This document shows, piece by piece, positions 1-64,000 of a stretch of 64,000 nt of DNA (its first letter is position 1; the number at the start of each line of letters is the position of its first letter). This DNA comes from Peronospora farinosa (taxonomy: Eukaryota > Oomycota > Peronosporomycetes > Peronosporales > Peronosporaceae), in the NCBI GenBank assembly GCA_947646735.1, contig CANTFK010000164.1, positions 124,001-188,000 of the forward strand, in the 5' to 3' direction. The notes under the pieces are model-generated. The model did no database searches. It saw nothing but the letters and a program-made list of their open reading frames with translations, and was not told where the DNA came from. The translations under genes and the position numbers were made by a program.

Positions 1-1604
1 GTGTGACGTGTACCTAATCTCTATATGCTGCTGCAGTGGGAACAAAACACGTGATTGAAGAGTATTTGGACACAATCGTACAGTCGATGAACGTTGTGCT
101 ACGTGCAAAAGGAGCGGACGAAGACAATGACGAGTTGTCTATTGACAACAAGTTGGCATTCTTTAGCGAGACACGTCATGCTTATGGTCGTTCGGCCTTG
201 ATGCTTTCTGGTGGTGGAGCACATGGATTCTATCACGCTGGCGTAATCAAAGCTTTGGTGGAAAACAATTTGCTGCCGATTGTAATTGCTGGATCATCGG
301 CAGGGTCGATCTTAGCTGGAGCTATTGGTGTCCGTAATGATGATGAAGTACTGGGCTTTTTGTCGGGAGAGTCTGTGAATCTCAGTTTCTTGAGACCAAA
401 CATTACGGAACAGGATCGAGTTGCTTACATACCATCATTCTTGCCCCCAATTCAGATGCTGTTTCCTAAAGGAGGTTTTGAGCTCGTGCGAGATGCTTTT
501 GTCTTGCTGAATCGATTTCTAGACAAGCACTTCTTATTAGACACGAAAACGCTACGGGACTGTTTGCGCAGTTTAATGGGTGACTACACCTTCAGAGAGG
601 CCTATGATAGAACCGGTCGGATCATTAACGTCACAGTGACCCCGCTAAATGCCGATGACTATCCTCAGTTGCTCAACTATCTCACGGCTCCAAATGTGAT
701 TATTTGGTCGGCGTCCCTAGCGTCTTGCGCGATTCCAAACGTTTTCTGTCCTGTCGAGCTTCTGGCCAAGGACGAGAAAGGTAACATCGTCCCTTACTAT
801 CGCGAGGGGCTTAAGTGGAGTGATGGTAGTGTCGAGTGCGATCTGCCTATGGAACGACTGTCAGAACTCTTCAACGTGAATCACTTCATCGTCAGCCAAG
901 TCAACATTCATTACAAGATTGTGTCAGGCCATTCGGCGTTTGGAAACGAACAAACTGGTAGCCTCATGAGCTTCCTTAAGAAGCAAATGAAGGCGTACAT
1001 AAAAAATATTGCCGTGTTTGGGCTGAAAACCTCTGTGCTGAAGTTCCTTGGCATCGGGCTAATTCCTCTGATAACCCAAAAATACGAAGGCGATATCACC
1101 ATCTGCCCCACCGACAAGATCCCCGCCACGACATTGCTGCGAACAGTGCTGAGCAATCCATCACGTGAAACTTTTCCAGATATCTTGCTGGCTGGCGAGC
1201 GGGCGTGTTGGCCAGCAGTTGCACGGATTCGTACCATGTGCCGCGTAGAGTTTGCATTAGAACGCGCAGTGCGGTACTTGCGTGGAGAGCAAGCTTTTGA
1301 AGACGAACGACGAAGCGGGCGGAAGGCAATTGGCCGTGTGCCGTCTTTTTACACCTCACCAAGCTCTATGAATCTGTCGAATTTGGATCAGTCGCCCCCC
1401 GGCCCGCGAAGTTATGCCTCACCACCAACTAGCGAAGGAAAGCGATCTCGACATCGAAGCCTTGACGACGGAGAGATTATAGATGCCATGAGTAGCCCTG
1501 TTACGAATCATATGCGCCGAAACAGATCCATGAACATCGCAGGGGCTGTTCTGTCCATCGATGCAGGTGCCAACGCTTCCGACTTGAAACACTGTAATCG
1601 ATGA
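1..1604 (+). CDS. Patatin-like (SDP1/TGL-type) triacylglycerol lipase, 3' exon, 5' partial
   Basis: This is the C-terminal part of a patatin-domain acyl hydrolase of the yeast TGL3/4/5 and plant SDP1 type, expected to release fatty acids from lipid-droplet triacylglycerol. Counting from the exon start at about 36, the oxyanion-hole motif GGGAHG is at residues 59-64, the nucleophile motif GSSAG (Ser88) at 86-90 and the catalytic-dyad motif DGS (Asp263) in WSDGSVECDLPM. A typical HFIVSQ segment follows. There is no ATG at the start of the open frame: an in-frame TAA lies at 15-17, and a CTAAT branch-like motif followed by CTGCTGCAG ends near 36. I therefore read 1-36 as the end of an intron. 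The preceding N-terminal region is outside the window. The last 130 residues are Ser/Arg-rich and low complexity. It is convergent with the GBP gene, only 55 bp away. Confidence 0.88.
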
Positions 1605-1659
1605 AAAAAACGCAGCTTCATGACATTTGCTACAGTTGTATTCATTATTTTTAATCTGT

Positions 1660-4567
1660 TTACCATGTCCTGGGATCACTAACTCCAAAAGTCAGCGCAT
1701 CGAAAAAACTTGTCACCGGTTCTGGTGCACAGAAAATCTGCCGCACGTAAAAGTCTGGTAGGGTCGATATTTTCTCGTGTAGATCACCTAACTGCTCCTG
1801 CAGTATTCGCCGCTCCTCTTGCAGCGTAATTATTCTCTCCTCATCCGCTAGACGAACTACATCCGACACACAGTCACGAAGCACTACTTCGACCCCACGA
1901 CTACACTCTAGCCGGCCCAGCTGCATCTGAAAGCGTTGTAGTCGTGCTTCCAAGCATACACGCTCGCGCTCCGCAGCCTTCTTAGCATTGACATGCTCCA
2001 TCGTAATTTGCTTCATTTGACGTTTCATCTCGTCGTTGTCACCACGAAGCATCGCGTACTCTTTTTCGAGCTGAACTCGAGCATCCAATTCAGTATCATA
2101 CAATTGCTGCAGCTGCCGTTGCTCTTTGTCTAGCAGCTCTATTTCACGCTTTTGCTGCTGAACTTCATGCTCCGCCTGCTTTAAATGTTTTCGTAGCGTT
2201 ACTTTTTCGGCCGCCTGATCAGCAGCGCGACGAATCCAGTCCGCTTTTTCTCCCACTTGTGTTGTACGAAACGATTCCGCCAGCTTCGTTAGTTCTTGCT
2301 TTGTGCTACGTGCTTCCGATTCGACCTTAGCAAGAGACTCCTCCTTATGCTGTAGTCTCAGTCGCGTTTTCTCCAGATCATTTGTCAGCCCAGTCACTGC
2401 CGCATGAAGCTGCTCTATCTCTTCGCTTAAACTTTTACGTTCAATGTCAAACTCCGCAATCGAAGCAATTTGCTGTTGCGACGAGAACTGCATCTCTGAA
2501 ATGCGTACAATCTGTGTGGCAATCTTATCTTCCAGATACTTTTTTGTTTCCAGAAGCTGTTGCACCTTCATAGTTTTCTCATGCAGCCGTCGCTTCCACT
2601 CCATTTTATCGTTCGCATGCTGGAGTTCAAGTTTCTCTCGAGAGTAATTCCACTTGGCTTTCTCCTGTGCTTGATTGTTAGTCATACGTTGAAATAATGC
2701 TTCAAAGAACTCAAGCGAGTCGACACGCAGAAACTGGTAAAACACTTTCTTCTTCGCTGGACCGCGAGCTTTTCGTTTGTATACTTCTTCCAGCACGCTC
2801 ATTGTAGCCTGAAAGGCCTCTTCTTTGTTTGCAGCAGCGTCCCATGCGCCCGCAGCCAAAGGGCGAGCCAAAAACTTTGCGCGCAGCTTGGCTAGCACTT
2901 TCGCACAGAATTTGCTGGAGCGTCTTTGAAGTTGCGCAATTAATATTGTGCGCTGGGCATGCATATGCTGTTTCAGCTTCTGGAAGCACACTGTGCGCGA
3001 CGTGCCCTCAATCGATCGAGCTTTAAACAGCGACAGCGCTTGCTCCTGAGCGTTCTTGTAAGTTGCCTCAAACTCTGTTTGGGACAAAACCTTCGTTCTA
3101 CCCTCAACATCATCGCTACCACCACCATCAGTATCTCCTTCCACTTTATCTGTATCCTCAGTTTTTTTGTCATCGTTTGCCTTTGTAGACGGCTTCTTGC
3201 CAGTGACGACCTCCATTAGCGTATCATATAAATCAATAGAAGCAGCAAGTGCGGTTTGGCAGGTGGCGTCTGAAACGTACTCCCAGGCTGCTTTAATATT
3301 CGGAACAGCTCCACTGTTCATCGTGCTTGTGTAGCAACGCGCCAACTGTGCTACTTGAGGGCCATGCAAAACCTTGCCTAGAAGCTCCTTGACTCTCACA
3401 GACGTAAGCAAGCGATGTCGTACTGCAGACATTTGCTCCACGAACTCCGATCGCAATTCAGCATCCGGTAGATCTGCTGCGCGGCGGAGGTCACGCTCAT
3501 TGGTCACCGGTCGAACAAGCGTCATACATTCTCTACGACCAAACAAAGCACGAATTGACGCACGAGTACGATTCCGCTCTTCTTGGCGCAATCTCGTGCT
3601 CTCAGAAGCTGTAGCACTAACGACTCGTGCATCCAAAGCCTTCTCAAGATACTGATTGGCAGTCAGAGCGTTGCCTTCTATCTGCATGTCAAGCACGAAG
3701 TCACGGAGAAGCCATACGAATGGCGGAAAATGCAGTGCCAGTGCCCGCGATTCCTCTGATTTGTCACCGCTCAGTACCGCCTCCTCCGAGCTCGCAACAC
3801 CACTACCAACAGCGCTTGCCGAAGCTGACATATTGCAAGGATGTGTACTAAAACAAACATGTTTCGTTAGCTCCGAAACAAGGTACAGACGATCAATGGC
3901 ACCTTCATCGATCACACCCATCGTGTTGTACACAAAGAGCGAGCTTAGTAGCAGTCCCAATGAGAAAATCTTGGCGTCGTAACTCTCGTCATTATCCGTA
4001 GATGCCATGCCCTCGGTATCCAGAAACAACACGAGTTGACCGGATGGATTGCGTACTGGAGGCTGCGGTGCCCACAGCCAGATGCCTCTTGTGCACGACT
4101 CAGTTGTCGGTCCCACACAAAAGGCAGAGCTGGTAATGTCATTAGTCACTATATTGCCTTTAATACTGGTCCATGGCAGCTTGTCGCAATGAGACGCGAG
4201 TTGGTTGAGAAAGAAGCTTTTGCCTGTTCTAACCACCACATCCACGAGAATTATCACATCTGTTAAGTGACAATTACAATTCCAATCTCCTCTCATAACG
4301 TCAATAGATCCCACCGATACTGTCCTGCCAAGCAAATAATTGCCACAGGCTCATTCAAGCTCTCTAGGAGGCTGCATCGATGTCATAGTAACAGATAATA
4401 AGACAGGTACATCGTCGTTATTAGTGACTTGTAGAGGAAGAAATCAGTAAGAAAATAATGTGCAACAGATAAAGAAAATAAGGTTGATGTTCATACACGC
4501 ACCTAATACCTTCTTCCATCACGTACAGGCCGTCAGCGCCACCTCCAATGAGGCACACGGGCGTCAT
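1660..4567 (-). CDS. Guanylate-binding-protein (GBP) family large GTPase with C-terminal coiled coil
   Basis: This is a dynamin-like GBP/atlastin-superfamily GTPase. I propose three exons: 4567-4503, 4371-4315 and 4228-1660 (complement), giving 896 codons before the stop. Exon 1 carries the family N-terminus (MTPVCLI then DGLY) and ends at a GTGCGT donor. Exon 2 begins after GATGCAG and encodes EPVAIICLAGQYR. The second intron (86 bp, GTGGGA to GGTTAG) falls inside the P-loop, so GQYR and TGKS join as G38-S45. Without splicing the open frame reads VVVRTGKS, which lacks the P-loop glycine. The G3 motif is DTEG at about 111-114. GIWLWAPQPP and the LLRDF element also match GBPs. Residues of roughly 560-870 are a long charged coiled coil. 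The first two exons are inferred from family pattern and splice sites; exon 3 is certain. Confidence 0.87.
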
Positions 4568-5179
4568 CGTTAGAGCAACTTTAAATAGTGAATGTATCAT
4601 GCGGGGATGTGCTATTTCGTGTACGCGACACATCTTGTGACAATCCAATAAATTGCAATCTTGAAACGACGCGAATGGCAGACAAAGAGCTCATTTACGT
4701 CAACTCATGGCATGGCGGATAGACGTGGATACACCCATACAAAGAATGCATCCCCCGCTTTTATTTGCCTTGTGTCAGGCACGCGCCCGACTTGCGACTA
4801 ATAATCTTTATAGTGCTGATCTCGCCGATTTTGAGACGCTTTAAGGTGCTCCATGCGCTCTTCAAGGCCCGTGAGGAGATCCAGCTACTTTTCCCGCGTT
4901 CCATATGTAATCTTACCCGTCTTGACTTCTTCACTTTATTTTTGCATCGCATTAGCTCTATGGCTACAGGAAACTGCACTCGCTTAGTCGCGGAACTTGT
5001 TCGCGACAGCAACATTCACACCTGTAAGTTGGATAGCGTCCACAGAAAGTGTTTAAAAATTTAAGACGAAGACCAACACTGATGGGTCCATTGAGCGTTT
5101 CAAGGCACCTTTGGCTGCTTGTGGCAACAAATAACTTTTCGGGGTTGAACACAATCGAACTATTGCGGCAGTGATGGAG
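4568..5179. other. Intergenic region upstream of the GBP gene
   Basis: No convincing gene is visible. On the minus strand, 4885-4798 encodes a short helical stretch (LDLLTGLEERMEHLKASQN) ending in a stop and preceded by another in-frame stop. It could be the remnant of a coiled-coil exon but is too short to call. The region ends where the truncated LTR begins at 5180. Confidence 0.5.
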
Positions 5180-5502
5180 TGTCACAGGGCATCTAGTTAC
5201 ACGTAAATATTAAGTAATATACTTAATGTTTGGAATTTATGATTACTTTTGACCTGTCACTTGGGTGCGATACACAAATGTGATCCACCCTCGTGAATGT
5301 GATATCCATTGATGGATCACATGAGAAGGGATGACGCTAGTTGAAGCTAGGCATCGCGACGTCTCAGAAGGACGTCAGTTGCAATCTTAAATCTAGATTT
5401 AAGATCATGCGACAGGATACGCTTCTAAAGAGTCGCGTATCCGATCTATATATATATATAGCCAATCAGTAGTTAAAACATATATTTAGTTATAATTAAT
5501 CA
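5180..5502 (+). repeat. 5' LTR of Gypsy element B1, first part (split by element A)
   Basis: It begins TGTCACAGGG and matches the LTRs of B2 (45126-45738 and 52666-53283), including AAATCTAGATTT and the hairpin around GATACGC. The LTR is broken at 5502 by element A and resumes at 19359. ATCA at 5499-5502 is repeated at 19355-19358, as expected for the target-site duplication of A. Confidence 0.88.
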
Positions 5503-6208
5503 TGTGGTGGAGTGGGATTCGCAAAATTGCTGATGCGATCCCAACTCTCCACTGGCGCCCGGACGACCGACTAACGGAGGGGGTACCCCGATTCCGTGTG
5601 TATAGCCTTCCTCACCTTGTGTACCCGTCGGTAGGGCGGGTTGCTCTCTTCTCGGTAGACTTGAGTCGATGTTGAACTTGATTGTGTTAGGGATAGGTGG
5701 GGGGGGGGGGGGGCGATCGCGAGGAATTCCTCACACGATCGCAGTTGTTCTTGGGGTGCTCTATTTGAGTCGCCCTGATCTCCCTTGAGATCGCCTTGTC
5801 CAAAAATGTAGATACTTGATCCGCTTGCCTTCTGACCACTTGAGCCGTCTCGCGATCTTGTATCTGGACTTCTTAGTCCTCTGCGTCCAATCGCAGCTTG
5901 ATTTGTTTTGTTGAAAATTCTTGCAATCCCTGGCCAAACAATCCAGGGATATGACTTGCGTAGTATGTAGACTTCCTTGAGACGTCGGAAGGCCAAAGGA
6001 TCCAGCCCGGAAGAGAAGTCGACACGTGTACTTAGAAGCAAATTGAACTCTGTTAATGTTAACCAATCAAATACCAAAACCTATGATCTTGACTATCTGT
6101 AGCTCAGGATCTGTTGCCACGTATCGCCCTTTCGAAAAAAAAATCAGATCTCGGAATGTGGTCCACTCCAATATAGCCGCGATCTGGATCGCTACCTCAC
6201 TCGGATAT

Positions 6209-6470
6209 AATACCATTTTAGTACCAGATCGCGGTACTAAATAATTAGTACCAGATCGCGGTACTAAATAATTAGTACCAGATCGCGGTACTAAATAATT
6301 AGTACCAGATCGCGGTACTAAATAATTAGTACCAGATCGCGGTACTAAATAATTAGTACCAGATCGCGGTACTAAATAATTAGTACCAGATCGCGGTACT
6401 AAATAATTAGTACCAGATCGCGGTACTAAATAATTAATACCAGATCGCGGTACTAAATAATTAATATCGG
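6209..6470. repeat. 27-bp tandem repeat in 3' LTR of A (9 units plus one degenerate)
   Basis: The unit contains the imperfect palindrome GTACCAGATCGCGGTAC followed by an AT-rich TAAATAATTA spacer. It is perfectly periodic, with unit length 27 counted by eye. The last full unit and the degenerate end have TTAATA in place of TTAGTA. The core CCAGATCGCGG also occurs inside two ORFs of the same element. Confidence 0.92.
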
Positions 6471-6876
6471 ATCGCGATCCGCCGGATCACGACTTGTCTT
6501 CTTCACCGTTTCTCAGGTCATGTGAGATAGTTCATCAATGTGACATTTCATATCCACCATTCCAGTCCTCCATAGCGACGTGATCCACACCAGACCGTCC
6601 TCCACATGCTTGGATGTACCCATCTTCCTCCTTAGCGACCGCGTTCACGCGGATCGCCATCGGAAATACTGGAGATCGCAATAGCGTAGTTTCTAGGCCA
6701 TATTTGACCCCACATAGAAGTGCAAACTACTCCATTCACTGTTTTCCATCCTATTTGACATCGTCTTGAAACCTTTCTGCGAGATCGCGACTCATCAATA
6801 TTGGCCACGAGATCGCGACTCATTAATATTGGCCATTTCATACTTAACCGAAAATATGCGATCACACTTGGCGAAA

Positions 6877-6892
6877 TTCACTCTTTCACTTC
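6877..6892 (+). promoter_or_regulatory. Candidate oomycete initiator motifs facing the antisense ORF
   Basis: TTCACTCT (6877-6884) and TTCACTTC (6885-6892) both fit the oomycete Inr consensus YTCANTYY. They lie at the inner edge of the LTR, about 92-107 bp upstream of the ATG at 6984. Position and orientation suit antisense transcription from the LTR. The motif is short, so this is a weak prediction. Confidence 0.3.
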
Positions 6893-6983
6893 GCCACAAT
6901 CGTCCCCTGCACCGATAGCCCACATACAGTGTTGGCCTAACTGTGCACTGTCTCGCTTCACTCTTCTCGTCACTCCGTCCCTT

Positions 6984-9680
6984 ATGGCCAGATCTACACC
7001 CGAAAACGATCGCCACCCCCAAACTGGTGTGCTCGTTACGCGCGATCCAACGATGGGTTCCTCTACCGGATCGCGTATCTTGCTCCCGTCTACCCGGATA
7101 ATCCTTCCTCCCGTTGCAGATCGTCAGAACGCGATCTCGTTGGTTTCTTCATTGTATGACCGCCTGGAAGCCCAGGATACCATCGTGGAAAGCTATCACT
7201 CCATGGAAAATGCCTTACGGGAGCAGGAATTTCGTGGAATTCAGCTGGAGACGGAACTCAACTCGTATCACGAGTTGGTGCCTCGACTGTGCACATTCGT
7301 CTTGCGTCGAGATGAAGAGTTGCGTCAACAACTTGATGCCGCTCTCCACATGGCCGAAGGTCTCGACGAAGAACTGAACCAGCTAACGGATCAGTCTCAG
7401 GAGATCGCCGATCTGAAGAATGCCTTGTTTCGAGCCAATGCAGAGAAACATCGCCTGCAGGATAAATTCCGCCGTGAGGCGGCCAATCTTCAGCGAACTC
7501 TGGAAGGAAAATTCCGGCAGCAGATCGCGTCCCTCCAACAGCAACTGGACTCCATCCTCGCACAGCGTAATACAGCAGACAGTGCTTTGGCCGCTGACTT
7601 TCGACGCATGAAAAGCAAGGCATCCAAGTACAAGAAAGCTCGTTCTCAGGCCCAGCAAGCCGCGAAACAACTGCAAGAGACACTGAGCGCGCTCGAGCTT
7701 GATCATGATCGCCTCCTGAGTACGAGTATTCGGAACGACGCAGCTTTGGATCGACTTCGTACCGAAGTTGCAGATCGAGAGGCAGAGCGCGATCTGGCCA
7801 TCCAGGATCGAGATTTACTTCGTTCGCATCTGGCAGAATTGGCTACGGGCTTACTTCCTTCTCCGACTAGCCTTCTCGCGCTTTCCAATCCCTCGTCACC
7901 CAATCGCAAACGTGCGTCATCTTCACCGACTCTGGACGTCCCCTGTAAACGTCCCCGCAGCGCTTTCGGTACTTCTGCTCAATCTGCGACCTCGGAGGGA
8001 TCTGGCATTCCAGCGCGATCTGGGACTTCGACGCGATCTGAAATTCCGGCGCAATCCGGTACTTCGGCACAGTCTAATACTTTGGCGCGATCTGGTACTT
8101 CGGCGCGATCTGGTACTCCACCGCGATCTGGTAACTTAACGCGATCTGGCACTCCGGCGCGATCTGGTACTTCAGCGCGATCTGGCACTTCAGCGCGATC
8201 TAGTATTTCTCCGCGATCTGGTACTCCGCCGCGATCTGGTAATTTAACGCGATCTGGCACTCCGGCGCGATCTGGTACTTCAGCGCGATCTGGCACTTCA
8301 GCGCGATCTAGTATTTCCCCGCGATCTGGTACTCCGCCGCGATCTGGTAATTTAACGCGACACCCGACGACTCAATCCACTCAATTTATTTTTCCGCGAT
8401 CTGGTACTCCGCCGCGATCTGGTAATTTAACGCGATCTGGTAACTCAGAACGGTCTGCCAAGTCGGTGCGATCCGTTATTACAACGCGACCCAATGTTTC
8501 GTCGAAAGCTAAAAAGAAACGCAAAACGTGTCCCTCGCCTTCGCCTGACTCTGAGTATGACGGCTGGTCTTCCGATCCCGAGGACGCTACACTTGCTGCT
8601 CTCTCCGGATCGCGTTCCACCACGAGGCGTCGCAACACCACGACGAAACTCTCTGGCAACACCGGATCGTCTCAGTCCCCTATCATAATTCACAATGGTA
8701 GCCCACCCTCCAAAAAATCACCAGTCTCGAGTCCTGCTACGCCCCCTAGCCTTACGACCAAGATTTCTAAGGTCGACCTTTTTGGCGAACCTTCTAGCGA
8801 CTCGGACGGGAAGATTAGCGTTTCCAGTGACATCCGTGAAGATATAAACCAGTTGCTCACTCCCGCTCAATACGCCGACCTGCCTGATCTCCAAAAATCA
8901 CGTGATGTGTGGATCCCAGGATATCGTGAGCGAAAGCCCCGATCGTCAACTCAGGTCGCTCCATGGTCCGCCCGACGGGTCAGTCTGACCAGTGTTGCCG
9001 AATTGGGAGTGGAGTTCTTCTATCGACACTTGTCCCGACCGAGAGGGTATATCTTCACCCCTCAAGCCAATCCCAAATCTCTTCTTGATTCTGAGTGGAT
9101 TCCCCGACTGATCACCCCGGCACAAGTTACTGCGCTTTACGATCAGAAACCGTGGAACGTCACTCGTCGGCCGATTGCTCCCATCTCTTTCCCGCTGACC
9201 GGTTGGTTCAAAGATCTGGCGGACATTTACCTGGAATATGAAGATCGCCATAGGCAAGCCTTGTGGGAGGCAACCCACTTCCTGTATATCTCCCGCGAAC
9301 TTCGGAAGGAGTATCCAGAGCTGGCGCAATTTTGTCAGCAACGCAAGCAGCGTCGGTCGAGATCTGGACCCCGCTGGAAGACTATTCTTCGCGTTATTCT
9401 CCAAGGGATGATCGAAGGACACTGTGATCTGGACATTTTGTTGGATCCATACTTCCTCCACTTTCCAGTGTACGCAGAAGTGCGACCATGGTATCCTGGT
9501 TTGGATTGCAAGCAGAAAAACATTCTTAACCTGATTACTGCACTGTCGTTATTGGATTCTGCGGAGCCTTGGCGGAACCAATATCGGTCCTCAATCGCGG
9601 ATCACCCCGGTTCATCCCTCGCCCGTTTATCCAGTAAATTCTTTCCCAAACAGCAGTCGGGATCTGATAACACTTCTTGA
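6984..9680 (+). CDS. Antisense ORF of element A: coiled-coil/Arg-Ser-Gly repeat protein
   Basis: An uninterrupted 898-codon ORF on the strand opposite gag-pol, between the 3' LTR and the end of the chromodomain frame (9864). The frame extends to 6801, but the first ATG is at 6984 (MARSTPEN). Order: a disordered start; a long coiled coil (about residues 60-290, Leu/Glu/Gln/Arg rich); a repeat block (about 330-520) built from RSGT, ARSG, PRSG and LTRSG; a Ser/Lys-rich basic stretch with KKKRK, possibly nuclear targeting; and a C-terminal 280-residue region rich in Trp, Tyr and Pro that looks globular (for example LTPAQYADLPDLQK and WFKDLADIYLEYEDRHRQAL). I do not recognise the family. The intact long frame in a young element suggests function. 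Plant Tat/Ogre-type Gypsy elements also carry antisense ORFs between integrase and 3' LTR; homology to those is not implied. Confidence 0.75.
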   Translation: MARSTPENDRHPQTGVLVTRDPTMGSSTGSRILLPSTRIILPPVADRQNAISLVSSLYDRLEAQDTIVESYHSMENALREQEFRGIQLETELNSYHELVPRLCTFVLRRDEELRQQLDAALHMAEGLDEELNQLTDQSQEIADLKNALFRANAEKHRLQDKFRREAANLQRTLEGKFRQQIASLQQQLDSILAQRNTADSALAADFRRMKSKASKYKKARSQAQQAAKQLQETLSALELDHDRLLSTSIRNDAALDRLRTEVADREAERDLAIQDRDLLRSHLAELATGLLPSPTSLLALSNPSSPNRKRASSSPTLDVPCKRPRSAFGTSAQSATSEGSGIPARSGTSTRSEIPAQSGTSAQSNTLARSGTSARSGTPPRSGNLTRSGTPARSGTSARSGTSARSSISPRSGTPPRSGNLTRSGTPARSGTSARSGTSARSSISPRSGTPPRSGNLTRHPTTQSTQFIFPRSGTPPRSGNLTRSGNSERSAKSVRSVITTRPNVSSKAKKKRKTCPSPSPDSEYDGWSSDPEDATLAALSGSRSTTRRRNTTTKLSGNTGSSQSPIIIHNGSPPSKKSPVSSPATPPSLTTKISKVDLFGEPSSDSDGKISVSSDIREDINQLLTPAQYADLPDLQKSRDVWIPGYRERKPRSSTQVAPWSARRVSLTSVAELGVEFFYRHLSRPRGYIFTPQANPKSLLDSEWIPRLITPAQVTALYDQKPWNVTRRPIAPISFPLTGWFKDLADIYLEYEDRHRQALWEATHFLYISRELRKEYPELAQFCQQRKQRRSRSGPRWKTILRVILQGMIEGHCDLDILLDPYFLHFPVYAEVRPWYPGLDCKQKNILNLITALSLLDSAEPWRNQYRSSIADHPGSSLARLSSKFFPKQQSGSDNTS
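8010..8450 (+). repeat. Repeat block inside the antisense ORF of A
   Basis: Degenerate 15-bp units of the form GCGCGATCTGGTACT, arranged partly in a higher-order block (8131-8235, repeated at 8236-8340). The core CCGCGATCTGG is the exact reverse complement of the LTR tandem-repeat core CCAGATCGCGG. Here it is read CGA-TCT-GG, giving Arg-Ser-Gly. Confidence 0.88.
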
Positions 9681-9863
9681 TCGTTCAATACAATTCCATT
9701 TTGTTCCTCCTTTTCGTTAAAATTGTCTTCTTTTGTTGGGCTTCTTTAGCCGCGATCTCGTCTTCCAGACCTTCGATCGCCATACTCATTACACACAAAT
9801 TTCCTTTCCACCATCCTATGCAACCTTCTTGCATATTATACCATCCCCAACACTCGATCTTCG

Positions 9864-11196
9864 TTAGCCACCAGATCCCTCTTCATGTGATTGCATCACT
9901 TCAAAACGATTCCGGCTAATCTTGCCACGTTCAAAATCTCGCAATAAGGCACCACAATTTAAGTCGGCTTCATCCACCCAGGATGGTTTAGCATGACCTT
10001 TCCAGTAGACTTAACTTCTATGTACTCGTCCAAAACGTGTCTTTCTATCAGATCGTACATCCACAATCTTTTCCACTTCGAATTCATCGTCTCCCAGATT
10101 ACCTTCAAAACTGTCTTCTGGCAAAAGCGCTTCATCAAAATCGAATCGATATTCTTCTTCGATCGTCAGCAAATTTTTTGGACGATCAGGGAACGTCTTC
10201 ACTTTCTTCAACTTGGATATATGTACGACGGGAAATAATCGATATGGTGTACCAGCAATCTCCAGTCGGACAGCGTGATCTCCACACATTTCTTTTACTC
10301 GAAAAGGTCCATGCCACATATGTGCTAGCTTTCGAGCGTACCCTTCTTTCACACGATCCAAATATAACCAGACTTGCGCCCCCGGCTCAATTTCGTGAGG
10401 CTTGAGATCTTCATTGTGGCGATCAGCACGTGTTTGGATCGCAGTCCTGAGTCTCTCATTTACTGCTTCTCTCGCCCGCTGATAATGCCGCTGCATATGA
10501 TATCGCCACCTACGTGGATCGCGATCTCGACGCCTAGTACTTCCTAATGGTAACGTAGCTTCCAACGTAGATCTCGGGTCCCAACCATGAATCAAGAAAA
10601 ATGGCGTTTCGCCGCGCACCCGATCTTGAGCGGTATTGATTGCGAAAGTTAGACGTTCGGCATACTCATCCCAGTCTTGTTGATTAACGTCAGAGACATA
10701 CATCTCTAATGCACGAGTCAGAGTTTGCACCATACGTTCCGCAGTTCCATTCGCTTGAGGGCGATATGCCATCGTTGCCCTTTGCTTTTGCCCAATAAGT
10801 CGATTGAACGCACGAAAAAAATCCGACATAAACCCGGGCTCTCGATCGTGCCGTATCGCTTCACTCGCACCGAATCGTCGAAAGATACACTCCTCGTAAT
10901 TCTCGGCGATCGTCTGAGCTGTTCTAGAATTGCTCGCCTTGGCAACCACATAGCCCGAAAAGAGATCGACCCAGATCAATAATTCAGTGTTGCCTTTAAA
11001 AGATCTAGGCAGCGATGGAATATGATCCATGGCAATAATCTGGAACGGATAAGTAGCTTGTAAATTTCCCGGAGACTCTCCATTAATAACAAGACGTCCT
11101 TTTCCAGTCTCGCAGTCAGTGCATTCGCTCACATATCGTTGTACACTGCGATACAAGCCTCTCCAATGAAAACGAGATCGGATCCGTTGATACGTC
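9864..11196 (-). pseudogene. Integrase and chromodomain of element A (frameshifted, chromodomain interrupted)
   Basis: The integrase frame runs 11156-10011. The zinc-binding HHCC domain is split: its His pair (HYHASLKGGHQG) ends the RT frame at 11197 and its Cys pair (CTDC) is in this frame, with a one-base frame change in a short A run near 11190-11200. The core shows Asp (MDHIPSLP), Asp (RHDREPGF) and Glu (NGTAERMVQ). The C-terminal module (WHGPFRVKEM, FPVVHISKLKKV) precedes a chromodomain that starts FEVEKIVDVRSDRK. An in-frame TAA at 10013-10011 interrupts it, and the rest (WKGHAKPSWVDEADLN, then GALLRDFE) stays in frame to a TAA at 9866-9864. A chromodomain would tether integration to modified histones. 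The stop is either a lesion or a readthrough point. Confidence 0.85.
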
Positions 11197-13806
11197 CTAC
11201 CAATTTCCCTGGTGCCCTCCTTTCAAACTGGCATGGTAGTGACGTAGAAAAATTTGCTGAAGAGTTTCTGGCACCACCAAACGAGCAATTCCATCGCGAT
11301 CTTCCGAATTTTTCACAGCACCCGGGCAAAAAAAGAGAAGATCGCTTTCATCCACCTCATAATCACTTGCAATCTTGGCGCATGCCTTCGCTTCTTCCAT
11401 ACTGAGATTCGTTATATCACCAATCAGAAAAATCTTTAGGTTAGCGATCCAACATCCCTCATCTTGAGCTTGTCGTATACGTTCACTTCGCATTCGCTGC
11501 ACAAATTCTTCTTGCAAGATCTCGGGTGGTTGACGTCTTCTCCTAGTTGATCTGGTAATCGCAGCAGCTTTAACCACCGATTCGGTATGCTTCGACTTCA
11601 ACAACTCATCCAGTCTATTGAGGTTAATGAGATCTTGGCGATCTACTTCCGAAATGATGACCACACCTTGTTCCTTCTGTAAAGCAGTACTCGCCAGTCG
11701 ATCTGCACTTTGGTTCCAGTCGTGTTTCATGTGTAAAAACTCATGGATCGGCCATGATCGAAGCTTCTCCATTGCTTTCTGTCTCAACAACTGCAGTCCA
11801 GGAGCCTTGCAATCGATTTCACCCCGCATCTGTCGAATCACTAGGTTGGAGTCGCCACAAATAATAACGCGTCCCCTAGTTTGATTCTCCAACAGATCAA
11901 AGCCTAATAGTAAACCCCGATATTCGGCTTCGTTCACTGTTAAGTCCGTTGCATATTCCGATGCAGCAGCCACAATAGTCCACTCAGGAAGTTTCCATAT
12001 TATCGCACTGTATGATCCACCCTTTCGCTTGGTTCGTGCCGATCCATCGAAACTGACGACCAAGAGACTTTCATCTTCTTCCACCGTAGGCGGTGGCATA
12101 CTTAGAGTTTGCCTTGGCTGTTTCCGGGGAGCGATCGCAATCAACACTTCGTCGACTTCTTCACGGGGAGTCACACTTGCAGCCAGGGCACCAAGCATTT
12201 CATCTTCGCCCTTTTCACATTTCTTGATCTCCAAAGTCCAAGTCGATAATAATGCGGCCCACCTACCTAGCCTGCCATTGAGACCGAAGGATTGCACCAA
12301 CCAGGCCATCGTCGAGAAACGCGTAAGAACTTTAATCTCTCGCGAGACTAGCATGCAATAACATATATCCAAAATCCGAAGTAATGCTAGTATCTCCTTC
12401 TCGACCATTCCGTAATTGATTTCATTAGGCTTCAGCGTTCGGCTTGTAAAAGTAACTGGCCAATATATACCATCATACTCTTGCAATAAAGCTGCTGAAA
12501 CGGCCCATTTACTCGCATATACGACAATTACCGGAGGCCGATCTGGATCGAAGTGTCTGAGGATCGGGGTATTAGCGATCTTGGCTTTCAACATGGTAAA
12601 TGCGATCATCGCTTTTTCCCATCGAGTCCGTCCTTCTGGATCTGGATCGTCCCCAATATCGAACTTTTGATCTGAATCATTCCTGGTTGCGACAGTCGAA
12701 TCCAATGCATTCATCTTGTCAGAACAGCGGATTTCATGGAAATCTGCTTCCCTTAATTCATATAGCACTGACGCATAAATCGCAAAGTCTTCGACAAATC
12801 GACTATAGTAATTCAAGCTTCCCAGAAACGATTGCATCGATCGCAACGTTTTTGGGAACGGAATATTCACCAGCGATCCCAAATCCTTTGGATTAGCTTC
12901 GATTCCTGCCAGTGAGACTTGATGACCCAGGTAGTCCACCTTACGTCGTCCCCAAAAACTTTTAGCGAGACTGATCGACAAATTCCATTCGTTGCATACT
13001 TCTAACAATCGCTTTACCTTATCATATAAGGAGGCCCACGATGTTGCTGGAATTAGTATGTCATCAATATATGACCTTCGGCCAAGCACAGATGGCTTCT
13101 GGCTAGTATCCGGTTCGCCTTCTGTGAATACATCAACCAGCTTTGGCGATCCCGTTACCGTATCAGCGGAGTCGAGTGATCCTGTGGCAATTGCGTTTGG
13201 ATCCGTACCGATCTTGAGGTATCCATACAGTGCATTATCAATTAGGCGTTGGTAAATCTGCGGAGCGTTTTTTAGCCCAAACGGCATTCGTAACCACTCG
13301 AACAGGCCTGACGGCGTGACAAAAGCAGAAATCATCCTTGCTCGCTCGGTCATTTCCACGACCCAAAATCCACTGGCCATATCCAACGAACAATACCACA
13401 TAGCTTTATCCATATCTTGCAATAATTCGCTAATCAGAGGCATAGGATACACCATCAATCTCGTGAGTTGATTCACCCGCCGATAGTCAATACATAACCG
13501 GATGTCGACACCATTCTTTTTTATGATTACCACAATCGGCGAAGCCCATGGTGATGTCGACGGCTGGATAATCCTGGCTGATAGTAATCCTTTGATTAGG
13601 TCAGCTAACTTCTCGCGAAATTTGGGAGCGACCGGTCGTACTCGTTGTGCGATCGGGTGTGCTCCACCAACATCGATATCACATACTGCTCCTCGAGCTG
13701 CAGGAGGAAGCGCGTTTCCTTTGCCAATGAGTAAGTGTCGGTTCGCCCAAATTAATTGCCGTAGACTTTCTTGGTCCTTGGTTAAAGGAACTCCCGGATC
13801 GCCCAC
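11197..13806 (-). CDS. Element A reverse transcriptase with two RNase H domains
   Basis: The RT contains WASPIVVIIKKNGVDIRLCIDYRRVN, FGLKNAPQIYQRLI and the catalytic YIDD box. About 45 residues are inserted between the palm B and C motifs. The first RNase H domain keeps the fold pattern (SRTLKPNEINYGMVEKEILALL) but the usual DAS is YAS and the TDH motif is TRF, so it is probably inactive. A second RNase H near the C-terminus has all four acidic positions: FDGSA, NEAEYRGL, CGDSNLV and NQSADRLA. This is the archaeal/plant-like type. The frame starts at GTG immediately after the TAA that ends the protease frame and is in the same frame with it, so a fusion polyprotein needs readthrough, or the TAA is a mutation. 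The frame ends inside the integrase HHCC domain. Confidence 0.9.
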   Translation of the reverse strand: MGDPGVPLTKDQESLRQLIWANRHLLIGKGNALPPAARGAVCDIDVGGAHPIAQRVRPVAPKFREKLADLIKGLLSARIIQPSTSPWASPIVVIIKKNGVDIRLCIDYRRVNQLTRLMVYPMPLISELLQDMDKAMWYCSLDMASGFWVVEMTERARMISAFVTPSGLFEWLRMPFGLKNAPQIYQRLIDNALYGYLKIGTDPNAIATGSLDSADTVTGSPKLVDVFTEGEPDTSQKPSVLGRRSYIDDILIPATSWASLYDKVKRLLEVCNEWNLSISLAKSFWGRRKVDYLGHQVSLAGIEANPKDLGSLVNIPFPKTLRSMQSFLGSLNYYSRFVEDFAIYASVLYELREADFHEIRCSDKMNALDSTVATRNDSDQKFDIGDDPDPEGRTRWEKAMIAFTMLKAKIANTPILRHFDPDRPPVIVVYASKWAVSAALLQEYDGIYWPVTFTSRTLKPNEINYGMVEKEILALLRILDICYCMLVSREIKVLTRFSTMAWLVQSFGLNGRLGRWAALLSTWTLEIKKCEKGEDEMLGALAASVTPREEVDEVLIAIAPRKQPRQTLSMPPPTVEEDESLLVVSFDGSARTKRKGGSYSAIIWKLPEWTIVAAASEYATDLTVNEAEYRGLLLGFDLLENQTRGRVIICGDSNLVIRQMRGEIDCKAPGLQLLRQKAMEKLRSWPIHEFLHMKHDWNQSADRLASTALQKEQGVVIISEVDRQDLINLNRLDELLKSKHTESVVKAAAITRSTRRRRQPPEILQEEFVQRMRSERIRQAQDEGCWIANLKIFLIGDITNLSMEEAKACAKIASDYEVDESDLLFFCPGAVKNSEDRDGIARLVVPETLQQIFLRHYHASLKGGHQGNW

Positions 13807-15624
13807 TTAGATATCATCAATCGTAACTTCTTCGGTGGATGACACAATCTCAGGCAAGACAGCCATATGCTGATCCACATCTTCGGCATACAATTCACCA
13901 CTCTCATGACAATACATCGAGTCTTCAGGCTTCATCTTTACACTTCCTCCGGCTAGAATAAATTCGTCGTTGATAATCGTCGTGTCACTAGCTTGCTCTT
14001 GTTCTCGCAGATCGCGATCCAGATGGGCCAGATCGCGGTTATTAATTACGATATCGGCCAGATCGCGGTCATCGCGATCCAGATCAGCCAGATCGCAGTC
14101 CTCAATTGTCGGATCGGGGTTATCGCGATCCGGATCGGCCAGATCGCGGTTATTAATTACCATATCGGCCAGATCGCGGTCATCGCGATCCAGATCGGCC
14201 AGATCGCAGTCCTCAATTGTCGGATCGGGGTTATCGCGATCCAGATCGGCCAGATCGCGGTCATTGATTGCCAGATCAGCCAGATCGCAGTCCTCAATTG
14301 TCGGATCGCGCTCCATACATTTCGGTGTATAGTTATTGTGAGTGTAATTATCTTCACCCCACGGCCCTTTCACGTGATCGACATTTGACATCCCTCTGAT
14401 CGCATTGATTACCCATGGAGATTGCGCTACTTGCTCGCTTTCATCTTCGATCACCCGATCTTCTACATTGTTGCCACCGATTCCTCTTATCGCATCGCAT
14501 TCATCATTGGATCGTGTCGTGGGTTTCACTGTTTCCGTAGTCCTTTCTTCTGCTTCCTTTTTTGAGCGTGTTAAGATCCTCTTCGGCGTAGGGTACGAAG
14601 GATGGTCCACTAGCGGTCCGGTATATTCCTCCAGTGGTTCTTTTTCTCGATCCGTTGTCGCTTCGAACGCTAATGTCTGCCATTCGTTATACCGACGCGA
14701 TCCCACCGAGACATATCCTGGGGACCGAGGTATCATATCAGCAACCATCCACCAACCTAATGGCAATCCATGACTTAAAGTCACTTCTTGATCGCCGATA
14801 TTAGTCAGCTGTAGATACTTGATCTGACCTGGTCCCGTAGTTACTGTAGGTACCCGCTTCGGATCGCGCCTCACCCAGATCTTGGCTTTAGGAGGACTAA
14901 CTCCGATCTTCACTTCGGTCGATTTGCCCACGGGAATCACCACATATTGATCTGGAATTGTGATCGCTTGTATGGTCGCCCGGTAAGGGGGTCTTCGTCC
15001 ATTCAGAAGTATCCTGACCTCATCAGGCAAACAAAGTGTTCCATCTGCTAAATCCAGGCGTATTCCAGCTGGGACCATAAAATCCATTCCTAGGATCGCG
15101 TCTTGACCTACTTGATCTCCTACCCAAGCATCAAAATAATAGACTAGCGATCCATTCAGCGTGATCTTGATTCTTGTACGACCGTCCGTCATGTATATGT
15201 TCTCATCAATCCCAACACATTCTTGCCTCTGACTCTCGTCAATGACACATCCTACCTTACGAGCAAAGGTGGTGTCGACGATTGAGACTTCGGCTCCAGA
15301 ATCAAACAACATAATCGCCTTTTCATTGTTGATCTTGCCCGTTGCCTTGGCTTGCTTGAACCATTTTCCTGGGGTATGATATTTCCAATATCCCCGTGAT
15401 TCACCTGGTGCTAAGTCGAGCTCCATTTTCGCAGGCGATCGGGCATATTCATCAACTCTTACGACGCTTGATATTGAACGCAGAAATTTTGAATCTTCAC
15501 ATGTATTATTCGGGTCAATCTGAGTGTTAACGCCCTGATCTGTCGATTTTCTTTCCACAAATGCATAAATGCAGAGCCTAGAACGCTCGGCTCGTACCAG
15601 ATTCCAACCTGGCGAGCGTCCTAG
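13807..15624 (-). CDS. Element A retropepsin-like protease and linker (entered by -1 frameshift)
   Basis: An aspartic protease domain with the active-site motif LFDSGAEVSIV near residue 90 and the ILGMDFM signature about 80 residues later. The frame is in -1 relation to gag and is open from the slippery site at 15630-15624, so it is probably made only as a Gag-Pro-Pol fusion. The first methionine-type codon of the frame (GTG, 15558) is not a likely start. The C-terminal half is a disordered linker with tandem DRDLADLD/TIEDCDLADL repeats (about 14310-13990). The frame ends in TAA at 13809-13807 directly before the RT frame. Confidence 0.88.
   Translation of the reverse strand, partial: LGRSPGWNLVRAERSRLCIYAFVERKSTDQGVNTQIDPNNTCEDSKFLRSISSVVRVDEYARSPAKMELDLAPGESRGYWKYHTPGKWFKQAKATGKINNEKAIMLFDSGAEVSIVDTTFARKVGCVIDESQRQECVGIDENIYMTDGRTRIKITLNGSLVYYFDAWVGDQVGQDAILGMDFMVPAGIRLDLADGTLCLPDEVRILLNGRRPPYRATIQAITIPDQYVVIPVGKSTEVKIGVSPPKAKIWVRRDPKRVPTVTTGPGQIKYLQLTNIGDQEVTLSHGLPLGWWMVADMIPRSPGYVSVGSRRYNEWQTLAFEATTDREKEPLEEYTGPLVDHPSYPTPKRILTRSKKEAEERTTETVKPTTRSNDECDAIRGIGGNNVEDRVIEDESEQVAQSPWVINAIRGMSNVDHVKGPWGEDNYTHNNYTPKCMERDPTIEDCDLADLAINDRDLADLDRDNPDPTIEDCDLADLDRDDRDLADMVINNRDLADPDRDNPDPTIEDCDLADLDRDDRDLADIVINNRDLAHLDRDLREQEQASDTTIINDEFILAGGSVKMKPEDSMYCHESGELYAEDVDQHMAVLPEIVSSTEEVTIDDI
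13990..14310 (-). repeat. Repeat block in the protease-RT linker of A
   Basis: A higher-order array of about 105 bp with five exact CCAGATCGCGG cores on the plus strand and many CGCGATCC motifs. On the coding strand the core is read CGC-GAT-CTG-G, giving Arg-Asp-Leu. That is a different reading frame from the one used by the antisense ORF repeats. Confidence 0.88.
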
Positions 15625-15630
15625 TTTAAC
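15578..15630 (-). promoter_or_regulatory. -1 ribosomal frameshift signal between gag and protease of A
   Basis: The heptamer G TTA AAC (15630-15624) is in the gag frame and immediately precedes the gag stop TAG (15623-15621). The protease frame is exactly the -1 frame. A 12-bp stem with one G-U pair can form between 15624-15613 (CTAGGACGCTCG) and 15589-15578 (CGAGCGTTCTAG), with an inner CCAG/CTGG hairpin in its loop. GUUAAAC is a known viral slippery heptamer. Confidence 0.72.
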
Positions 15631-17531
15631 ATTTCTTCAGCCTTCGGCGGAAGCATTCCAGCATGCTTGGTTGGGACATACCACTTGCGTATCATGTTGT
15701 AGAATTCTTCCATCCGGAACTTTTCACTCTCATGGACATCTCCGCAGACAGTACAGGTGTAAAAACACTTGTCCGAAGGATGTCCCTTACGACCACACTT
15801 CTGACACGTTAGTCTTTTCCAGCATCCACGATCATAATGTTTCTTTGACCCACAATGGTTACAAGCCTTCTGATTCACCACGCGATCTGGACCGCGATCT
15901 TGATCCAAATAGTCTGATCCCGCGCGTTGATCACTATATTTCTTCACGCGATCTGGTACTGTGGCCACACATAAGTTGCGTCGATCTATTTCGGCGTCTG
16001 ATCCACTAATATCCGAGTCTGACTCACTGCTACTGCCTTCCAGATGAATCGCTCTCACAGCACGAGTTGGTTTCGAGGGTGCCGGAGTGGATGCCGACGC
16101 AGATCGCTGACGAAATTTGCTCGATCCCATTGCACTCGGATACTGTCTTCCCTCCATGCGTTGATATGTTCGCAGAGTTTCTTCCATATCATCGGCGTCT
16201 CCAAGGCGTAACAACGTCAACTGCTTAGCCAGATCGCGATCATCCAGTGTACCAATGAAATGTTCCACATGTTCTCGGCGAATTGAGGGCGATCCTTCCC
16301 GAATGGGGATTTTTGCTCGGATCGCGGCCACATTCAGTCGATACAAATATTCCAATGGAGTTTCATCAGATCGCTTCTTCGCATGGTAGTATTGTCTCCC
16401 GACCGACCTACCATATCCACAATACTGGATCATGAAGGTTTCCAGCAACGACTTCCATGAATTCCGGGTGGATCGACTTAACTGGCTATACCAATTTCGT
16501 GCCGGCCCCGTAAGTAAATCACCAAATACTAGACATTTTTCATCATCCGGGGCTTGGCCGCGTAAGAACGCCGACTTGGCCTTGTTGACCCAACTTCTCG
16601 CTCGATCTTCATCCTTGTCCCGTCCTGTAAATTCTTTCAGATCTGCGATCGCAGACATTCGAATCCGCTGCGTGACAAGTCCACCATTAGGTACAGCGCC
16701 TGCACTTGCGACTTGTGGCCGTCTTAGATCCTCCAGACCCAAATCGTCTGGATCATAATTATTGGATCGCGATTGACGCGATCCGGCCGATTCCATATCC
16801 ACATCCGAAATGCAAGCTTTTGGGGTGTTTGTGGGGATCGCGGATCGACTGGCGATCATGCGAGCTTGATCCTGCTCGTACTTTCTCATGGCAGCTTCAA
16901 AATAAGATTGCAATTGACCTGATCCATTCACGTTCATGTCTTCAGCTGTGAGTGCCGTCGTCGATTGTTCTTTGGCCTTAATCGGTGCCAGTCGCTCGCG
17001 AATATGCGCTGCACCAGCCGGTCCAAGTGACATTCGCTGCATATTAATCGAGTCGTCCGACTCCCCTTCGGATTCCGCTGACATATATTGCGAAGATCCC
17101 GTATGATATCCTTTTGGTATATCTGCAATCGGCTGGATCGTCTGATCCACCGGATCGCGCTCTCCAATTAGAGGAACTAGCTTCGAAAACAGAGATCGCC
17201 CTGCTTGGATCACCCGATCATGATCGCATTCCAACAGCACCTGCGCGTCAAAAACTCCAGCGGTGAATCCAGCGTTCTGGAGCAACTCCATAAGCCGACG
17301 GATCGCTTCCAACTGGTTCGGTGTCGGAATGGGAGCTGAAATTGGTCCTCGCAGCGATCCAATCAACTTCGGTTTCAAAATCTTTAGAACGGGATCGCTT
17401 GACAACAGATCTTTAAGCGCCTTCCAATGAAAACACCATTCCATCTGATCCAGTTGCCATCCTTTCGCCTTGTCTTCCTCATGCGCTGGCTTCACGTCGA
17501 TATCATCATGATCCGACTCAGGCGCCTTCAT
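15621..17531 (-). CDS. Element A Gag
   Basis: A 636-codon Gag starting at ATG 17531 (a GTG lies two codons upstream). The central part holds a retrotransposon-gag capsid-like region (WVNKAKSAFLRGQAPDDEKC, then ARNWYSQL). The C-terminus has two CCHC zinc knuckles (CNHCGSKKHYDRGC and CQKCGRKGHPSDKC) and a further Cys pair. It packages the element RNA. The reading frame stays open upstream to a TGA near 17703 but has no other ATG. It ends at the TAG of the frameshift signal. Confidence 0.87.
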   Translation of the reverse strand: MKAPESDHDDIDVKPAHEEDKAKGWQLDQMEWCFHWKALKDLLSSDPVLKILKPKLIGSLRGPISAPIPTPNQLEAIRRLMELLQNAGFTAGVFDAQVLLECDHDRVIQAGRSLFSKLVPLIGERDPVDQTIQPIADIPKGYHTGSSQYMSAESEGESDDSINMQRMSLGPAGAAHIRERLAPIKAKEQSTTALTAEDMNVNGSGQLQSYFEAAMRKYEQDQARMIASRSAIPTNTPKACISDVDMESAGSRQSRSNNYDPDDLGLEDLRRPQVASAGAVPNGGLVTQRIRMSAIADLKEFTGRDKDEDRARSWVNKAKSAFLRGQAPDDEKCLVFGDLLTGPARNWYSQLSRSTRNSWKSLLETFMIQYCGYGRSVGRQYYHAKKRSDETPLEYLYRLNVAAIRAKIPIREGSPSIRREHVEHFIGTLDDRDLAKQLTLLRLGDADDMEETLRTYQRMEGRQYPSAMGSSKFRQRSASASTPAPSKPTRAVRAIHLEGSSSESDSDISGSDAEIDRRNLCVATVPDRVKKYSDQRAGSDYLDQDRGPDRVVNQKACNHCGSKKHYDRGCWKRLTCQKCGRKGHPSDKCFYTCTVCGDVHESEKFRMEEFYNMIRKWYVPTKHAGMLPPKAEEMLN

Positions 17532-17537
17532 CTTCAC

Positions 17538-17911
17538 TCGAGATGGCTTCGAATTCTTCTTCTTCTTCGAATTCGGAGTGGTTTTGGATAAATTTCCTTC
17601 GGTTTTAACCGTAGGATTTATATCCAGCGGATCGCGTTTTGCAACGCGATCCGCAGGGGTCCTCGAAAGGACCTGGGAAGGGGGTAGAGGTTTTTCTTCC
17701 AGATCAATCTCTTGATCTTCCTCCTTGGTTTTCTTTTCATCTGTGCCCCTCCCAAAACGCTGATGATCCGGGGATCTTTTTCTTCACACGTCTGCGGTGA
17801 TCCCTTTGCCGCTGACGCTTCAATCCCAGGTGCAGTCTTGATCTTTACATCTTCTCTAAGGGACTCACGGTGAAATCCCGAGTCACCAGAAGATCCGGGC
17901 ACGCGCACCAT
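17538..17911 (-). other. Leader of element A between 5' LTR and gag
   Basis: A 374-bp leader. An ATG formed at the LTR/PBS junction (17911-17909) opens a 97-codon upstream ORF (MVRVPGSSGD...) that ends at 17618 in a different frame from gag. It could be an upstream ORF; there is no sign of a conserved domain. Confidence 0.45.
17893..17910 (-). promoter_or_regulatory. Primer-binding site of element A
   Basis: TGGTGCGCGTGCCCGGAT starts one base inside the 5' LTR. It would pair with a tRNA 3' end finishing in CCA and carrying a CCGGG-type T stem. The tRNA species cannot be identified by eye. Confidence 0.6.
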
Positions 17912-19354
17912 TGTGGTGGAGTGGGATTCGCAAAATTGCTGATGCGATCCCAACTCTCCACTGGCGCCCGGACGACCGACTAACGGAGGGGGTACCCCGA
18001 TTCCGTGTGTATAGCCTTCCTCACCTTGTGTACCCGTCGGTAGGGCGGGTTGCTCTCTTCTCGGTAGACTTGAGTCGATGTTGAACTTGATGGTGTTAGG
18101 GATAGGTGGGGGGGGCGATCGCGTGGAATTCCTCACACGATCGCAGTTGTTCTTGGGGTGCTCTATTTGAGTCGCCCTGATCTCCCTTGAGATCGCCTTG
18201 TCCAAAAATGTAGATACTTGATCCGCTTGCCTTCTGACCACTTGAGCCGTCTCGCGATCTTGTATCTGGACTTCTTAGTCCTCTGCGTCCAATCGCAGCT
18301 TGATTTGTTTTGTTGAAAATTCTTGCAATCCCTGGCCAAACAATCCAGGGATATGACTTGCGTAGTATGTAGACTTCCTTGAGACGTCGGGAGGCCAAAG
18401 GATCCAGCCCGGAAGAGAAGTCGACACGTGTACTTAGAAGCAAATTGAGCTCTGTTAATGTTAACCAATCAAATACCAAAACCTATGATCTTGACTATCT
18501 GTAGCTCAGGATCTGTTGCCACGTATCGCCCTTTCGAAAAAAAAATCAGATCTCGGAATGTGGTCCACTCCAATATAGCCGCGATCTGGATCGCTACCTC
18601 ACTCGGATATAATACCATTTTAGTACCAGATCGCGGTACTAAATAATTAGTACCAGATCGCGGTACTAAATAATTAGTACCAGATCGCGGTACTAAATAA
18701 TTAGTACCAGATCGCGGTACTAAATAATTAGTACCAGATCGCGGTACTAAATAATTAGTACCAGATCGCGGTACTAAATAATTAGTACCAGATCGCGGTA
18801 CTAAATAATTAGTACCAGATCGCGGTACTAAATAATTAGTACCAGATCGCGGTACTAAATAATTAGTACCAGATCGCGGTACTAAATAATTAATACCAGA
18901 TCGCGGTACTAAATAATTAATATCGGATCGCGATCCGCCGGATCACGACTTGTCTTCTTCACCGTTTCTCAGGTCATGTGAGATAGTTCATCAATGTGAC
19001 ATTTCATATCCACCATTCCAGTCCTCCATAGCGACGTGATCCACACCAGACCGTCCTCCACATGCTTGGATGTACCCATCTTCCTCCTTAGCGACCGCGT
19101 TCACGCGGATCGCCATCGGAAATACTGGAGATCGCAATAGCGTAGTTTCTAGGCCATATTTGACCCCACATAGAAGTGCAAACTACTCCATTCACTGTTT
19201 TCCATCCTATTTGACATCGTCTTGAAACCTTTCTGCGAGATCGCGACTCATCAATATTGGCCACGAGATCGCGACTCATTAATATTGGCCATTTCATACT
19301 TAACCGAAAATATGCGATCACACTTGGCGAAATTCACTCTTTCACTTCGCCACA
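17912..19354 (-). repeat. 5' LTR of element A (1443 bp)
   Basis: Same sequence as 5503-6898 apart from about four substitutions, eleven rather than nine 27-bp units (about 18622-18922) and a 7-G rather than 15-G run. In element sense it begins TGTGGCGAAG and ends CCACCACA. Its outer end is followed by ATCA (19355-19358). Confidence 0.93.
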
Positions 19355-19358
19355 ATCA

Positions 19359-19629
19359 AATATAGCTCAGTCTTGAATTTGATAAACACCGAAGCACCAC
19401 GCACGAGTAGCTGAAAAAGCTTCTACGTGACGTCGGTGCCTTCTTGTCTTAGAAGTTCGTTGCACTCTCGCTTAAGCGAGAGTGCAACTGGTGGTACGAC
19501 TGCTTAAGCAGTCGACCAACCTCCCAACCACCCTCGCACGCGAAGGTAAGACGGTCAGAACGCCACCTCGCTTGTGCTGAAGGTGTGTGCTAGTAGCACG
19601 AGGCAACTTCGTAGAAGTGCCCGTCTACG
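19359..19629 (+). repeat. 5' LTR of Gypsy element B1, second part
   Basis: Continues the LTR broken at 5502. It contains a 30-bp perfect palindrome (19459-19488: GTTGCACTCTCGCTT and its complement) and the 18-bp palindrome CGACTGCTTAAGCAGTCG. It ends CCGTCTACG where the intact family end is CTACA. Confidence 0.87.
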
Positions 19630-19631
19630 CT

Positions 19632-19649
19632 TGGTAGCACTAGTTGTCC
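19632..19649 (+). promoter_or_regulatory. Primer-binding site of B1
   Basis: TGGTAGCACTAGTTGTCC lies two bases after the LTR. The first ten bases, TGGTAGCACT, are shared with the PBS of B2 and C, and in mutated form with D, which ties the three families together. Confidence 0.6.
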
Positions 19650-19688
19650 TTCCCACGACCCGTCTCTCTGAGCGTGCGTGTGGTTAAG

Positions 19689-20750
19689 ATGGTCCTTAAT
19701 ATGGACTGGAGTGAATTCCCTTACCTCTCCCAACATCATAGGGAGTTGGCAGAGCATATGGCGCAGGGACTTGGTGAACAAGCCCTGGTCAACCTCTTGC
19801 AATGTCCTCCTGAGCAACATGTGGCTCAGTTGGAGCAATTTGAGGCGTTTGTGCTCGGACAGCGTAGAAACGCGTCCGAGGTAAACAGCCAAGCCACCAC
19901 TGAGTCCATCACTAAGACTCAGGATGAGCTTAGGCTTGAGCAGGCACGGAATGAGGCGCTCAACAGAACTATTGAGACGCTCTCTGCCCGGCCTGCTCAA
20001 CCGAGGCCCATTCGGATGGACCCTCCGAAGTTCGATGGAACTATCCCTCACACGATTGTTCACTGGCTATTAGCAGTGGAGTGGCGCATCTCATCGAAGA
20101 CGACACCAGAATGGTGTCGTATGCCATGTCCAGCTTGCGTGGCAAAGCGTCAGAGTGGGCAAACTATGCGCTGATGGCTAATGCTGATGCATTTCCATCA
20201 TGGGCGATCTTTAAGGCAAAGATTCGTGCCATGTACCATCCGCCTGTTGCTTATGGCGCGATTCTTTGGAGCACGACAGGCGAAACGCTCTCTGCAAGAT
20301 TTTGTGCAGGAGATGCGTTCGCTGTCGGCGTCCATTAATGGGGAACCGATACCAGAGCGTATCAAGGTGGCCACATTCATGAATGGACTTAGGCACGGCT
20401 CATCGCGTCAGGCCCTTTTCAGAAAGGTGCCAGCGACGATGGAAGAGGCAATTGACATTGCCTTAGTTGAGGAGCAATCCTACAACAGCGCCTCGGCGAC
20501 AGCCTATTACAGGCCGTCGTCCGAGAGGTCTGATACCACTCCTATGGATTTAGGCAATGCAGATGTGATCTGCTACAAGTGCGGCAAGCGAGGCCATATG
20601 ATGGCTCGCTGCTATGCCAAGGTAGCTGCTGGTGCTAAGGCATCCAGCAAAAGGTCTCCCAACCCGAAGGGAGGTGCGAAAAACCAGCGTGCACGACGCA
20701 CAGGTTCAGCACCTGCCCAAGATGGGTCGGGAAATGCGGGAGCGCAGTAG
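19689..20750 (+). pseudogene. B1 gag (frameshifted)
   Basis: Gag begins at ATG 19689 (MVLNMDWSEF), follows the frame to 20174, and reappears at 20181-20750. A third frame is used around 20081-20240, so at least two frame changes lie in 20060-20260. The C-terminal part has an intact CCHC knuckle, CYKCGKRGHMMARC, followed by a Lys/Arg-rich tail. It ends in TAG at 20748-20750, inside a stem-loop. The B2 copy has lost the knuckle His. Confidence 0.82.
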
Positions 20751-20768
20751 GGGCGGGATGCCCTACTG
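20729..20768 (+). promoter_or_regulatory. -1 ribosomal frameshift signal of B1
   Basis: The heptamer G GGA AAT (20729-20735) lies in the gag frame. After 9 nt comes a perfect 8-bp stem, CAGTAGGG (20745-20752) with CCCTACTG (20761-20768), which contains the gag stop TAG. The protease frame that follows is the -1 frame. The same stem, with the gag stop in the same place, is in element C. Confidence 0.72.
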
Positions 20769-20770
20769 TC

Positions 20771-22111
20771 GCGGACTCTGAAGCTACCCCTAAGTTCAGA
20801 GTGATCGAAAAAATGGGTAGCATAGTCCCTGAGGTTCCGAAAGGTCGAAACTCAACCCTTTTGGTCTATAGCGCTCGAGTACGAGGCTATGACCAAGTGA
20901 TGACCCTTCTCGTGGATTCGGGTGCATCACAAAACTTTGTGAAACTCGCGGCTCTGAAAAGGAGACCGGCGAGTTATGAGTCGCTTTGCCAGGATGGCAA
21001 GCGATAAGAGGCGATCGTTCGTTTATCGAACGGCGCGCTCGTTAAATTGGAGAGAGTTCAAGTTGAACTCGCCTTCAGTTTCAGTGACTTCTCTTGTAAA
21101 GAGAAGTTCACATTGCTAGGTATGGAGAGTCCGTACGACCTCATCCTAGGCATGCCTTGGTTGGCTAAACACCAACCATGGATAGACTGGCGTACACGCA
21201 CAGTCGCTAGCTCTACGCAAGACACCGGAAAGGATGTGCTCTTGCGAGAGGCTTATGTGACTGATGCTGTGTCCAACACAGTCGAGGGTGCGATGACGGT
21301 ATGTCAATCGACACCAGTTACTACCCAGCTTGAAAGGAGTGGTGTAGTTGGAAGTGCCCTGGCAGAAAGCCAGGTGACACATATTCCTACCCAGCCCGAG
21401 GAGACTGGTGTAGTGAATGGGGCGATGACAAGTAGTCATGCGTCCAATAGTCCTGCACAGAGCCGAGAGCCTGTGGCAGTTGATGGTGGGCTGACAGCAA
21501 GTCAAGCGCCACAAGAACCGGCACAGAGCCAAGAGCCTGGTGCGGTTGGAAGGAGTGCGTTAGCTGAGATAGCAACGACACCTTCTTCCAGGTCAAAGGT
21601 CGTGGTGACTCGAAGAACGAGCACCAGACGTATTAAGACGATCAAGGGCACGTCGAAACGAGTGACCCTTGGATCAGTCTCGGTCCAAGATGACAGGCCT
21701 ACGAACGAGTTTTTCGAGGCCGTCGAAGACAAAATGCCGGAGGCATCCTCAGTTGAGGTGCTCCAACTTGTCTTGGCATCTGCCGAGGAGATAGTAAATC
21801 TCTCGGAGATGACGTGGGATCTGTTCCTGTCCGAACTAAAGGAAGGAAAGATCCACGAGATAGTCGCACCAGTTCCAGAAGAGAACGTGGTGAACTGTTG
21901 CTCTTCATCCACAATGGATGAGAGCGTCTTGGAGACCGACAAAAAGAAACGGTTCGCTGCTCAAGGCTGGGATGCCTTGAAGGAATCCCGTTCTATGATG
22001 TTCTGTGGAAACACCGTGATGTGTTCCCAGCAGAAGTGCCGAGCCGCCTACCGGCCGATAGGGGCATCAGGCACGAGATTGACCTCGAGACTGGCACCAG
22101 GTATTGTGTGA
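20771..22111 (+). pseudogene. B1 protease and linker (interrupted)
   Basis: The protease active site LLVDSGASQNFV is intact at about 20909-20944. A TAA follows at 21005-21007, and the frame resumes with FTLLGMESPYDLILGMPWL (21047 onward). The linker to RT is Ser/Thr/Gln rich and repetitive (SQAP, AQSREP, AQSQEP). A one-base deletion near 21985 throws the frame off before the RT. The TAA is shared with B2, where the catalytic Asp is also changed to Asn. Confidence 0.82.
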
Positions 22112-23467
22112 CCAGGCAATGGCCGTTGCCGAAGGAACAAGTCGATTACATCGATGAGTTCTTCGACAAGCGAGCCAAGGCGGGACATGTACGTGAGAGC
22201 AAGTCGCCTCACTGCAGCCCGACCTTCTGTGTGCGTAAAGCAACGGGTGGGTGGCGCGTGGTTCATGCTTATAATAAGCTGAACACGGCCACCATTCCAG
22301 CTCAAACGCCGATCCCGCGGAAAGATGTCTTGTTGAATTCCATGGGAAAGTCAACTATCTTTTCCGCGTTGGATCTGAAGGATGGCTACTATCAGGTTCT
22401 CATGAGAGATACCGATGTAGCCAAAACGGCAGTAAGCACTCCAAGCGGTATGCTATGGGAGTGGCTTGTGATGCCACAAGGGTTGAAAAATGCTCCGGCA
22501 ACATTCAACCGAGTGGTGGCTCACGTGATGCGTCAGCACCGTGCCTACGCGCCCCATAACTTTGACGATGTATTCGTGCATAGTAGGGCGGAGGACGGTC
22601 TGAGCGCGATAGAGTCGCACAAGCGTCATTTAGACGCTGTGTTGCAGACTCTGGGTGACGCCCAATTATACGTGAACTTGCAAAAGTGCGTAATAGGGGT
22701 CCCCGAGATACCTGTACTGGGCTGCATCGTAGGTGCACATGGTGTACGAGCAGACCCAGAAAATGTAAAGGCTGTAAAGGAATGGCCAGTCCCACGTAAT
22801 GTGAAGGATCTGCGCCAATTCCTTGGGCTCGCTAATTACTTGCATAAGTACAGCAAGAACTATGCGGAGCGGACTAAGTCATTGTCTGACCTTTTGAAAA
22901 AGGATGCAGAATGGACTTGGTCAAAGGAACAAGAAGATGCGTTCACTTCAGTGAAGCAATCTCTAGTAGAGGCACCGTTCTTGGCATTGCCAGACGCGGA
23001 TAAGCCCTTTAGCGTCGTCTGCAATGCAAGCAATTTTTGCAATCGGCAGCGCGCTCATGCAGAAGGATGACAACGGCGTTGACCGTGTCATTTCTTATCA
23101 GTCTCGGCTCTTAAAAGCTGCCGAGCTGAATGACCCTGTGCATGACAAGGAGCTACTTTCAATTAAGTATGCCCTTGTGAAGTTTCGAGTGCACCTCTTG
23201 GGCACCGAACCTTTTGTGGTTTATACGGATCACGCATCACTGCAGACCGCTATCAATTCACCGCACCTCTCGCCGAGAATGGCGAGATGGCTAACATTCT
23301 TCTCTGAATTTAATTTCAAAGTTGAATATAAGCCGGGTAAGTCGAATGTCTTGGCTGACGCGTTATCGCGCAGACCAGACTTCGAGGCAAGACACCAGTA
23401 TAGTGTGTCTCGTGCGAAAGCACAAGTTGAGTCGTCCACATTGGCAGCCATGAGGCCTACCATGTGA
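22021..23467 (+). pseudogene. B1 reverse transcriptase and RNase H (frameshifted)
   Basis: RT motifs in order: [55 protein letters not shown] and the catalytic FDDVFVH. The RNase H domain starts with VVCNASNF, where the first catalytic Asp (DAS) is Asn. A one-base gain in a T run near 23035 shifts the frame, and the domain continues in 23024-23467 ([37 protein letters not shown]). Both the Asn and the frame change are also present in B2. Confidence 0.88.
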
Positions 23468-24957
23468 CGAGCTCAATGGTCTCCGATATCAAGGAGTGTT
23501 ACAGTAAGGACGAACATTGTCGCCTGCTGTTGGATCATTTTGGAGGACGAAAGGTTACTCTACCGTCGCACCTCAAAGCGAAACTAAATCGCTTTAGTTA
23601 CAGTGATGGCCTGCTATGGCATCAACTGTCACCCTGTGATCCCTTAAGAATCTATGTCCCTCATGACACAGATCTCAAGCTGATGATACTTCACGAGTGC
23701 CATGATGCGCCATCTAGTGGGCATCTGGGCCGTGAAAAGACATTCTTACGAGTGTCAGAGGAATTTTGGTGGTCCCACCTATATCGGTGGGTGGCCAACC
23801 ATGTTCTCTCTTGCGAAGAGTGTCAGCGCATAAAGCCTGCACCTTACAGCAGTGCTCCACTGAAGCCACTGCCGATTCAAACGGATTGGTAAAAGTCGGT
23901 CAGTCTGGACTTCATGTTTGGCTTACCGCCTGACCATAAAGGCAGGACGGGGCTCGTCGTCTTTGTAGACAGACTGAGCAAGATGGTGCATTTGGCACCA
24001 TGTAGCACCAAGATTTCAGGAAAAGAGGCTGCCCTCTTGTTTCTGGATCACGTTTATCGACTACACGGGATGCCCGAGTCCATAGTATCGGACCGGGATC
24101 CGCGTTTTACGTCGGGTTTTTGGCGACATGTGTTTGAGTTGCTGGGTAGCAAACTCCACATGTCAACCGCTGATCATCCCCAGACCGATGGCCAAACAGA
24201 AAGGGCCAATCGAGTCGTGGCGGATGTGTTGCGTACAATAGCGACTCCTAAAGAATGGAGCAAGCAATTGCCATTCGTGGAGTTCGCTATTAATAACAGT
24301 GTTCACGCCAGTACGGGTAAAACACCGTTTTACATTAGCAAACTGCGCCATCCTCGGACGCCAGTCTCATTTCTTCGCAGCCCGATCCTTAGTCGGGAGG
24401 GCTCCTTCCTTTGCTCGGTGAAAATTCCAGAGAGGGTCATAATTTCCCCTCGTGACACTGCTAATTTAGCAGTGGTCACGACACCTATAGGTGTCACAAA
24501 GGAGGCACGGCAAGAAATTCCTGTGCTCCTTGACGATGGCACAATAGTTTTATTAACAGCGTCGACCCACGACCGACCTCTTGGAGGCGTCATCGGCGAT
24601 CTGGATGCTAAAAGCGTGAGCGAAGCTCAGCGCTTTGTGGATGAGCGATTAGCCATCACACGTAAAGTCCGTGACGCAATGGCAAGCGCACAGGACAAGC
24701 AAAAACAATATGCAGACTAGCATGGTCGCAAAAACAATGAACACTTTAGTGTGGGGGACAAAGTGCTATTAAGTACTGCTACCCTACCTAAACATGCAAT
24801 TTCTGTACTACCTGGTGGTACTACTAAGCTATTGCCCCGGTTCATTGGGCCCTTTACAGTGGCTGAAGAAGTTGGAGATTTAAATCATAGGCTCACCCTC
24901 CCAACCGTATATGAAAACGCACCCCGTATTTTACGTGGGTCGTCTGAAACGGTATGA
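23464..24957 (+). pseudogene. B1 integrase (nonsense mutations)
   Basis: The HHCC domain ([18 protein letters not shown], then CEECQRIKP) lies in 23464-23892. TAA at 23890-23892 is shared with B2. The core resumes at 23914 with the DDE residues in [21 protein letters not shown] and TDGQTERAN. A TAG at 24718-24720, not present in B2, precedes the C-terminal module KLLPRFIGPFTV. A further frame change lies near 24950. Confidence 0.88.
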
Positions 24958-25547
24958 TGATCCAGAAGAGATCACATATCCGCATCAGTATAACATCCGA
25001 TGGTAACGTCGACTGCGAGTCGAGCGCCGTTACCAATCAGGCGACGAGGAAGCCGAGAGGCTCCCCGTGTATGAACGAGGCGACAGAGGACTCGGTGATC
25101 GAGGAGGACTCCGCGCTTGACGCGGGTCTCTCATCACCAGTCGCTCTAAGATGTCCAAACGGGTCTTCAGGCGGTCATACCCCTGACGGTCTCTCGCCCT
25201 CACATCACGCAGATCCGAGGTCAGTCGCGAAACTTGACTCTCGAGATCTGTCACCTGCCTCTTCAGCGCAGCGGACTCAGCCTGCGACTGAACAGCAGCA
25301 GGGTAGGCAGCCGCGATTAGGTGGGCGTAATCGCCACTCCTATCGGGCGCCACCTGTGTTGGTGGACACGGATGGGAACACGCGCTTCCTTGTTGGAAGG
25401 CTGTTGGCCCACCGGTTTGTGAAGCAAAAGCTCCAAATCCTTGTCCAATGGAAGGGTTACCCAACGAGCTTTGACTCGTGGGAGCCTGTGGACGCTTTGC
25501 GCGTTGACGTGCCTGGGCTGGTGGAAGCTTATGTGAAGCAGCACTAG
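24954..25547 (+). CDS. B1 integrase C-terminal tail with chromodomain
   Basis: The chromodomain spans about 25345-25547 (FLVGRLLAHRFVKQKLQ, LVQWKGYPTSFDSWEP, then PGLVEAYVKQH). This module would direct the pre-integration complex to chromatin. It is the end of the broken pol polyprotein rather than a separate gene. The opposite strand of the whole stretch encodes the antisense ORF, with codon position 1 facing position 1. Confidence 0.8.
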   Translation: MMIQKRSHIRISITSDGNVDCESSAVTNQATRKPRGSPCMNEATEDSVIEEDSALDAGLSSPVALRCPNGSSGGHTPDGLSPSHHADPRSVAKLDSRDLSPASSAQRTQPATEQQQGRQPRLGGRNRHSYRAPPVLVDTDGNTRFLVGRLLAHRFVKQKLQILVQWKGYPTSFDSWEPVDALRVDVPGLVEAYVKQH

Positions 25548-26440
25548 CTGTCTTCTTTCTGCTAGGTCCGGAAGGACTAGCAGAAGAAGCGTGGCGAGAA
25601 TTAATTGGGGGTCGCTTACCACCCAAAATTTCATGCGCACGCTTCATGGCGAAGCTGATTCGCTGCGACCGCTGTTTCGTTGCATCTTCATGCAAGGTAA
25701 CACGGCGCCGAATTTCAGCTTCATAGTCGTCGGCTGTTTCGCTAAAACGCAGCACGACTGGAATTGGGAAAGCACGACCAAGTGCTTTGCCCTGCTTTTT
25801 CCACAAAGGAAAGACGCTATAAAACTTATGGGCGTCTATAGTTTCACGCTGCAAAAGCGCTGCGCTAGACCCATTTGAGTGCATCCACTCAGATGGAGGT
25901 GGCATTGGTGGCAAGCCACCACTCACGTATCCGCCCTCGCGACGGCGGGTTAGTGAGGTCGAAGGTGTACTTGGTGGAGCTTAGTGCTCACACTCACCTA
26001 AGTCTGAATCTCAGTTATGGATTGTCAAGACATCAGCTTGAGGAGTCACATCTGACTGAGTCGCGACTGTACCTTTCGAAGTAGCGCGCTCAGCATTAGT
26101 CGCTGCGCTCGTAGGCGCAGGCGACGAGGCCTTACTTTCACTTGCAGGAAGCATAAAAGCGTCCTCAAGGACGGGTGCCTCAAATGATGGGGACATATGT
26201 GCCATCAATGCACTAAGCTCATCGCCACTTTGGGGTGATGGCAATGGCGTGCTCTCATTGTAGTCTACAATGAGAGATGGATCTTCATCCCCTTTATAGT
26301 GAGAAGGAAGATTCACCTCAGTGTCTGAAGCACTTTGCGACGGCTGCGAATCATCGCGGCGCGTGCGCGTCATGATGGACTGCATGGGCACCTTTGACCT
26401 TTGCAGGCGACCCATCAGCCTTGCCACGTTTCGGTAGCAT
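25030..26440 (-). pseudogene. B1 antisense ORF (overlaps chromodomain)
   Basis: It starts at ATG 26440 (MLPKRGKADGSPAK), 56 bp from the 3' LTR. It shifts frame near 26390, continues 26427-26011 (acidic, with DEDPSLIVDYNE and SPQSGDELSALM), is stopped near 26011, and resumes as a clean 298-codon frame 25926-25030. That part has a globular-looking segment (FYSVFPLWKKQGKALGRAFP, then FSETADDYEAEIRRR), a basic Ser/Pro region, a coiled coil (LKRQVTDLESQVSRLTSDL) and an SP/RS-rich end. The protein is identical to the B2 copy over most of 25926-25030. No known family recognised. Confidence 0.7.
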
Positions 26441-26496
26441 CGTTTCTTTATTCGATGTTTTACAAAATTTAAAAATTCTTAATAAAAAGGGGATGG

Positions 26497-27043
26497 TGTA
26501 ACGGGCAAAAAATACACGGTTTGTTAAGTATCTAATACTTAACGGACAGGCCTTAATGGGTACGAGGTACCTCAGGCCTGCCACTTGGGTGTGCCACATT
26601 AATGTGACCCACCCTCGAAAATGTGATATTCATGGATGGATTCACATTCAACGAGGATGACGCCAGTTGAGACTGGGCGTCATGGTGACGCTTTTAACAG
26701 ACGTCACCTGCGAGCTTAAATATAATTTAAGCTCGCACGTAAGGATACGCTTGTAAAGAGACGCGTATGCAATCTTTGCATAATTAACCAATCAGTAGTT
26801 AATCTTTTATTTTAGTTTAGTATCTATTTATTATAAGTCAGTCTTAAAATCTACTAAACATCTCACACTGCGCACGAGAAGCTGTATAAGCTTGTGCGTG
26901 TCGTAAGTGTAGCTCTTGTCTTAGCAGCTCGTTGCGCGGTTTGCTTCAAAGCGACCGGCAACGGTTGGTACAGCGCTTTCAGCGCCGACCACCACCACCA
27001 CCACCGCACGCAGAGGTAAGACGGTATAACCGCTTCCTAGCGC
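26497..27043 (+). repeat. 3' LTR of B1, first part (split by element C)
   Basis: It begins TGTAACGGGC directly after the purine tract AAAAAGGGGATGG. It has the same layout as other B LTRs (CACTTGGGTG, CCACCCTCG, AACCAATCAGTAGTT) but is much diverged from the B1 5' LTR. It stops at AGCGC (27039-27043), which is duplicated at 34851-34855 on the other side of element C. Confidence 0.85.
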
Positions 27044-27385
27044 TGTAATGGGCTACATTACACATATAGCATTAACACAAATAAACAATTACATATGTAG
27101 GCAGGTGCTGGGCCCGAATAGCGGGCACAGCGTGGTAATTTATTATTGGTTTATTATTGGGCCTAAAGTCCCCAATATGGACCAATGATAAATCAACCTG
27201 AAATTGTGTGGTTCCCGAAAGGCGGGAACACTGTCGTATTTATTACGACTAAAATCTTCGTAATTAGTACGAATTAAAACCAAAATAAAAATTAGAGTTA
27301 AATTTACTTAATACCTAATACTCGGGCTTGAGTCTTCCTCAAGCGCACGTGTAAGCTAGTGACGGTACGTTCTAGCCTCGTTACA
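27044..27385 (+). repeat. 5' LTR of element C (342 bp)
   Basis: TGTAATGGGC...CGTTACA. It holds several short hairpins, for example GTTCCCG-aaagg-CGGGAAC (27211-27229), GTAAT...ATTAC at its start and TCGTA-attag-TACGA. It matches 34509-34850 with one difference. Confidence 0.93.
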
Positions 27386-27387
27386 CC

Positions 27388-27406
27388 TGGTAGCACTTTG
27401 TAGTCC
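27388..27406 (+). promoter_or_regulatory. Primer-binding site of element C
   Basis: TGGTAGCACTTTGTAGTCC lies two bases after the LTR end. It shares TGGTAGCACT with B1 and B2. Confidence 0.6.
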
Positions 27407-27411
27407 TTCCT

Positions 27412-28461
27412 ATGCCCGAGTTTGGGATGAGCGAATCGTCGTACTTTGACGCTCCAGATTTATTTCTGGAGCACGCGACCTTCCCCCATCTTACTGGTGT
27501 TGAGTGGGATGCCCTTAATCGCCTCGCGGCGATATCGGGAGAGGCATTCGTCGCGTCGCTGATGAGATCAGCGACCCCTGACGCGCAACGTCTCGCCATA
27601 CATGAGTTTATGGCACGCGAGCTCGCCGAATCCAACCGGCGAGGCTTAACTCCCTCGCGCCCTTCACGTAATGAGGCCGTGAAGATGGAAACCTCCTCCT
27701 ACTCTGGAGAAGGTAAGGACCGGTTATCGCTGAACCGGTGGTTCCGAGAAGTTGATATCGCCATCGCCTCGAGACTTCTTGAGGCTCCACAGGCGAAGGT
27801 CAACTTTCTTCTTTCCCGCCTCACCGGGAAGGCCAAGGAGTGGGCCCTTGGTAAACTCGTTGTGGACGAGCACGCATTTCCCACCTTGGATACCATCCAG
27901 GACGATCTCCGTCTTGCCCTCGAGCCACCACAAGAGGAGAAACTGGTGCGATCAAGATTCCTGTCGATGCGACAGGGTAAAATGGCGATGCGCGACTACG
28001 TACAGATGGCTAGGCATCTGGCGTCGTGTATTATCACGCACCCCATGGACATGTACACACAGGTGAATGTCTTTGTGGATGGTATGCGTGAGGGGCAGAT
28101 TCGCTTATCGCTGGAGCGCGCCGAGCCTGCCACATTGGAGGAGGCATTCGCCATCGCACTCCGTGAAGACTTTAGGGTCACAAAGGCCTATGCCAAACCC
28201 TCGGTCGTCAGCGTTCCCCGGCCTTCTGGCCCAGAACCTATGGAGATCGACGTTATTGAGTCGTCGGGTGACCGGCGACGTGTCTTTCATCATAAAGGTG
28301 ACGCTCGCACCGGGCGTCCAATGGTTTGCTTTCGTTGTCTCAAGCCAGGACATCGCGCGGCAGAGTGCCGTGCGCCAGCCCCATTATCGGTGCAAGTAGT
28401 GGACGCCCATCATGAGGGTGCTGTACCGGCCGCACGTCCAAAAAACGGTCGGGACCAGTAG
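27412..28461 (+). CDS. Element C Gag
   Basis: A 349-residue Gag that starts at the first ATG 26 bp after the LTR. It has a capsid-like retrotransposon-gag region ([44 protein letters not shown]) and a C-terminal zinc knuckle, [14 protein letters not shown]. The frame is unbroken. The stop TAG (28459-28461) lies in the stem of the frameshift signal. The protein forms the particle and binds element RNA. Confidence 0.9.
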
Positions 28462-28480
28462 GTGCAGGGCGCCCTACTGG
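28440..28480 (+). promoter_or_regulatory. -1 ribosomal frameshift signal of element C
   Basis: The canonical slippery heptamer A AAA AAC (28440-28446) is in the gag frame. After an 8-nt spacer comes a perfect 8-bp stem, CCAGTAGG (28455-28462) with CCTACTGG (28473-28480), and a 10-nt loop. The gag stop is inside the stem. The -1 frame is open from the heptamer through the whole of pol. Confidence 0.85.
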
Positions 28481-31400
28481 TTGGAACGGAGGTCCGGGTC
28501 CCCCGGTGGCAGCCCAACCTTCCAGTCCTCCTGCGCTACGCGCACGGTTAAATGCCACCACTACGAGTGGTGATTCACGTCTGATTATTGTCAGTTTACA
28601 TGTCGCCGGCGTCCGGCGACCTCTGCGAGCACTCCTGGACTCAGGAGCAACAAACAATTTCTTTCGTGAATCTTGTTTGTCGATGCTGCCTCCCAGCATT
28701 CAGGTCTGTGAGGGACCTGGCCAAGTCGTCGTCAAGTTGGCTGACGGGAAACCACACCGCGTATCGCGGCGCGAAGTGTCGTTGCCGTATACGTTTGATG
28801 GCTTTCGCAGTAATGATGATTTCTTGGTGATCGCGATGAATTATGCATTCGATTGCATACTGGGCATGCCATGGTTGGCACGTTATAAGCCCCAGATCGA
28901 CTGGTTAGCCAGATCAGTGAGACGTCGACGCAAGTTCGATGTCAGTGAAGTGTTTACCCATCTCTTGGTATCTCCAAGTGACTGGCCAAACGTCACAGTC
29001 GTAGATCGTGATTCCACGACGTTGGCGGTGCACAGAGCGAGCGATGGCCCTCTCTGCACTGCTTGTGCTGTTCTTCGGGACACAAGTGACAGTTACTCCT
29101 CGCTACAGAGCGAAGAGGACGACGAGGACGACGCGGTCGAACAGGGGTTCCCGCGCGTCATTAATGCGGCTGAACAGGGGTTCCCGCACGTGAATGCAGT
29201 GGTTGAACCGGGGTTCCCATCTGCACCTATTGTGGTCGAGCAGGGGCTCTCACAAGGGCATTGTGGCGACGAGCAAGAGCTCGCCAGCGAGTGTGACGTG
29301 GACGGACAGGAGTCCTCACGCGAGAGCATGATGGTCGAACCTGGGTTCCCATCATCACCCACTGTGGTCGAACCGAGGTTCCCACATGGGCACATTGTGG
29401 TCGAGCAGGGGCTCCCACACGAGTACAACGTGGACGGACAGGAGTCCCCACGCGAGAGCATGATGGTCGAACCGGGGTTCCCATCATCACCCACTGTGGT
29501 CGAACCGAGGTTCCCACATGGGCATACTGTGGTTGAGCAGGGGCTCCCACGCGGGTTTACGGCGGCCGAGCAGGAGCTCCCGCATCAAGTGTCGACGGTC
29601 GAGTTTGGGGTACTCCCGTCCAGTGTTTCCGGCATCTTGGATGACGACATCCAGTGCCTAGAGGGGGGTGATGGTTTATCACCTGACTGCGGTTCGCCAG
29701 CTTCGAGTAGTGACTCGAAGCACGATGGGGACAACAGCACCGAGAATTTAGCGTTGGAATGTGTCCACGCTATCGTGTACGTGGAAGGGAGTCCACAAAG
29801 GCGCCAATATATCGAGGTCGAGAGTCCTCCTCATAATGCGTCTTCCATTACAAGTCTTCCAGGGCTTTCCTGGAAGCATTTCCTACGTGACCTTAAGGGA
29901 GGCACTGTGGAACAAGTGTGTCTAATCACCAACGAGGTGGTTACCGTGGTAAACGAGGAGCATATGGCGCGTCCTCAAAGCGCTGAGCCGAAGTCTGCGC
30001 GTGAAGAAAGGTTTGCATCACAGTCATGGGAGGCCCTGCGAGAGTCTGGTAACCCCGTCTACGACATTGCTCGTGAGTATGCAGACGTGTTCCCGGACAA
30101 GATCCCGGCTGAACTTCCTGCGGACCGCGGTGTTCGGCACGAGATTGATCTCGTGCCAGGGTCGAAATATTGTGTGACACGGCAGTGGCCGTTGCCTCGA
30201 GATCAAGTCGAAGCTATTGACGCATTCTTTGAAGGTCGCCGCAAAGCGGGTCATGTGCGGGAGAGTATCTCACCACATTCGAGTCCAACCTTCTGCGTGA
30301 AGAAGGCTACGGGAGGCTGGCGGATAGTGCATGCGTTCAATAAGTTGAATGATGCCACTATTCCTGCGCAAATGCCAATTCCCAGGAAGGACATGGTGCT
30401 GAATTCCATGTCAGGTAGTGTCATCTTCAGTGCCATTGACTTTACCGATGGCTTTTACCAGATTTTGATGCGACCGAGCGATATCCCACTCACCTCGGTG
30501 AGCACCCCGAGTGGCATGTTATGGGAGTGGCTGGTAATGCCACAAGGGTTGAAGAACGCTCCGGCCACTTTCAATCGCATGGTGTCTCAAGTATTGAGAC
30601 CTCTTCGGAACTTTGCCCCAAGTTATTTTGACGATATCTTCGTCCATAGTCGCGCCGAGGGCAACCTCAACGATGTCCAAGTTCACCTTCAACACCTGAA
30701 GCAAGTGTTTCAAGTTATGCGGGACAACAAGTTGTACGCGAATCTCAAGAAGTGTGTCTTTTGTGCACCGGAGATTCCGGTGTTAGGTTGCTATGTGAGT
30801 AAATCGGGAGTTCGAGCTGATCCAGAGAAGGTGTCGTCCATCTGTTCTTGGCCCACGCCCAAGAACCCTACGGAGTTGCGCCAGTGGCTCGGCTTGGCTA
30901 ATTATTTGCACAAGTATACGAAGGATTATGCTGGTTCTATCCAGCCTTTGTCGTCACTCTTGAAGAAAGACGCCACGTGGTTGTGGCGTCCCGAGCACCA
31001 AGCAGCCTTCGAAGCAGTAAAGAAGAGCCTAGCGTCAGCGCCAGTCCTGGTCCTACCAGACGATTCCAAGCCGTTCCACGTGGTTTGCGACGCCAGTGAT
31101 TTTGCAATCGGTTGTGCCCTCATGCAATTTGATGATGGGGGCCGTGAACGAGTCGTGAGTTATCAGTCGCGACAGATGAAGCCAGCTGAGAAGAACTATC
31201 CGGTTCACGACAAGGAGTTATTAGCGATGCACTATGCACTCATCAAGTTTCGCGTGCATCTCCTTGGTGAAAGTACGTTTGCTTTGTACACCGATCATGC
31301 ATCGCTGCGCACAGCGATGAAGAGCCGACACCTGTCTCAACGGATGGCACGATGGCTCTCATTCTTCTCTGAGTACAACTTCGTCGTGCATTACAAGCCA

Positions 31401-32813
31401 GGCAAGACCAATATTCTCGCTGACGCCTTGTCACGACGTCCCGACTACGATCCTCGGACTGCTCTGAGTCGCCAGGCTACTGATGACGAGGACGATGATG
31501 ACCGATGTGCAATGTGTGTATCGCTGAACTTAACTCGGGTTACACCCGAGCCGTGTTTATTTGATGAGATCGTCGCAGCGTACAAGGGTGACTCAGATTA
31601 TGCAGACATTATCGAGTATCTGCGTGCTCCCAGCGATGCTGCACTGGGAGCATTATCCCGTACCAAGCGCGACCATATTCATCGATACAGTTTAGATGGC
31701 GATTTGCTTCTGTATAGCATCGACCAATTCGATTCTCCTCGCACGGTGATTGCCAATGACATGGATTTGCGTGCAAGAATCATTCACGAGTATCACGATG
31801 CTCCTGCTGGCGGCCATTTAGGCCGCGAAAAGACTTTCGCGGCTGTGTCTCGAGACTTCTTCTGGCCCCACATGTATAAGTGGGTACGCAACTGGATCCG
31901 AACGTGCGAAATATGCCAGCGTGTGAAGCCATCTCCATCGTCACAGGCTCCCTTGCGATCGTTGCCAATTGCAGCAGAGGCCTGGAGATCAGTTTCGATG
32001 GACTTTATCTTCGGGCTTGCGCCCGATAGCCAAGCTCGAACGATCTTGATCTTTGTTGACAGATTCAGCAAGATGACACATCTCGTGCCTGTTCACGCTA
32101 AGGTCACCGCGGCAGAGACCGCGGCGCACTTCATCGACGCGGTGTTCCGTCATCATGGCCTTCCAGAAAACATTGTTTCGGACCGTGATCCGCGATTTAC
32201 GTCCGCATTTTGGACATCACTTTTCGAGCTCCTCGGGACAAAAGTGCTGATGTCGACGGCATCCCATCCGGAAACGGATGGACAGACCGAGCGCGTGAAC
32301 CGAGTCCTCGAAGATGTTCTTCGGAGTTATGCTACGTCATTTACAAGTTGGAGTGCATTTTTACCACTCGCTGAGTTCGCACTCAACAACGCCGTACACG
32401 CGTCAACAGGGTTGACGCCATTTTTTGTGAATTCGGCTCGTCACCCTCGTGTTCCTACTGTCCTGGCCGTGGGGCGACCCACAACACCTAGTGGCTCCAC
32501 TCTGGGGGGGGATAAAGGTGATAAACAAGGATCGAGTTCAGCTCACGGTATTTTGAGCGCGAATGCAGTAACACGATCCAAGGCAAAGACGGCCATTTTG
32601 ACGCCATCAGACGTGGCGTCCCCATTAGCTCGATGGACTGCGCAGACATTGATTGACCCGTCTTCGGGTAAACGTTCCCCTACTGCCAACTACGCGCCGA
32701 TTGAGTCGGCGCGACATGGTTGTGTCGGAGTTTATACTCCAACGTCAAGCCATCACCAGGTTTGTACGCGACGCACTACAAACTGCTGTAGACCAACAGA
32801 AGGAGAACGCTGA
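28443..32813 (+). CDS. Element C Pol: protease, RT, RNase H, integrase
   Basis: One long frame in -1 relation to gag, with no ATG near its start, so it is read as a Gag-Pol fusion. Domains: protease ([18 protein letters not shown]); a repetitive acidic linker (about 29130-29600); RT ([36 protein letters not shown], catalytic FDDIFVH); RNase H with all usual residues ([29 protein letters not shown]); integrase with HHCC ([27 protein letters not shown]) and DDE ([29 protein letters not shown]). The frame ends artificially at 32813. A single-base frame change around 32715-32735 links it to the C-terminal frame. All catalytic motifs are intact. Confidence 0.92.
29301..29590 (+). repeat. 132-bp tandem repeat in the protease-RT linker of C
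   Basis: Two 132-bp units begin at 29301 and 29433 (GACGGACAGGAGTC...). Each is made of shorter [20 protein letters not shown] and VVEQGLP modules, and more degenerate modules lie at 29130-29300. The repeat keeps frame and encodes an acidic, Pro/Gly-rich spacer. Confidence 0.85.
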
Positions 32814-33891
32814 CAAACATGGAAGAAAGAACATGAGCAAGTTTGAGAAAGGTGACCGTGTATTATTATCGACGGAAGATTTAAGGGATTCTGCGGTCAC
32901 TAATCTGGGCGCGAGTAAACTCGCGCCACGCTTCATCGGTCCATTCAAGGTTCTGAAGGCAATTGGCGACGCATATACACTCGACGTCCCCTCTTCACTG
33001 CGACTCCACCCGACATTCTATGTCGGGCGGCTGAAGGAATATCGTCCGGCTACCCTTCACGGTTTGGCTCCGACGCCGGCTTCAGGGGTTCGTAAGTCGA
33101 ACGACCTTCCCGTCGCGCTCGACGCGCCGATGACATGGGGCGGGGTCTCGATCCCGTCTGAACCTGACCAAGCATCTGGCGCTCCAGAATCTTTATCCGC
33201 TCGAGCAGTTCACGGTTCGACTGCCGGGTCTCACTCGAAGTCTTCTCCGCCTGGGCAGCACGTTCACTGGCAGCCTCAGCCTCCAGCCGAGCATCGGCAG
33301 CTACATTCACGGCCTGATCAACATCGTCCTGAGCAACCAGGACGCCAGCTCTACCACCGCGAGGGCCCTCCTCCGCTTGTTACTGCGGAGGGACAGGTGC
33401 GCTGGATTGTAGACCGCATTGTGGGTCACGAGGACCCTCCACAACCATTACTGCAATCGGCTCATGAGAAGCGTGCGGTTCCATCCGTGCGTAGGTACCG
33501 AGTACGTTGGCTTGGATTCCCTCCCGAGCAGGATACATGGGAACCACGTCCCTCGCTCCTTCGTGACGTTCCAGATGTGGTTCTGTCGTATGAAGCCACG
33601 AAGTCGGACTATTCCAAGGCGGGCGAGCACGCGAACGCTCTCGTGACAAACGAGAGCGGTAAGGAGATTCACGTTGTCGGAAACGGGAACGATGACCAGA
33701 ACGAGAACGATGTCGCGAACGAGAACGACGCCGTGAACGAGAACGTCGCGGTGAATACACATCACGATTGCGAGGCGAGAATCGCGAAGCAGGACGGACA
33801 AGCGAACGTGTCGCTGCCCTGCGCTGATGATCCCGCGGAGATTGACTCCGCTGTCGCGAGTGGTGCTGCCAGCAAGGCGCACCACGAATAA
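32720..33891 (+). CDS. Element C integrase C-terminal region and chromodomain
   Basis: This continues Pol after the frame change. [20 protein letters not shown] and [20 protein letters not shown] form the integrase C-terminal module, with a GPF motif and [13 protein letters not shown] Pro/Gln/His-rich linker follows, then a chromodomain at about 33400-33595 ([37 protein letters not shown]). The tail is Asn/Glu/Asp-rich (repeated NEND) and faces the Arg-Ser repeats of the antisense ORF. The open frame extends back to 32653, overlapping the upstream frame. Confidence 0.85.
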
Positions 33892-34429
33892 CTGCGCTTC
33901 CCCGTTCGCTCAGACTTCGCTCATACTTTGCAATCCAACTTCGTTCGCGATCACTGAGTGGACACTCAGCGATGTGTCGTCGCCATTCGTCATGAGTTGG
34001 GCGTGGAGTCGAGTCACAAGATTGGCATCCTTCATTGACATGGACGAAGCAGAGACGGTCCTCATTCCAAGCTTCCTCACACACTCTTTCGCGTAGCGCG
34101 CCGATGGAGTGATCGGCGCGAAGTTCCTCTCGATTGGCGAGCCATAACTGGAAGCTGCTACCATCCTCGAGCATCCGATTCCAACGTTGGATGAAGGCGC
34201 ACCAAGAACGTTGTAGGGCTTCATGCTCGATTCCATCAAGACCTTTCCCGCGCAGTTTTCGAAATCGGCGGAAGTATTCCCGCATCATGTCCAGTGAGTC
34301 CGGAGCGTGAGCTCCGGACAAGTCGTACAGCGACCAAGGTATGAGCTGCCGCGCCATGATGCTGGTTGATGCACTCCCGCTGACGTTCCTTGGGAGTGCT
34401 GCTGGACTGGGTGTTGGGTCTCCGGACAT
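33380..34429 (-). CDS. Element C antisense ORF: Arg-Ser-rich protein with a Cys/His motif
   Basis: A 349-codon ORF from ATG 34429, only 79 bp from the 3' LTR, opposite the chromodomain and the pol tail. It has a helical N-terminal half (DSLDMMREYFRRFRKL, HEALQRSWCAFIQRWNRML), a possible zinc-binding motif (CQSCDSTPRPTHDEWRRH then C: two Cys, His, Cys spacing), an RS-rich block (about residues 220-285) like SR splicing or RNA-binding proteins, and a Pro/Glu tail. After a TAA at 33382-33380 the same frame stays open to 33050 and encodes a coiled coil ([13 protein letters not shown]). B and D have an equivalent coiled coil in the same place, so the TAA is probably a lesion in a longer gene of about 459 codons. 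No known family recognised. Confidence 0.72.
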   Translation of the reverse strand: MSGDPTPSPAALPRNVSGSASTSIMARQLIPWSLYDLSGAHAPDSLDMMREYFRRFRKLRGKGLDGIEHEALQRSWCAFIQRWNRMLEDGSSFQLWLANREELRADHSIGALRERVCEEAWNEDRLCFVHVNEGCQSCDSTPRPTHDEWRRHIAECPLSDRERSWIAKYERSLSERGSAVIRGAPCWQHHSRQRSQSPRDHQRRAATRSLVRPASRFSPRNRDVYSPRRSRSRRRSRSRHRSRSGHRSRFRQRESPYRSRLSRERSRARPPWNSPTSWLHTTEPHLERHEGARDVVPMYPAREGIQANVLGTYARMEPHASHEPIAVMVVEGPRDPQCGLQSSAPVPPQ

Positions 34430-34508
34430 TGCTTATTCGTTTGTGGGCGAAGGGTTTTCGACAGTTGAGCACTCACGGTTGGTGAGTGCTGTCATGAGAA
34501 GGGGGTGA

Positions 34509-34850
34509 TGTAATGGGCTACATTACACATATAGCATTAACACAAATAAACAATTACATATGTAGGCAGGTGCTGGGCCCGAATAGCGGGCACAGCGTGG
34601 TAATTTATTATTGGTTTATTATTGGGCCTAAAGTCCCCAATATGGACCAATGATAAATCAACCTGAAATTGTGTGGTTCCCGAAAGGCGGGAACACTGTC
34701 GTATTTATTACGACTAAAATCTTCGTAATTAGTACGAATTAAAACCAAAATAAAAATTAGAGTTAAATTTACTTAATACCTAATACTCGGGCTTGAGTCT
34801 TCCTCAAGCGCACGTGTAAGCTAGTGACGGTACGTTCTAGCCCCGTTACA
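34509..34850 (+). repeat. 3' LTR of element C (342 bp)
   Basis: Same length and sequence as the 5' LTR except one base. It is preceded directly by the purine tract and followed by the duplicated target AGCGC (34851-34855). Confidence 0.93.
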
Positions 34851-34855
34851 AGCGC

Positions 34856-34913
34856 TGCTTGAAGGTGTGCCTGCTTCGTATGTGGCAGCTTCTTTGCGAA
34901 GTGCCCATCTACA
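34856..34913 (+). repeat. 3' LTR of B1, second part
   Basis: It continues the LTR broken at 27043: GCTTGAAGGTGTG...GAAGTGCCCATCTACA, matching the final part of the B LTR. Without the element C insertion the LTR is 605 bp, close to the 613-618 bp of B2. Confidence 0.8.
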
Positions 34914-35419
34914 TTAATAATCGTGGTAGCGACGGGACGTGATTAATGGCAAAAATATGGGTAAATCGTTCGCAAAAAATTAGGTCCTTTATGAGCTTGC
35001 GGACGTCCTTTGATCTTAAACAATCTAAGCATTCACCAACATTTCTATTTACGTTCCAGACAATTATCGCCGGTGGGTTGATCCGTTATTAGGCTTGACC
35101 TATTCCTTGATGAACCACCCTCTGAACCTTATGCTAGTATTGTATAAAGTTCTTGCTGAAACAATTCTGTCATCACCAAGCGAACAAAATTTGCACAAAC
35201 TTTAGGATTCGTGGCCTATAGTAGACAGAACGAGCGAAACTCATTTTAATCTTTTGCTTTTTTTAGGCGCGGGTCGGGCGTGAATCTTCGTTTACATCTG
35301 CTTTTACCCTGGCGACGTCCCCATCCAAATATGTTTAAAGTTTAGAAATCAACTTTCTTCATCTTGCGCTTGCCTTATACTACTAGCTAAAAAATCTCCT
35401 CTTGTATAATTTCTGGCTG
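34914..35419. other. Unassigned sequence between B1 and the A2 remnant
   Basis: No coding frame or repeat could be recognised. It may be more decayed A-type or host sequence. Confidence 0.4.
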
Positions 35420-36317
35420 ACAAGGTCTTCCCGTAACTAATTGAGTGATCGCAGCCACTTTGACTACTTCACTAACTTGACTAATAACAGCTCACCCATG
35501 TAAATAAGTCGCTCTTAATCGAAGGCGCCGATCGCACATTTATCTCGCTGAAGAGCTTTACTCGCCAGCCGATCACCTTTCTGGTTCCAGTCTCTCTACA
35601 TATGCACAAATATCATGTCTCGGCCACGATCGAAGTCTCTCCATGGACCAATGACGCAGCAGTTGCAAACCTGGTGCTGTCTAAATTAATCCTTCCACGC
35701 ATTTCTCTGATCACCAAATACATGTAACCGAAAATAATTACACGTCCCCTAGACTGTTCGGCTAGTATATTAGTAATTCTCAATATTACGCTTCGCTAAT
35801 AGTCAGGTAAGTTGCGAAATTTAACGCGGCAGCTACCAACGTCCATACTGGTATTTCCATGTGATCGCGCTTATATCCTCCTCCCTTCTTCTTCTTTCTA
35901 GCTGATCAATCGAAACTGGCAGCCAAAAGGCTTTCACCTACTACAGCCGTGAGTGATGGCATGCTATTGTCTGTCTTGGCAATTTTCGCGGAGCGAACGC
36001 GATCAACACTTTTTCCTTTTCGTTACGAAGAGTCATCTTCGTCGCTAGTGTACTCAGTTTCTTATCTTCGCCATGCTCGCCTTAGTAAATCTATAGAGTT
36101 CAGATCAATAGCAGTGCAGCCCAACTCCCTCATTCCTGTTGAGGTCAATAGGTTGCATTAGCCAATCTAGCGTTAAGTGTCTCTTAAGAGCTGTAATATT
36201 ACGAGAGATCCGCATGTTATAGCAAACAACCAGCATCCGGAAAAGGTTTTGTACCTTATCTCGTAGTTGACTTTAATAGGTTTCAACGTGCTACTAGAAA
36301 ATGTGACAAGCCAATAT
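35420..36317 (-). pseudogene. A2: decayed A-type RT/RNase H fragment, first part
   Basis: Sequence is recognisably related to element A 11540-12470 in the same orientation. Matching landmarks include the second RNase H region (AATAATTACACGTCCCCTAG against AATAACGCGTCCCCTAG in A) and the segment ending at GACAAGCCAATAT against ACTGGCCAATATAT in A. Many indels and stops leave no usable frame. Element D begins at 36318. Confidence 0.72.
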
Positions 36318-36945
36318 TGTAACGGGGTTACACGACGGTTGCAACATCATTCCGAAAGTTTACGGTTGAAGTTTCCTTTTATTGCATGTAATGCATTTTT
36401 TTGATACTTCTCTATCGAGAGGTATAAAGTATGAGCGTTAAAGATACGGTATCCGGTAATACCGTATTTTTTTGATTAGGATTCGATAATCGATAACGCC
36501 GTACTAAGTACATCATACACAGATATTTAGACGATACGTCGTCCAATAGCAAAGTCTGCATATTATGGTTACTATTATAGTAATTAATCTAGTGTAGGGT
36601 ACTTAGAGTAGGACTATTCATAAAATCTTAATGCATAAATAAAATCAGTTCTCATTTTGAGTTTAAGATCGCAAGTCGTTCTGACTTGTTCTCTTGTGCA
36701 CTTCGTACGTTGGTTCTCCGAACCAACAAGCTTCTAGCTATTTCTTGCACTCTGTGCGTTGGTTGTCTGAACCTTAAGCTTATTGCGTCTCTCCTAGATC
36801 CTTAGAACAGGGCGACTTTTTAGTCATTTAATTAGTTCCTTAGAACTAAGTGGCTTTTAGCCGTACATTTATTTAGTTCACTAGAACTAAGAGGCTTTCA
36901 GCCTAAAGTTTTCCCCTGACTAAAGAGCTGTGCAGCTCCGCTACA
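36318..36945 (+). repeat. 5' LTR of element D (628 bp)
   Basis: TGTAACGGGG...CCGCTACA. It contains a run of small hairpins: GTTGGTT-CTCCG-AACCAAC (36709-36727), AGTTC-CTTA-GAACT, GGCT-TTT-AGCC, AGTTC-ACTA-GAACT and GGCT-TTC-AGCC. A PBS-like TAGTAGCACTTGAAGTC follows at 36948, with TGG changed to TAG. Confidence 0.9.
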
Positions 36946-37005
36946 CTTAGTAGCACTTGAAGTCAATTTTATACCTGAGTTTATAAAGACTGACCCTCTG
37001 TGAGG

Positions 37006-38037
37006 ATGGAGAATCTAAATCACCTCTCTGAGGTGCAACGACTCGCTTCAGATAGAATATCTGCGTTCGTCGGGATCGATCAAATCGAGGCCCTTTTGGC
37101 CCAAGGCCCGGAGGTTTTAAATGCTCGTCTTGAGGCCTTTATGCGTTATGAAGCAACGATACATGGGCAGGGTCATGACCAGGCAGCGTCAGCTGCGCCT
37201 ACACAGTACATCCCGGTACCTGTGCCCGATGCAGAGCCAAAGGCTCGCCCACTCGTTCAAACGTGAAAACCTTTGAAGGAAAGGAGGGAGAAAATCTTCT
37301 CCTCTGGGTCCGAGAAGTTGAAATGGCAATGGATGCCGCCATGCTTGCATCCGATGAGCAACGAGTTGGCTTGGCCATTTCAAAGCTCGGTGGAAGAGCT
37401 AGAGAGTGAGCTCTAACGAGCGATGTCTCTGTAAATGCCGCATTCCCCACATTGGAAATGCTTAGAAAGCAATTCACTTGTGTGTTTGCACCGTCTAATC
37501 AGGCTTAATGTGTGCGCTCACGCTTCTTAGCTACCCGACAGAGTAAGAAAGAATTGTCGGACTATGTCCAAGAGTTAAGAACTCTCATTGCTGCTATGCA
37601 GCAGGACCCTCTGGCAGAGAAAGTCTAAGTAACAATTTTATTGGAAGGACATCGTACTGGGGACGCCAGGACGGAAGTTTTCCGTTTCCAGCTTTCGACT
37701 TTCGAAGAGGCAGTAAGTATAGCGTTTAACGCTGAGTTCACTTTTAAATCTGCTCACTGTGGTCTACCATGGTATAATTCAAATGGCTCTAACAGGGCGG
37801 ATCCCATGGACCTCAGCCTGGCTCAAGAAGCTGAGCTTCAAGCTGCTGAGCAGAAAGGTAACATCCGTAGATGTTACATGTGCGGAAGCACTAAGCACCT
37901 TCGCCCTAGCTGTTCGTTGCGAGATTAACGTCAGAATCGGCAGAGCCGTAACCCTTCTCCAAAACATTTTTTTGTCTTTTAATTTTTTCATTAGCCAAAA
38001 TTCGAGCACCGCAGGGGAAAACGTCAGCTCCCAGTAG
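37006..38037 (+). pseudogene. D gag
   Basis: Starts MENLNHLSEV at ATG 37006 and runs to a stop at 37264-37266. Sequence in other frames continues the capsid region ([20 protein letters not shown]). Stops follow near 37408, 37506 and 37626. The zinc knuckle CYMCGSTKHLRPSC is at about 37874-37915. A GGGAAAA run (38015-38021) and a degenerate CAGTAGG stem (38032-38055) mark the old frameshift signal. Confidence 0.75.
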
Positions 38038-38158
38038 GCGTGGGGCGCCCTGTTAAGAAAGAACTAAGTTCAGTTAAACCTTTAGGAGGTAAAGGTAAAC
38101 AGGGCTTAGCCTCAGGTGGTTATGTGGATGCTTCCATGAAACAGGATTACAAGTTAGC

Positions 38159-39475
38159 TTGTTGGTTGTGTCGGCAACCGTTAAGGGTTTTGAGAAACCA
38201 TGGTCAATTCTTATTGACTCAGGGGCGTCAGGTAATTATGTCCGACGTCGTTTCCTTGAAGTAAGTCAGCTGTATGCTGAGGCGCTAGAAGCGCAAGATG
38301 GTGACAGTATAACCTTGCGCCTCGCAACAGGTGTACGTGTCACCGTTTATAAAGTTCCGTTGAACTTAGGTGTGAAGTTCTTAGACTTCAATAGCGTTGA
38401 ACGCTGTCTTGTCCTAGATTTGGACTCGAGATATGATCTAATTCTCGGTATGGCCTGAATGGAATGCCATGATCCGTGGATCGATTGGAGATCCAAAACC
38501 TTAGGCGCAACGTGCAATGTTCCTAGCGAAACTTTGGAGAGTCATGAACCCACCTTCGCTAGGAAACAAAAATGCTATTGGCGCGAGCCATTAACTGATT
38601 CAGTTAGTGTGCTGGACATTGGAGTGTCTGAGCTGATAAAATCCGATGCCAACAATAATAGTGTCGAGCAGAGCTCAGTGACACTTAGTGGGTCGGCACG
38701 TACTCCGTTGAGTGATACTCATAGTAATATTGAGACACTGGATGTCGGTAATGACATCGGCTCTTGTATAGAGCAAGTGAAGGTCGATGACCTTGTTAGT
38801 GATATTAGCTGTAAATGCGATTCACTGGAGGTCGGTAATGACATCGGCTCTCGTATAGAGCAAGTGACAGTCGATGACCTTGTTAGTGAAGTCACTAGCA
38901 CTAGTGACCTACTGGATGTCAATAATGACATCAACTCTCGTATAAAGAAAGTGAGGTCGATGACCTTGTTAGTGACGTCACTGGTACTAGTAAGCCACTG
39001 GATGTCAATACCGACATCGGCTCTCGCATAGAGCAGGTTAAGGTCAATGAATCTGTTGACCTTGGGAATGATGATATCCCAAGTACTCTAAAAGGTACGG
39101 TCTCGTCAATGAGACGGCAGCGTCGCCAGATGGCGGCTGCGGGGCGCAAGGCATCTGTTTTATCCCGTAATAATGTCAGTGACCAGTTGTGCACCCTGAT
39201 CAAACGGAGTGACAGGTGATGTAGATGGTGAGGTTGACCTTGAGGCCCTCCCATCATTAAATGCTCTTTTAGAGCTAGGCGAAATGTCTGTGGATGAATT
39301 TCATCAGGCCTTGAAGGCAGGTGCTCTGTCCGATATGGTGGTCATTCGACCTAACCTCGAGCTGAACTCATCCTCGCTTGTCGATGAGACAGTCCTTGAA
39401 GATACCAAAGCGGCACTAAGTGCACGTAGTGGGGCATCTATTCTGAAGGACCCTTCAGATCCCTACTATCCTTAG
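38159..39475 (+). pseudogene. D protease and repetitive linker
   Basis: The protease keeps LIDSGASGNYV and LDSRYDLILGMA, followed by TGA where the relatives have Trp. The linker contains four 87-bp units (38738, 38825, 38912 and 38998) encoding DVGNDIGSRIEQVKVDDLV. The third is 86 bp, which shifts the frame. A short segment at 39209-39475 resembles the pre-RT region of B ([21 protein letters not shown]). Confidence 0.8.
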
Positions 39476-39479
39476 ATAG

Positions 39480-40845
39480 GGAATTCCAGGACGTGGTGTG
39501 CCATGATCCACCGTCGGTTCTACCACCTGATAGGGGCGTACGTCATGAAATTGACTTGGTTCCCGGAACCAAATACTGCGTAACACGGTAGTGGCCTTTA
39601 CCCAAAGAAAAGTGTGACGTCATTGACGAGTTCTTTCGTGCAAAGCACGCAGCGGGTATGATGCGCGAGAGTAAATCTCCGCACTCGACACCCACTTTCT
39701 GTGTTGAGAAACCGAATGGTAAATGGCGTATCGTTCATGCTTATAATAAGCTCAATGCAGCCACTATACTTTGGTAGACGCCAATACCCAGAAAGGATGT
39801 TCTTCAGAACAATATGTTCGGTTGTACCATGTACAGTGCGCTCGACTTAGTCGATGGTTATTACCAATGCTCATGCGAGCTAGCGATATTCCGCTCACTG
39901 CTGTTAGTACTCCAAGCGATATACTTTGAGAGTAATAAATTATTTTTGAAAGGCTGTCGAATGCTCCGGCTACGTTTAACCGTTTGGTGACGCAATTGTT
40001 TCGACCCCATCGAAATTATGCACAGACGTACTTTGATGACATTTTTGTTCATAATCTTGCTGAACATGGGCGGTCGAATATTGAGAACCATATTGTTCAT
40101 TTAAGAGCTGTGCTCGAATGCATGCACGCTAATAAGCTATATGCTAATGCATCTAAGTGCATCTTCGGTGCCGAAGAGATTTCCTATTTAGGGTGCTTCT
40201 TTGGGAAAATAGGCCACAGAGCGGATTCCCGCCAAGGTCAAATCCATAGTCGACTGGCCTATTCCATAGTCTCAGAAGAACTTGCGTAAGTGGCTCAGCC
40301 TTGCCAATTACTTGTATTATTACAGCAAAAATTACGCTGATATGGCTCGTTCATTATCTAACCTCCTTAAGAAGGATGTAGAATGGTGTTGGCATGCCGA
40401 ACACGAAGACGCTTTTCAAGCAATGAAAGCCAGCCTTATTATGCTCCTATTTTGGCTTTGCCTGATCCTGATCGACCGTTTAGCGTCGTCTGTGACGCGT
40501 CAGATTTTGCCATTGGCAGTGCTATGTTACAAAAAGATGATGAAGGCCGTGAGCGTGCAGTCTCTTTTGATCTTGCCAGATAAAAGCTGCAGAAAAGAAC
40601 TATCCAGTTCATGACAAAGAGCTACTTGCGATGAAGTATGCCCTGGTCAAATTCAGAGTTCATCTGCTGGGATCAAAGCCTTTTGTGATCTATACCGATC
40701 ATGCGTCGTTACGCACTGCGACTCAGTCGCCGCATCTCTCGCATAGAATGGCCAGATGGCTGTCATTATTTGCCGAATATAATTTCAGGGTAAAATCTAA
40801 GCCGGGCAAGCAAAGTTCTTTGGCTGATGCGTTGTCACGCTAACC
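39480..40845 (+). pseudogene. D reverse transcriptase and RNase H
   Basis: RT fragments in several frames: a region like [19 protein letters not shown], then FDDIFVH at about 40034-40054, GCFFGKIGHRAD, and the RNase H segments [27 protein letters not shown] and [10 protein letters not shown], ending LADALSR and a stop at 40843. Several stops sit where related copies have CAG (for example near 39588 and 39776). Confidence 0.82.
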
Positions 40846-41079
40846 TGACTATGAGCTTGCTCATGTTACGACGTTGTCGTATTCGATCATTGATCTCATT
40901 TGATCGTCTTATGCTAAAGATGGTCATTGTATTTTGTTACTTTATGCTCTTGGCAGTGATGAGTTTAAACACTCGGACATTACATTGTCGGCACGGTTAA
41001 GTGCGAGCCTCCATCGATATTATATCGATCAGGGGCTGTTTTACTATCGTACAGATGTGGCGGATCCTCCGAGTATTGT

Positions 41080-42640
41080 AATTCCTCATGATGAGGACCT
41101 GTAGTATCGTATCCTCTATGAGGTACATGACACCGCCATCGGTGGTCATTTGGGTCGTGAAAAGACCTATGGAGCAGTATGCCAAAGTTATTGGTGGCAT
41201 ACTTATATAAATGGGTGAGCACGTATGTGCGTACGTGTGAAACGTATCAACGGTTGAAACCCTCGCCCCATTCGGCAGCTCCTCTGGATAGTTTGCCTAT
41301 TCCCACTGGGTGCTGGGAGTCCATTAGTATAGATTTGTGTTTGGCCTACCGAAAAATTCGCATGGCAACGCAGGTATTGTGGTCTTTGTTGACCGTTAAA
41401 GCAAGATGGGTCACTTAGCGGCTGTGCCAGACTCGATCGATGGTAAAGGTACAGCGTAACAGTTTATCGATCGAGTGTTTCACTAACATTGCTTGCCAGT
41501 GGCAATTGTTTCTGATCGTGATCCTCGTTTTACGAGTAAGTTTTGGAAGTCCGTCTTCCAGGTGCTGGGCACCCGTTTGGACATGTCCACAGCGGATCAT
41601 CCGCCAACTGATGGTCAAACCGAACGCGTATATCGCGTTGTTGAAGATATTCTCCGCAGTGCTTGTGCTGAAACGCCTAAGCGTTGAAGCTTAATGCTCC
41701 CTATTGTTTAATTTTCACTCAATAACTCTGTGCACGTCTCTACCGGCTACACTCCGTTCTATGTTAATGGTCTCACACACCCACGCGTTCCGTAAACGCT
41801 ACCACCGAGGTGTTCAGGGCTTGGTGGGGGAGAGGTTGCCGATCGGCTTTTAATGTCAGCCCTAATACTGTCAAGATACAGGTGTACGCGTTTCTTGCAA
41901 CGCGACTAAATGTCTTACGACATGTGCAAGATGCAATGGCTGATAGTCAAGACAAACAAAAAGAATATGCAGATGCTGAAGGCAGAAATTGTATGATTTG
42001 TTATGAGGTCGGAGACCATATTTTACTTAATGCTAAAAACCTACCTACCAATTTAGTATCTGCTGTCTTTAAGACAAAGTTGAGTCCGCGCTTCATCGGA
42101 CCCATTACGGTCGTGGCCAAGAAAGGCTTAGCGTATACGCTTAGTCTGCCTCGCAAATTGCGTACGCACCCCGTGTTCTGTGTTGGCATGCTCAAGCCAT
42201 ATCGGGATCCTTCCCAAGTGAACACTAAGGCGCTCGCGCCGAGCTCATCGGCATTGCCGTGGGACGCATCATCAGCACCAAAAGTCCAAGCTGACCCTCC
42301 ACTCGGGTTAGGCTCTGTTCCAGCGACTCGAGCTGGATTTCATCGACTGCACAGTCCCACGGAGAGACTGCAACTCCTGAAGTAGCTCGGCATGAGCTTG
42401 TGCCGATACACCGGCCTCCTCCGGCTTTGTTCGATGGACAGGGGAACCTTCAGTTCCATGTGGAACGTCTACTGCAGAAACATCGCCGCCATGGTCAAAC
42501 CAGTATCTGGTGAAGTGGAGGGGAAATCCAGAGTCGTGGAACTCATGGGAGTTTGAGGTTCCCCTTCGGCAAGAATGCCCATACGCCATGGACGGTTTTG
42601 AGCGTCGTGCACAGGGCCAACCTGTTAGCGACGACGCTTC
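41080..42640 (+). pseudogene. D integrase and chromodomain
   Basis: Fragments of HHCC ([10 protein letters not shown], then CETYQRLKPS with one Cys changed), the core ([27 protein letters not shown]), the C-terminal module (KLSPRFIGPITVV, HPVFCVGMLKPY) and a chromodomain split by one frame change near 42495 (LQFHVERLLQKHRR, then YLVKWRGNPESWNSWEF). Confidence 0.82.
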
Positions 42641-43505
42641 TCAGCAGTACTGGTGAGGGTAGTTGAGTTAGCGGCCTCGGCCTGTCGTGAACTAGCGGCT
42701 ACAGGTGTAGCCGAAACATTGAGGTGCTGGGTAGCAGACGCATCATGCGTTCGTTTAGACTTTAATTTTCCCCGGGCCTTCAATTTAGCGTAATCGTAAC
42801 GCATTTTCCGTTCGAGACGAACATCTGCCACATCGGCACTTGCCCGTAGGGCCCACATGCTGCTTAAACGTCGCGCATATTGCTCCTAGCGGCTAAAATC
42901 CATGTCTTCTTCTTCCTCGGTTTCCCCCGCGAACAGAAGGATTGGAACACCCTTTATTTGAGGTACTGGTGCACCGCTCACTTGCCTAGGGAGGCGTGCC
43001 AAGTATTGGCTCTGATTGGTGATATGAGGTTCCAGATAGCGTTGTCGAAGGGCCGTTTACGTAGCGACATCCTCGGGTGAAATGGCCTCAGGCCCAATGG
43101 CCCAACCAGAAAGAGAATGTCCAGATGCCTCCTTAAGGCGTTCTTCCACTGTAGGTGGTTTGCACCTATACTGGCGGTGGTCCAAAAGCCTCGCCATATT
43201 CTTTGTCCGGCGTTTAGCGCCTTCCTCTTGATCAATGGTATGCTGCTGCTGCTCGTCGAGTGGGTTAGTAACCGTCGCTTTTGACGATACGTCAGGCGGG
43301 TCACGTAACGCTGTTAGCGCATCTACAGCACCACGTTCAGGGAACGAATTCGGTGCATGACTACTGTCATCTTCACCCGTAAGGGTGGTTAAGGGAGACC
43401 CATCGGGTCCCACAAAGACGGTGTCACTCTCGTAATCAACCGCTTCGTCAAGGTCGCCTTCAATGAGGTCCCGTATATTCTGGACTCATTGCCAGGAGGC
43501 GTCAT
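42308..43505 (-). pseudogene. D antisense ORF remnant
   Basis: A start MTPPGNES at ATG 43505, 111 bp from the 3' LTR. After a frame change the sequence reads acidic (LIEGDLDEAVDYESDTVF, GPDGSPLTTLTGEDDS) and continues to EDVAT at 43057. One stop later it is open again (ALRQRYLEPHITNQSQYLAR, LLFAGETEEEED), then a basic part (DYAKLKARGKLKSKRTH), and a C-terminal helix opposite the chromodomain (AELLQELQSLRGTVQSM, 42589-42308). The design matches the antisense ORFs of B and C: acidic start, central region, basic stretch, coiled coil. Confidence 0.6.
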
Positions 43506-43616
43506 GTTGTGTGCCCTGAATAACCGTAAGGTTTGAACGTTCGCTAAAGCACTACCCCAAAGGGAGAAAAGATTTTAAATGACATTCTATGGGAACGTCA
43601 GTCTGGTGGGAAGGAG

Positions 43617-44239
43617 TGTAACGGGGATAAACGACGGTTGTAACATCATTCCGAAAGTTTACGGTTGAAGTTTCTATATTGCATGTAATGCATTTTGATA
43701 CTTCTCTATCGAGAGGTATAAAGTATGAGCGTTAAAGATACGGTATCCGGTAATACCGTATTTTTTTGATTAGGATTCGATAATCGATAACGCCGTACTA
43801 AGTACATCATACACAGATATTTAGACGATACGTCGTCCAATAGCAAAGTCTGCATATTATGGTTACTATTATAGTAATTAATCTAGTGTAGGGTACTTAG
43901 AGTAGGACTATTCATAAAATCTTAATGCATAAATAAAATCAGTTCTCATTTTGAGTTTAAGATCGCAAGTCGTTCTGACTTGTTCTCTTGTGCACTTCGT
44001 ACGTTGGTTCTCCGAACCAACAAGCTTCTAGCTATTTCTTGCACTCTGTGCGTTGGTTATCTGAACCTTAAGCTTATTGCGTCTCTCCTAGATCCTTAGA
44101 ACAGGGCGACTTTTTAGTCATTTAATTAGTTCCTTAGAACTAAGTGGCTTTTAGCCGTACATTTATTTAGTTCACTAGAACTAAGAGGCTTTCAGCCTAA
44201 AGTTTTCCCCTGACTAAAGAGCTGTGCAGCTCCGCTACA
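43617..44239 (+). repeat. 3' LTR of element D (623 bp)
   Basis: Matches 36318-36945 with a handful of substitutions and short indels near the start. It is preceded by the purine tract. A-type sequence resumes immediately afterwards at CGGCATATAATTTACC. Confidence 0.9.
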
Positions 44240-44890
44240 CTCGGCATATAATTTACCACTTTCATGATAGGTAAATTTCCTATATTCTTCTTCACATTCT
44301 TTTGTCAAGATAACTTCATCTTTAACATCGTTCATTTAAATAGGAAGCTTTCGTGATCAAAAGTCGCGATCCAAAATTTTCGAATTGTGGCCAATACTTA
44401 TCGGATCACGATTAATAATTTTCGGATTGCGGTCAATAATTTCTCGAGATCGCACTCAAAATTATCGGACCGTCATCAATATCTTCAGCACCGTGATCAA
44501 TAATTTAAGGATCGTGATCTATTAATTGTGGATCGTGATTAATCAATTGATGCTATTTCCGGATTTTCCGCTTGCATTCCTTTGATTTTTATTGATCACA
44601 AAAAGAAATTGCGTCTTATTTCTGATCTTTTTTCTTCTGTGAGTATCGTATATCGGAACACCTTCATCTTCGTATTGCGATACGATCTTTACTACTTCCA
44701 TGACCCTTCCTTCTGTTTCCTCTTTGGACGGATAAAGATTTGATTGGCGTAGAATACTTATAATGATCCTCTAGTGGTCCAAAAAAAATCTTCCAAAGGA
44801 TCTTCTTCTCGATCCGTTGTCTCTTCAAATGATAATGTCTGTCCTCGTTATATCAACGCGATACAATTGAGGTATATCCTGGTGCTCGAG
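44240..44890 (-). pseudogene. A2: decayed A-type protease fragment, second part
   Basis: Similar to element A from about 13885 to 14720: CGGCATATAATTTACCACT against CGGCATACAATTCACCACT, then degenerate GATCGC-type linker repeats (44380-44540), then TTCTCGATCCGTTGTC. Relative to A, about 1.4 kb is missing between the two A2 parts at the D insertion. Confidence 0.72.
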
Positions 44891-45125
44891 GTGGAAAACC
44901 TTGTACCTTTTTGACCTCAGGACCCTGTACCGCACGGGACCTCTCCACAGCAGCTATTGTATCAGCTGCGAAGGACCTCGATTTATTGACACTTCTCCAC
45001 AAACATTTCATGCATCTACTGCTTTTTTTTAACGAGAAGCAATAGGTATATCTTCCGCCTAAGGAGTTCATATTTAAGGAGATCAAGTGGCTACGTAAAG
45101 AAGCTCAAATGGACCGTAGTGACGC
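44886..45125 (-). pseudogene. Ty1/Copia integrase fragment, downstream part
   Basis: Minus-strand frame 45086-44853 contains MNSLGGRYTYCFSLKKSSR, resembling the start of a Copia integrase core (LGG-RYFVTFIDD...FLKKKS). It ends in the target GACGC (45121-45125), duplicated at 53284-53288 beyond B2, so it is the continuation of the Copia remnant on the right. Confidence 0.55.
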
Positions 45126-45738
45126 TGTAGACGGGCACTTCTATGAAGTTGCCTCGTACTACGAGCACACACCTTATGCACGAGCGAGGAAGCGGTTATA
45201 CCGTCTTACCTTCGCGTGCGAGGGTGGTTGGGAGGTTGGTCGACTGCTTAAGCAGTCGTACCACCAGTTGCCTCTCGCTTAAGCGAGAGTGCAACGAACT
45301 TCTTAACAAGAAGGCACCGACGTCACGTAGAAGCTTTTCAGCTTCTCGTGCGTGGTGCTTCGGTTTAAGGAAATTCAAGACTGAGATATATTTAACTAAT
45401 TATAACTAAATATATGTTTTAACTACTGATTGGCTAAATATATATATATATATATATATATAGATCGGATACGCGACTCTTTAGAAGCGTATCCTGTCGC
45501 ATGATCTTAAATCTAGATTTAAGATTGCAACTGACGTCCTTCTGAGACGTCGCGATGCCTAGCTTCAACTAGCGTCATCCCTTCTCATGTGAATCCATCA
45601 ATGGATATCACATTCACGAGGGTGGATCACATTTGTGTATCGCACCCAAGTGACTGGTCAAAAGTAATCATGGATACTTTTAGACCAAACATTAAGTATA
45701 TTACTTAATGTTTACGTGTAACTAGGTACCCTGTTACA
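45126..45738 (-). repeat. 3' LTR of B2 (613 bp)
   Basis: In element sense TGTAACAGGG...CCGTCTACA. It carries the 18-bp palindrome and an (AT)n run, and CTAGATTT-type palindromes. It differs from the 5' LTR mostly in its last 70 bp (U5 end) and by one base lost in the 30-bp palindrome. Confidence 0.92.
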
Positions 45739-45845
45739 CCATCCCCCGTTTTAGAACGATGTTTACATTTTATAAAACATCCCCTAAGAGACAGAGAGAC
45801 TGGCGAGCCGTTTATAAACGCCCTGCTTTAGTCTGCTCAGTACTC

Positions 45846-47290
45846 ATGCCACCAAAACGTGGTAAGGCTGATGGGTCGCCTGCAAAGGCACCCATGCAGT
45901 CCAGCACTAAGCGTACGCGCCGCGATTTATCGCAGCCGTCGCAAAGTGCGTCAGGCACTGGGGTGGATCTTCTATCTCACGATAATGTGGATGAAGATCC
46001 ATCTCTCATTGTTGACTACAATGAGACCACACCACTGCCATCACCCCAAAGTGGCGATGAGCTTAGTGCATTGATGGGACATATTCCCCATCATTTGAGG
46101 CACCCGTCCTTGAGGAAGCATCTATGCTTCCTACAAGCGAAGGTAACGCCTCGTCGTCTGCGCCTACGAGCGCAGCGACTAAGACTGAGCACGCTACTTC
46201 GAAAGGAGTAGTCGCGACTCAGTCAGATGTAACTCCTCAAGCTGATGTCTTGACAATCCATAATGGAGAGTCAGACTCAGGTGAGTGGGAGCACTAAGCT
46301 CCACCAAGTACACCTTCGGCCTCACTAGCCCGCCGTCGCGAGGGCGGATACGTGAGTGGTGGCTTGCCACCAATGCCACCTCCATCTGAGTGGATGCACT
46401 CAAATGGGTCTAGCGCATCGCTTTTGCAGCGTGCCACTATAGACGCTCATAGATTCTATAGCGTCTTTCCTTTGTGGAAAAAGCAGGGCAAAGCACTTGG
46501 TCGTGCTTTCCCAATTCCAGTCGTGCTGCGTTTTAGCGAAACAGCCGACGACTATGAAGCTGAAATTCGGCGCCGTGTTACCTTGCATGAAGATGCAACG
46601 AAACAGCGGTCGCAGCGAATCAGCTTCGCCATGAAGCGTGCGCATGAAATTTTGGGTGGTAAGCGACCCCCAATTAATTCTCGCCACGCTTCTTCTGCTA
46701 GTCCTTCCGGACCTAGCAGAAAGAAGACAGCTAGTGCTGCTTCACATAAGCTTCCACCAGCCCAGGCACGTCAACGCGCAAAGCGTCCACAGGCTCCCAC
46801 GAGTCAAAGCTCGTTGGGTAACCCTTCCATTGGACAAGGATTTGGAGCTTTTGCTTCACAAACCGGTGGGCCAACAGCCTTCCAACAAGGAAGCGCGTGT
46901 TCCCATCCGTGTCCACCAACACAGGTGGCGCCCGATAGGAGTGGCGATTACGCCCACCTAATCGCGGCTGCCTACCCTGCTGCTGTTCAGTCGCAGGCTG
47001 AGTCCGCTGCGCTGAAGAGGCAGGTGACAGATCTCGAGAGTCAAGTTTCGCGACTGACCTCGGATCTGCGTGATGTGAGGGCGAGAGACCGTCAGGGGTA
47101 TGACCGCCTGAAGACCCGTTTGGACATCTTAGAGCGACTGGTGATGAGAGACCCGCGTCAAGCGCGGAGTCCTCCTCGATCACCGAGTCCTCTGTCGCCT
47201 CGTTCATACACGGGGAGCCTCTCGGCTTCCTCGTCGCCTGATCGGTCGCGACGCTCGACTCACAGTCGGCGTCACCATCGGTCTCGTTAG
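45846..47290 (+). pseudogene. B2 antisense ORF
   Basis: ATG 45846 (MPPKRGKADGSPAK) is 107 bp from the 3' LTR. The acidic N-terminal part (DEDPSLIVDYNETTPLPSP) runs to a one-base loss near 46085. The shifted frame is then continuous to 47290 except for one TAA at about 46296, which B1 shares. The 312-codon part (46352-47290) has the FYSVFPLWKKQGKALG and FSETADDYEAEIRRR segments, a basic Ser/Pro region opposite the chromodomain, a coiled coil (VTDLESQVSRLTSDL, LKTRLDILERLV) and an SP/RS-rich end. No family recognised. Confidence 0.72.
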
Positions 47291-47320
47291 ACCGATGTGA
47301 ATATGTGATCTCTTCTGGAT
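46731..47320 (-). CDS. B2 chromodomain-bearing integrase tail
   Basis: Frame 47207-46731 has the same chromodomain as B1 (FLVGRLLAHRFVKQKLQ, LVQWKGYPTSFDSWEP). It is part of the broken pol. The whole stretch overlaps the antisense ORF on the plus strand. Confidence 0.8.
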
Positions 47321-48815
47321 CAACATACCGTTTCAGACGACCTACGTAAAAATACGGGGTGCGTCTTCATATACGGTGGGAGAGTGAGCCTATACTTTAG
47401 GTCTCCAACTTCTTCAACCACTGTAAAGGGCCCAATGAACCGGGGCAATAGCTTAGTAGTACCACCAGGTAGTACAGAAATTGCATGTTTAGGTAGGGTA
47501 GCAGTACTTAATAGCACTTTGTCCCCCACACTAAAGTGTTCATTGTTTTTGCGACCATGCTGGTCTGCATATTGTTTTTGCTTGTCCTGTGCGCTTGCCA
47601 TCGCGTCACGGACTTTACGTGTGATGGCTAATCGCTCATCCACAAAGCGCTGAGCTTCGCTCACGCTTTTAGCATCCAGCTCGCCTATGACGCCTCCAAG
47701 AGGTCGTTCATGGGTCGACGCTGTTGACAACACTATAGTGTCATCATCAAGGAGCACTGGCATTTCTTGCCGTGCCTCCTTTGTGACACCTATAGGTGTC
47801 GTGACCACTGCTAAATTAGCAGTGTCACGAGGGCAACCTTGGCCCTCTTTGGCATTCGCACCGAGCGAAGTGAGGGGCCCTCCCCCACTAAGACTCGGGC
47901 TGCGTACAAACGAGACTGGCGTTCGAGGATGACGCAGTCCGTTAATGTAAAACGGTGTTTCACCCGTACTGGCGTGAACACTTTTATTAATAGCGAACTC
48001 CACGAATGGCAATTGCTTGCTCCATTCTTTGAGAGTTGCTATTGTACGCAACACATCCGCACGACTCGATTGGCCCGTTCTGTTTGGCCATCGGTCTGGG
48101 GATGATCAGCGGTTGACATGTGGAGTTTGCTACCCAGCAACTCAAACACATGTCGCCAAAAACCCGACGTAAAACGCGGATCCCGGTCCGATACTATGGA
48201 CTCGGGCATCCCGTGTAGTCGATAAACGTGATCCAGAAACAAGAGGGCAGCCTCTTTTCCTGAAATCTTGGTGCTACATGGTGCCAAATGCACCATCTTG
48301 CTCAGTCTGTCTACAAAGACGACGAGCCCCGTCCTGCCTTTATGGTCAGGCGGTAAGCCAAACATGAAGTCCAGACTGACCGACTTTTACCAATCCGTTT
48401 GAATCGGCAGTGGCTTCAGTGGAGCACTGCTGTAAGGTGCAGGCTTTATGCGCTGACACTCTTCGCAAGAGAGAACATGGTTGGCCACCCACCGATATAG
48501 GTGGGACCACCAAAATTCCTCTGACACTCGTAAGAATGTCTTTTCACGGCCCAGATGCCCACTAGATGGCGCATCATGGCACTCGTGAAGTATCATCAGC
48601 TTGAGATCTGTGTCATGAGGGACATAGATTCTTAAGGGATCACAGGGTGACAGTTGATGCCATAGCAGGCCATCACTGTAACTAAAGCGATTTAGTTTCG
48701 CTTTGAGGTGCGACGGTAGAGTAACCTTTCGTCCTCCAAAATGATCCAACAGCAGGCGACAATGTTCGTCCTTACTGTAACACTCCTTGATATCGGAGAC
48801 CATTGAGCTCGTCAC
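47320..48815 (-). pseudogene. B2 integrase
   Basis: HHCC region in 48815-48387, ending in the same TAA as B1. DDE core ([21 protein letters not shown]) in 48365-48039. A one-base loss near 48050 moves the rest (LPFVEFAINKSVHAS, YADQHGRKN, KLLPRFIGPFTVVEE) to 48054-47320. The TAG of B1 is CAG here. Confidence 0.87.
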
Positions 48816-50618
48816 ATGGTAGGCCTCATGGCTGCCAATGTGGACGACTCAACTTGTGCTTTCGCACGAGACACACTATACTGGTGTCTTGCCTCGAAGT
48901 CTGGTCTGCGCGATAACGCGTCAGCCAAGACATTCGACTTACCCGGCTTATATTCAACTTTGAAATTAAATTCAGAGAAGAATGTTAGCCATCTCGCCAT
49001 TCTCGGCGAGAGGTGCGGTGAATTGATAGCGGTCTGCAGTGATGCGTGATCCGTATAAACCACAAAAGGTTCGGTGCCCAAGAGGTGCACTCGAAACTTC
49101 ACAAGGGCATACTTAATTGAAAGTAGCTCCTTGTCATGCACAGGGTCATTCAGCTCGGCAGCTTTTAAGAGCCGAGACTGATAAGAAATGACACGGTCAA
49201 CGCCGTTGTCATCCTTCTGCATGAGCGCGCTGCCGATTGCAAAAATTGCTTGCATTGCAGACGACGCTAAAGGGCTTATCCGCGTCTGGCAATGCCAAGA
49301 ACGGTGCCTCTACTAGAGATTGCTTCACTGAAGTGAACGCATCTTCTTGTTCCTTTGACCAAGTCCATTCTGCATCCTTTTTCAAAAGGTCAGACAATGA
49401 CTTAGTCCGCTCCGCATAGTTCTTGCTGTACTTATGCAAGTAATTAGCGAGCCCAAGGAATTGGCGCAGATCCTTCACATTACGTGGGACTGGCCATTCC
49501 TTTACAGCCTTTACATTTTCTGGGTCTGCTCGTACACCATGTGCACCTACGATGCAGCCCAGTACAGGTATCTCGGGGACCCCTATTACGCACTTTTGCA
49601 AGTTCACGTATAATTGGGCGTCACCCAGAGTCTGCAACACAGCGTCTAAATGACGCTTGTGCGACTCTATCGCGCTCAGACCGTCCTCCGCCCTACTATG
49701 CACGAATACATCGTCAAAGTTATGGGGCGCGTAGGCACGGTGCTGACGCATCACGTGAGCCACCACTCGGTTGAATGTTGCCGGAGCATTTTTCAACCCT
49801 TGTGGCATCACAAGCCACTCCCATAGCATACCGCTTGGAGTGCTTACTGCCGTTTTGGCTACATCGGTATCTCTCATGAGAACCTGATAGTAGCCATCCT
49901 TCAGATCCAACGCGGAAAAGATAGTTGACTTTCCCATGGAATTCAACAAGACATCTTTCCGCGGGATCGGCGTTTGAGCTGGAATGGTGGCCGTGTTCAG
50001 CTTATTATAAGCGTGAACCACGCGCCATCCACCCGTGGCTTTACGCACACAGAAGGTCGGGCTGCAGTGAGGCGACTTGCTCTCACGTACATGTCCCGCC
50101 TTGGCTCGCTTGTCGAAGAACTCATCGATGTAATCGACTTGTTCCTTCGGCAACGGCCATTGCCTGGTCACACAATACCTGGTGCCAGGCTCCAGGTCAA
50201 TCTCGTGCCTGATGCCCCTATCGGCCGGTAGGCGGCTCGGCACTTCTGCTGGAAACACATCACGGTGTTTCCACAGAACATCATAGAACGGGCTGTCCTT
50301 CAAGGCATCCCAGCCTTGAGCAGCGAACCGTTTCTTTTTGTCGGTCTCCAAGACGCTCTCATCCATTGTGGATGAAGAGCAACAGTTCACCACGTTCTCT
50401 TCTGGAACTGGTGCGACTATCTCGTGGATCTTTCCTTCCTTTAGTTCGGACAGGAACAGATCCCACGTCATCTCCGAGAGATTTACTATCTCCTCGGCAG
50501 ATGCCAAGACAAGTTGGAGCACCTCAACTGAGGATGCCTCCGGCATTTTGTCTTCGACGGCCTCGAAAAACTCGTTCGTAGGCCTGTCATCTTGGACCGA
50601 GACTGATCCAAGGGTCAC
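48812..50618 (-). pseudogene. B2 reverse transcriptase and RNase H
   Basis: The RT frame 50618-49209 is intact through FDDVFVH and ends in the RNase H at VVCNASNF with the same extra T as B1. RNase H continues in 49255-48812. Unlike B1, the junction before RT (DSPFYDVLWKHRDVFPAEVP) is in frame. Confidence 0.87.
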
Positions 50619-50639
50619 TCGTTTCGACGTGCCCTTGAT

Positions 50640-52606
50640 CGTCTTAATACGTCTGGTGCTCGTTCTTCAAGTCACCACGACCTTTGACCTGGAAGAAGGT
50701 GTCGTTGCTATCTCAGCTAACGCACTCCTTCCAACCGCACCAGGCTCTTGGCTCTGTGCCGGTTCTTGTGGCGCTTGACTTCCTGTCAGCCCACCATCAA
50801 CTGCCACAGGCTCTCGGCTCTGTGCAGGACTATTGGACGCATGACTACTTGTCATCGCCCCATTCACTACACCAGTCTCCTCGGGCTGGGTAGGAATATG
50901 TGTCACCTGGCTTTCTGCCAGGGCACTTCCAACTACACCACTCCTTTCAAGCTGGGTAGTAACTGGTGTCGATTGACATACCGTCATCGCACCCTCGACT
51001 GTGTTGGACACAGCATCAGTCACATAAGCCTCTCGCAAGAGCACATCCTTTCCGGTGTCTTGCGTAGAGCTAGCGACTGTGCGTGTACGCCAGTCTATCC
51101 ATGGTTGGTGTTTAGCCAACCAAGGCATGCCTAGGATGAGGTCGTACGGACTCTCCATACCTAGCAATGTGAACTTCTCTTTACAAGAGAAGTCACTGAA
51201 ACTGAAGGCGAGTTCAACTTGAACTCCCTCCGATTTGACGAGCGCGCCGTTCGCTAAAAGAACGATCGCCTCTTATCGCTTGCCATCCTGGCAAAGCGAC
51301 TCATAACTCGCCGGTCTCTTTTTCAGATCCGCGAGTTTCACAAAGTTTTGTGATGCACCCGAATTCACGAGAAGGGTCATCACTTGGTCATAGCCTCGTA
51401 CTCGAGCGCTATAGACCAAAAGGGTTGAGTTTCGACCTTTCGGAACCTCAGGGACTATGCTACCCATTTGTTCGATCACTCTGAACTTAGGGGTAGCTTC
51501 AGAGTCCGCGACAGTAGGGCATCCCGCCCCTACTGCGCTCCCGCATTTCCCATCTTGGGCAGATGCTGAACCCGTGCGTCGTGCACGCTGGTTTTTCGCA
51601 CCTCCCTTCGGGTTGGGAGACCTTTTGCTGGATGCCTTAGCACCAGCAGCTACCTTGGCATAGCAGCGAGCCATCATATTGCCTCGCTTGCCGCACTTGT
51701 AGCAGATCACATCTGCATTGCCTAACTCCATAGGAGTGGCATCAGACCTCTCGGACGACGGCCTGTAATAGGCTGTCGCCGAGGCGCTGTTGTAGGATTG
51801 CTCCTCAACTAAGGCAATGTCAATTGCCTCTTCCATCGTCTCTGGCACCTTTCTGAAAAGGGCCTGACGCGATGGGCCGTGCCTAAGTCCATTCATGAAC
51901 GTGGCCACCTTGATACGCTCTGGTATCGGTTCCCCATTAATGGACGCCGACAGCGAACGCATCTCCTGCACAAAATCTTGCAGAGAGCGTTTCGCCTGTC
52001 GTGCTCCAAAGAATCGCGCCATAAGCAACACTTCGATGTTAGGCGGATGGTACATGGCACAAATCTTTGACTTAAAGATCGCCCATGATGGAAATGCATC
52101 AGCATTAGCCATCAGCGCAGATTATGCCCACTCTGACGCTTTGCCACGCAAGTTGGACATGGCATACGACACCATTCTGGTGTCGTCTTCGATGAGCTGC
52201 GCCACTCCACATTGCTCCACTGCTAATAGCCAGTGAACAATCGTGTGAGGGATAGTTCCATCGAACTTCGGTGGTCCATCCGAATGGGCCTCGGTTGAGT
52301 AGGCCAGGCAGAGAGCGTCTCAACAGTTCTGTTGAGAGCCTCATTCCGTGCCTGCTCAAGCCTAAGCTCATCCTGAGTCTTAGTGATGGACTCAGCGGTG
52401 GCTTGGCTGTTTGCCTCGGACGCATTTCTACGCTGTCCGAGCACAAACGCCTCAAACCGCTCCAACTGAGCAACATGTTGCTCAGGAGGACAATGCAAGA
52501 GGTTGACCAGGGCTTGTTCACCAAGTCCCTGCGCCATATGCTCTGCCAACTCCCTATGGTGGTGGGAGAGGTGAGGGAAGTCACTCCAGTCCATATTAAG
52601 GACCAT
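50640..52606 (-). pseudogene. B2 gag and protease
   Basis: Gag starts at 52606 (MVLNMDWSDF) and has at least one frame change before 52112. In 52112-51273 the gag end and the protease are in one frame: five bases present in B1 before the slippery run (between GATGGG and AAATGCGG) are missing here, so the -1 shift is no longer needed. The knuckle reads CYKCGKRGNMMARC (His to Asn) and the protease reads LLVNSGASQNFV (Asp to Asn). TAA at about 51275 is shared with B1. The linker (51167-50667) ends in a TGA where B1 has CGA. Confidence 0.82.
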
Positions 52607-52645
52607 CTTAACCACACGCACGCTCAGAGAGACGGGTCGTGGGAA

Positions 52646-52663
52646 GGACAGCTAGTGCTACCA
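52646..52663 (-). promoter_or_regulatory. Primer-binding site of B2
   Basis: TGGTAGCACTAGCTGTCC lies two bases inside the 5' LTR. It is one base different from B1. Confidence 0.6.
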
Positions 52664-52665
52664 AG

Positions 52666-52974
52666 CGTAGACGGGCACTTCTACGAAGTTGCCTCGTGAT
52701 ACTAGCACACACCTTCAGCACAAGCGAGGTGGCGTTCTGACCGTCTTACCTTCGCGTGCGAGGGTGGTTGGGAGGTTGGTCGACTGCTTAAGCAGTCGTA
52801 CCACCAGTTGCACTCTCGCTTAAGCGAGAGTGCAACGAACTTCTTAACAAGAAGGCACCGACGTCACGTAGAAGCTTTTCGGCTTCTCGTGCGTGGTGCT
52901 TCGGTTTAAGGAAATTCAAGACTGAGATATATTTAACTAATTATAACTAAATATATGTTTTAACTACTGATTGG

Positions 52975-53009
<35 letters not shown>

Positions 53010-53283
53010 TCGGATACGCGACTCTTTAGAAGCGTATCCTGTCGCATGATCTTAAATCTAGATTTAAGATTGCAACTGACGTCCTTCTGAGACGTCGCGA
53101 TGCCTAGCTTCAACTAGCGTCCTCCCTTCTCATGTGAATCCATCAATGGATATCACATTCACGAGGGTGGATCACATTTGTGTATCGCACCCAAGTGACT
53201 GGTCAAAAGTAATCATGGATACTTTTAGACCAAACATTAAGTATATTACTTAATGTTTACGTGTAACTAGGTACCCTGTTACA
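52666..53283 (-). repeat. 5' LTR of B2 (618 bp)
   Basis: Starts TGTAACAGGG in element sense and ends CCGTCTACG, like the B1 5' LTR. It contains the 30-bp palindrome (52807-52836), the 18-bp palindrome (52781-52798) and an (AT)n run of about 32 bp. Followed by GACGC at 53284-53288. Confidence 0.92.
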
Positions 53284-54560
53284 GACGCTTGTTTTAGTTG
53301 CTTGGGAATGGTCTTTGAATCTTTTTACTGCTTGACACCCATGGCACACACTTGATCCTCGTGACGTCGTCGGAAATTTGGCATCCTTGATTATGCCATT
53401 GGCAACGATTCTGAAAAGAACGTCCATCGGTGCGTGAACCATTCGCGCGTGAAGATCTTAAATTCCTTGCCGAAATGCAGCATTTGCAGACCGTTGAGAA
53501 GTTCAAAGCCAATAAAGCCCATCCACAAGCTCCGACATTGCCACTACTTGCCTCTTACCGTTGCACGTAACGTGCATCTTGGCTCCTTTTAACATCACAT
53601 GAAACTTCCCGCTCTTCTTGATCTGCAGATTTGACAGCAACTTCTTGTCTATACTTGGTACAAAAAACGTATTCTTTATTTTTTTACGTTCGTCACCGTT
53701 AGGTAGGACCTTATATTCGACGATGGTTTGATACCCTTCTATCGAAGCCTTGTTTCCACCTGCGACTGACACTTCTTCTTTATTATATTCATTAAGATCT
53801 TTGGACTTGGCCTTGGGGGCATAGCATATGTGGTGCGTGGCACCACTGTCAATCGTCCACAATTTAGACAATTATTTGCCTTTCGAAAGTCCAAACTCTA
53901 GTGACATAGCGAACGCCACTCCATCATGTTCATGGTTGTTGTTATAGCTCTTCCGCTGGACTTATTGGCTCCGCATCCACGATCATTCCCGCCGCGTCGA
54001 GCTGTTCGGGTTTTCCTCCTTTTGCTTGGTCCAGCATCGCTACACCGCGTGCCCCAATTTTCCGCAAAAAATATACTGGCGAGACTTATTGTCGGTGCTA
54101 AAGGCATTGCTTGTTTTTTAACTTACACCAATGCCATTTTTTTACCTTGCCTCTTGATATGCTCATTCGCGAGCACCTTCACAACGTCTCGCGTACGCAA
54201 TGTCGCGCTGCTTATCTTAAGACAGCACGACATTCTCGTAACCTTTTAGGAGACTGCGCAACAAACAGATCGCCACATCTTCGTCTACTATCTTGGCACC
54301 GATGCTGCAAAGCTTGGCACTGATGTTCATGTCTTCATTGCAGTGATGCAATACGTTGGTGCCTTCCACCATCTCCATGCTGAAGAGCTGGCGCTTGAGA
54401 TAAATGCGCCCAGCCTTCTGCAATCCGCTATAAACTGTCTTTAGCTGGGACCGTGCTAGTCACGCTCCTCGAAATTGTCAACCACGTGGCGTTAAGTCTG
54501 CATTCATGTGCAGCAACATCAGGCCAAAGCGATGTTGCTTGTCCTGACGTACTCATCGGA
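53284..54560 (-). pseudogene. Ty1/Copia gag, protease and pre-integrase remnant
   Basis: Minus-strand order: gag (UBN2-like; [21 protein letters not shown], then [15 protein letters not shown], 54423-54217), a degenerate zinc-knuckle area (FCGKLGHAV then a stop, about 54090-54040), the Copia protease (WTIDSGATHHICYAPKAK, 53871-53503) and a GAG-pre-integrase segment with CHGCQAVKRFKDHSQ (about 53350-53290). B2 then interrupts it and the integrase resumes at 45125. LTRs were not found. Confidence 0.82.
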
Positions 54561-55270
54561 GGTGCGAGGGTTTGTGAAGATTAAAATGGTTTCCCAGCCG
54601 ACCACGTGCAACGTTGACTTGGTAATTACACGCCACACATAAAGCGGTTCCATGTCGCATAGTTGTACTCATTAAATAAGTTTAATGGATACCTTGTCTT
54701 GGTCGAGTTTGGGCTAGAGGACACGGTACTCGGGCTTATAATCTGTTAGTCAATGAGCACGCTAAGCGAAACAAAGCGAGGCGAAGAGAAGAGAAGCTTG
54801 AATGTCAAAGAAAGTATGCAATTGAGTGGAGATTAAACGATTTGAGCGAAAAGATGGTTTAAAATTAATTCGTTAGCGTAGCTTTATCTAACTACTACAT
54901 ATTCTACATGTAAATCACACATAAATCATGTCAAACATCTTCTCATCCTACGCGTCTGCTCATTTTACGCGTCTCCTCATCATAAGCGTGAACAAATTGG
55001 TTTCAGCTACCCGGTAAACGATACAGAGTATCTTAACCGGTAAGCTCCAATACTTTGGAGCCGATATAAAGCTGCATGAGTCAAAGAATGCGAAATAATA
55101 GTTTGCGAATGAACTGATTCACTTTGGATCATTTCCTTCAAGGTTCAAACGATCTTTACTTTTCGTCCTAGCGGCGCAGCTTTGATCTCCTCTGCACCTT
55201 GCTTAATTGATCTCTTTATCCACAAAATTGTTATTGTGAGATTCGTCTTTACAAAGACGCGTTTAATACC
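54561..55270. other. Intergenic region upstream of the NEMF gene
   Basis: No gene seen. A short direct repeat TACGCGTCTgCTCAT/TACGCGTCTcCTCAT lies at about 54948-54978. TTCACTTT (55118-55125), followed closely by CATTTCC, resembles an oomycete Inr plus flanking promoter region. Confidence 0.45.
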
Positions 55271-55408
55271 ATGTCAACGTCTTTCTATGTACCTTTTGTG
55301 CAACCTACGTATTTGCGAATGGCGTTTTGCACATCATCTACGTACGTCACACAAAATACCCATTTCGATCCAATTGCCATTGAAACCGCGATCCAAGGTC
55401 GAGACGCC

Positions 55409-58400
55409 ATGAAAAAGACGCGCATGTCCATCGATGACATCCACGCAATGGTCGGGAGTGTTCGTGCTAATGTAGTGAACATGTTTGTGACCAATATATA
55501 CGATATACAGGGGCAAAGCGACAGTGGCAGTGCTAAAATATACATTCTTAAGCTACACCAGCCTCCATTCCCTAAGCGTTTCTTGCTGCTTGAATCAGGC
55601 GTCCGCTTCCACACGAGTCAGTACGCACGTGAAGCCAAGGCGTCTAATGTACTACCGAGTCAATTTACAATGAAACTACGTAAACACTTGCGAGGTAAGA
55701 GGCTGTCGGCTCTGACGCAATTGGAAGGAGATCGTGTCGTGGACTTGACGTTCGGCCAGGGCCCATTGAAGTGTCATTTGATCCTAGAACTTTATGCTTC
55801 GGGTAATATCATTCTTACGGATGGGGACTACCGTATTTTGTCGTTGCTACGCACGCATCGCTTTGATGAGAACGTCAAGATGGCGGTCAAACAGGAGTAT
55901 CCAGTACAACTACTAGGTGATCAGGAGAAACAGCCCGAGATACAGACTACTGCACAGCTTGTAACATTTGTCAACAGAAGATTTGAAGACCAGGAGGCAA
56001 AGACAGCTGCTGCGCTGTCCACTCCAGACAAGATGCAGAAGAAGAAGAAAAAAGCGCAGACGATCAAGCAACTACTGCTCGTAAAAGAGTCGACGTTCGG
56101 TGGCTTAGGTCCTGTAATCATTGAACACTGTCTTGTGCGTGCGGATATCTCACCCACGCTAAAGATTAAGAATGCTGCAGAGTTTACGGCACTAGGTGAA
56201 GACAAGCTGACTGCATTGTTGGCCGAGATCCAAGAGGGGTGGAAGTTACTAAAAAGACTCCGGGATGAACAGACGTCTGTAAATGGACCGGTTCCTGTCC
56301 AAAGTGACGAGAAGACTACTGATACTGGAGATGACAATCATGATGATACTGTTCTTCCCGCTGCTATAAAGGATTTCTCCGCTGTTAAACAAAAGTGCGG
56401 ATTCATTATTCTAAAGGATTCAGCAGATGAGCGTGCCCCAGAGCAATTTGAGGAGTTTACACCATTCTTGTACGCGCAGCATTCGCACAAGAAGGTCAAG
56501 AGTTTTGACACGTTTGACGAGGCTGTAGATGAGTACTTTTCGCGCTCCGAAGCGGAGACGGCAGAGATGGCAAAGCAAAGTGCGCAGCTTGCGGCGGAAA
56601 ACAAGCTTGCTAAGCTTAAGAAAAACCAGCAGCAACAGCTTGATCAGTTGCACGAGGTTCAAAAGCAGAGCTTTCAGCACGCCCAGCTGCTTGAAGCCAA
56701 TCAACAGGACGTAGAGAATGTCCTCCTTGTTATTCGTAGCGCGTTGGCCAGTGGTATGGATTGGCGCGGCCTGGAAGAGCTTGTACGCTACGAGCAGAAA
56801 ATTGGCAATCCCGTGGCAAGTCTCATTCACCAACTAGATCTTGAGCATAATCGCGTGTCACTCTTGCTCTGCGATGAAGATGTGGGTGACGAGGGCGAAT
56901 ACGGAGGTGATGGTACTGGCGAGGAAGACAAGATGGCACACGTTATCTGGATCGATTTGTCGCTATCGGCGCTTGCCAATGCACGTGAAATCTATACTAA
57001 GAAGAAAAAGGCCGGTGCAAAGGTGGAGAAGGCCACGGAAGCGACCGATAAGGCAATTGCGCTAGCTGAGAAGAACACCAAGAAAACACTGGAAAAGCAG
57101 CAAACAAAGCGCAACGTGATCTACCAGCGACGTAAAACGCTCTGGTTTGAGAAGTTTCATTGGTTCCTTACCAATGAAAAATACCTGGTAGTTGCAGGAA
57201 AAGATGCTCAGCAGAACGAGCAGCTGGTCAAGCGCTATCTACGCAAAGGTGACGTATACGTCCACGCCGATCTCCATGGTGCTGCCACGTGCATTGTGCG
57301 TAATCATGCTGTTATGAAGGATGAAAAGACCCATGAGCTACCCCCTATTCCTGTGGCCACGCTTGAGCAAGCAGGGTGCATGAGTGTGTGCCGCAGTAGC
57401 GCCTGGACTAGTCAGGTGATTGCTGGGGCCTACTGGGTGCATGCAAGCCAGGTCTCAAAAACGGCACCAACAGGCACGTACCTTACGACAGGTAGTTTTA
57501 TGGTCCGTGGCAAAAAGAACTTCATCCAGCCGTCTCGTCTTGAAATGGGCTTAGCGATTCTCTTTCGCATTGACGAAAGCTGTATAAGCAGCAATCACGC
57601 ACGCCAGAGTGAAGAAAGAGTGGTATTAGATGGTTCTGATGATGAGAAAGCTGTAAAAGCCGTGGAAGAAACTCAGTGTGTGTTTCCAGTAGGAAAAGCG
57701 CAATCACATACAGAGGAAGTGGACACTTCGGAAAAGGAGACGGACACAATTTTGTCTACCGCTCACAATCCTCAAGGTGCTGCAGAGGCAGTGGTTGCAG
57801 TGCAAGAGAACGGGCGTGATGATGGAGTGGTTGAGGCAGGCACGTCCGCGCAGCAGCCTCATCGCGATAGCAAAAAGCGTTTGTCGGCTAAAGAGCGCCG
57901 TGACTTGAAAAAAGGAAAGATGCCAGCTGCTAAAGATACCATTGCTGAGCAGCCTTCTGGAGAGGAAAAACAAGCACAGGGAAAATGCGTTGGTGAGGGA
58001 AAAGACAAGAGTGCTGTTCAAACGCTACAGCAGAAGAAAAATGTTCGTGGTAAGAAGAGCAAGATGAAAAAGATGAAGAAAAAGTATGTTGACCAAGACG
58101 ATGAGGATCGTCGGCTGCGAATGAAGGCACTGGGTCACGTTGTTGGAGAAGAAGGACAGGAAGACAGGGAGCAGAGTAAGGAGAACGTTTCGGCTGGACA
58201 ATCTGGGGATGAGGATGACGAAGCCACTTCCGCTACGAGGACGGAGACAAGTGAAGAATACTTTCGCCAGCAGCGCGAGAAAAAGGAAAAGTTCCTGGAA
58301 GAGCAGGAGGACGAGGCTGAAGGTATTGATTTTTTCGATGCGTTTATAGGCGAGCCGTTGCCGAATGACATTGTGTTGTTCGCAATGCCCATGTGTGCCC

Positions 58401-58744
58401 CATATGCCGCGCTGACAAAATACAAGTACAAGGTGAAGCTTACACCTGGTAGTCAAAAGAAGGGCAAGGCGGCCAAGCAGGCAATGGAGCACTTTTTCGC
58501 ATCCAATTTAAAGGATGAAAAGGACGCTACGAAAATGCACAGCGAAGCAGACGACGAGGCCCAGCCGGACGTGAATCCAATTGCGGCTCAGCGCGAGCTC
58601 ATGCGGTGCATCACGGAGAACGAACTGGTGAGCTGTATGGTCGGCCCCGTTAAGGTCTCGGCGCCAGGACTGTACGGCCCAAATGCCGGTGGCAAGAAGG
58701 GCAAACGCCCATCCGGCAAACCGAAGAAAAGAAGCAGAAAGTAA
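55409..58744 (+). CDS. NEMF: NEMF/Rqc2-like ribosome quality-control factor
   Basis: The homologue of NEMF (Rqc2/Tae2), which binds 60S subunits with stalled peptidyl-tRNA, recruits Listerin and adds C-terminal tails. I choose ATG 55409 because MKKTRMSIDDIHAMVGSVRAN matches the family start. An in-frame upstream ATG at 55271 would add 46 residues with no family likeness. Order: NFACT-N (GVRFHTSQYAR; FTMKLRKHLRGKRL), helical middle with coiled coil, NFACT-R (RRKTLWFEKFHWFLTNE; GDVYVHADLHGAATC, the conserved DLHGA region), a long acidic/basic low-complexity section with KKSKMKKMKKK, and NFACT-C (VLFAMPMCAPYAALTKYKYKVKL; MVGPVKVSAPGLYGP). 1111 residues, the expected size, with no intron. Confidence 0.94.
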   Translation: MKKTRMSIDDIHAMVGSVRANVVNMFVTNIYDIQGQSDSGSAKIYILKLHQPPFPKRFLLLESGVRFHTSQYAREAKASNVLPSQFTMKLRKHLRGKRLSALTQLEGDRVVDLTFGQGPLKCHLILELYASGNIILTDGDYRILSLLRTHRFDENVKMAVKQEYPVQLLGDQEKQPEIQTTAQLVTFVNRRFEDQEAKTAAALSTPDKMQKKKKKAQTIKQLLLVKESTFGGLGPVIIEHCLVRADISPTLKIKNAAEFTALGEDKLTALLAEIQEGWKLLKRLRDEQTSVNGPVPVQSDEKTTDTGDDNHDDTVLPAAIKDFSAVKQKCGFIILKDSADERAPEQFEEFTPFLYAQHSHKKVKSFDTFDEAVDEYFSRSEAETAEMAKQSAQLAAENKLAKLKKNQQQQLDQLHEVQKQSFQHAQLLEANQQDVENVLLVIRSALASGMDWRGLEELVRYEQKIGNPVASLIHQLDLEHNRVSLLLCDEDVGDEGEYGGDGTGEEDKMAHVIWIDLSLSALANAREIYTKKKKAGAKVEKATEATDKAIALAEKNTKKTLEKQQTKRNVIYQRRKTLWFEKFHWFLTNEKYLVVAGKDAQQNEQLVKRYLRKGDVYVHADLHGAATCIVRNHAVMKDEKTHELPPIPVATLEQAGCMSVCRSSAWTSQVIAGAYWVHASQVSKTAPTGTYLTTGSFMVRGKKNFIQPSRLEMGLAILFRIDESCISSNHARQSEERVVLDGSDDEKAVKAVEETQCVFPVGKAQSHTEEVDTSEKETDTILSTAHNPQGAAEAVVAVQENGRDDGVVEAGTSAQQPHRDSKKRLSAKERRDLKKGKMPAAKDTIAEQPSGEEKQAQGKCVGEGKDKSAVQTLQQKKNVRGKKSKMKKMKKKYVDQDDEDRRLRMKALGHVVGEEGQEDREQSKENVSAGQSGDEDDEATSATRTETSEEYFRQQREKKEKFLEEQEDEAEGIDFFDAFIGEPLPNDIVLFAMPMCAPYAALTKYKYKVKLTPGSQKKGKAAKQAMEHFFASNLKDEKDATKMHSEADDEAQPDVNPIAAQRELMRCITENELVSCMVGPVKVSAPGLYGPNAGGKKGKRPSGKPKKRSRK

Positions 58745-59953
58745 GAGTGGTTATACTCTTGCGACAACTGTACATTCTTAAAAAGGTTAGCTCTATTACT
58801 GCAAGCCTCTCTATGATTATCGGGGGGACAAGTAATGCTGACAAGGCCCCGTTAGTAGTTTGATGAGGATCGGCATTCAGGCGCAAGTAACAGTTTAAAA
58901 CTCTCGCTGGCCTTTTCTACGATGACATTCTAGCGTATCTTGGAACCTCGAGTAGGCCTCAATCATAAATGTCTTCTGTCAATTACGAGAACTGTGCCGT
59001 TCTGGCTATTGGTGCACGATGGTGTCTTGGAACATTTCCGTTGCTAGGCAGAGGTATATATCATTGCTCACATCTCTATCCTGCCGCTGTTTCCTGATTG
59101 TGACCGCTGAGTATGTTGTACTTCCACTACCTCTTGTTCCGTGAATGCACTTCCTGTTATGTAAACTCCTGTTTCGCTAAATCCATAGCGTGGTCACGTA
59201 GACGAAATAAGCTCCCGGCTACAATGTCTGGGGTTTCTAGCAACACATGCTTTATATCAGCCCGCACTCTCTAAGTCACGCGTGTTGCCTCACGCAGGCT
59301 ACATTCAGCATTCATGGCGGTAATCACCAGGCTACAACACCGTAACGGCTTACAGGACGGCAACCACTCCCCGATGTCGCAATCACTGGCACATCTTTGG
59401 GAACGGGCACAATCTCACGGAATACCAGGTGTTAGTATGCTTCCGAGTAGCCACCTATTAGTTAAGTCTGTACAGACTGGGGCGCGACATGCAAGAGGCA
59501 TTTGTATATGGCGCGATGTAACATATTGGCGTTGCATAGCCTTTAAAACGTGATGTTATTAACGGAGGGTGGAAGACTTCATGGGAATCCCATGTAGCTG
59601 TGGATGCACTGTAACTACAAGCGCCGTGTTTCGTATTCGCTGTTGAAGATTCACCAGCTACAGTTGATCAGTTTCAGGCACAATAGTCATGTGATCCAAT
59701 GAACTCCACTGTTGGCTTGATAAAGGACAATAAGGGCGATATTGTCTTTGGAGTGTTCTTTAAAGGCAGGCCATCATATGTAATTCTTTGGCTTGTAAAT
59801 GTCCTGGTCAGAGTACCTTGCCGGTATGGCTGTTATGGTTTTACTAGGTTTAAACGACTGAAAATTTGGTTTTAACTAGGTTTAATAAAAAATCTAAGTT
59901 GGGGTTACTTCAGGGAAATATCACGAAAATGTGGAAATCTGCAGGGCGCTGAC
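58745..59953. other. Intergenic region between NEMF and the tRNA-like element
   Basis: No coding sequence, repeat or RNA gene recognised. Short open frames here lack family signals. Confidence 0.5.
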
Positions 59954-60031
59954 AAAAAAGAAGCGGATTTGAACCAGGGATGCTACAATCGTTGTAATTG
60001 GTGACTTGTAGGGCGTATGCCCTAACCGCGC
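59954..60031 (-). ncRNA. tRNA-like Pol III element (tRNA pseudogene or SINE fragment)
   Basis: On the minus strand an A-box-like GCGCGGTTAGGGCATACGC (60031-60013) is followed by CTACAA...TTGTAG, a possible anticodon-type stem with a long loop, then a perfect B box GGTTCAAATCC (59975-59965), and a T6 run (59959-59954) typical of a Pol III terminator. The T stem and acceptor stem do not pair well, so a functional tRNA is unlikely. Confidence 0.4.
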
Positions 60032-60150
60032 TGCAAAATCAGTTGACGTTAAGTAAGACCTTTACCCGAAAACCCATATGCTCCAGACATTTAGATACAA
60101 TGAACGATACAAATCCGTCAGTATCAAATTAGTAGCAAGTAAAATCAAAG

Positions 60151-62325
60151 ATGCAGCAAATAAAGCTCCGTGCATTCCAGCGTGACATTCTCGAGCTCGC
60201 TCGTGAAAAGAACGTCGTAATGGTTGGTGACACTGGTATTGGCAAGACATTTTTAGCCATTGCGTTGCTGAGTGAGCAAGATTATTCAGGGGAGAAACGT
60301 GCTTTCTTTATGGCCCCCACACGTCAATTGGTCGTACAAATCACGGCCAAGATCCGCCAGACCAGCACTTTACTTGTGAATGCATATTGTGGTCGTACTG
60401 CCGATCTATGGGACGCCGTCCAGTGGGAACGCGAGCTGAAACTCACCCGCGTGTTCGTGTGCACGCCCGAGATCGTGCGCAATATGTTACTTAAGGGTTA
60501 CGTTTCACTCAGTCGCATGAATCTGCTAGTGTTTGATGAATGTCATCACGTGACCAAGCGTCATCCATACGCACAAGTCATTAAGTTGCTCAATCAGGAA
60601 GACCCAGAGATGATGCCACGGATTTTTGGTACCACCGCGTGTCCAACGCGTCATTGCGCCGAGAAACTTCATGCAGAAATGAAGAAAGTAGAGCTGGACA
60701 AGACACAGATTGCAGAGTTTGCAGCAGCTGCACCAATGTTGTATGAGACGTACTCTGTGCAAAAGCCATGGGAAGTGAAGGGACAAGAGGAGGATAACGC
60801 CGATGTAAACGAGTGTGTAGACGAGGTGTGGGTCTTTAAAAACATGGAAAAGGAGCTGGCAGAAGTCAAAGCAGTTGAAGTGATGGAAAAGCTCGTGAAG
60901 AAGGGAAAGAGTGATGCAGCAACAGATCCAGCCAAGTTGGAGAAAAGTAGGAAAAGGTTTATGCAGAACTGTATTACCATTTACAAGAATCTGGGCCCGT
61001 GGTGTTACTACCGCTTTGCAGAGCTAGAGATTCATCGACTGGCGATAGCTGCGTCGTTGCTGATTACTGTGCCTGGAAGTATGTTTGGACTGGACAGAGA
61101 TGCAGTCAAAACGATGCTAATGCTTGCTGCCAAGCGCGAGCACTGCGAGTTTGCGTGCACAGCAAAAGTGCAAAAGGTGGAAGACATTGTGCGTGCGCAA
61201 TTGTTTGAAGTGGAAGGCAAGGTCGAGGAGATTGATGGAGCGGAGCTAACAAACAACGACGATAACGACAGCGATAATGAAGCTGGCGACGATCCAGTTC
61301 CAAGTGACTCCATTCCAGCGGGCGAGGACTTAGAAGAGCTCAACGATTGCGAAAACGGTCGACTTGATCTTCAGGGCATCGTCTTTGTGAACACACGAAT
61401 GGAATGCCGTGTCCTGTCGGACTTCTTCAACGAAAAGTTTGCGCCACTGGCAGCAGATGGTGATGGACCTGATGAAGAGTTCTGTGTGGAGTCCAACAAC
61501 CACGTTACGGATGAAGCAACAGTGGACCAACCGTTTGCCAGCATTTTGGGAAGAGCAGCGCGTAGTGATACAGCATCTTTTTTACTACCCAAGATGGAGA
61601 CAACTCTGAAAGGATTCGAGTCGGGATCCATTCGCGTGTTAGTCTCCACGGCCGTCTCCGTGGAGGGAGTTGACTTTCCTCAGTGCGCGCTGATTGTTGT
61701 AATGGATCGCGTTGGTACTGCTCGTATGTTGATGCAATTAAAAGGACGTGCACGTCACGAAGATGGCATCGTGTACTACTTGGCGGAAGAAGGTGATCTA
61801 GCTCACGAGGTATACTACAAACAGTTGGTCCATGACGCGGAGGTAATCAACCAGCTCGAGTTTACGAGAGAGAAGGTTGAAACTGTTCAGCAACAACCGC
61901 GATCCATTGCTGCACGTCTGATGGGTGGTGGTGAGCAGAAGATCAAAATTGAATCTACTGGTGCTGTCTTGGATCTGGATAGCAGTATTGCTTGCATCAA
62001 CCAGTTCTGTCAGTCGCTGCCGAGCAAGTTGTATACCGTGAACGCGAAGCGGTTGTACTCCATTTCAGAGGCTCGCTACGGCGGAAAAGTTATGTTTACA
62101 GCAGAGCTTAACCTCCCAATTGAACTCGAGCTGGAAACATTTCGAAGTGATCCAATGCCTTCGAAAGCCAGTGCTAGAGCGTCTGCAGCATTCAGTGCTT
62201 GTCAAAAGCTTTTGGATCAACAACTGATTGATGACTCGCTCAATTCGATCTATCGCTCGACCAAAGTAAAGTCAGCGTCGAATGCACGGGATCTGAGCTA
62301 CTTCATCAATCGCCTGCACATGTAA
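60151..62325 (+). CDS. Dicer-type DECH helicase with dimerisation domain, no RNase III
   Basis: A superfamily-2 helicase of the Dicer/RIG-I group. Walker A GDTGIGKT is at residues 26-33, DECH at 129-132, motif III TTACPTR about 50 residues later, motif V-like LVSTAVSVEGVDFPQC, and motif VI QLKGRARH. An insert between the two RecA domains is acidic. The C-terminal 110 residues (CINQFCQSLPSKLY, then SEARYGGKVMFTAELNLP) match the Dicer dimerisation domain (DUF283). The ORF ends there, 724 residues, with no PAZ or RNase III, and none is visible in the next kilobase. It may work with a separate RNase III subunit, or be a double-stranded-RNA sensor or helper helicase. Starts at the first ATG. Confidence 0.88.
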   Translation: MQQIKLRAFQRDILELAREKNVVMVGDTGIGKTFLAIALLSEQDYSGEKRAFFMAPTRQLVVQITAKIRQTSTLLVNAYCGRTADLWDAVQWERELKLTRVFVCTPEIVRNMLLKGYVSLSRMNLLVFDECHHVTKRHPYAQVIKLLNQEDPEMMPRIFGTTACPTRHCAEKLHAEMKKVELDKTQIAEFAAAAPMLYETYSVQKPWEVKGQEEDNADVNECVDEVWVFKNMEKELAEVKAVEVMEKLVKKGKSDAATDPAKLEKSRKRFMQNCITIYKNLGPWCYYRFAELEIHRLAIAASLLITVPGSMFGLDRDAVKTMLMLAAKREHCEFACTAKVQKVEDIVRAQLFEVEGKVEEIDGAELTNNDDNDSDNEAGDDPVPSDSIPAGEDLEELNDCENGRLDLQGIVFVNTRMECRVLSDFFNEKFAPLAADGDGPDEEFCVESNNHVTDEATVDQPFASILGRAARSDTASFLLPKMETTLKGFESGSIRVLVSTAVSVEGVDFPQCALIVVMDRVGTARMLMQLKGRARHEDGIVYYLAEEGDLAHEVYYKQLVHDAEVINQLEFTREKVETVQQQPRSIAARLMGGGEQKIKIESTGAVLDLDSSIACINQFCQSLPSKLYTVNAKRLYSISEARYGGKVMFTAELNLPIELELETFRSDPMPSKASARASAAFSACQKLLDQQLIDDSLNSIYRSTKVKSASNARDLSYFINRLHM

Positions 62326-63359
62326 GAAAGAGTACCAAAGGGAAGCGATACAGTGCTAATGCGGGCTCGGAGTGACATTGTTGATTGCGTATCTATAATT
62401 GAATATGCTATGAAGACTGATTCTGCTTTTAATGTAAGTCGCAGCCACCAATTCGTAAGTATCCACTTAGTCGCGACGAATATGTTGACAGCCCCATTAG
62501 AAATATTTGTCACCAATGCAATTCGTGACGCTCCTAGCGTGAAAAGGGGATGGCTATTTCGCTTCGTATATTGTTCCAAAACGTAATCATTTTTCTTTTT
62601 TGACTGAGTTGATTCGATCAGATCTGCGTGTTGAACAAGGACATCCTAGTGATAGATATACTTTCCATAATGACTCGATCATGTTAGTAACTCACTTTTC
62701 CAGGGACAACCTCAGCATGCAAAAATCTTCCTCTTGTCAGCGTAGCTCCCATACAGCATTTTATGTCCCGTCTTAAAAGATATCAGCAGCTGACTGTTCG
62801 CACTGCTCTTGTCGGTGACAGTTGTCTCTTCCCTAAGAAATTGCAGCAGCATCCAACCACCACGAATACAGTAGCTGAGCTGTCTGCTCCATCGAAGAAT
62901 GAGTTTCACGCTGTTATCGCATTAGTCCATGTACAGATACAGTAATGTTACGTTTATCGATTCAGTACCTTTGCTGCTTGTCATCTTGACATTTACGGAC
63001 AAGTTTGTCTGAGCGTCCGTTATGAACCCCGTAGGCTTCGAGCCGTACCACTTATCATGCCCCGACACGCAAAATTTTGTCGCTCCGGCTTTCTGCCAGC
63101 AGAAAAAGGCCTCGCCTTACTAAAAGCAAGTTAAAGGTCAAGCATCTTAATAGTTTGGCGTGTTTTGATTGGCAGCCGCCGTGTTGGGCTACATCAGCTC
63201 ATTAAGAGCTCAAGCAGCGACCAACTCGGCTTTATCCATCCTTACCCACAGCTGGACCCCAAGCAAATCTCACACCTCTTCCAGGCACCAAACTTGCTTT
63301 CATTTCTAAATTTACCGTAAAGTCACGAGACACCAGCAACATCAATAAGCCAGCAAAAG
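62326..63359. other. Intergenic region after the helicase
   Basis: No supported gene. Short frames here do not continue the helicase or show RNase III motifs. Confidence 0.5.
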
Positions 63360-64000
63360 ATGCAAAGCATTTCTCCACGCAACCCGCACGAATTCGTGAT
63401 CCAAATGACACCACACCAGCCTGAGGTGCTTCTGGCAGGTGGACACGAACTTGCGTCTTGGGAAAAGCGTGTCGAGGTCGGGCGCGTTGTGTCCTACCTG
63501 GTAGGTTCCTTCCTCTTCATGATAGGTTCCATCTTCTTTTACCCGAAGTACACAGTATTGTGGAATGGCAATGGCGGTACATTTGCCAGTTGGTGCTTCG
63601 TGCTCGGCTGCATCCTGTTCTTCGTGGGCGCCAACCTCGACTTCATCCAGACTATCCGACACAACCACGGTACGCAGTTGCGTCAGGTCCTCCGTGCGTA
63701 CAATGCGTTATGCAACTACATGGCCTCGGTCATCTTCAACCTCGGTGCGCTCTACTTCTTGCCCACCTGGTACGTCAAGTCACCGGAACTCGGCTGCTGG
63801 TCGTTTTTCGTCGGTTGCATTCTCTACTGCATCGCCTCTATCGTAGAGATTCTTTTCATCTGCACGACGCACGAGGATCGATGGGTGACTGGCTTCAAGA
63901 TCAGAAATATCGTTTGCTGGACCTCTGTCATGGCGGTTGCTACATTCATCGGTTCCTTTCTCTTCATTCTTGGCAGCTGGTACTACCTACCTCGGTATAT
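63360..64000 (+). CDS. YrhK-like multi-pass membrane protein (3' partial)
   Basis: An open frame from ATG 63360, preceded by an in-frame TAA near 63318, to the window end; at least 213 residues. Five hydrophobic segments are visible: about residues 45-62 (YLVGSFLFMIGSIFFY), 74-94 (WCFVLGCILFFVGANLDF), 119-137, 145-166 (WSFFVGCILYCIASIVEILF) and 185-210 (TFIGSFLFILGSWYYLP). The repeated GSFLF-IGS...Y and C-F-GCILF pattern is that of YrhK domains, which occur as multi-repeat membrane proteins in oomycetes. Function unknown. Confidence 0.8.
   Translation, partial: MQSISPRNPHEFVIQMTPHQPEVLLAGGHELASWEKRVEVGRVVSYLVGSFLFMIGSIFFYPKYTVLWNGNGGTFASWCFVLGCILFFVGANLDFIQTIRHNHGTQLRQVLRAYNALCNYMASVIFNLGALYFLPTWYVKSPELGCWSFFVGCILYCIASIVEILFICTTHEDRWVTGFKIRNIVCWTSVMAVATFIGSFLFILGSWYYLPRY

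What the first reader, a model, noticed from the sequence alone, without database searches (positions are those of the whole stretch)
5180..53283. Every Gypsy element in the window carries an antisense ORF starting 56-111 bp inside its 3' LTR
Seen directly: long minus-relative-to-pol frames begin at ATG 6984 (A, 85 bp from the LTR), 26440 (B1, 56 bp), 34429 (C, 79 bp), 43505 (D, 111 bp) and 45846 (B2, 107 bp). A is uninterrupted (898 codons); C is one stop short of about 459 codons. Sequences differ but position, orientation and a coiled-coil component recur. Established parallels: antisense ORFs in plant Tat/Ogre elements and antisense genes of some retroviruses (for example HBZ of HTLV-1). 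Inference: oomycete Gypsy elements have an LTR-driven antisense gene, possibly controlling Gag, RNA fate or silencing.
Basis: partly seen in the sequence, partly recalled or inferred. Interest (0 to 1): 0.87.

Follow-up and report, generated by a model that had tools for sequence, protein, structure and literature searches.

The report
Antisense genes in oomycete retrotransposons
Four different families of jumping genes in this genome, apparently a Phytophthora-like or downy-mildew-like oomycete, each carry a protein gene on the opposite strand that starts next to the same repeat and is kept by selection; such genes were known from some plant and fungal elements and from retroviruses, and these are unrelated versions in another lineage.

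Summary
Anatomy confirmed, but window evidence is uneven. All five elements (four families: A, B1/B2, C, D) have an antisense ATG 56-111 bp from the inner edge of the 3' LTR. In the window only A is uninterrupted (898 codons); C stops after 349, B2 121, D 38, B1 29. Elsewhere in the genome open frames exist in every family (A 837-898, B 481, C 457-487, D 427 codons). They cross 898/289/201/285 codons with no pol ORF opposite without a stop (0 of 2000 simulations each). There, variants shared between copies are depleted of amino-acid changes (ratio 0.24-0.37 for A, B, D; C 0.74, not significant, at first, 0.25 in its conserved block after adding diverged copies; integrase control 0.34). Relatives of the A and C products are annotated in Phytophthora and Peronospora. 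The four products are not detectably related, though RT is 52-68% identical among B, C and D. I read them as genuine antisense accessory genes, analogous to plant Retand/Grande, fungal Boty brtn and retroviral HBZ. LTR-driven transcription rests on position only; a regulatory role is inference. Nine literature searches found no oomycete report.

The parts
6984..9680 (+). Element A antisense gene, 898 codons, uninterrupted; N-terminal coiled coil (res. 47-287), low-complexity Ser/Arg/Pro middle with 18-bp tandem repeats, conserved helical C-terminal domain (about 640-865)
5503..6901 (-). Element A 3' LTR (element on - strand)
17912..19357 (-). Element A 5' LTR
10011..17537 (-). Element A gag, PR, RT-RNaseH with second RNase H-like domain (RVT_3), integrase ORFs
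33380..34429 (-). Element C antisense gene, 349 codons to a premature stop; frame resumes to 33050; 457-487 codons in other copies
27044..27385 (+). Element C 5' LTR
34509..34850 (+). Element C 3' LTR
27412..33891 (+). Element C gag and pol ORFs incl. RT, RNase H, integrase, SH3_Tf2-1 and chromodomain
42496..43482 (-). Element D antisense gene relic (84% identical to an intact 427-codon copy, residues 9-337, 3 stops); ATG at 43505
36318..36947 (+). Element D 5' LTR
43617..44241 (+). Element D 3' LTR
46070..47287 (+). Element B2 antisense gene relic (95% to an intact 481-codon copy, residues 76-481, 1 stop); ATG at 45846, first stop after 121 codons
45127..45738 (-). Element B2 3' LTR
52667..53283 (-). 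Element B2 5' LTR
24997..26397 (-). Element B1 antisense gene relic (90%, residues 13-479, 3 stops); ATG at 26440
26497..27041 (+). Element B1 3' LTR (diverged B-type LTR; outer end not fixed)

Best explanation
Each of the four Gypsy families carries an accessory protein gene on the strand opposite gag-pol. It sits between pol and the 3' LTR in A and overlaps the 3' end of pol tail to tail in B, C and D. In the copies examined its start codon lies 78-112 bp from the inner edge of the 3' LTR (B1 in the window: 56). Shown: open frames in many copies, purifying selection on the antisense frame where no pol ORF lies opposite, and protein conservation across species for A and C. Inferred from position: transcription starts near the U3 edge of the 3' LTR, so the LTR works in both directions. 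Inferred from composition and analogy: the products are nuclear, coiled-coil, in A and C Arg/Ser-rich, proteins that act in trans on the element's own expression or RNA, as HBZ/APH-type retroviral antisense proteins and the nuclear Grande protein are said to do, rather than enzymes or structural proteins.
For: No stop over 898/289/201/285 codons without pol opposite; 0 of 2000 simulations each. N/S test on genomic copies, shared variants, antisense frame: A 1-300 ratio 0.24 (N3 S7, p 0.021), A 521-898 0.37 (N11 S12, p 0.011), B 0.33 (N11 S14, p 0.003), D 0.27 (N19 S33, 0 of 2000); C codons 41-201 0.25 (N10 S18, 0 of 400) with eight more diverged copies. C integrase positive control 0.34, C LTR negative control no depleted frame. 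Relatives: 21 proteins for C, 12 for A residues 610-898; the C block conserved across species lies outside the pol ORF except for its last few residues. ATG-LTR distance hardly varies. In P. infestans start sites lie 32-144 nt, median 50, upstream of the ATG (PMC3599244, section 5), so the promoter upstream of such a start would lie largely in the LTR. Gypsy elements in P. infestans give small RNAs of both orientations (PMC3522703, passages).
Against: No transcript, promoter or protein evidence. C gave only 0.74 (p 0.21) in the first copy set; the 41-201 block was chosen after seeing the cross-species alignment. Singletons are weaker: A 0.84 and 0.55, B 0.85, C 0.90, D 0.55. In the overlaps, B is constrained but not separable from pol, and the antisense frame of C and D is not constrained. 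NLS-like bipartite motifs are no more frequent than in shuffles and RS dipeptides are enriched in A and C only. D was inserted recently (LTRs differ at 5 of 625 sites) although its antisense gene and pol are broken, so the gene is probably not needed in cis. In other species I could not check that the gene is antisense; one unnamed 1,923-bp contig has the A-type domain in the same frame as RT (P0031).
Confidence: 0.7

Rival explanations
1. The antisense frames are by-products of codon constraint on pol, or chance.
For: B, C and D frames overlap the end of pol over about 140-280 codons; three window copies have no long frame.
Against: All four frames stay open where no pol ORF lies opposite, and selection is seen there. 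A does not overlap pol at all.
Confidence: 0.02
2. The RNA matters, not the protein: antisense transcription makes double-stranded RNA that feeds silencing or tunes the element.
For: Small RNAs of both strands from oomycete Gypsy elements (PMC3522703, passages); the review PMC7264820 raises this for plants.
Against: RNA-level function does not predict depletion of amino-acid changes or protein conservation across species. It may act in addition.
Confidence: 0.08
3. Captured host genes carried as passengers.
For: The four products are not detectably related to each other, as expected of separate captures.
Against: No Pfam family over its cut-off in the four products and no PDB sequence match for C, the only one tried. 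Passengers decay, whereas shared variants here are about as constrained as in C integrase. Host orthologues were not searched for outside elements.
Confidence: 0.1
4. Antisense genes transcribed from their own internal promoter, independent of the LTR (as reported for Grande).
For: Grande gene23 is driven by a promoter upstream of the gene (PMC7264820); the 78-112 bp leader could hold a start site, and A has Inr-like pyrimidine motifs around -107, -99 and -27 (pattern recalled).
Against: With start sites 32-144 nt upstream of the ATG in P. infestans there is little room for a whole promoter outside the LTR; no Inr-like match within 400 nt upstream of B2, C or D.
Confidence: 0.2

Closest known systems
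Plant Retand (Tat) elements with antisense ORFs, TRP28 domain (PMC11963269; abstract and passages seen)
   Same: Antisense gene between pol and 3' LTR; [quoted passage not shown]
   Different: No TRP28 among the Pfam matches of the four products at E <= 10; the host appears to be an oomycete; B and C carry a chromodomain.
Maize Grande gene23 / rice RIRE2 aORF-3R (PMC7264820; parts 1 and 2 of 3 read)
   Same: Antisense accessory gene conserved in most copies; nuclear product reported for Grande.
   Different: Sequence comparison not made here; Grande is reported to use its own promoter.
Botrytis Boty brtn (named in PMC7264820 and in passages of PMC8365987; Zhao et al. 2011 not read)
   Same: Antisense extra gene in a non-plant LTR element.
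   Different: Reported for Boty-like elements of a fungus; sequence not compared.
HTLV-1 HBZ and APH-type antisense genes (PMC10186651; passages seen)
   Same: Antisense gene expressed beside the 3' LTR in a retroelement; HBZ has a leucine-zipper-type component.
   Different: HBZ transcripts start inside the LTR (R/U5), occur spliced and unspliced, and encode a bZIP; here single-exon frames start outside the LTR and no bZIP domain was found in the four products.
Oomycete Archon and Chronos elements (PMC5348765; abstract, section 5 and passages seen)
   Same: A has two RNase H-like domains, as described for both groups.
   Different: 'antisense' occurs 0 times in its main text. A has no chromodomain hit (Chronos has one); Archon is described as Saprolegniales-specific.

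Membership tests
Antisense accessory genes of LTR retrotransposons (aORF-3R) | Antisense ORF between pol and 3' LTR, present in many copies of a family | tested here: met
   the sequence is present in many copies and the frame is intact in a part of them; in B, C and D it overlaps the end of pol
Antisense accessory genes of LTR retrotransposons (aORF-3R) | Conservation comparable to other element proteins | tested here: met
   shared-variant ratios 0.24-0.37 (A, B, D) and 0.25 (C block) against C integrase 0.34; first C set 0.74, not significant
Antisense accessory genes of LTR retrotransposons (aORF-3R) | Antisense transcript | not testable with these tools
   no RNA data
Plant Retand/Tat lineage | Second RNase H next to the native one | tested here: met
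   element A: RVT_3 E 6.1e-10 after RT_RNaseH; that it is of archaeal type was not tested; not among the matches of the C pol ORF
Plant Retand/Tat lineage | TRP28 (PF04195) in the antisense protein | tested here: not met
Plant Retand/Tat lineage | RT clusters with Retand | not tested
   no RT tree made
Chronos (oomycete) | Double RNase H plus chromodomain in one element | tested here: not met
   A: RVT_3 but no Chromo hit at E <= 0.01; C: Chromo but no RVT_3 hit; B and D not fully tested
Archon (oomycete) | Double RNase H without chromodomain; RT clade | tested here: inconclusive
   domain layout of A fits; RT clade not tested; the paper calls the group Saprolegniales-specific
HBZ-type retroviral antisense genes | bZIP domain in the antisense protein | tested here: not met
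   no bZIP among the matches of the four proteins; one of 12 members of the A-type alignment has bZIP_1 at E 0.097
HBZ-type retroviral antisense genes | Transcription from the 3' LTR | not testable with these tools
   position only

The most novel reading that the evidence does not exclude
Antisense coding is a general, repeatedly acquired property of oomycete Gypsy elements: the slot beside the 3' LTR, fed by a two-way LTR, has been filled by at least four unrelated proteins of loosely similar design (coiled coil plus basic low-complexity stretch, with a helical domain in A and C) that turn over faster than pol, as expected of an arms race with silencing or between element families.
Probability: 0.35. 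Interest if true: 0.78.

Novelty: new variant of a known kind. Interest (0 to 1): 0.62.

Why it matters
Antisense genes in LTR elements were known from plants, a fungal family and some retroviruses. Four unrelated ones, each under selection, in one apparently oomycete genome suggest that the slot opposite the pol end is a general site for accessory genes. They also warn that a number of 'hypothetical proteins' annotated in Phytophthora and Peronospora are probably retrotransposon antisense products, and they give defined proteins with which to ask what such genes do.

Full report
Observation. The window lies in a 46.85-Mb, 274-contig assembly. Self-comparison gives four LTR pairs (A, C, D, B2) and a fifth element, B1, whose 5' LTR is split by A. 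A and B2 run on the minus strand; B1, C and D on the plus strand. The antisense ATGs exist at the stated places; measured distances to the inner 3' LTR edge are 82 (A), 56 (B1), 79 (C), 111 (D) and 107 bp (B2). In the window only A is open (898 codons). C has one stop after 349 codons; B2, D and B1 stop after 121, 38 and 29 codons.

Families, not copies. I searched the genome with each product. A: 99 matches. C: 135 matches for the 349-aa form and 104 for the 481-aa form. B: 127 with a fragment, 89 with the full product. D: 40 DNA matches and 101 protein matches. Matches are stretches, and the tool calls such counts lower bounds. Rows that span the whole query without a stop: D 32 of 101, B 22 of 89, C 11 of 104. 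Among fetched loci, open frames were found in 24 of 30 A loci (15 of 21 distinct elements), 16 of 30 C, 8 of 8 B and 4 of 8 D (2 of 8 full length). Loci were best matches or picked from the tables, so these are not unbiased rates. Where both were found, the ATG keeps its distance from the LTR edge: A 82 in 29 loci (30 searched), C 78-79 in 30 of 30, D 109-112 in 7 (8 searched), B 90-107 in 8 of 8.

Not a mirror of pol. The A gene does not overlap pol. In B, C and D the antisense gene overlaps the last part of pol, which carries the chromodomain in B and C, but its first 289, 201 and 285 codons have no pol ORF opposite. Over 898, 289, 201 and 285 codons the antisense frame has no stop while the other five frames have 3 to 43, and 0 of 2000 first-order Markov simulations per family were stop-free in that frame.

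Selection. For variants among genomic copies, broken ones included, I compared the fraction that change the amino acid with that expected from the same base changes placed at random. Distinct rows: A 18 (of 21 loci given), B 8, C 30, D 8; the repeat part of A (codons 301-520) was left out. Variants shared by at least two copies were treated as inherited from source elements, singletons as mostly post-insertion. In the non-overlap stretches the antisense frame gives, for shared variants, 0.24 (A 1-300, N3 S7, p 0.021), 0.37 (A 521-898, N11 S12, p 0.011), 0.33 (B, N11 S14, p 0.003), 0.27 (D, N19 S33, 0 of 2000) and 0.74 (C, N22 S14, p 0.21); for singletons 0.84, 0.55, 0.85, 0.55 and 0.90 in the same order. 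p values are one-sided and uncorrected. With eight more diverged C copies and four of the earlier ones, the shared-variant ratio is 0.46 over codons 1-201 (p 0.010) and 0.25 over the block 41-201 (N10 S18, 0 of 400); that block was chosen after seeing the cross-species alignment. The minus frame that shares third positions also looks depleted, as geometry demands, but it holds 4-25 stops in these stretches. Controls: C integrase, shared 0.34 (p 0.001), singletons 0.96; C LTR, no frame significantly depleted; A integrase, singletons 0.37, too few shared; the A LTR control failed for want of distinct rows. In the overlaps the B frame is constrained (shared 0.33, p 0.054; singletons 0.49, p 0.009) but not separable from pol, and the antisense frames of C and D are not constrained (C again).

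Relatives elsewhere. The C product has 21 relatives, covering 20-90% of the query; the named ones are from P. capsici, P. ramorum, P. rubi, P. fragariae, P. infestans, P. nicotianae, P. megakarya, P. cactorum, Peronospora matthiolae and P. destructor, under names such as hypothetical or uncharacterised protein. The block WxLYDLSGA...RFRxLRxK...LQRSWCAxIxRWNRM...CYVxVxEGCxxC (alignment A2) lies outside the pol overlap except for its last few residues. The A product gave one spurious hit as a whole, but residues 610-898 gave 12 at 42-64% identity, six of them from five named Phytophthora and Peronospora species. I could not check in those species that the gene is antisense to pol. P0031, from an unnamed 1,923-bp contig, has the A-type domain in one frame with RT; a chimeric assembly or a rearranged element would both explain it. 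P0030 joins the domain to a GRF zinc finger, perhaps a gene-model fusion.

What the proteins look like. A: coiled coil 47-287, disordered Ser/Arg/Pro middle, helical C-terminal domain around 710-865. C: helical domain at 46-181 of the 349-aa form, Arg/Ser-rich stretch, and in longer copies a weak C-terminal coiled-coil (alanine-zipper) match. B and D: weak coiled-coil matches near the C-terminus. No Pfam family over its cut-off, no PDB sequence match for C, no convincing fold match. The four products are not detectably homologous, although RT is 67% identical between B and C and 52-68% between D and those two; A is 32-36% to B and C. The antisense genes have therefore been replaced, acquired independently, or diverge much faster than pol.

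How it most likely works. Shown: coding and selection. Inferred: promoter. In P. infestans, start sites lie 32-144 nt (median 50) upstream of the ATG (PMC3599244, section 5); with the ATG 78-112 bp from the LTR, such a start falls within about 80 nt of the LTR edge on either side and its promoter largely in the LTR. HTLV-1 antisense transcripts start inside the 3' LTR (PMC10186651, passages); Grande instead uses a promoter upstream of its gene (PMC7264820). Inferred: a nuclear protein acting in trans. In line with trans action, D was inserted recently (LTRs differ at 5 of 625 sites) although its antisense gene and pol are broken. I put coding plus selection at about 0.95, LTR-edge transcription at 0.65 and a regulatory role in the element's own expression or RNA at 0.4.

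Novelty. Antisense genes in this position are known in plants (Retand, Grande, RIRE2) and in fungal Boty (PMC7264820, parts 1-2 of 3 read; PMC11963269, abstract and passages). For oomycetes nine literature searches found no report (a tenth was for promoters), and the paper on oomycete aRNH elements has the word 'antisense' 0 times in its main text. From these listings only some papers were opened. Most subscription papers and Repbase are outside that library. I rate it a new variant of a known kind.

Noticed in passing
window 60151-62325 +: Dicer-like helicase and dimerisation domains (DEAD, Helicase_C, Dicer_dimer) about 7 kb from the retrotransposon cluster; the rest of the gene, if any, was not examined.
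   Followed up: no
window 5180-5502, 19358-27041: B1's 5' LTR is split by element A, and its 3' LTR (from 26497) is only about 73-76% like the B-type LTRs in the window, so B1 looks like a mosaic of two subfamilies.
   Followed up: partly
window 36318-44241: D has nearly identical LTRs (5 of 625 differ) but broken pol and antisense gene, and is 85-88% like its best matches: probably a defective lineage moved in trans.
   Followed up: partly
window 27044-34850: C LTRs differ at 1 of 342 sites and gag and pol ORFs are long: a recent insertion whose antisense gene nevertheless has a premature stop.
   Followed up: no
window 6137-6625, 18539-19081: 27-bp tandem repeats inside the A LTRs; the two LTRs differ in length (1399 and 1446 bp).
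   Followed up: no
window 36-1604, 1660-4335, 55271-58744: Host genes: patatin-like phospholipase, guanylate-binding protein, NFACT family.
   Followed up: no
P0031: One ORF joining an RT with the A-type antisense domain in the same frame, on a 1,923-bp contig of unnamed source.
   Followed up: no
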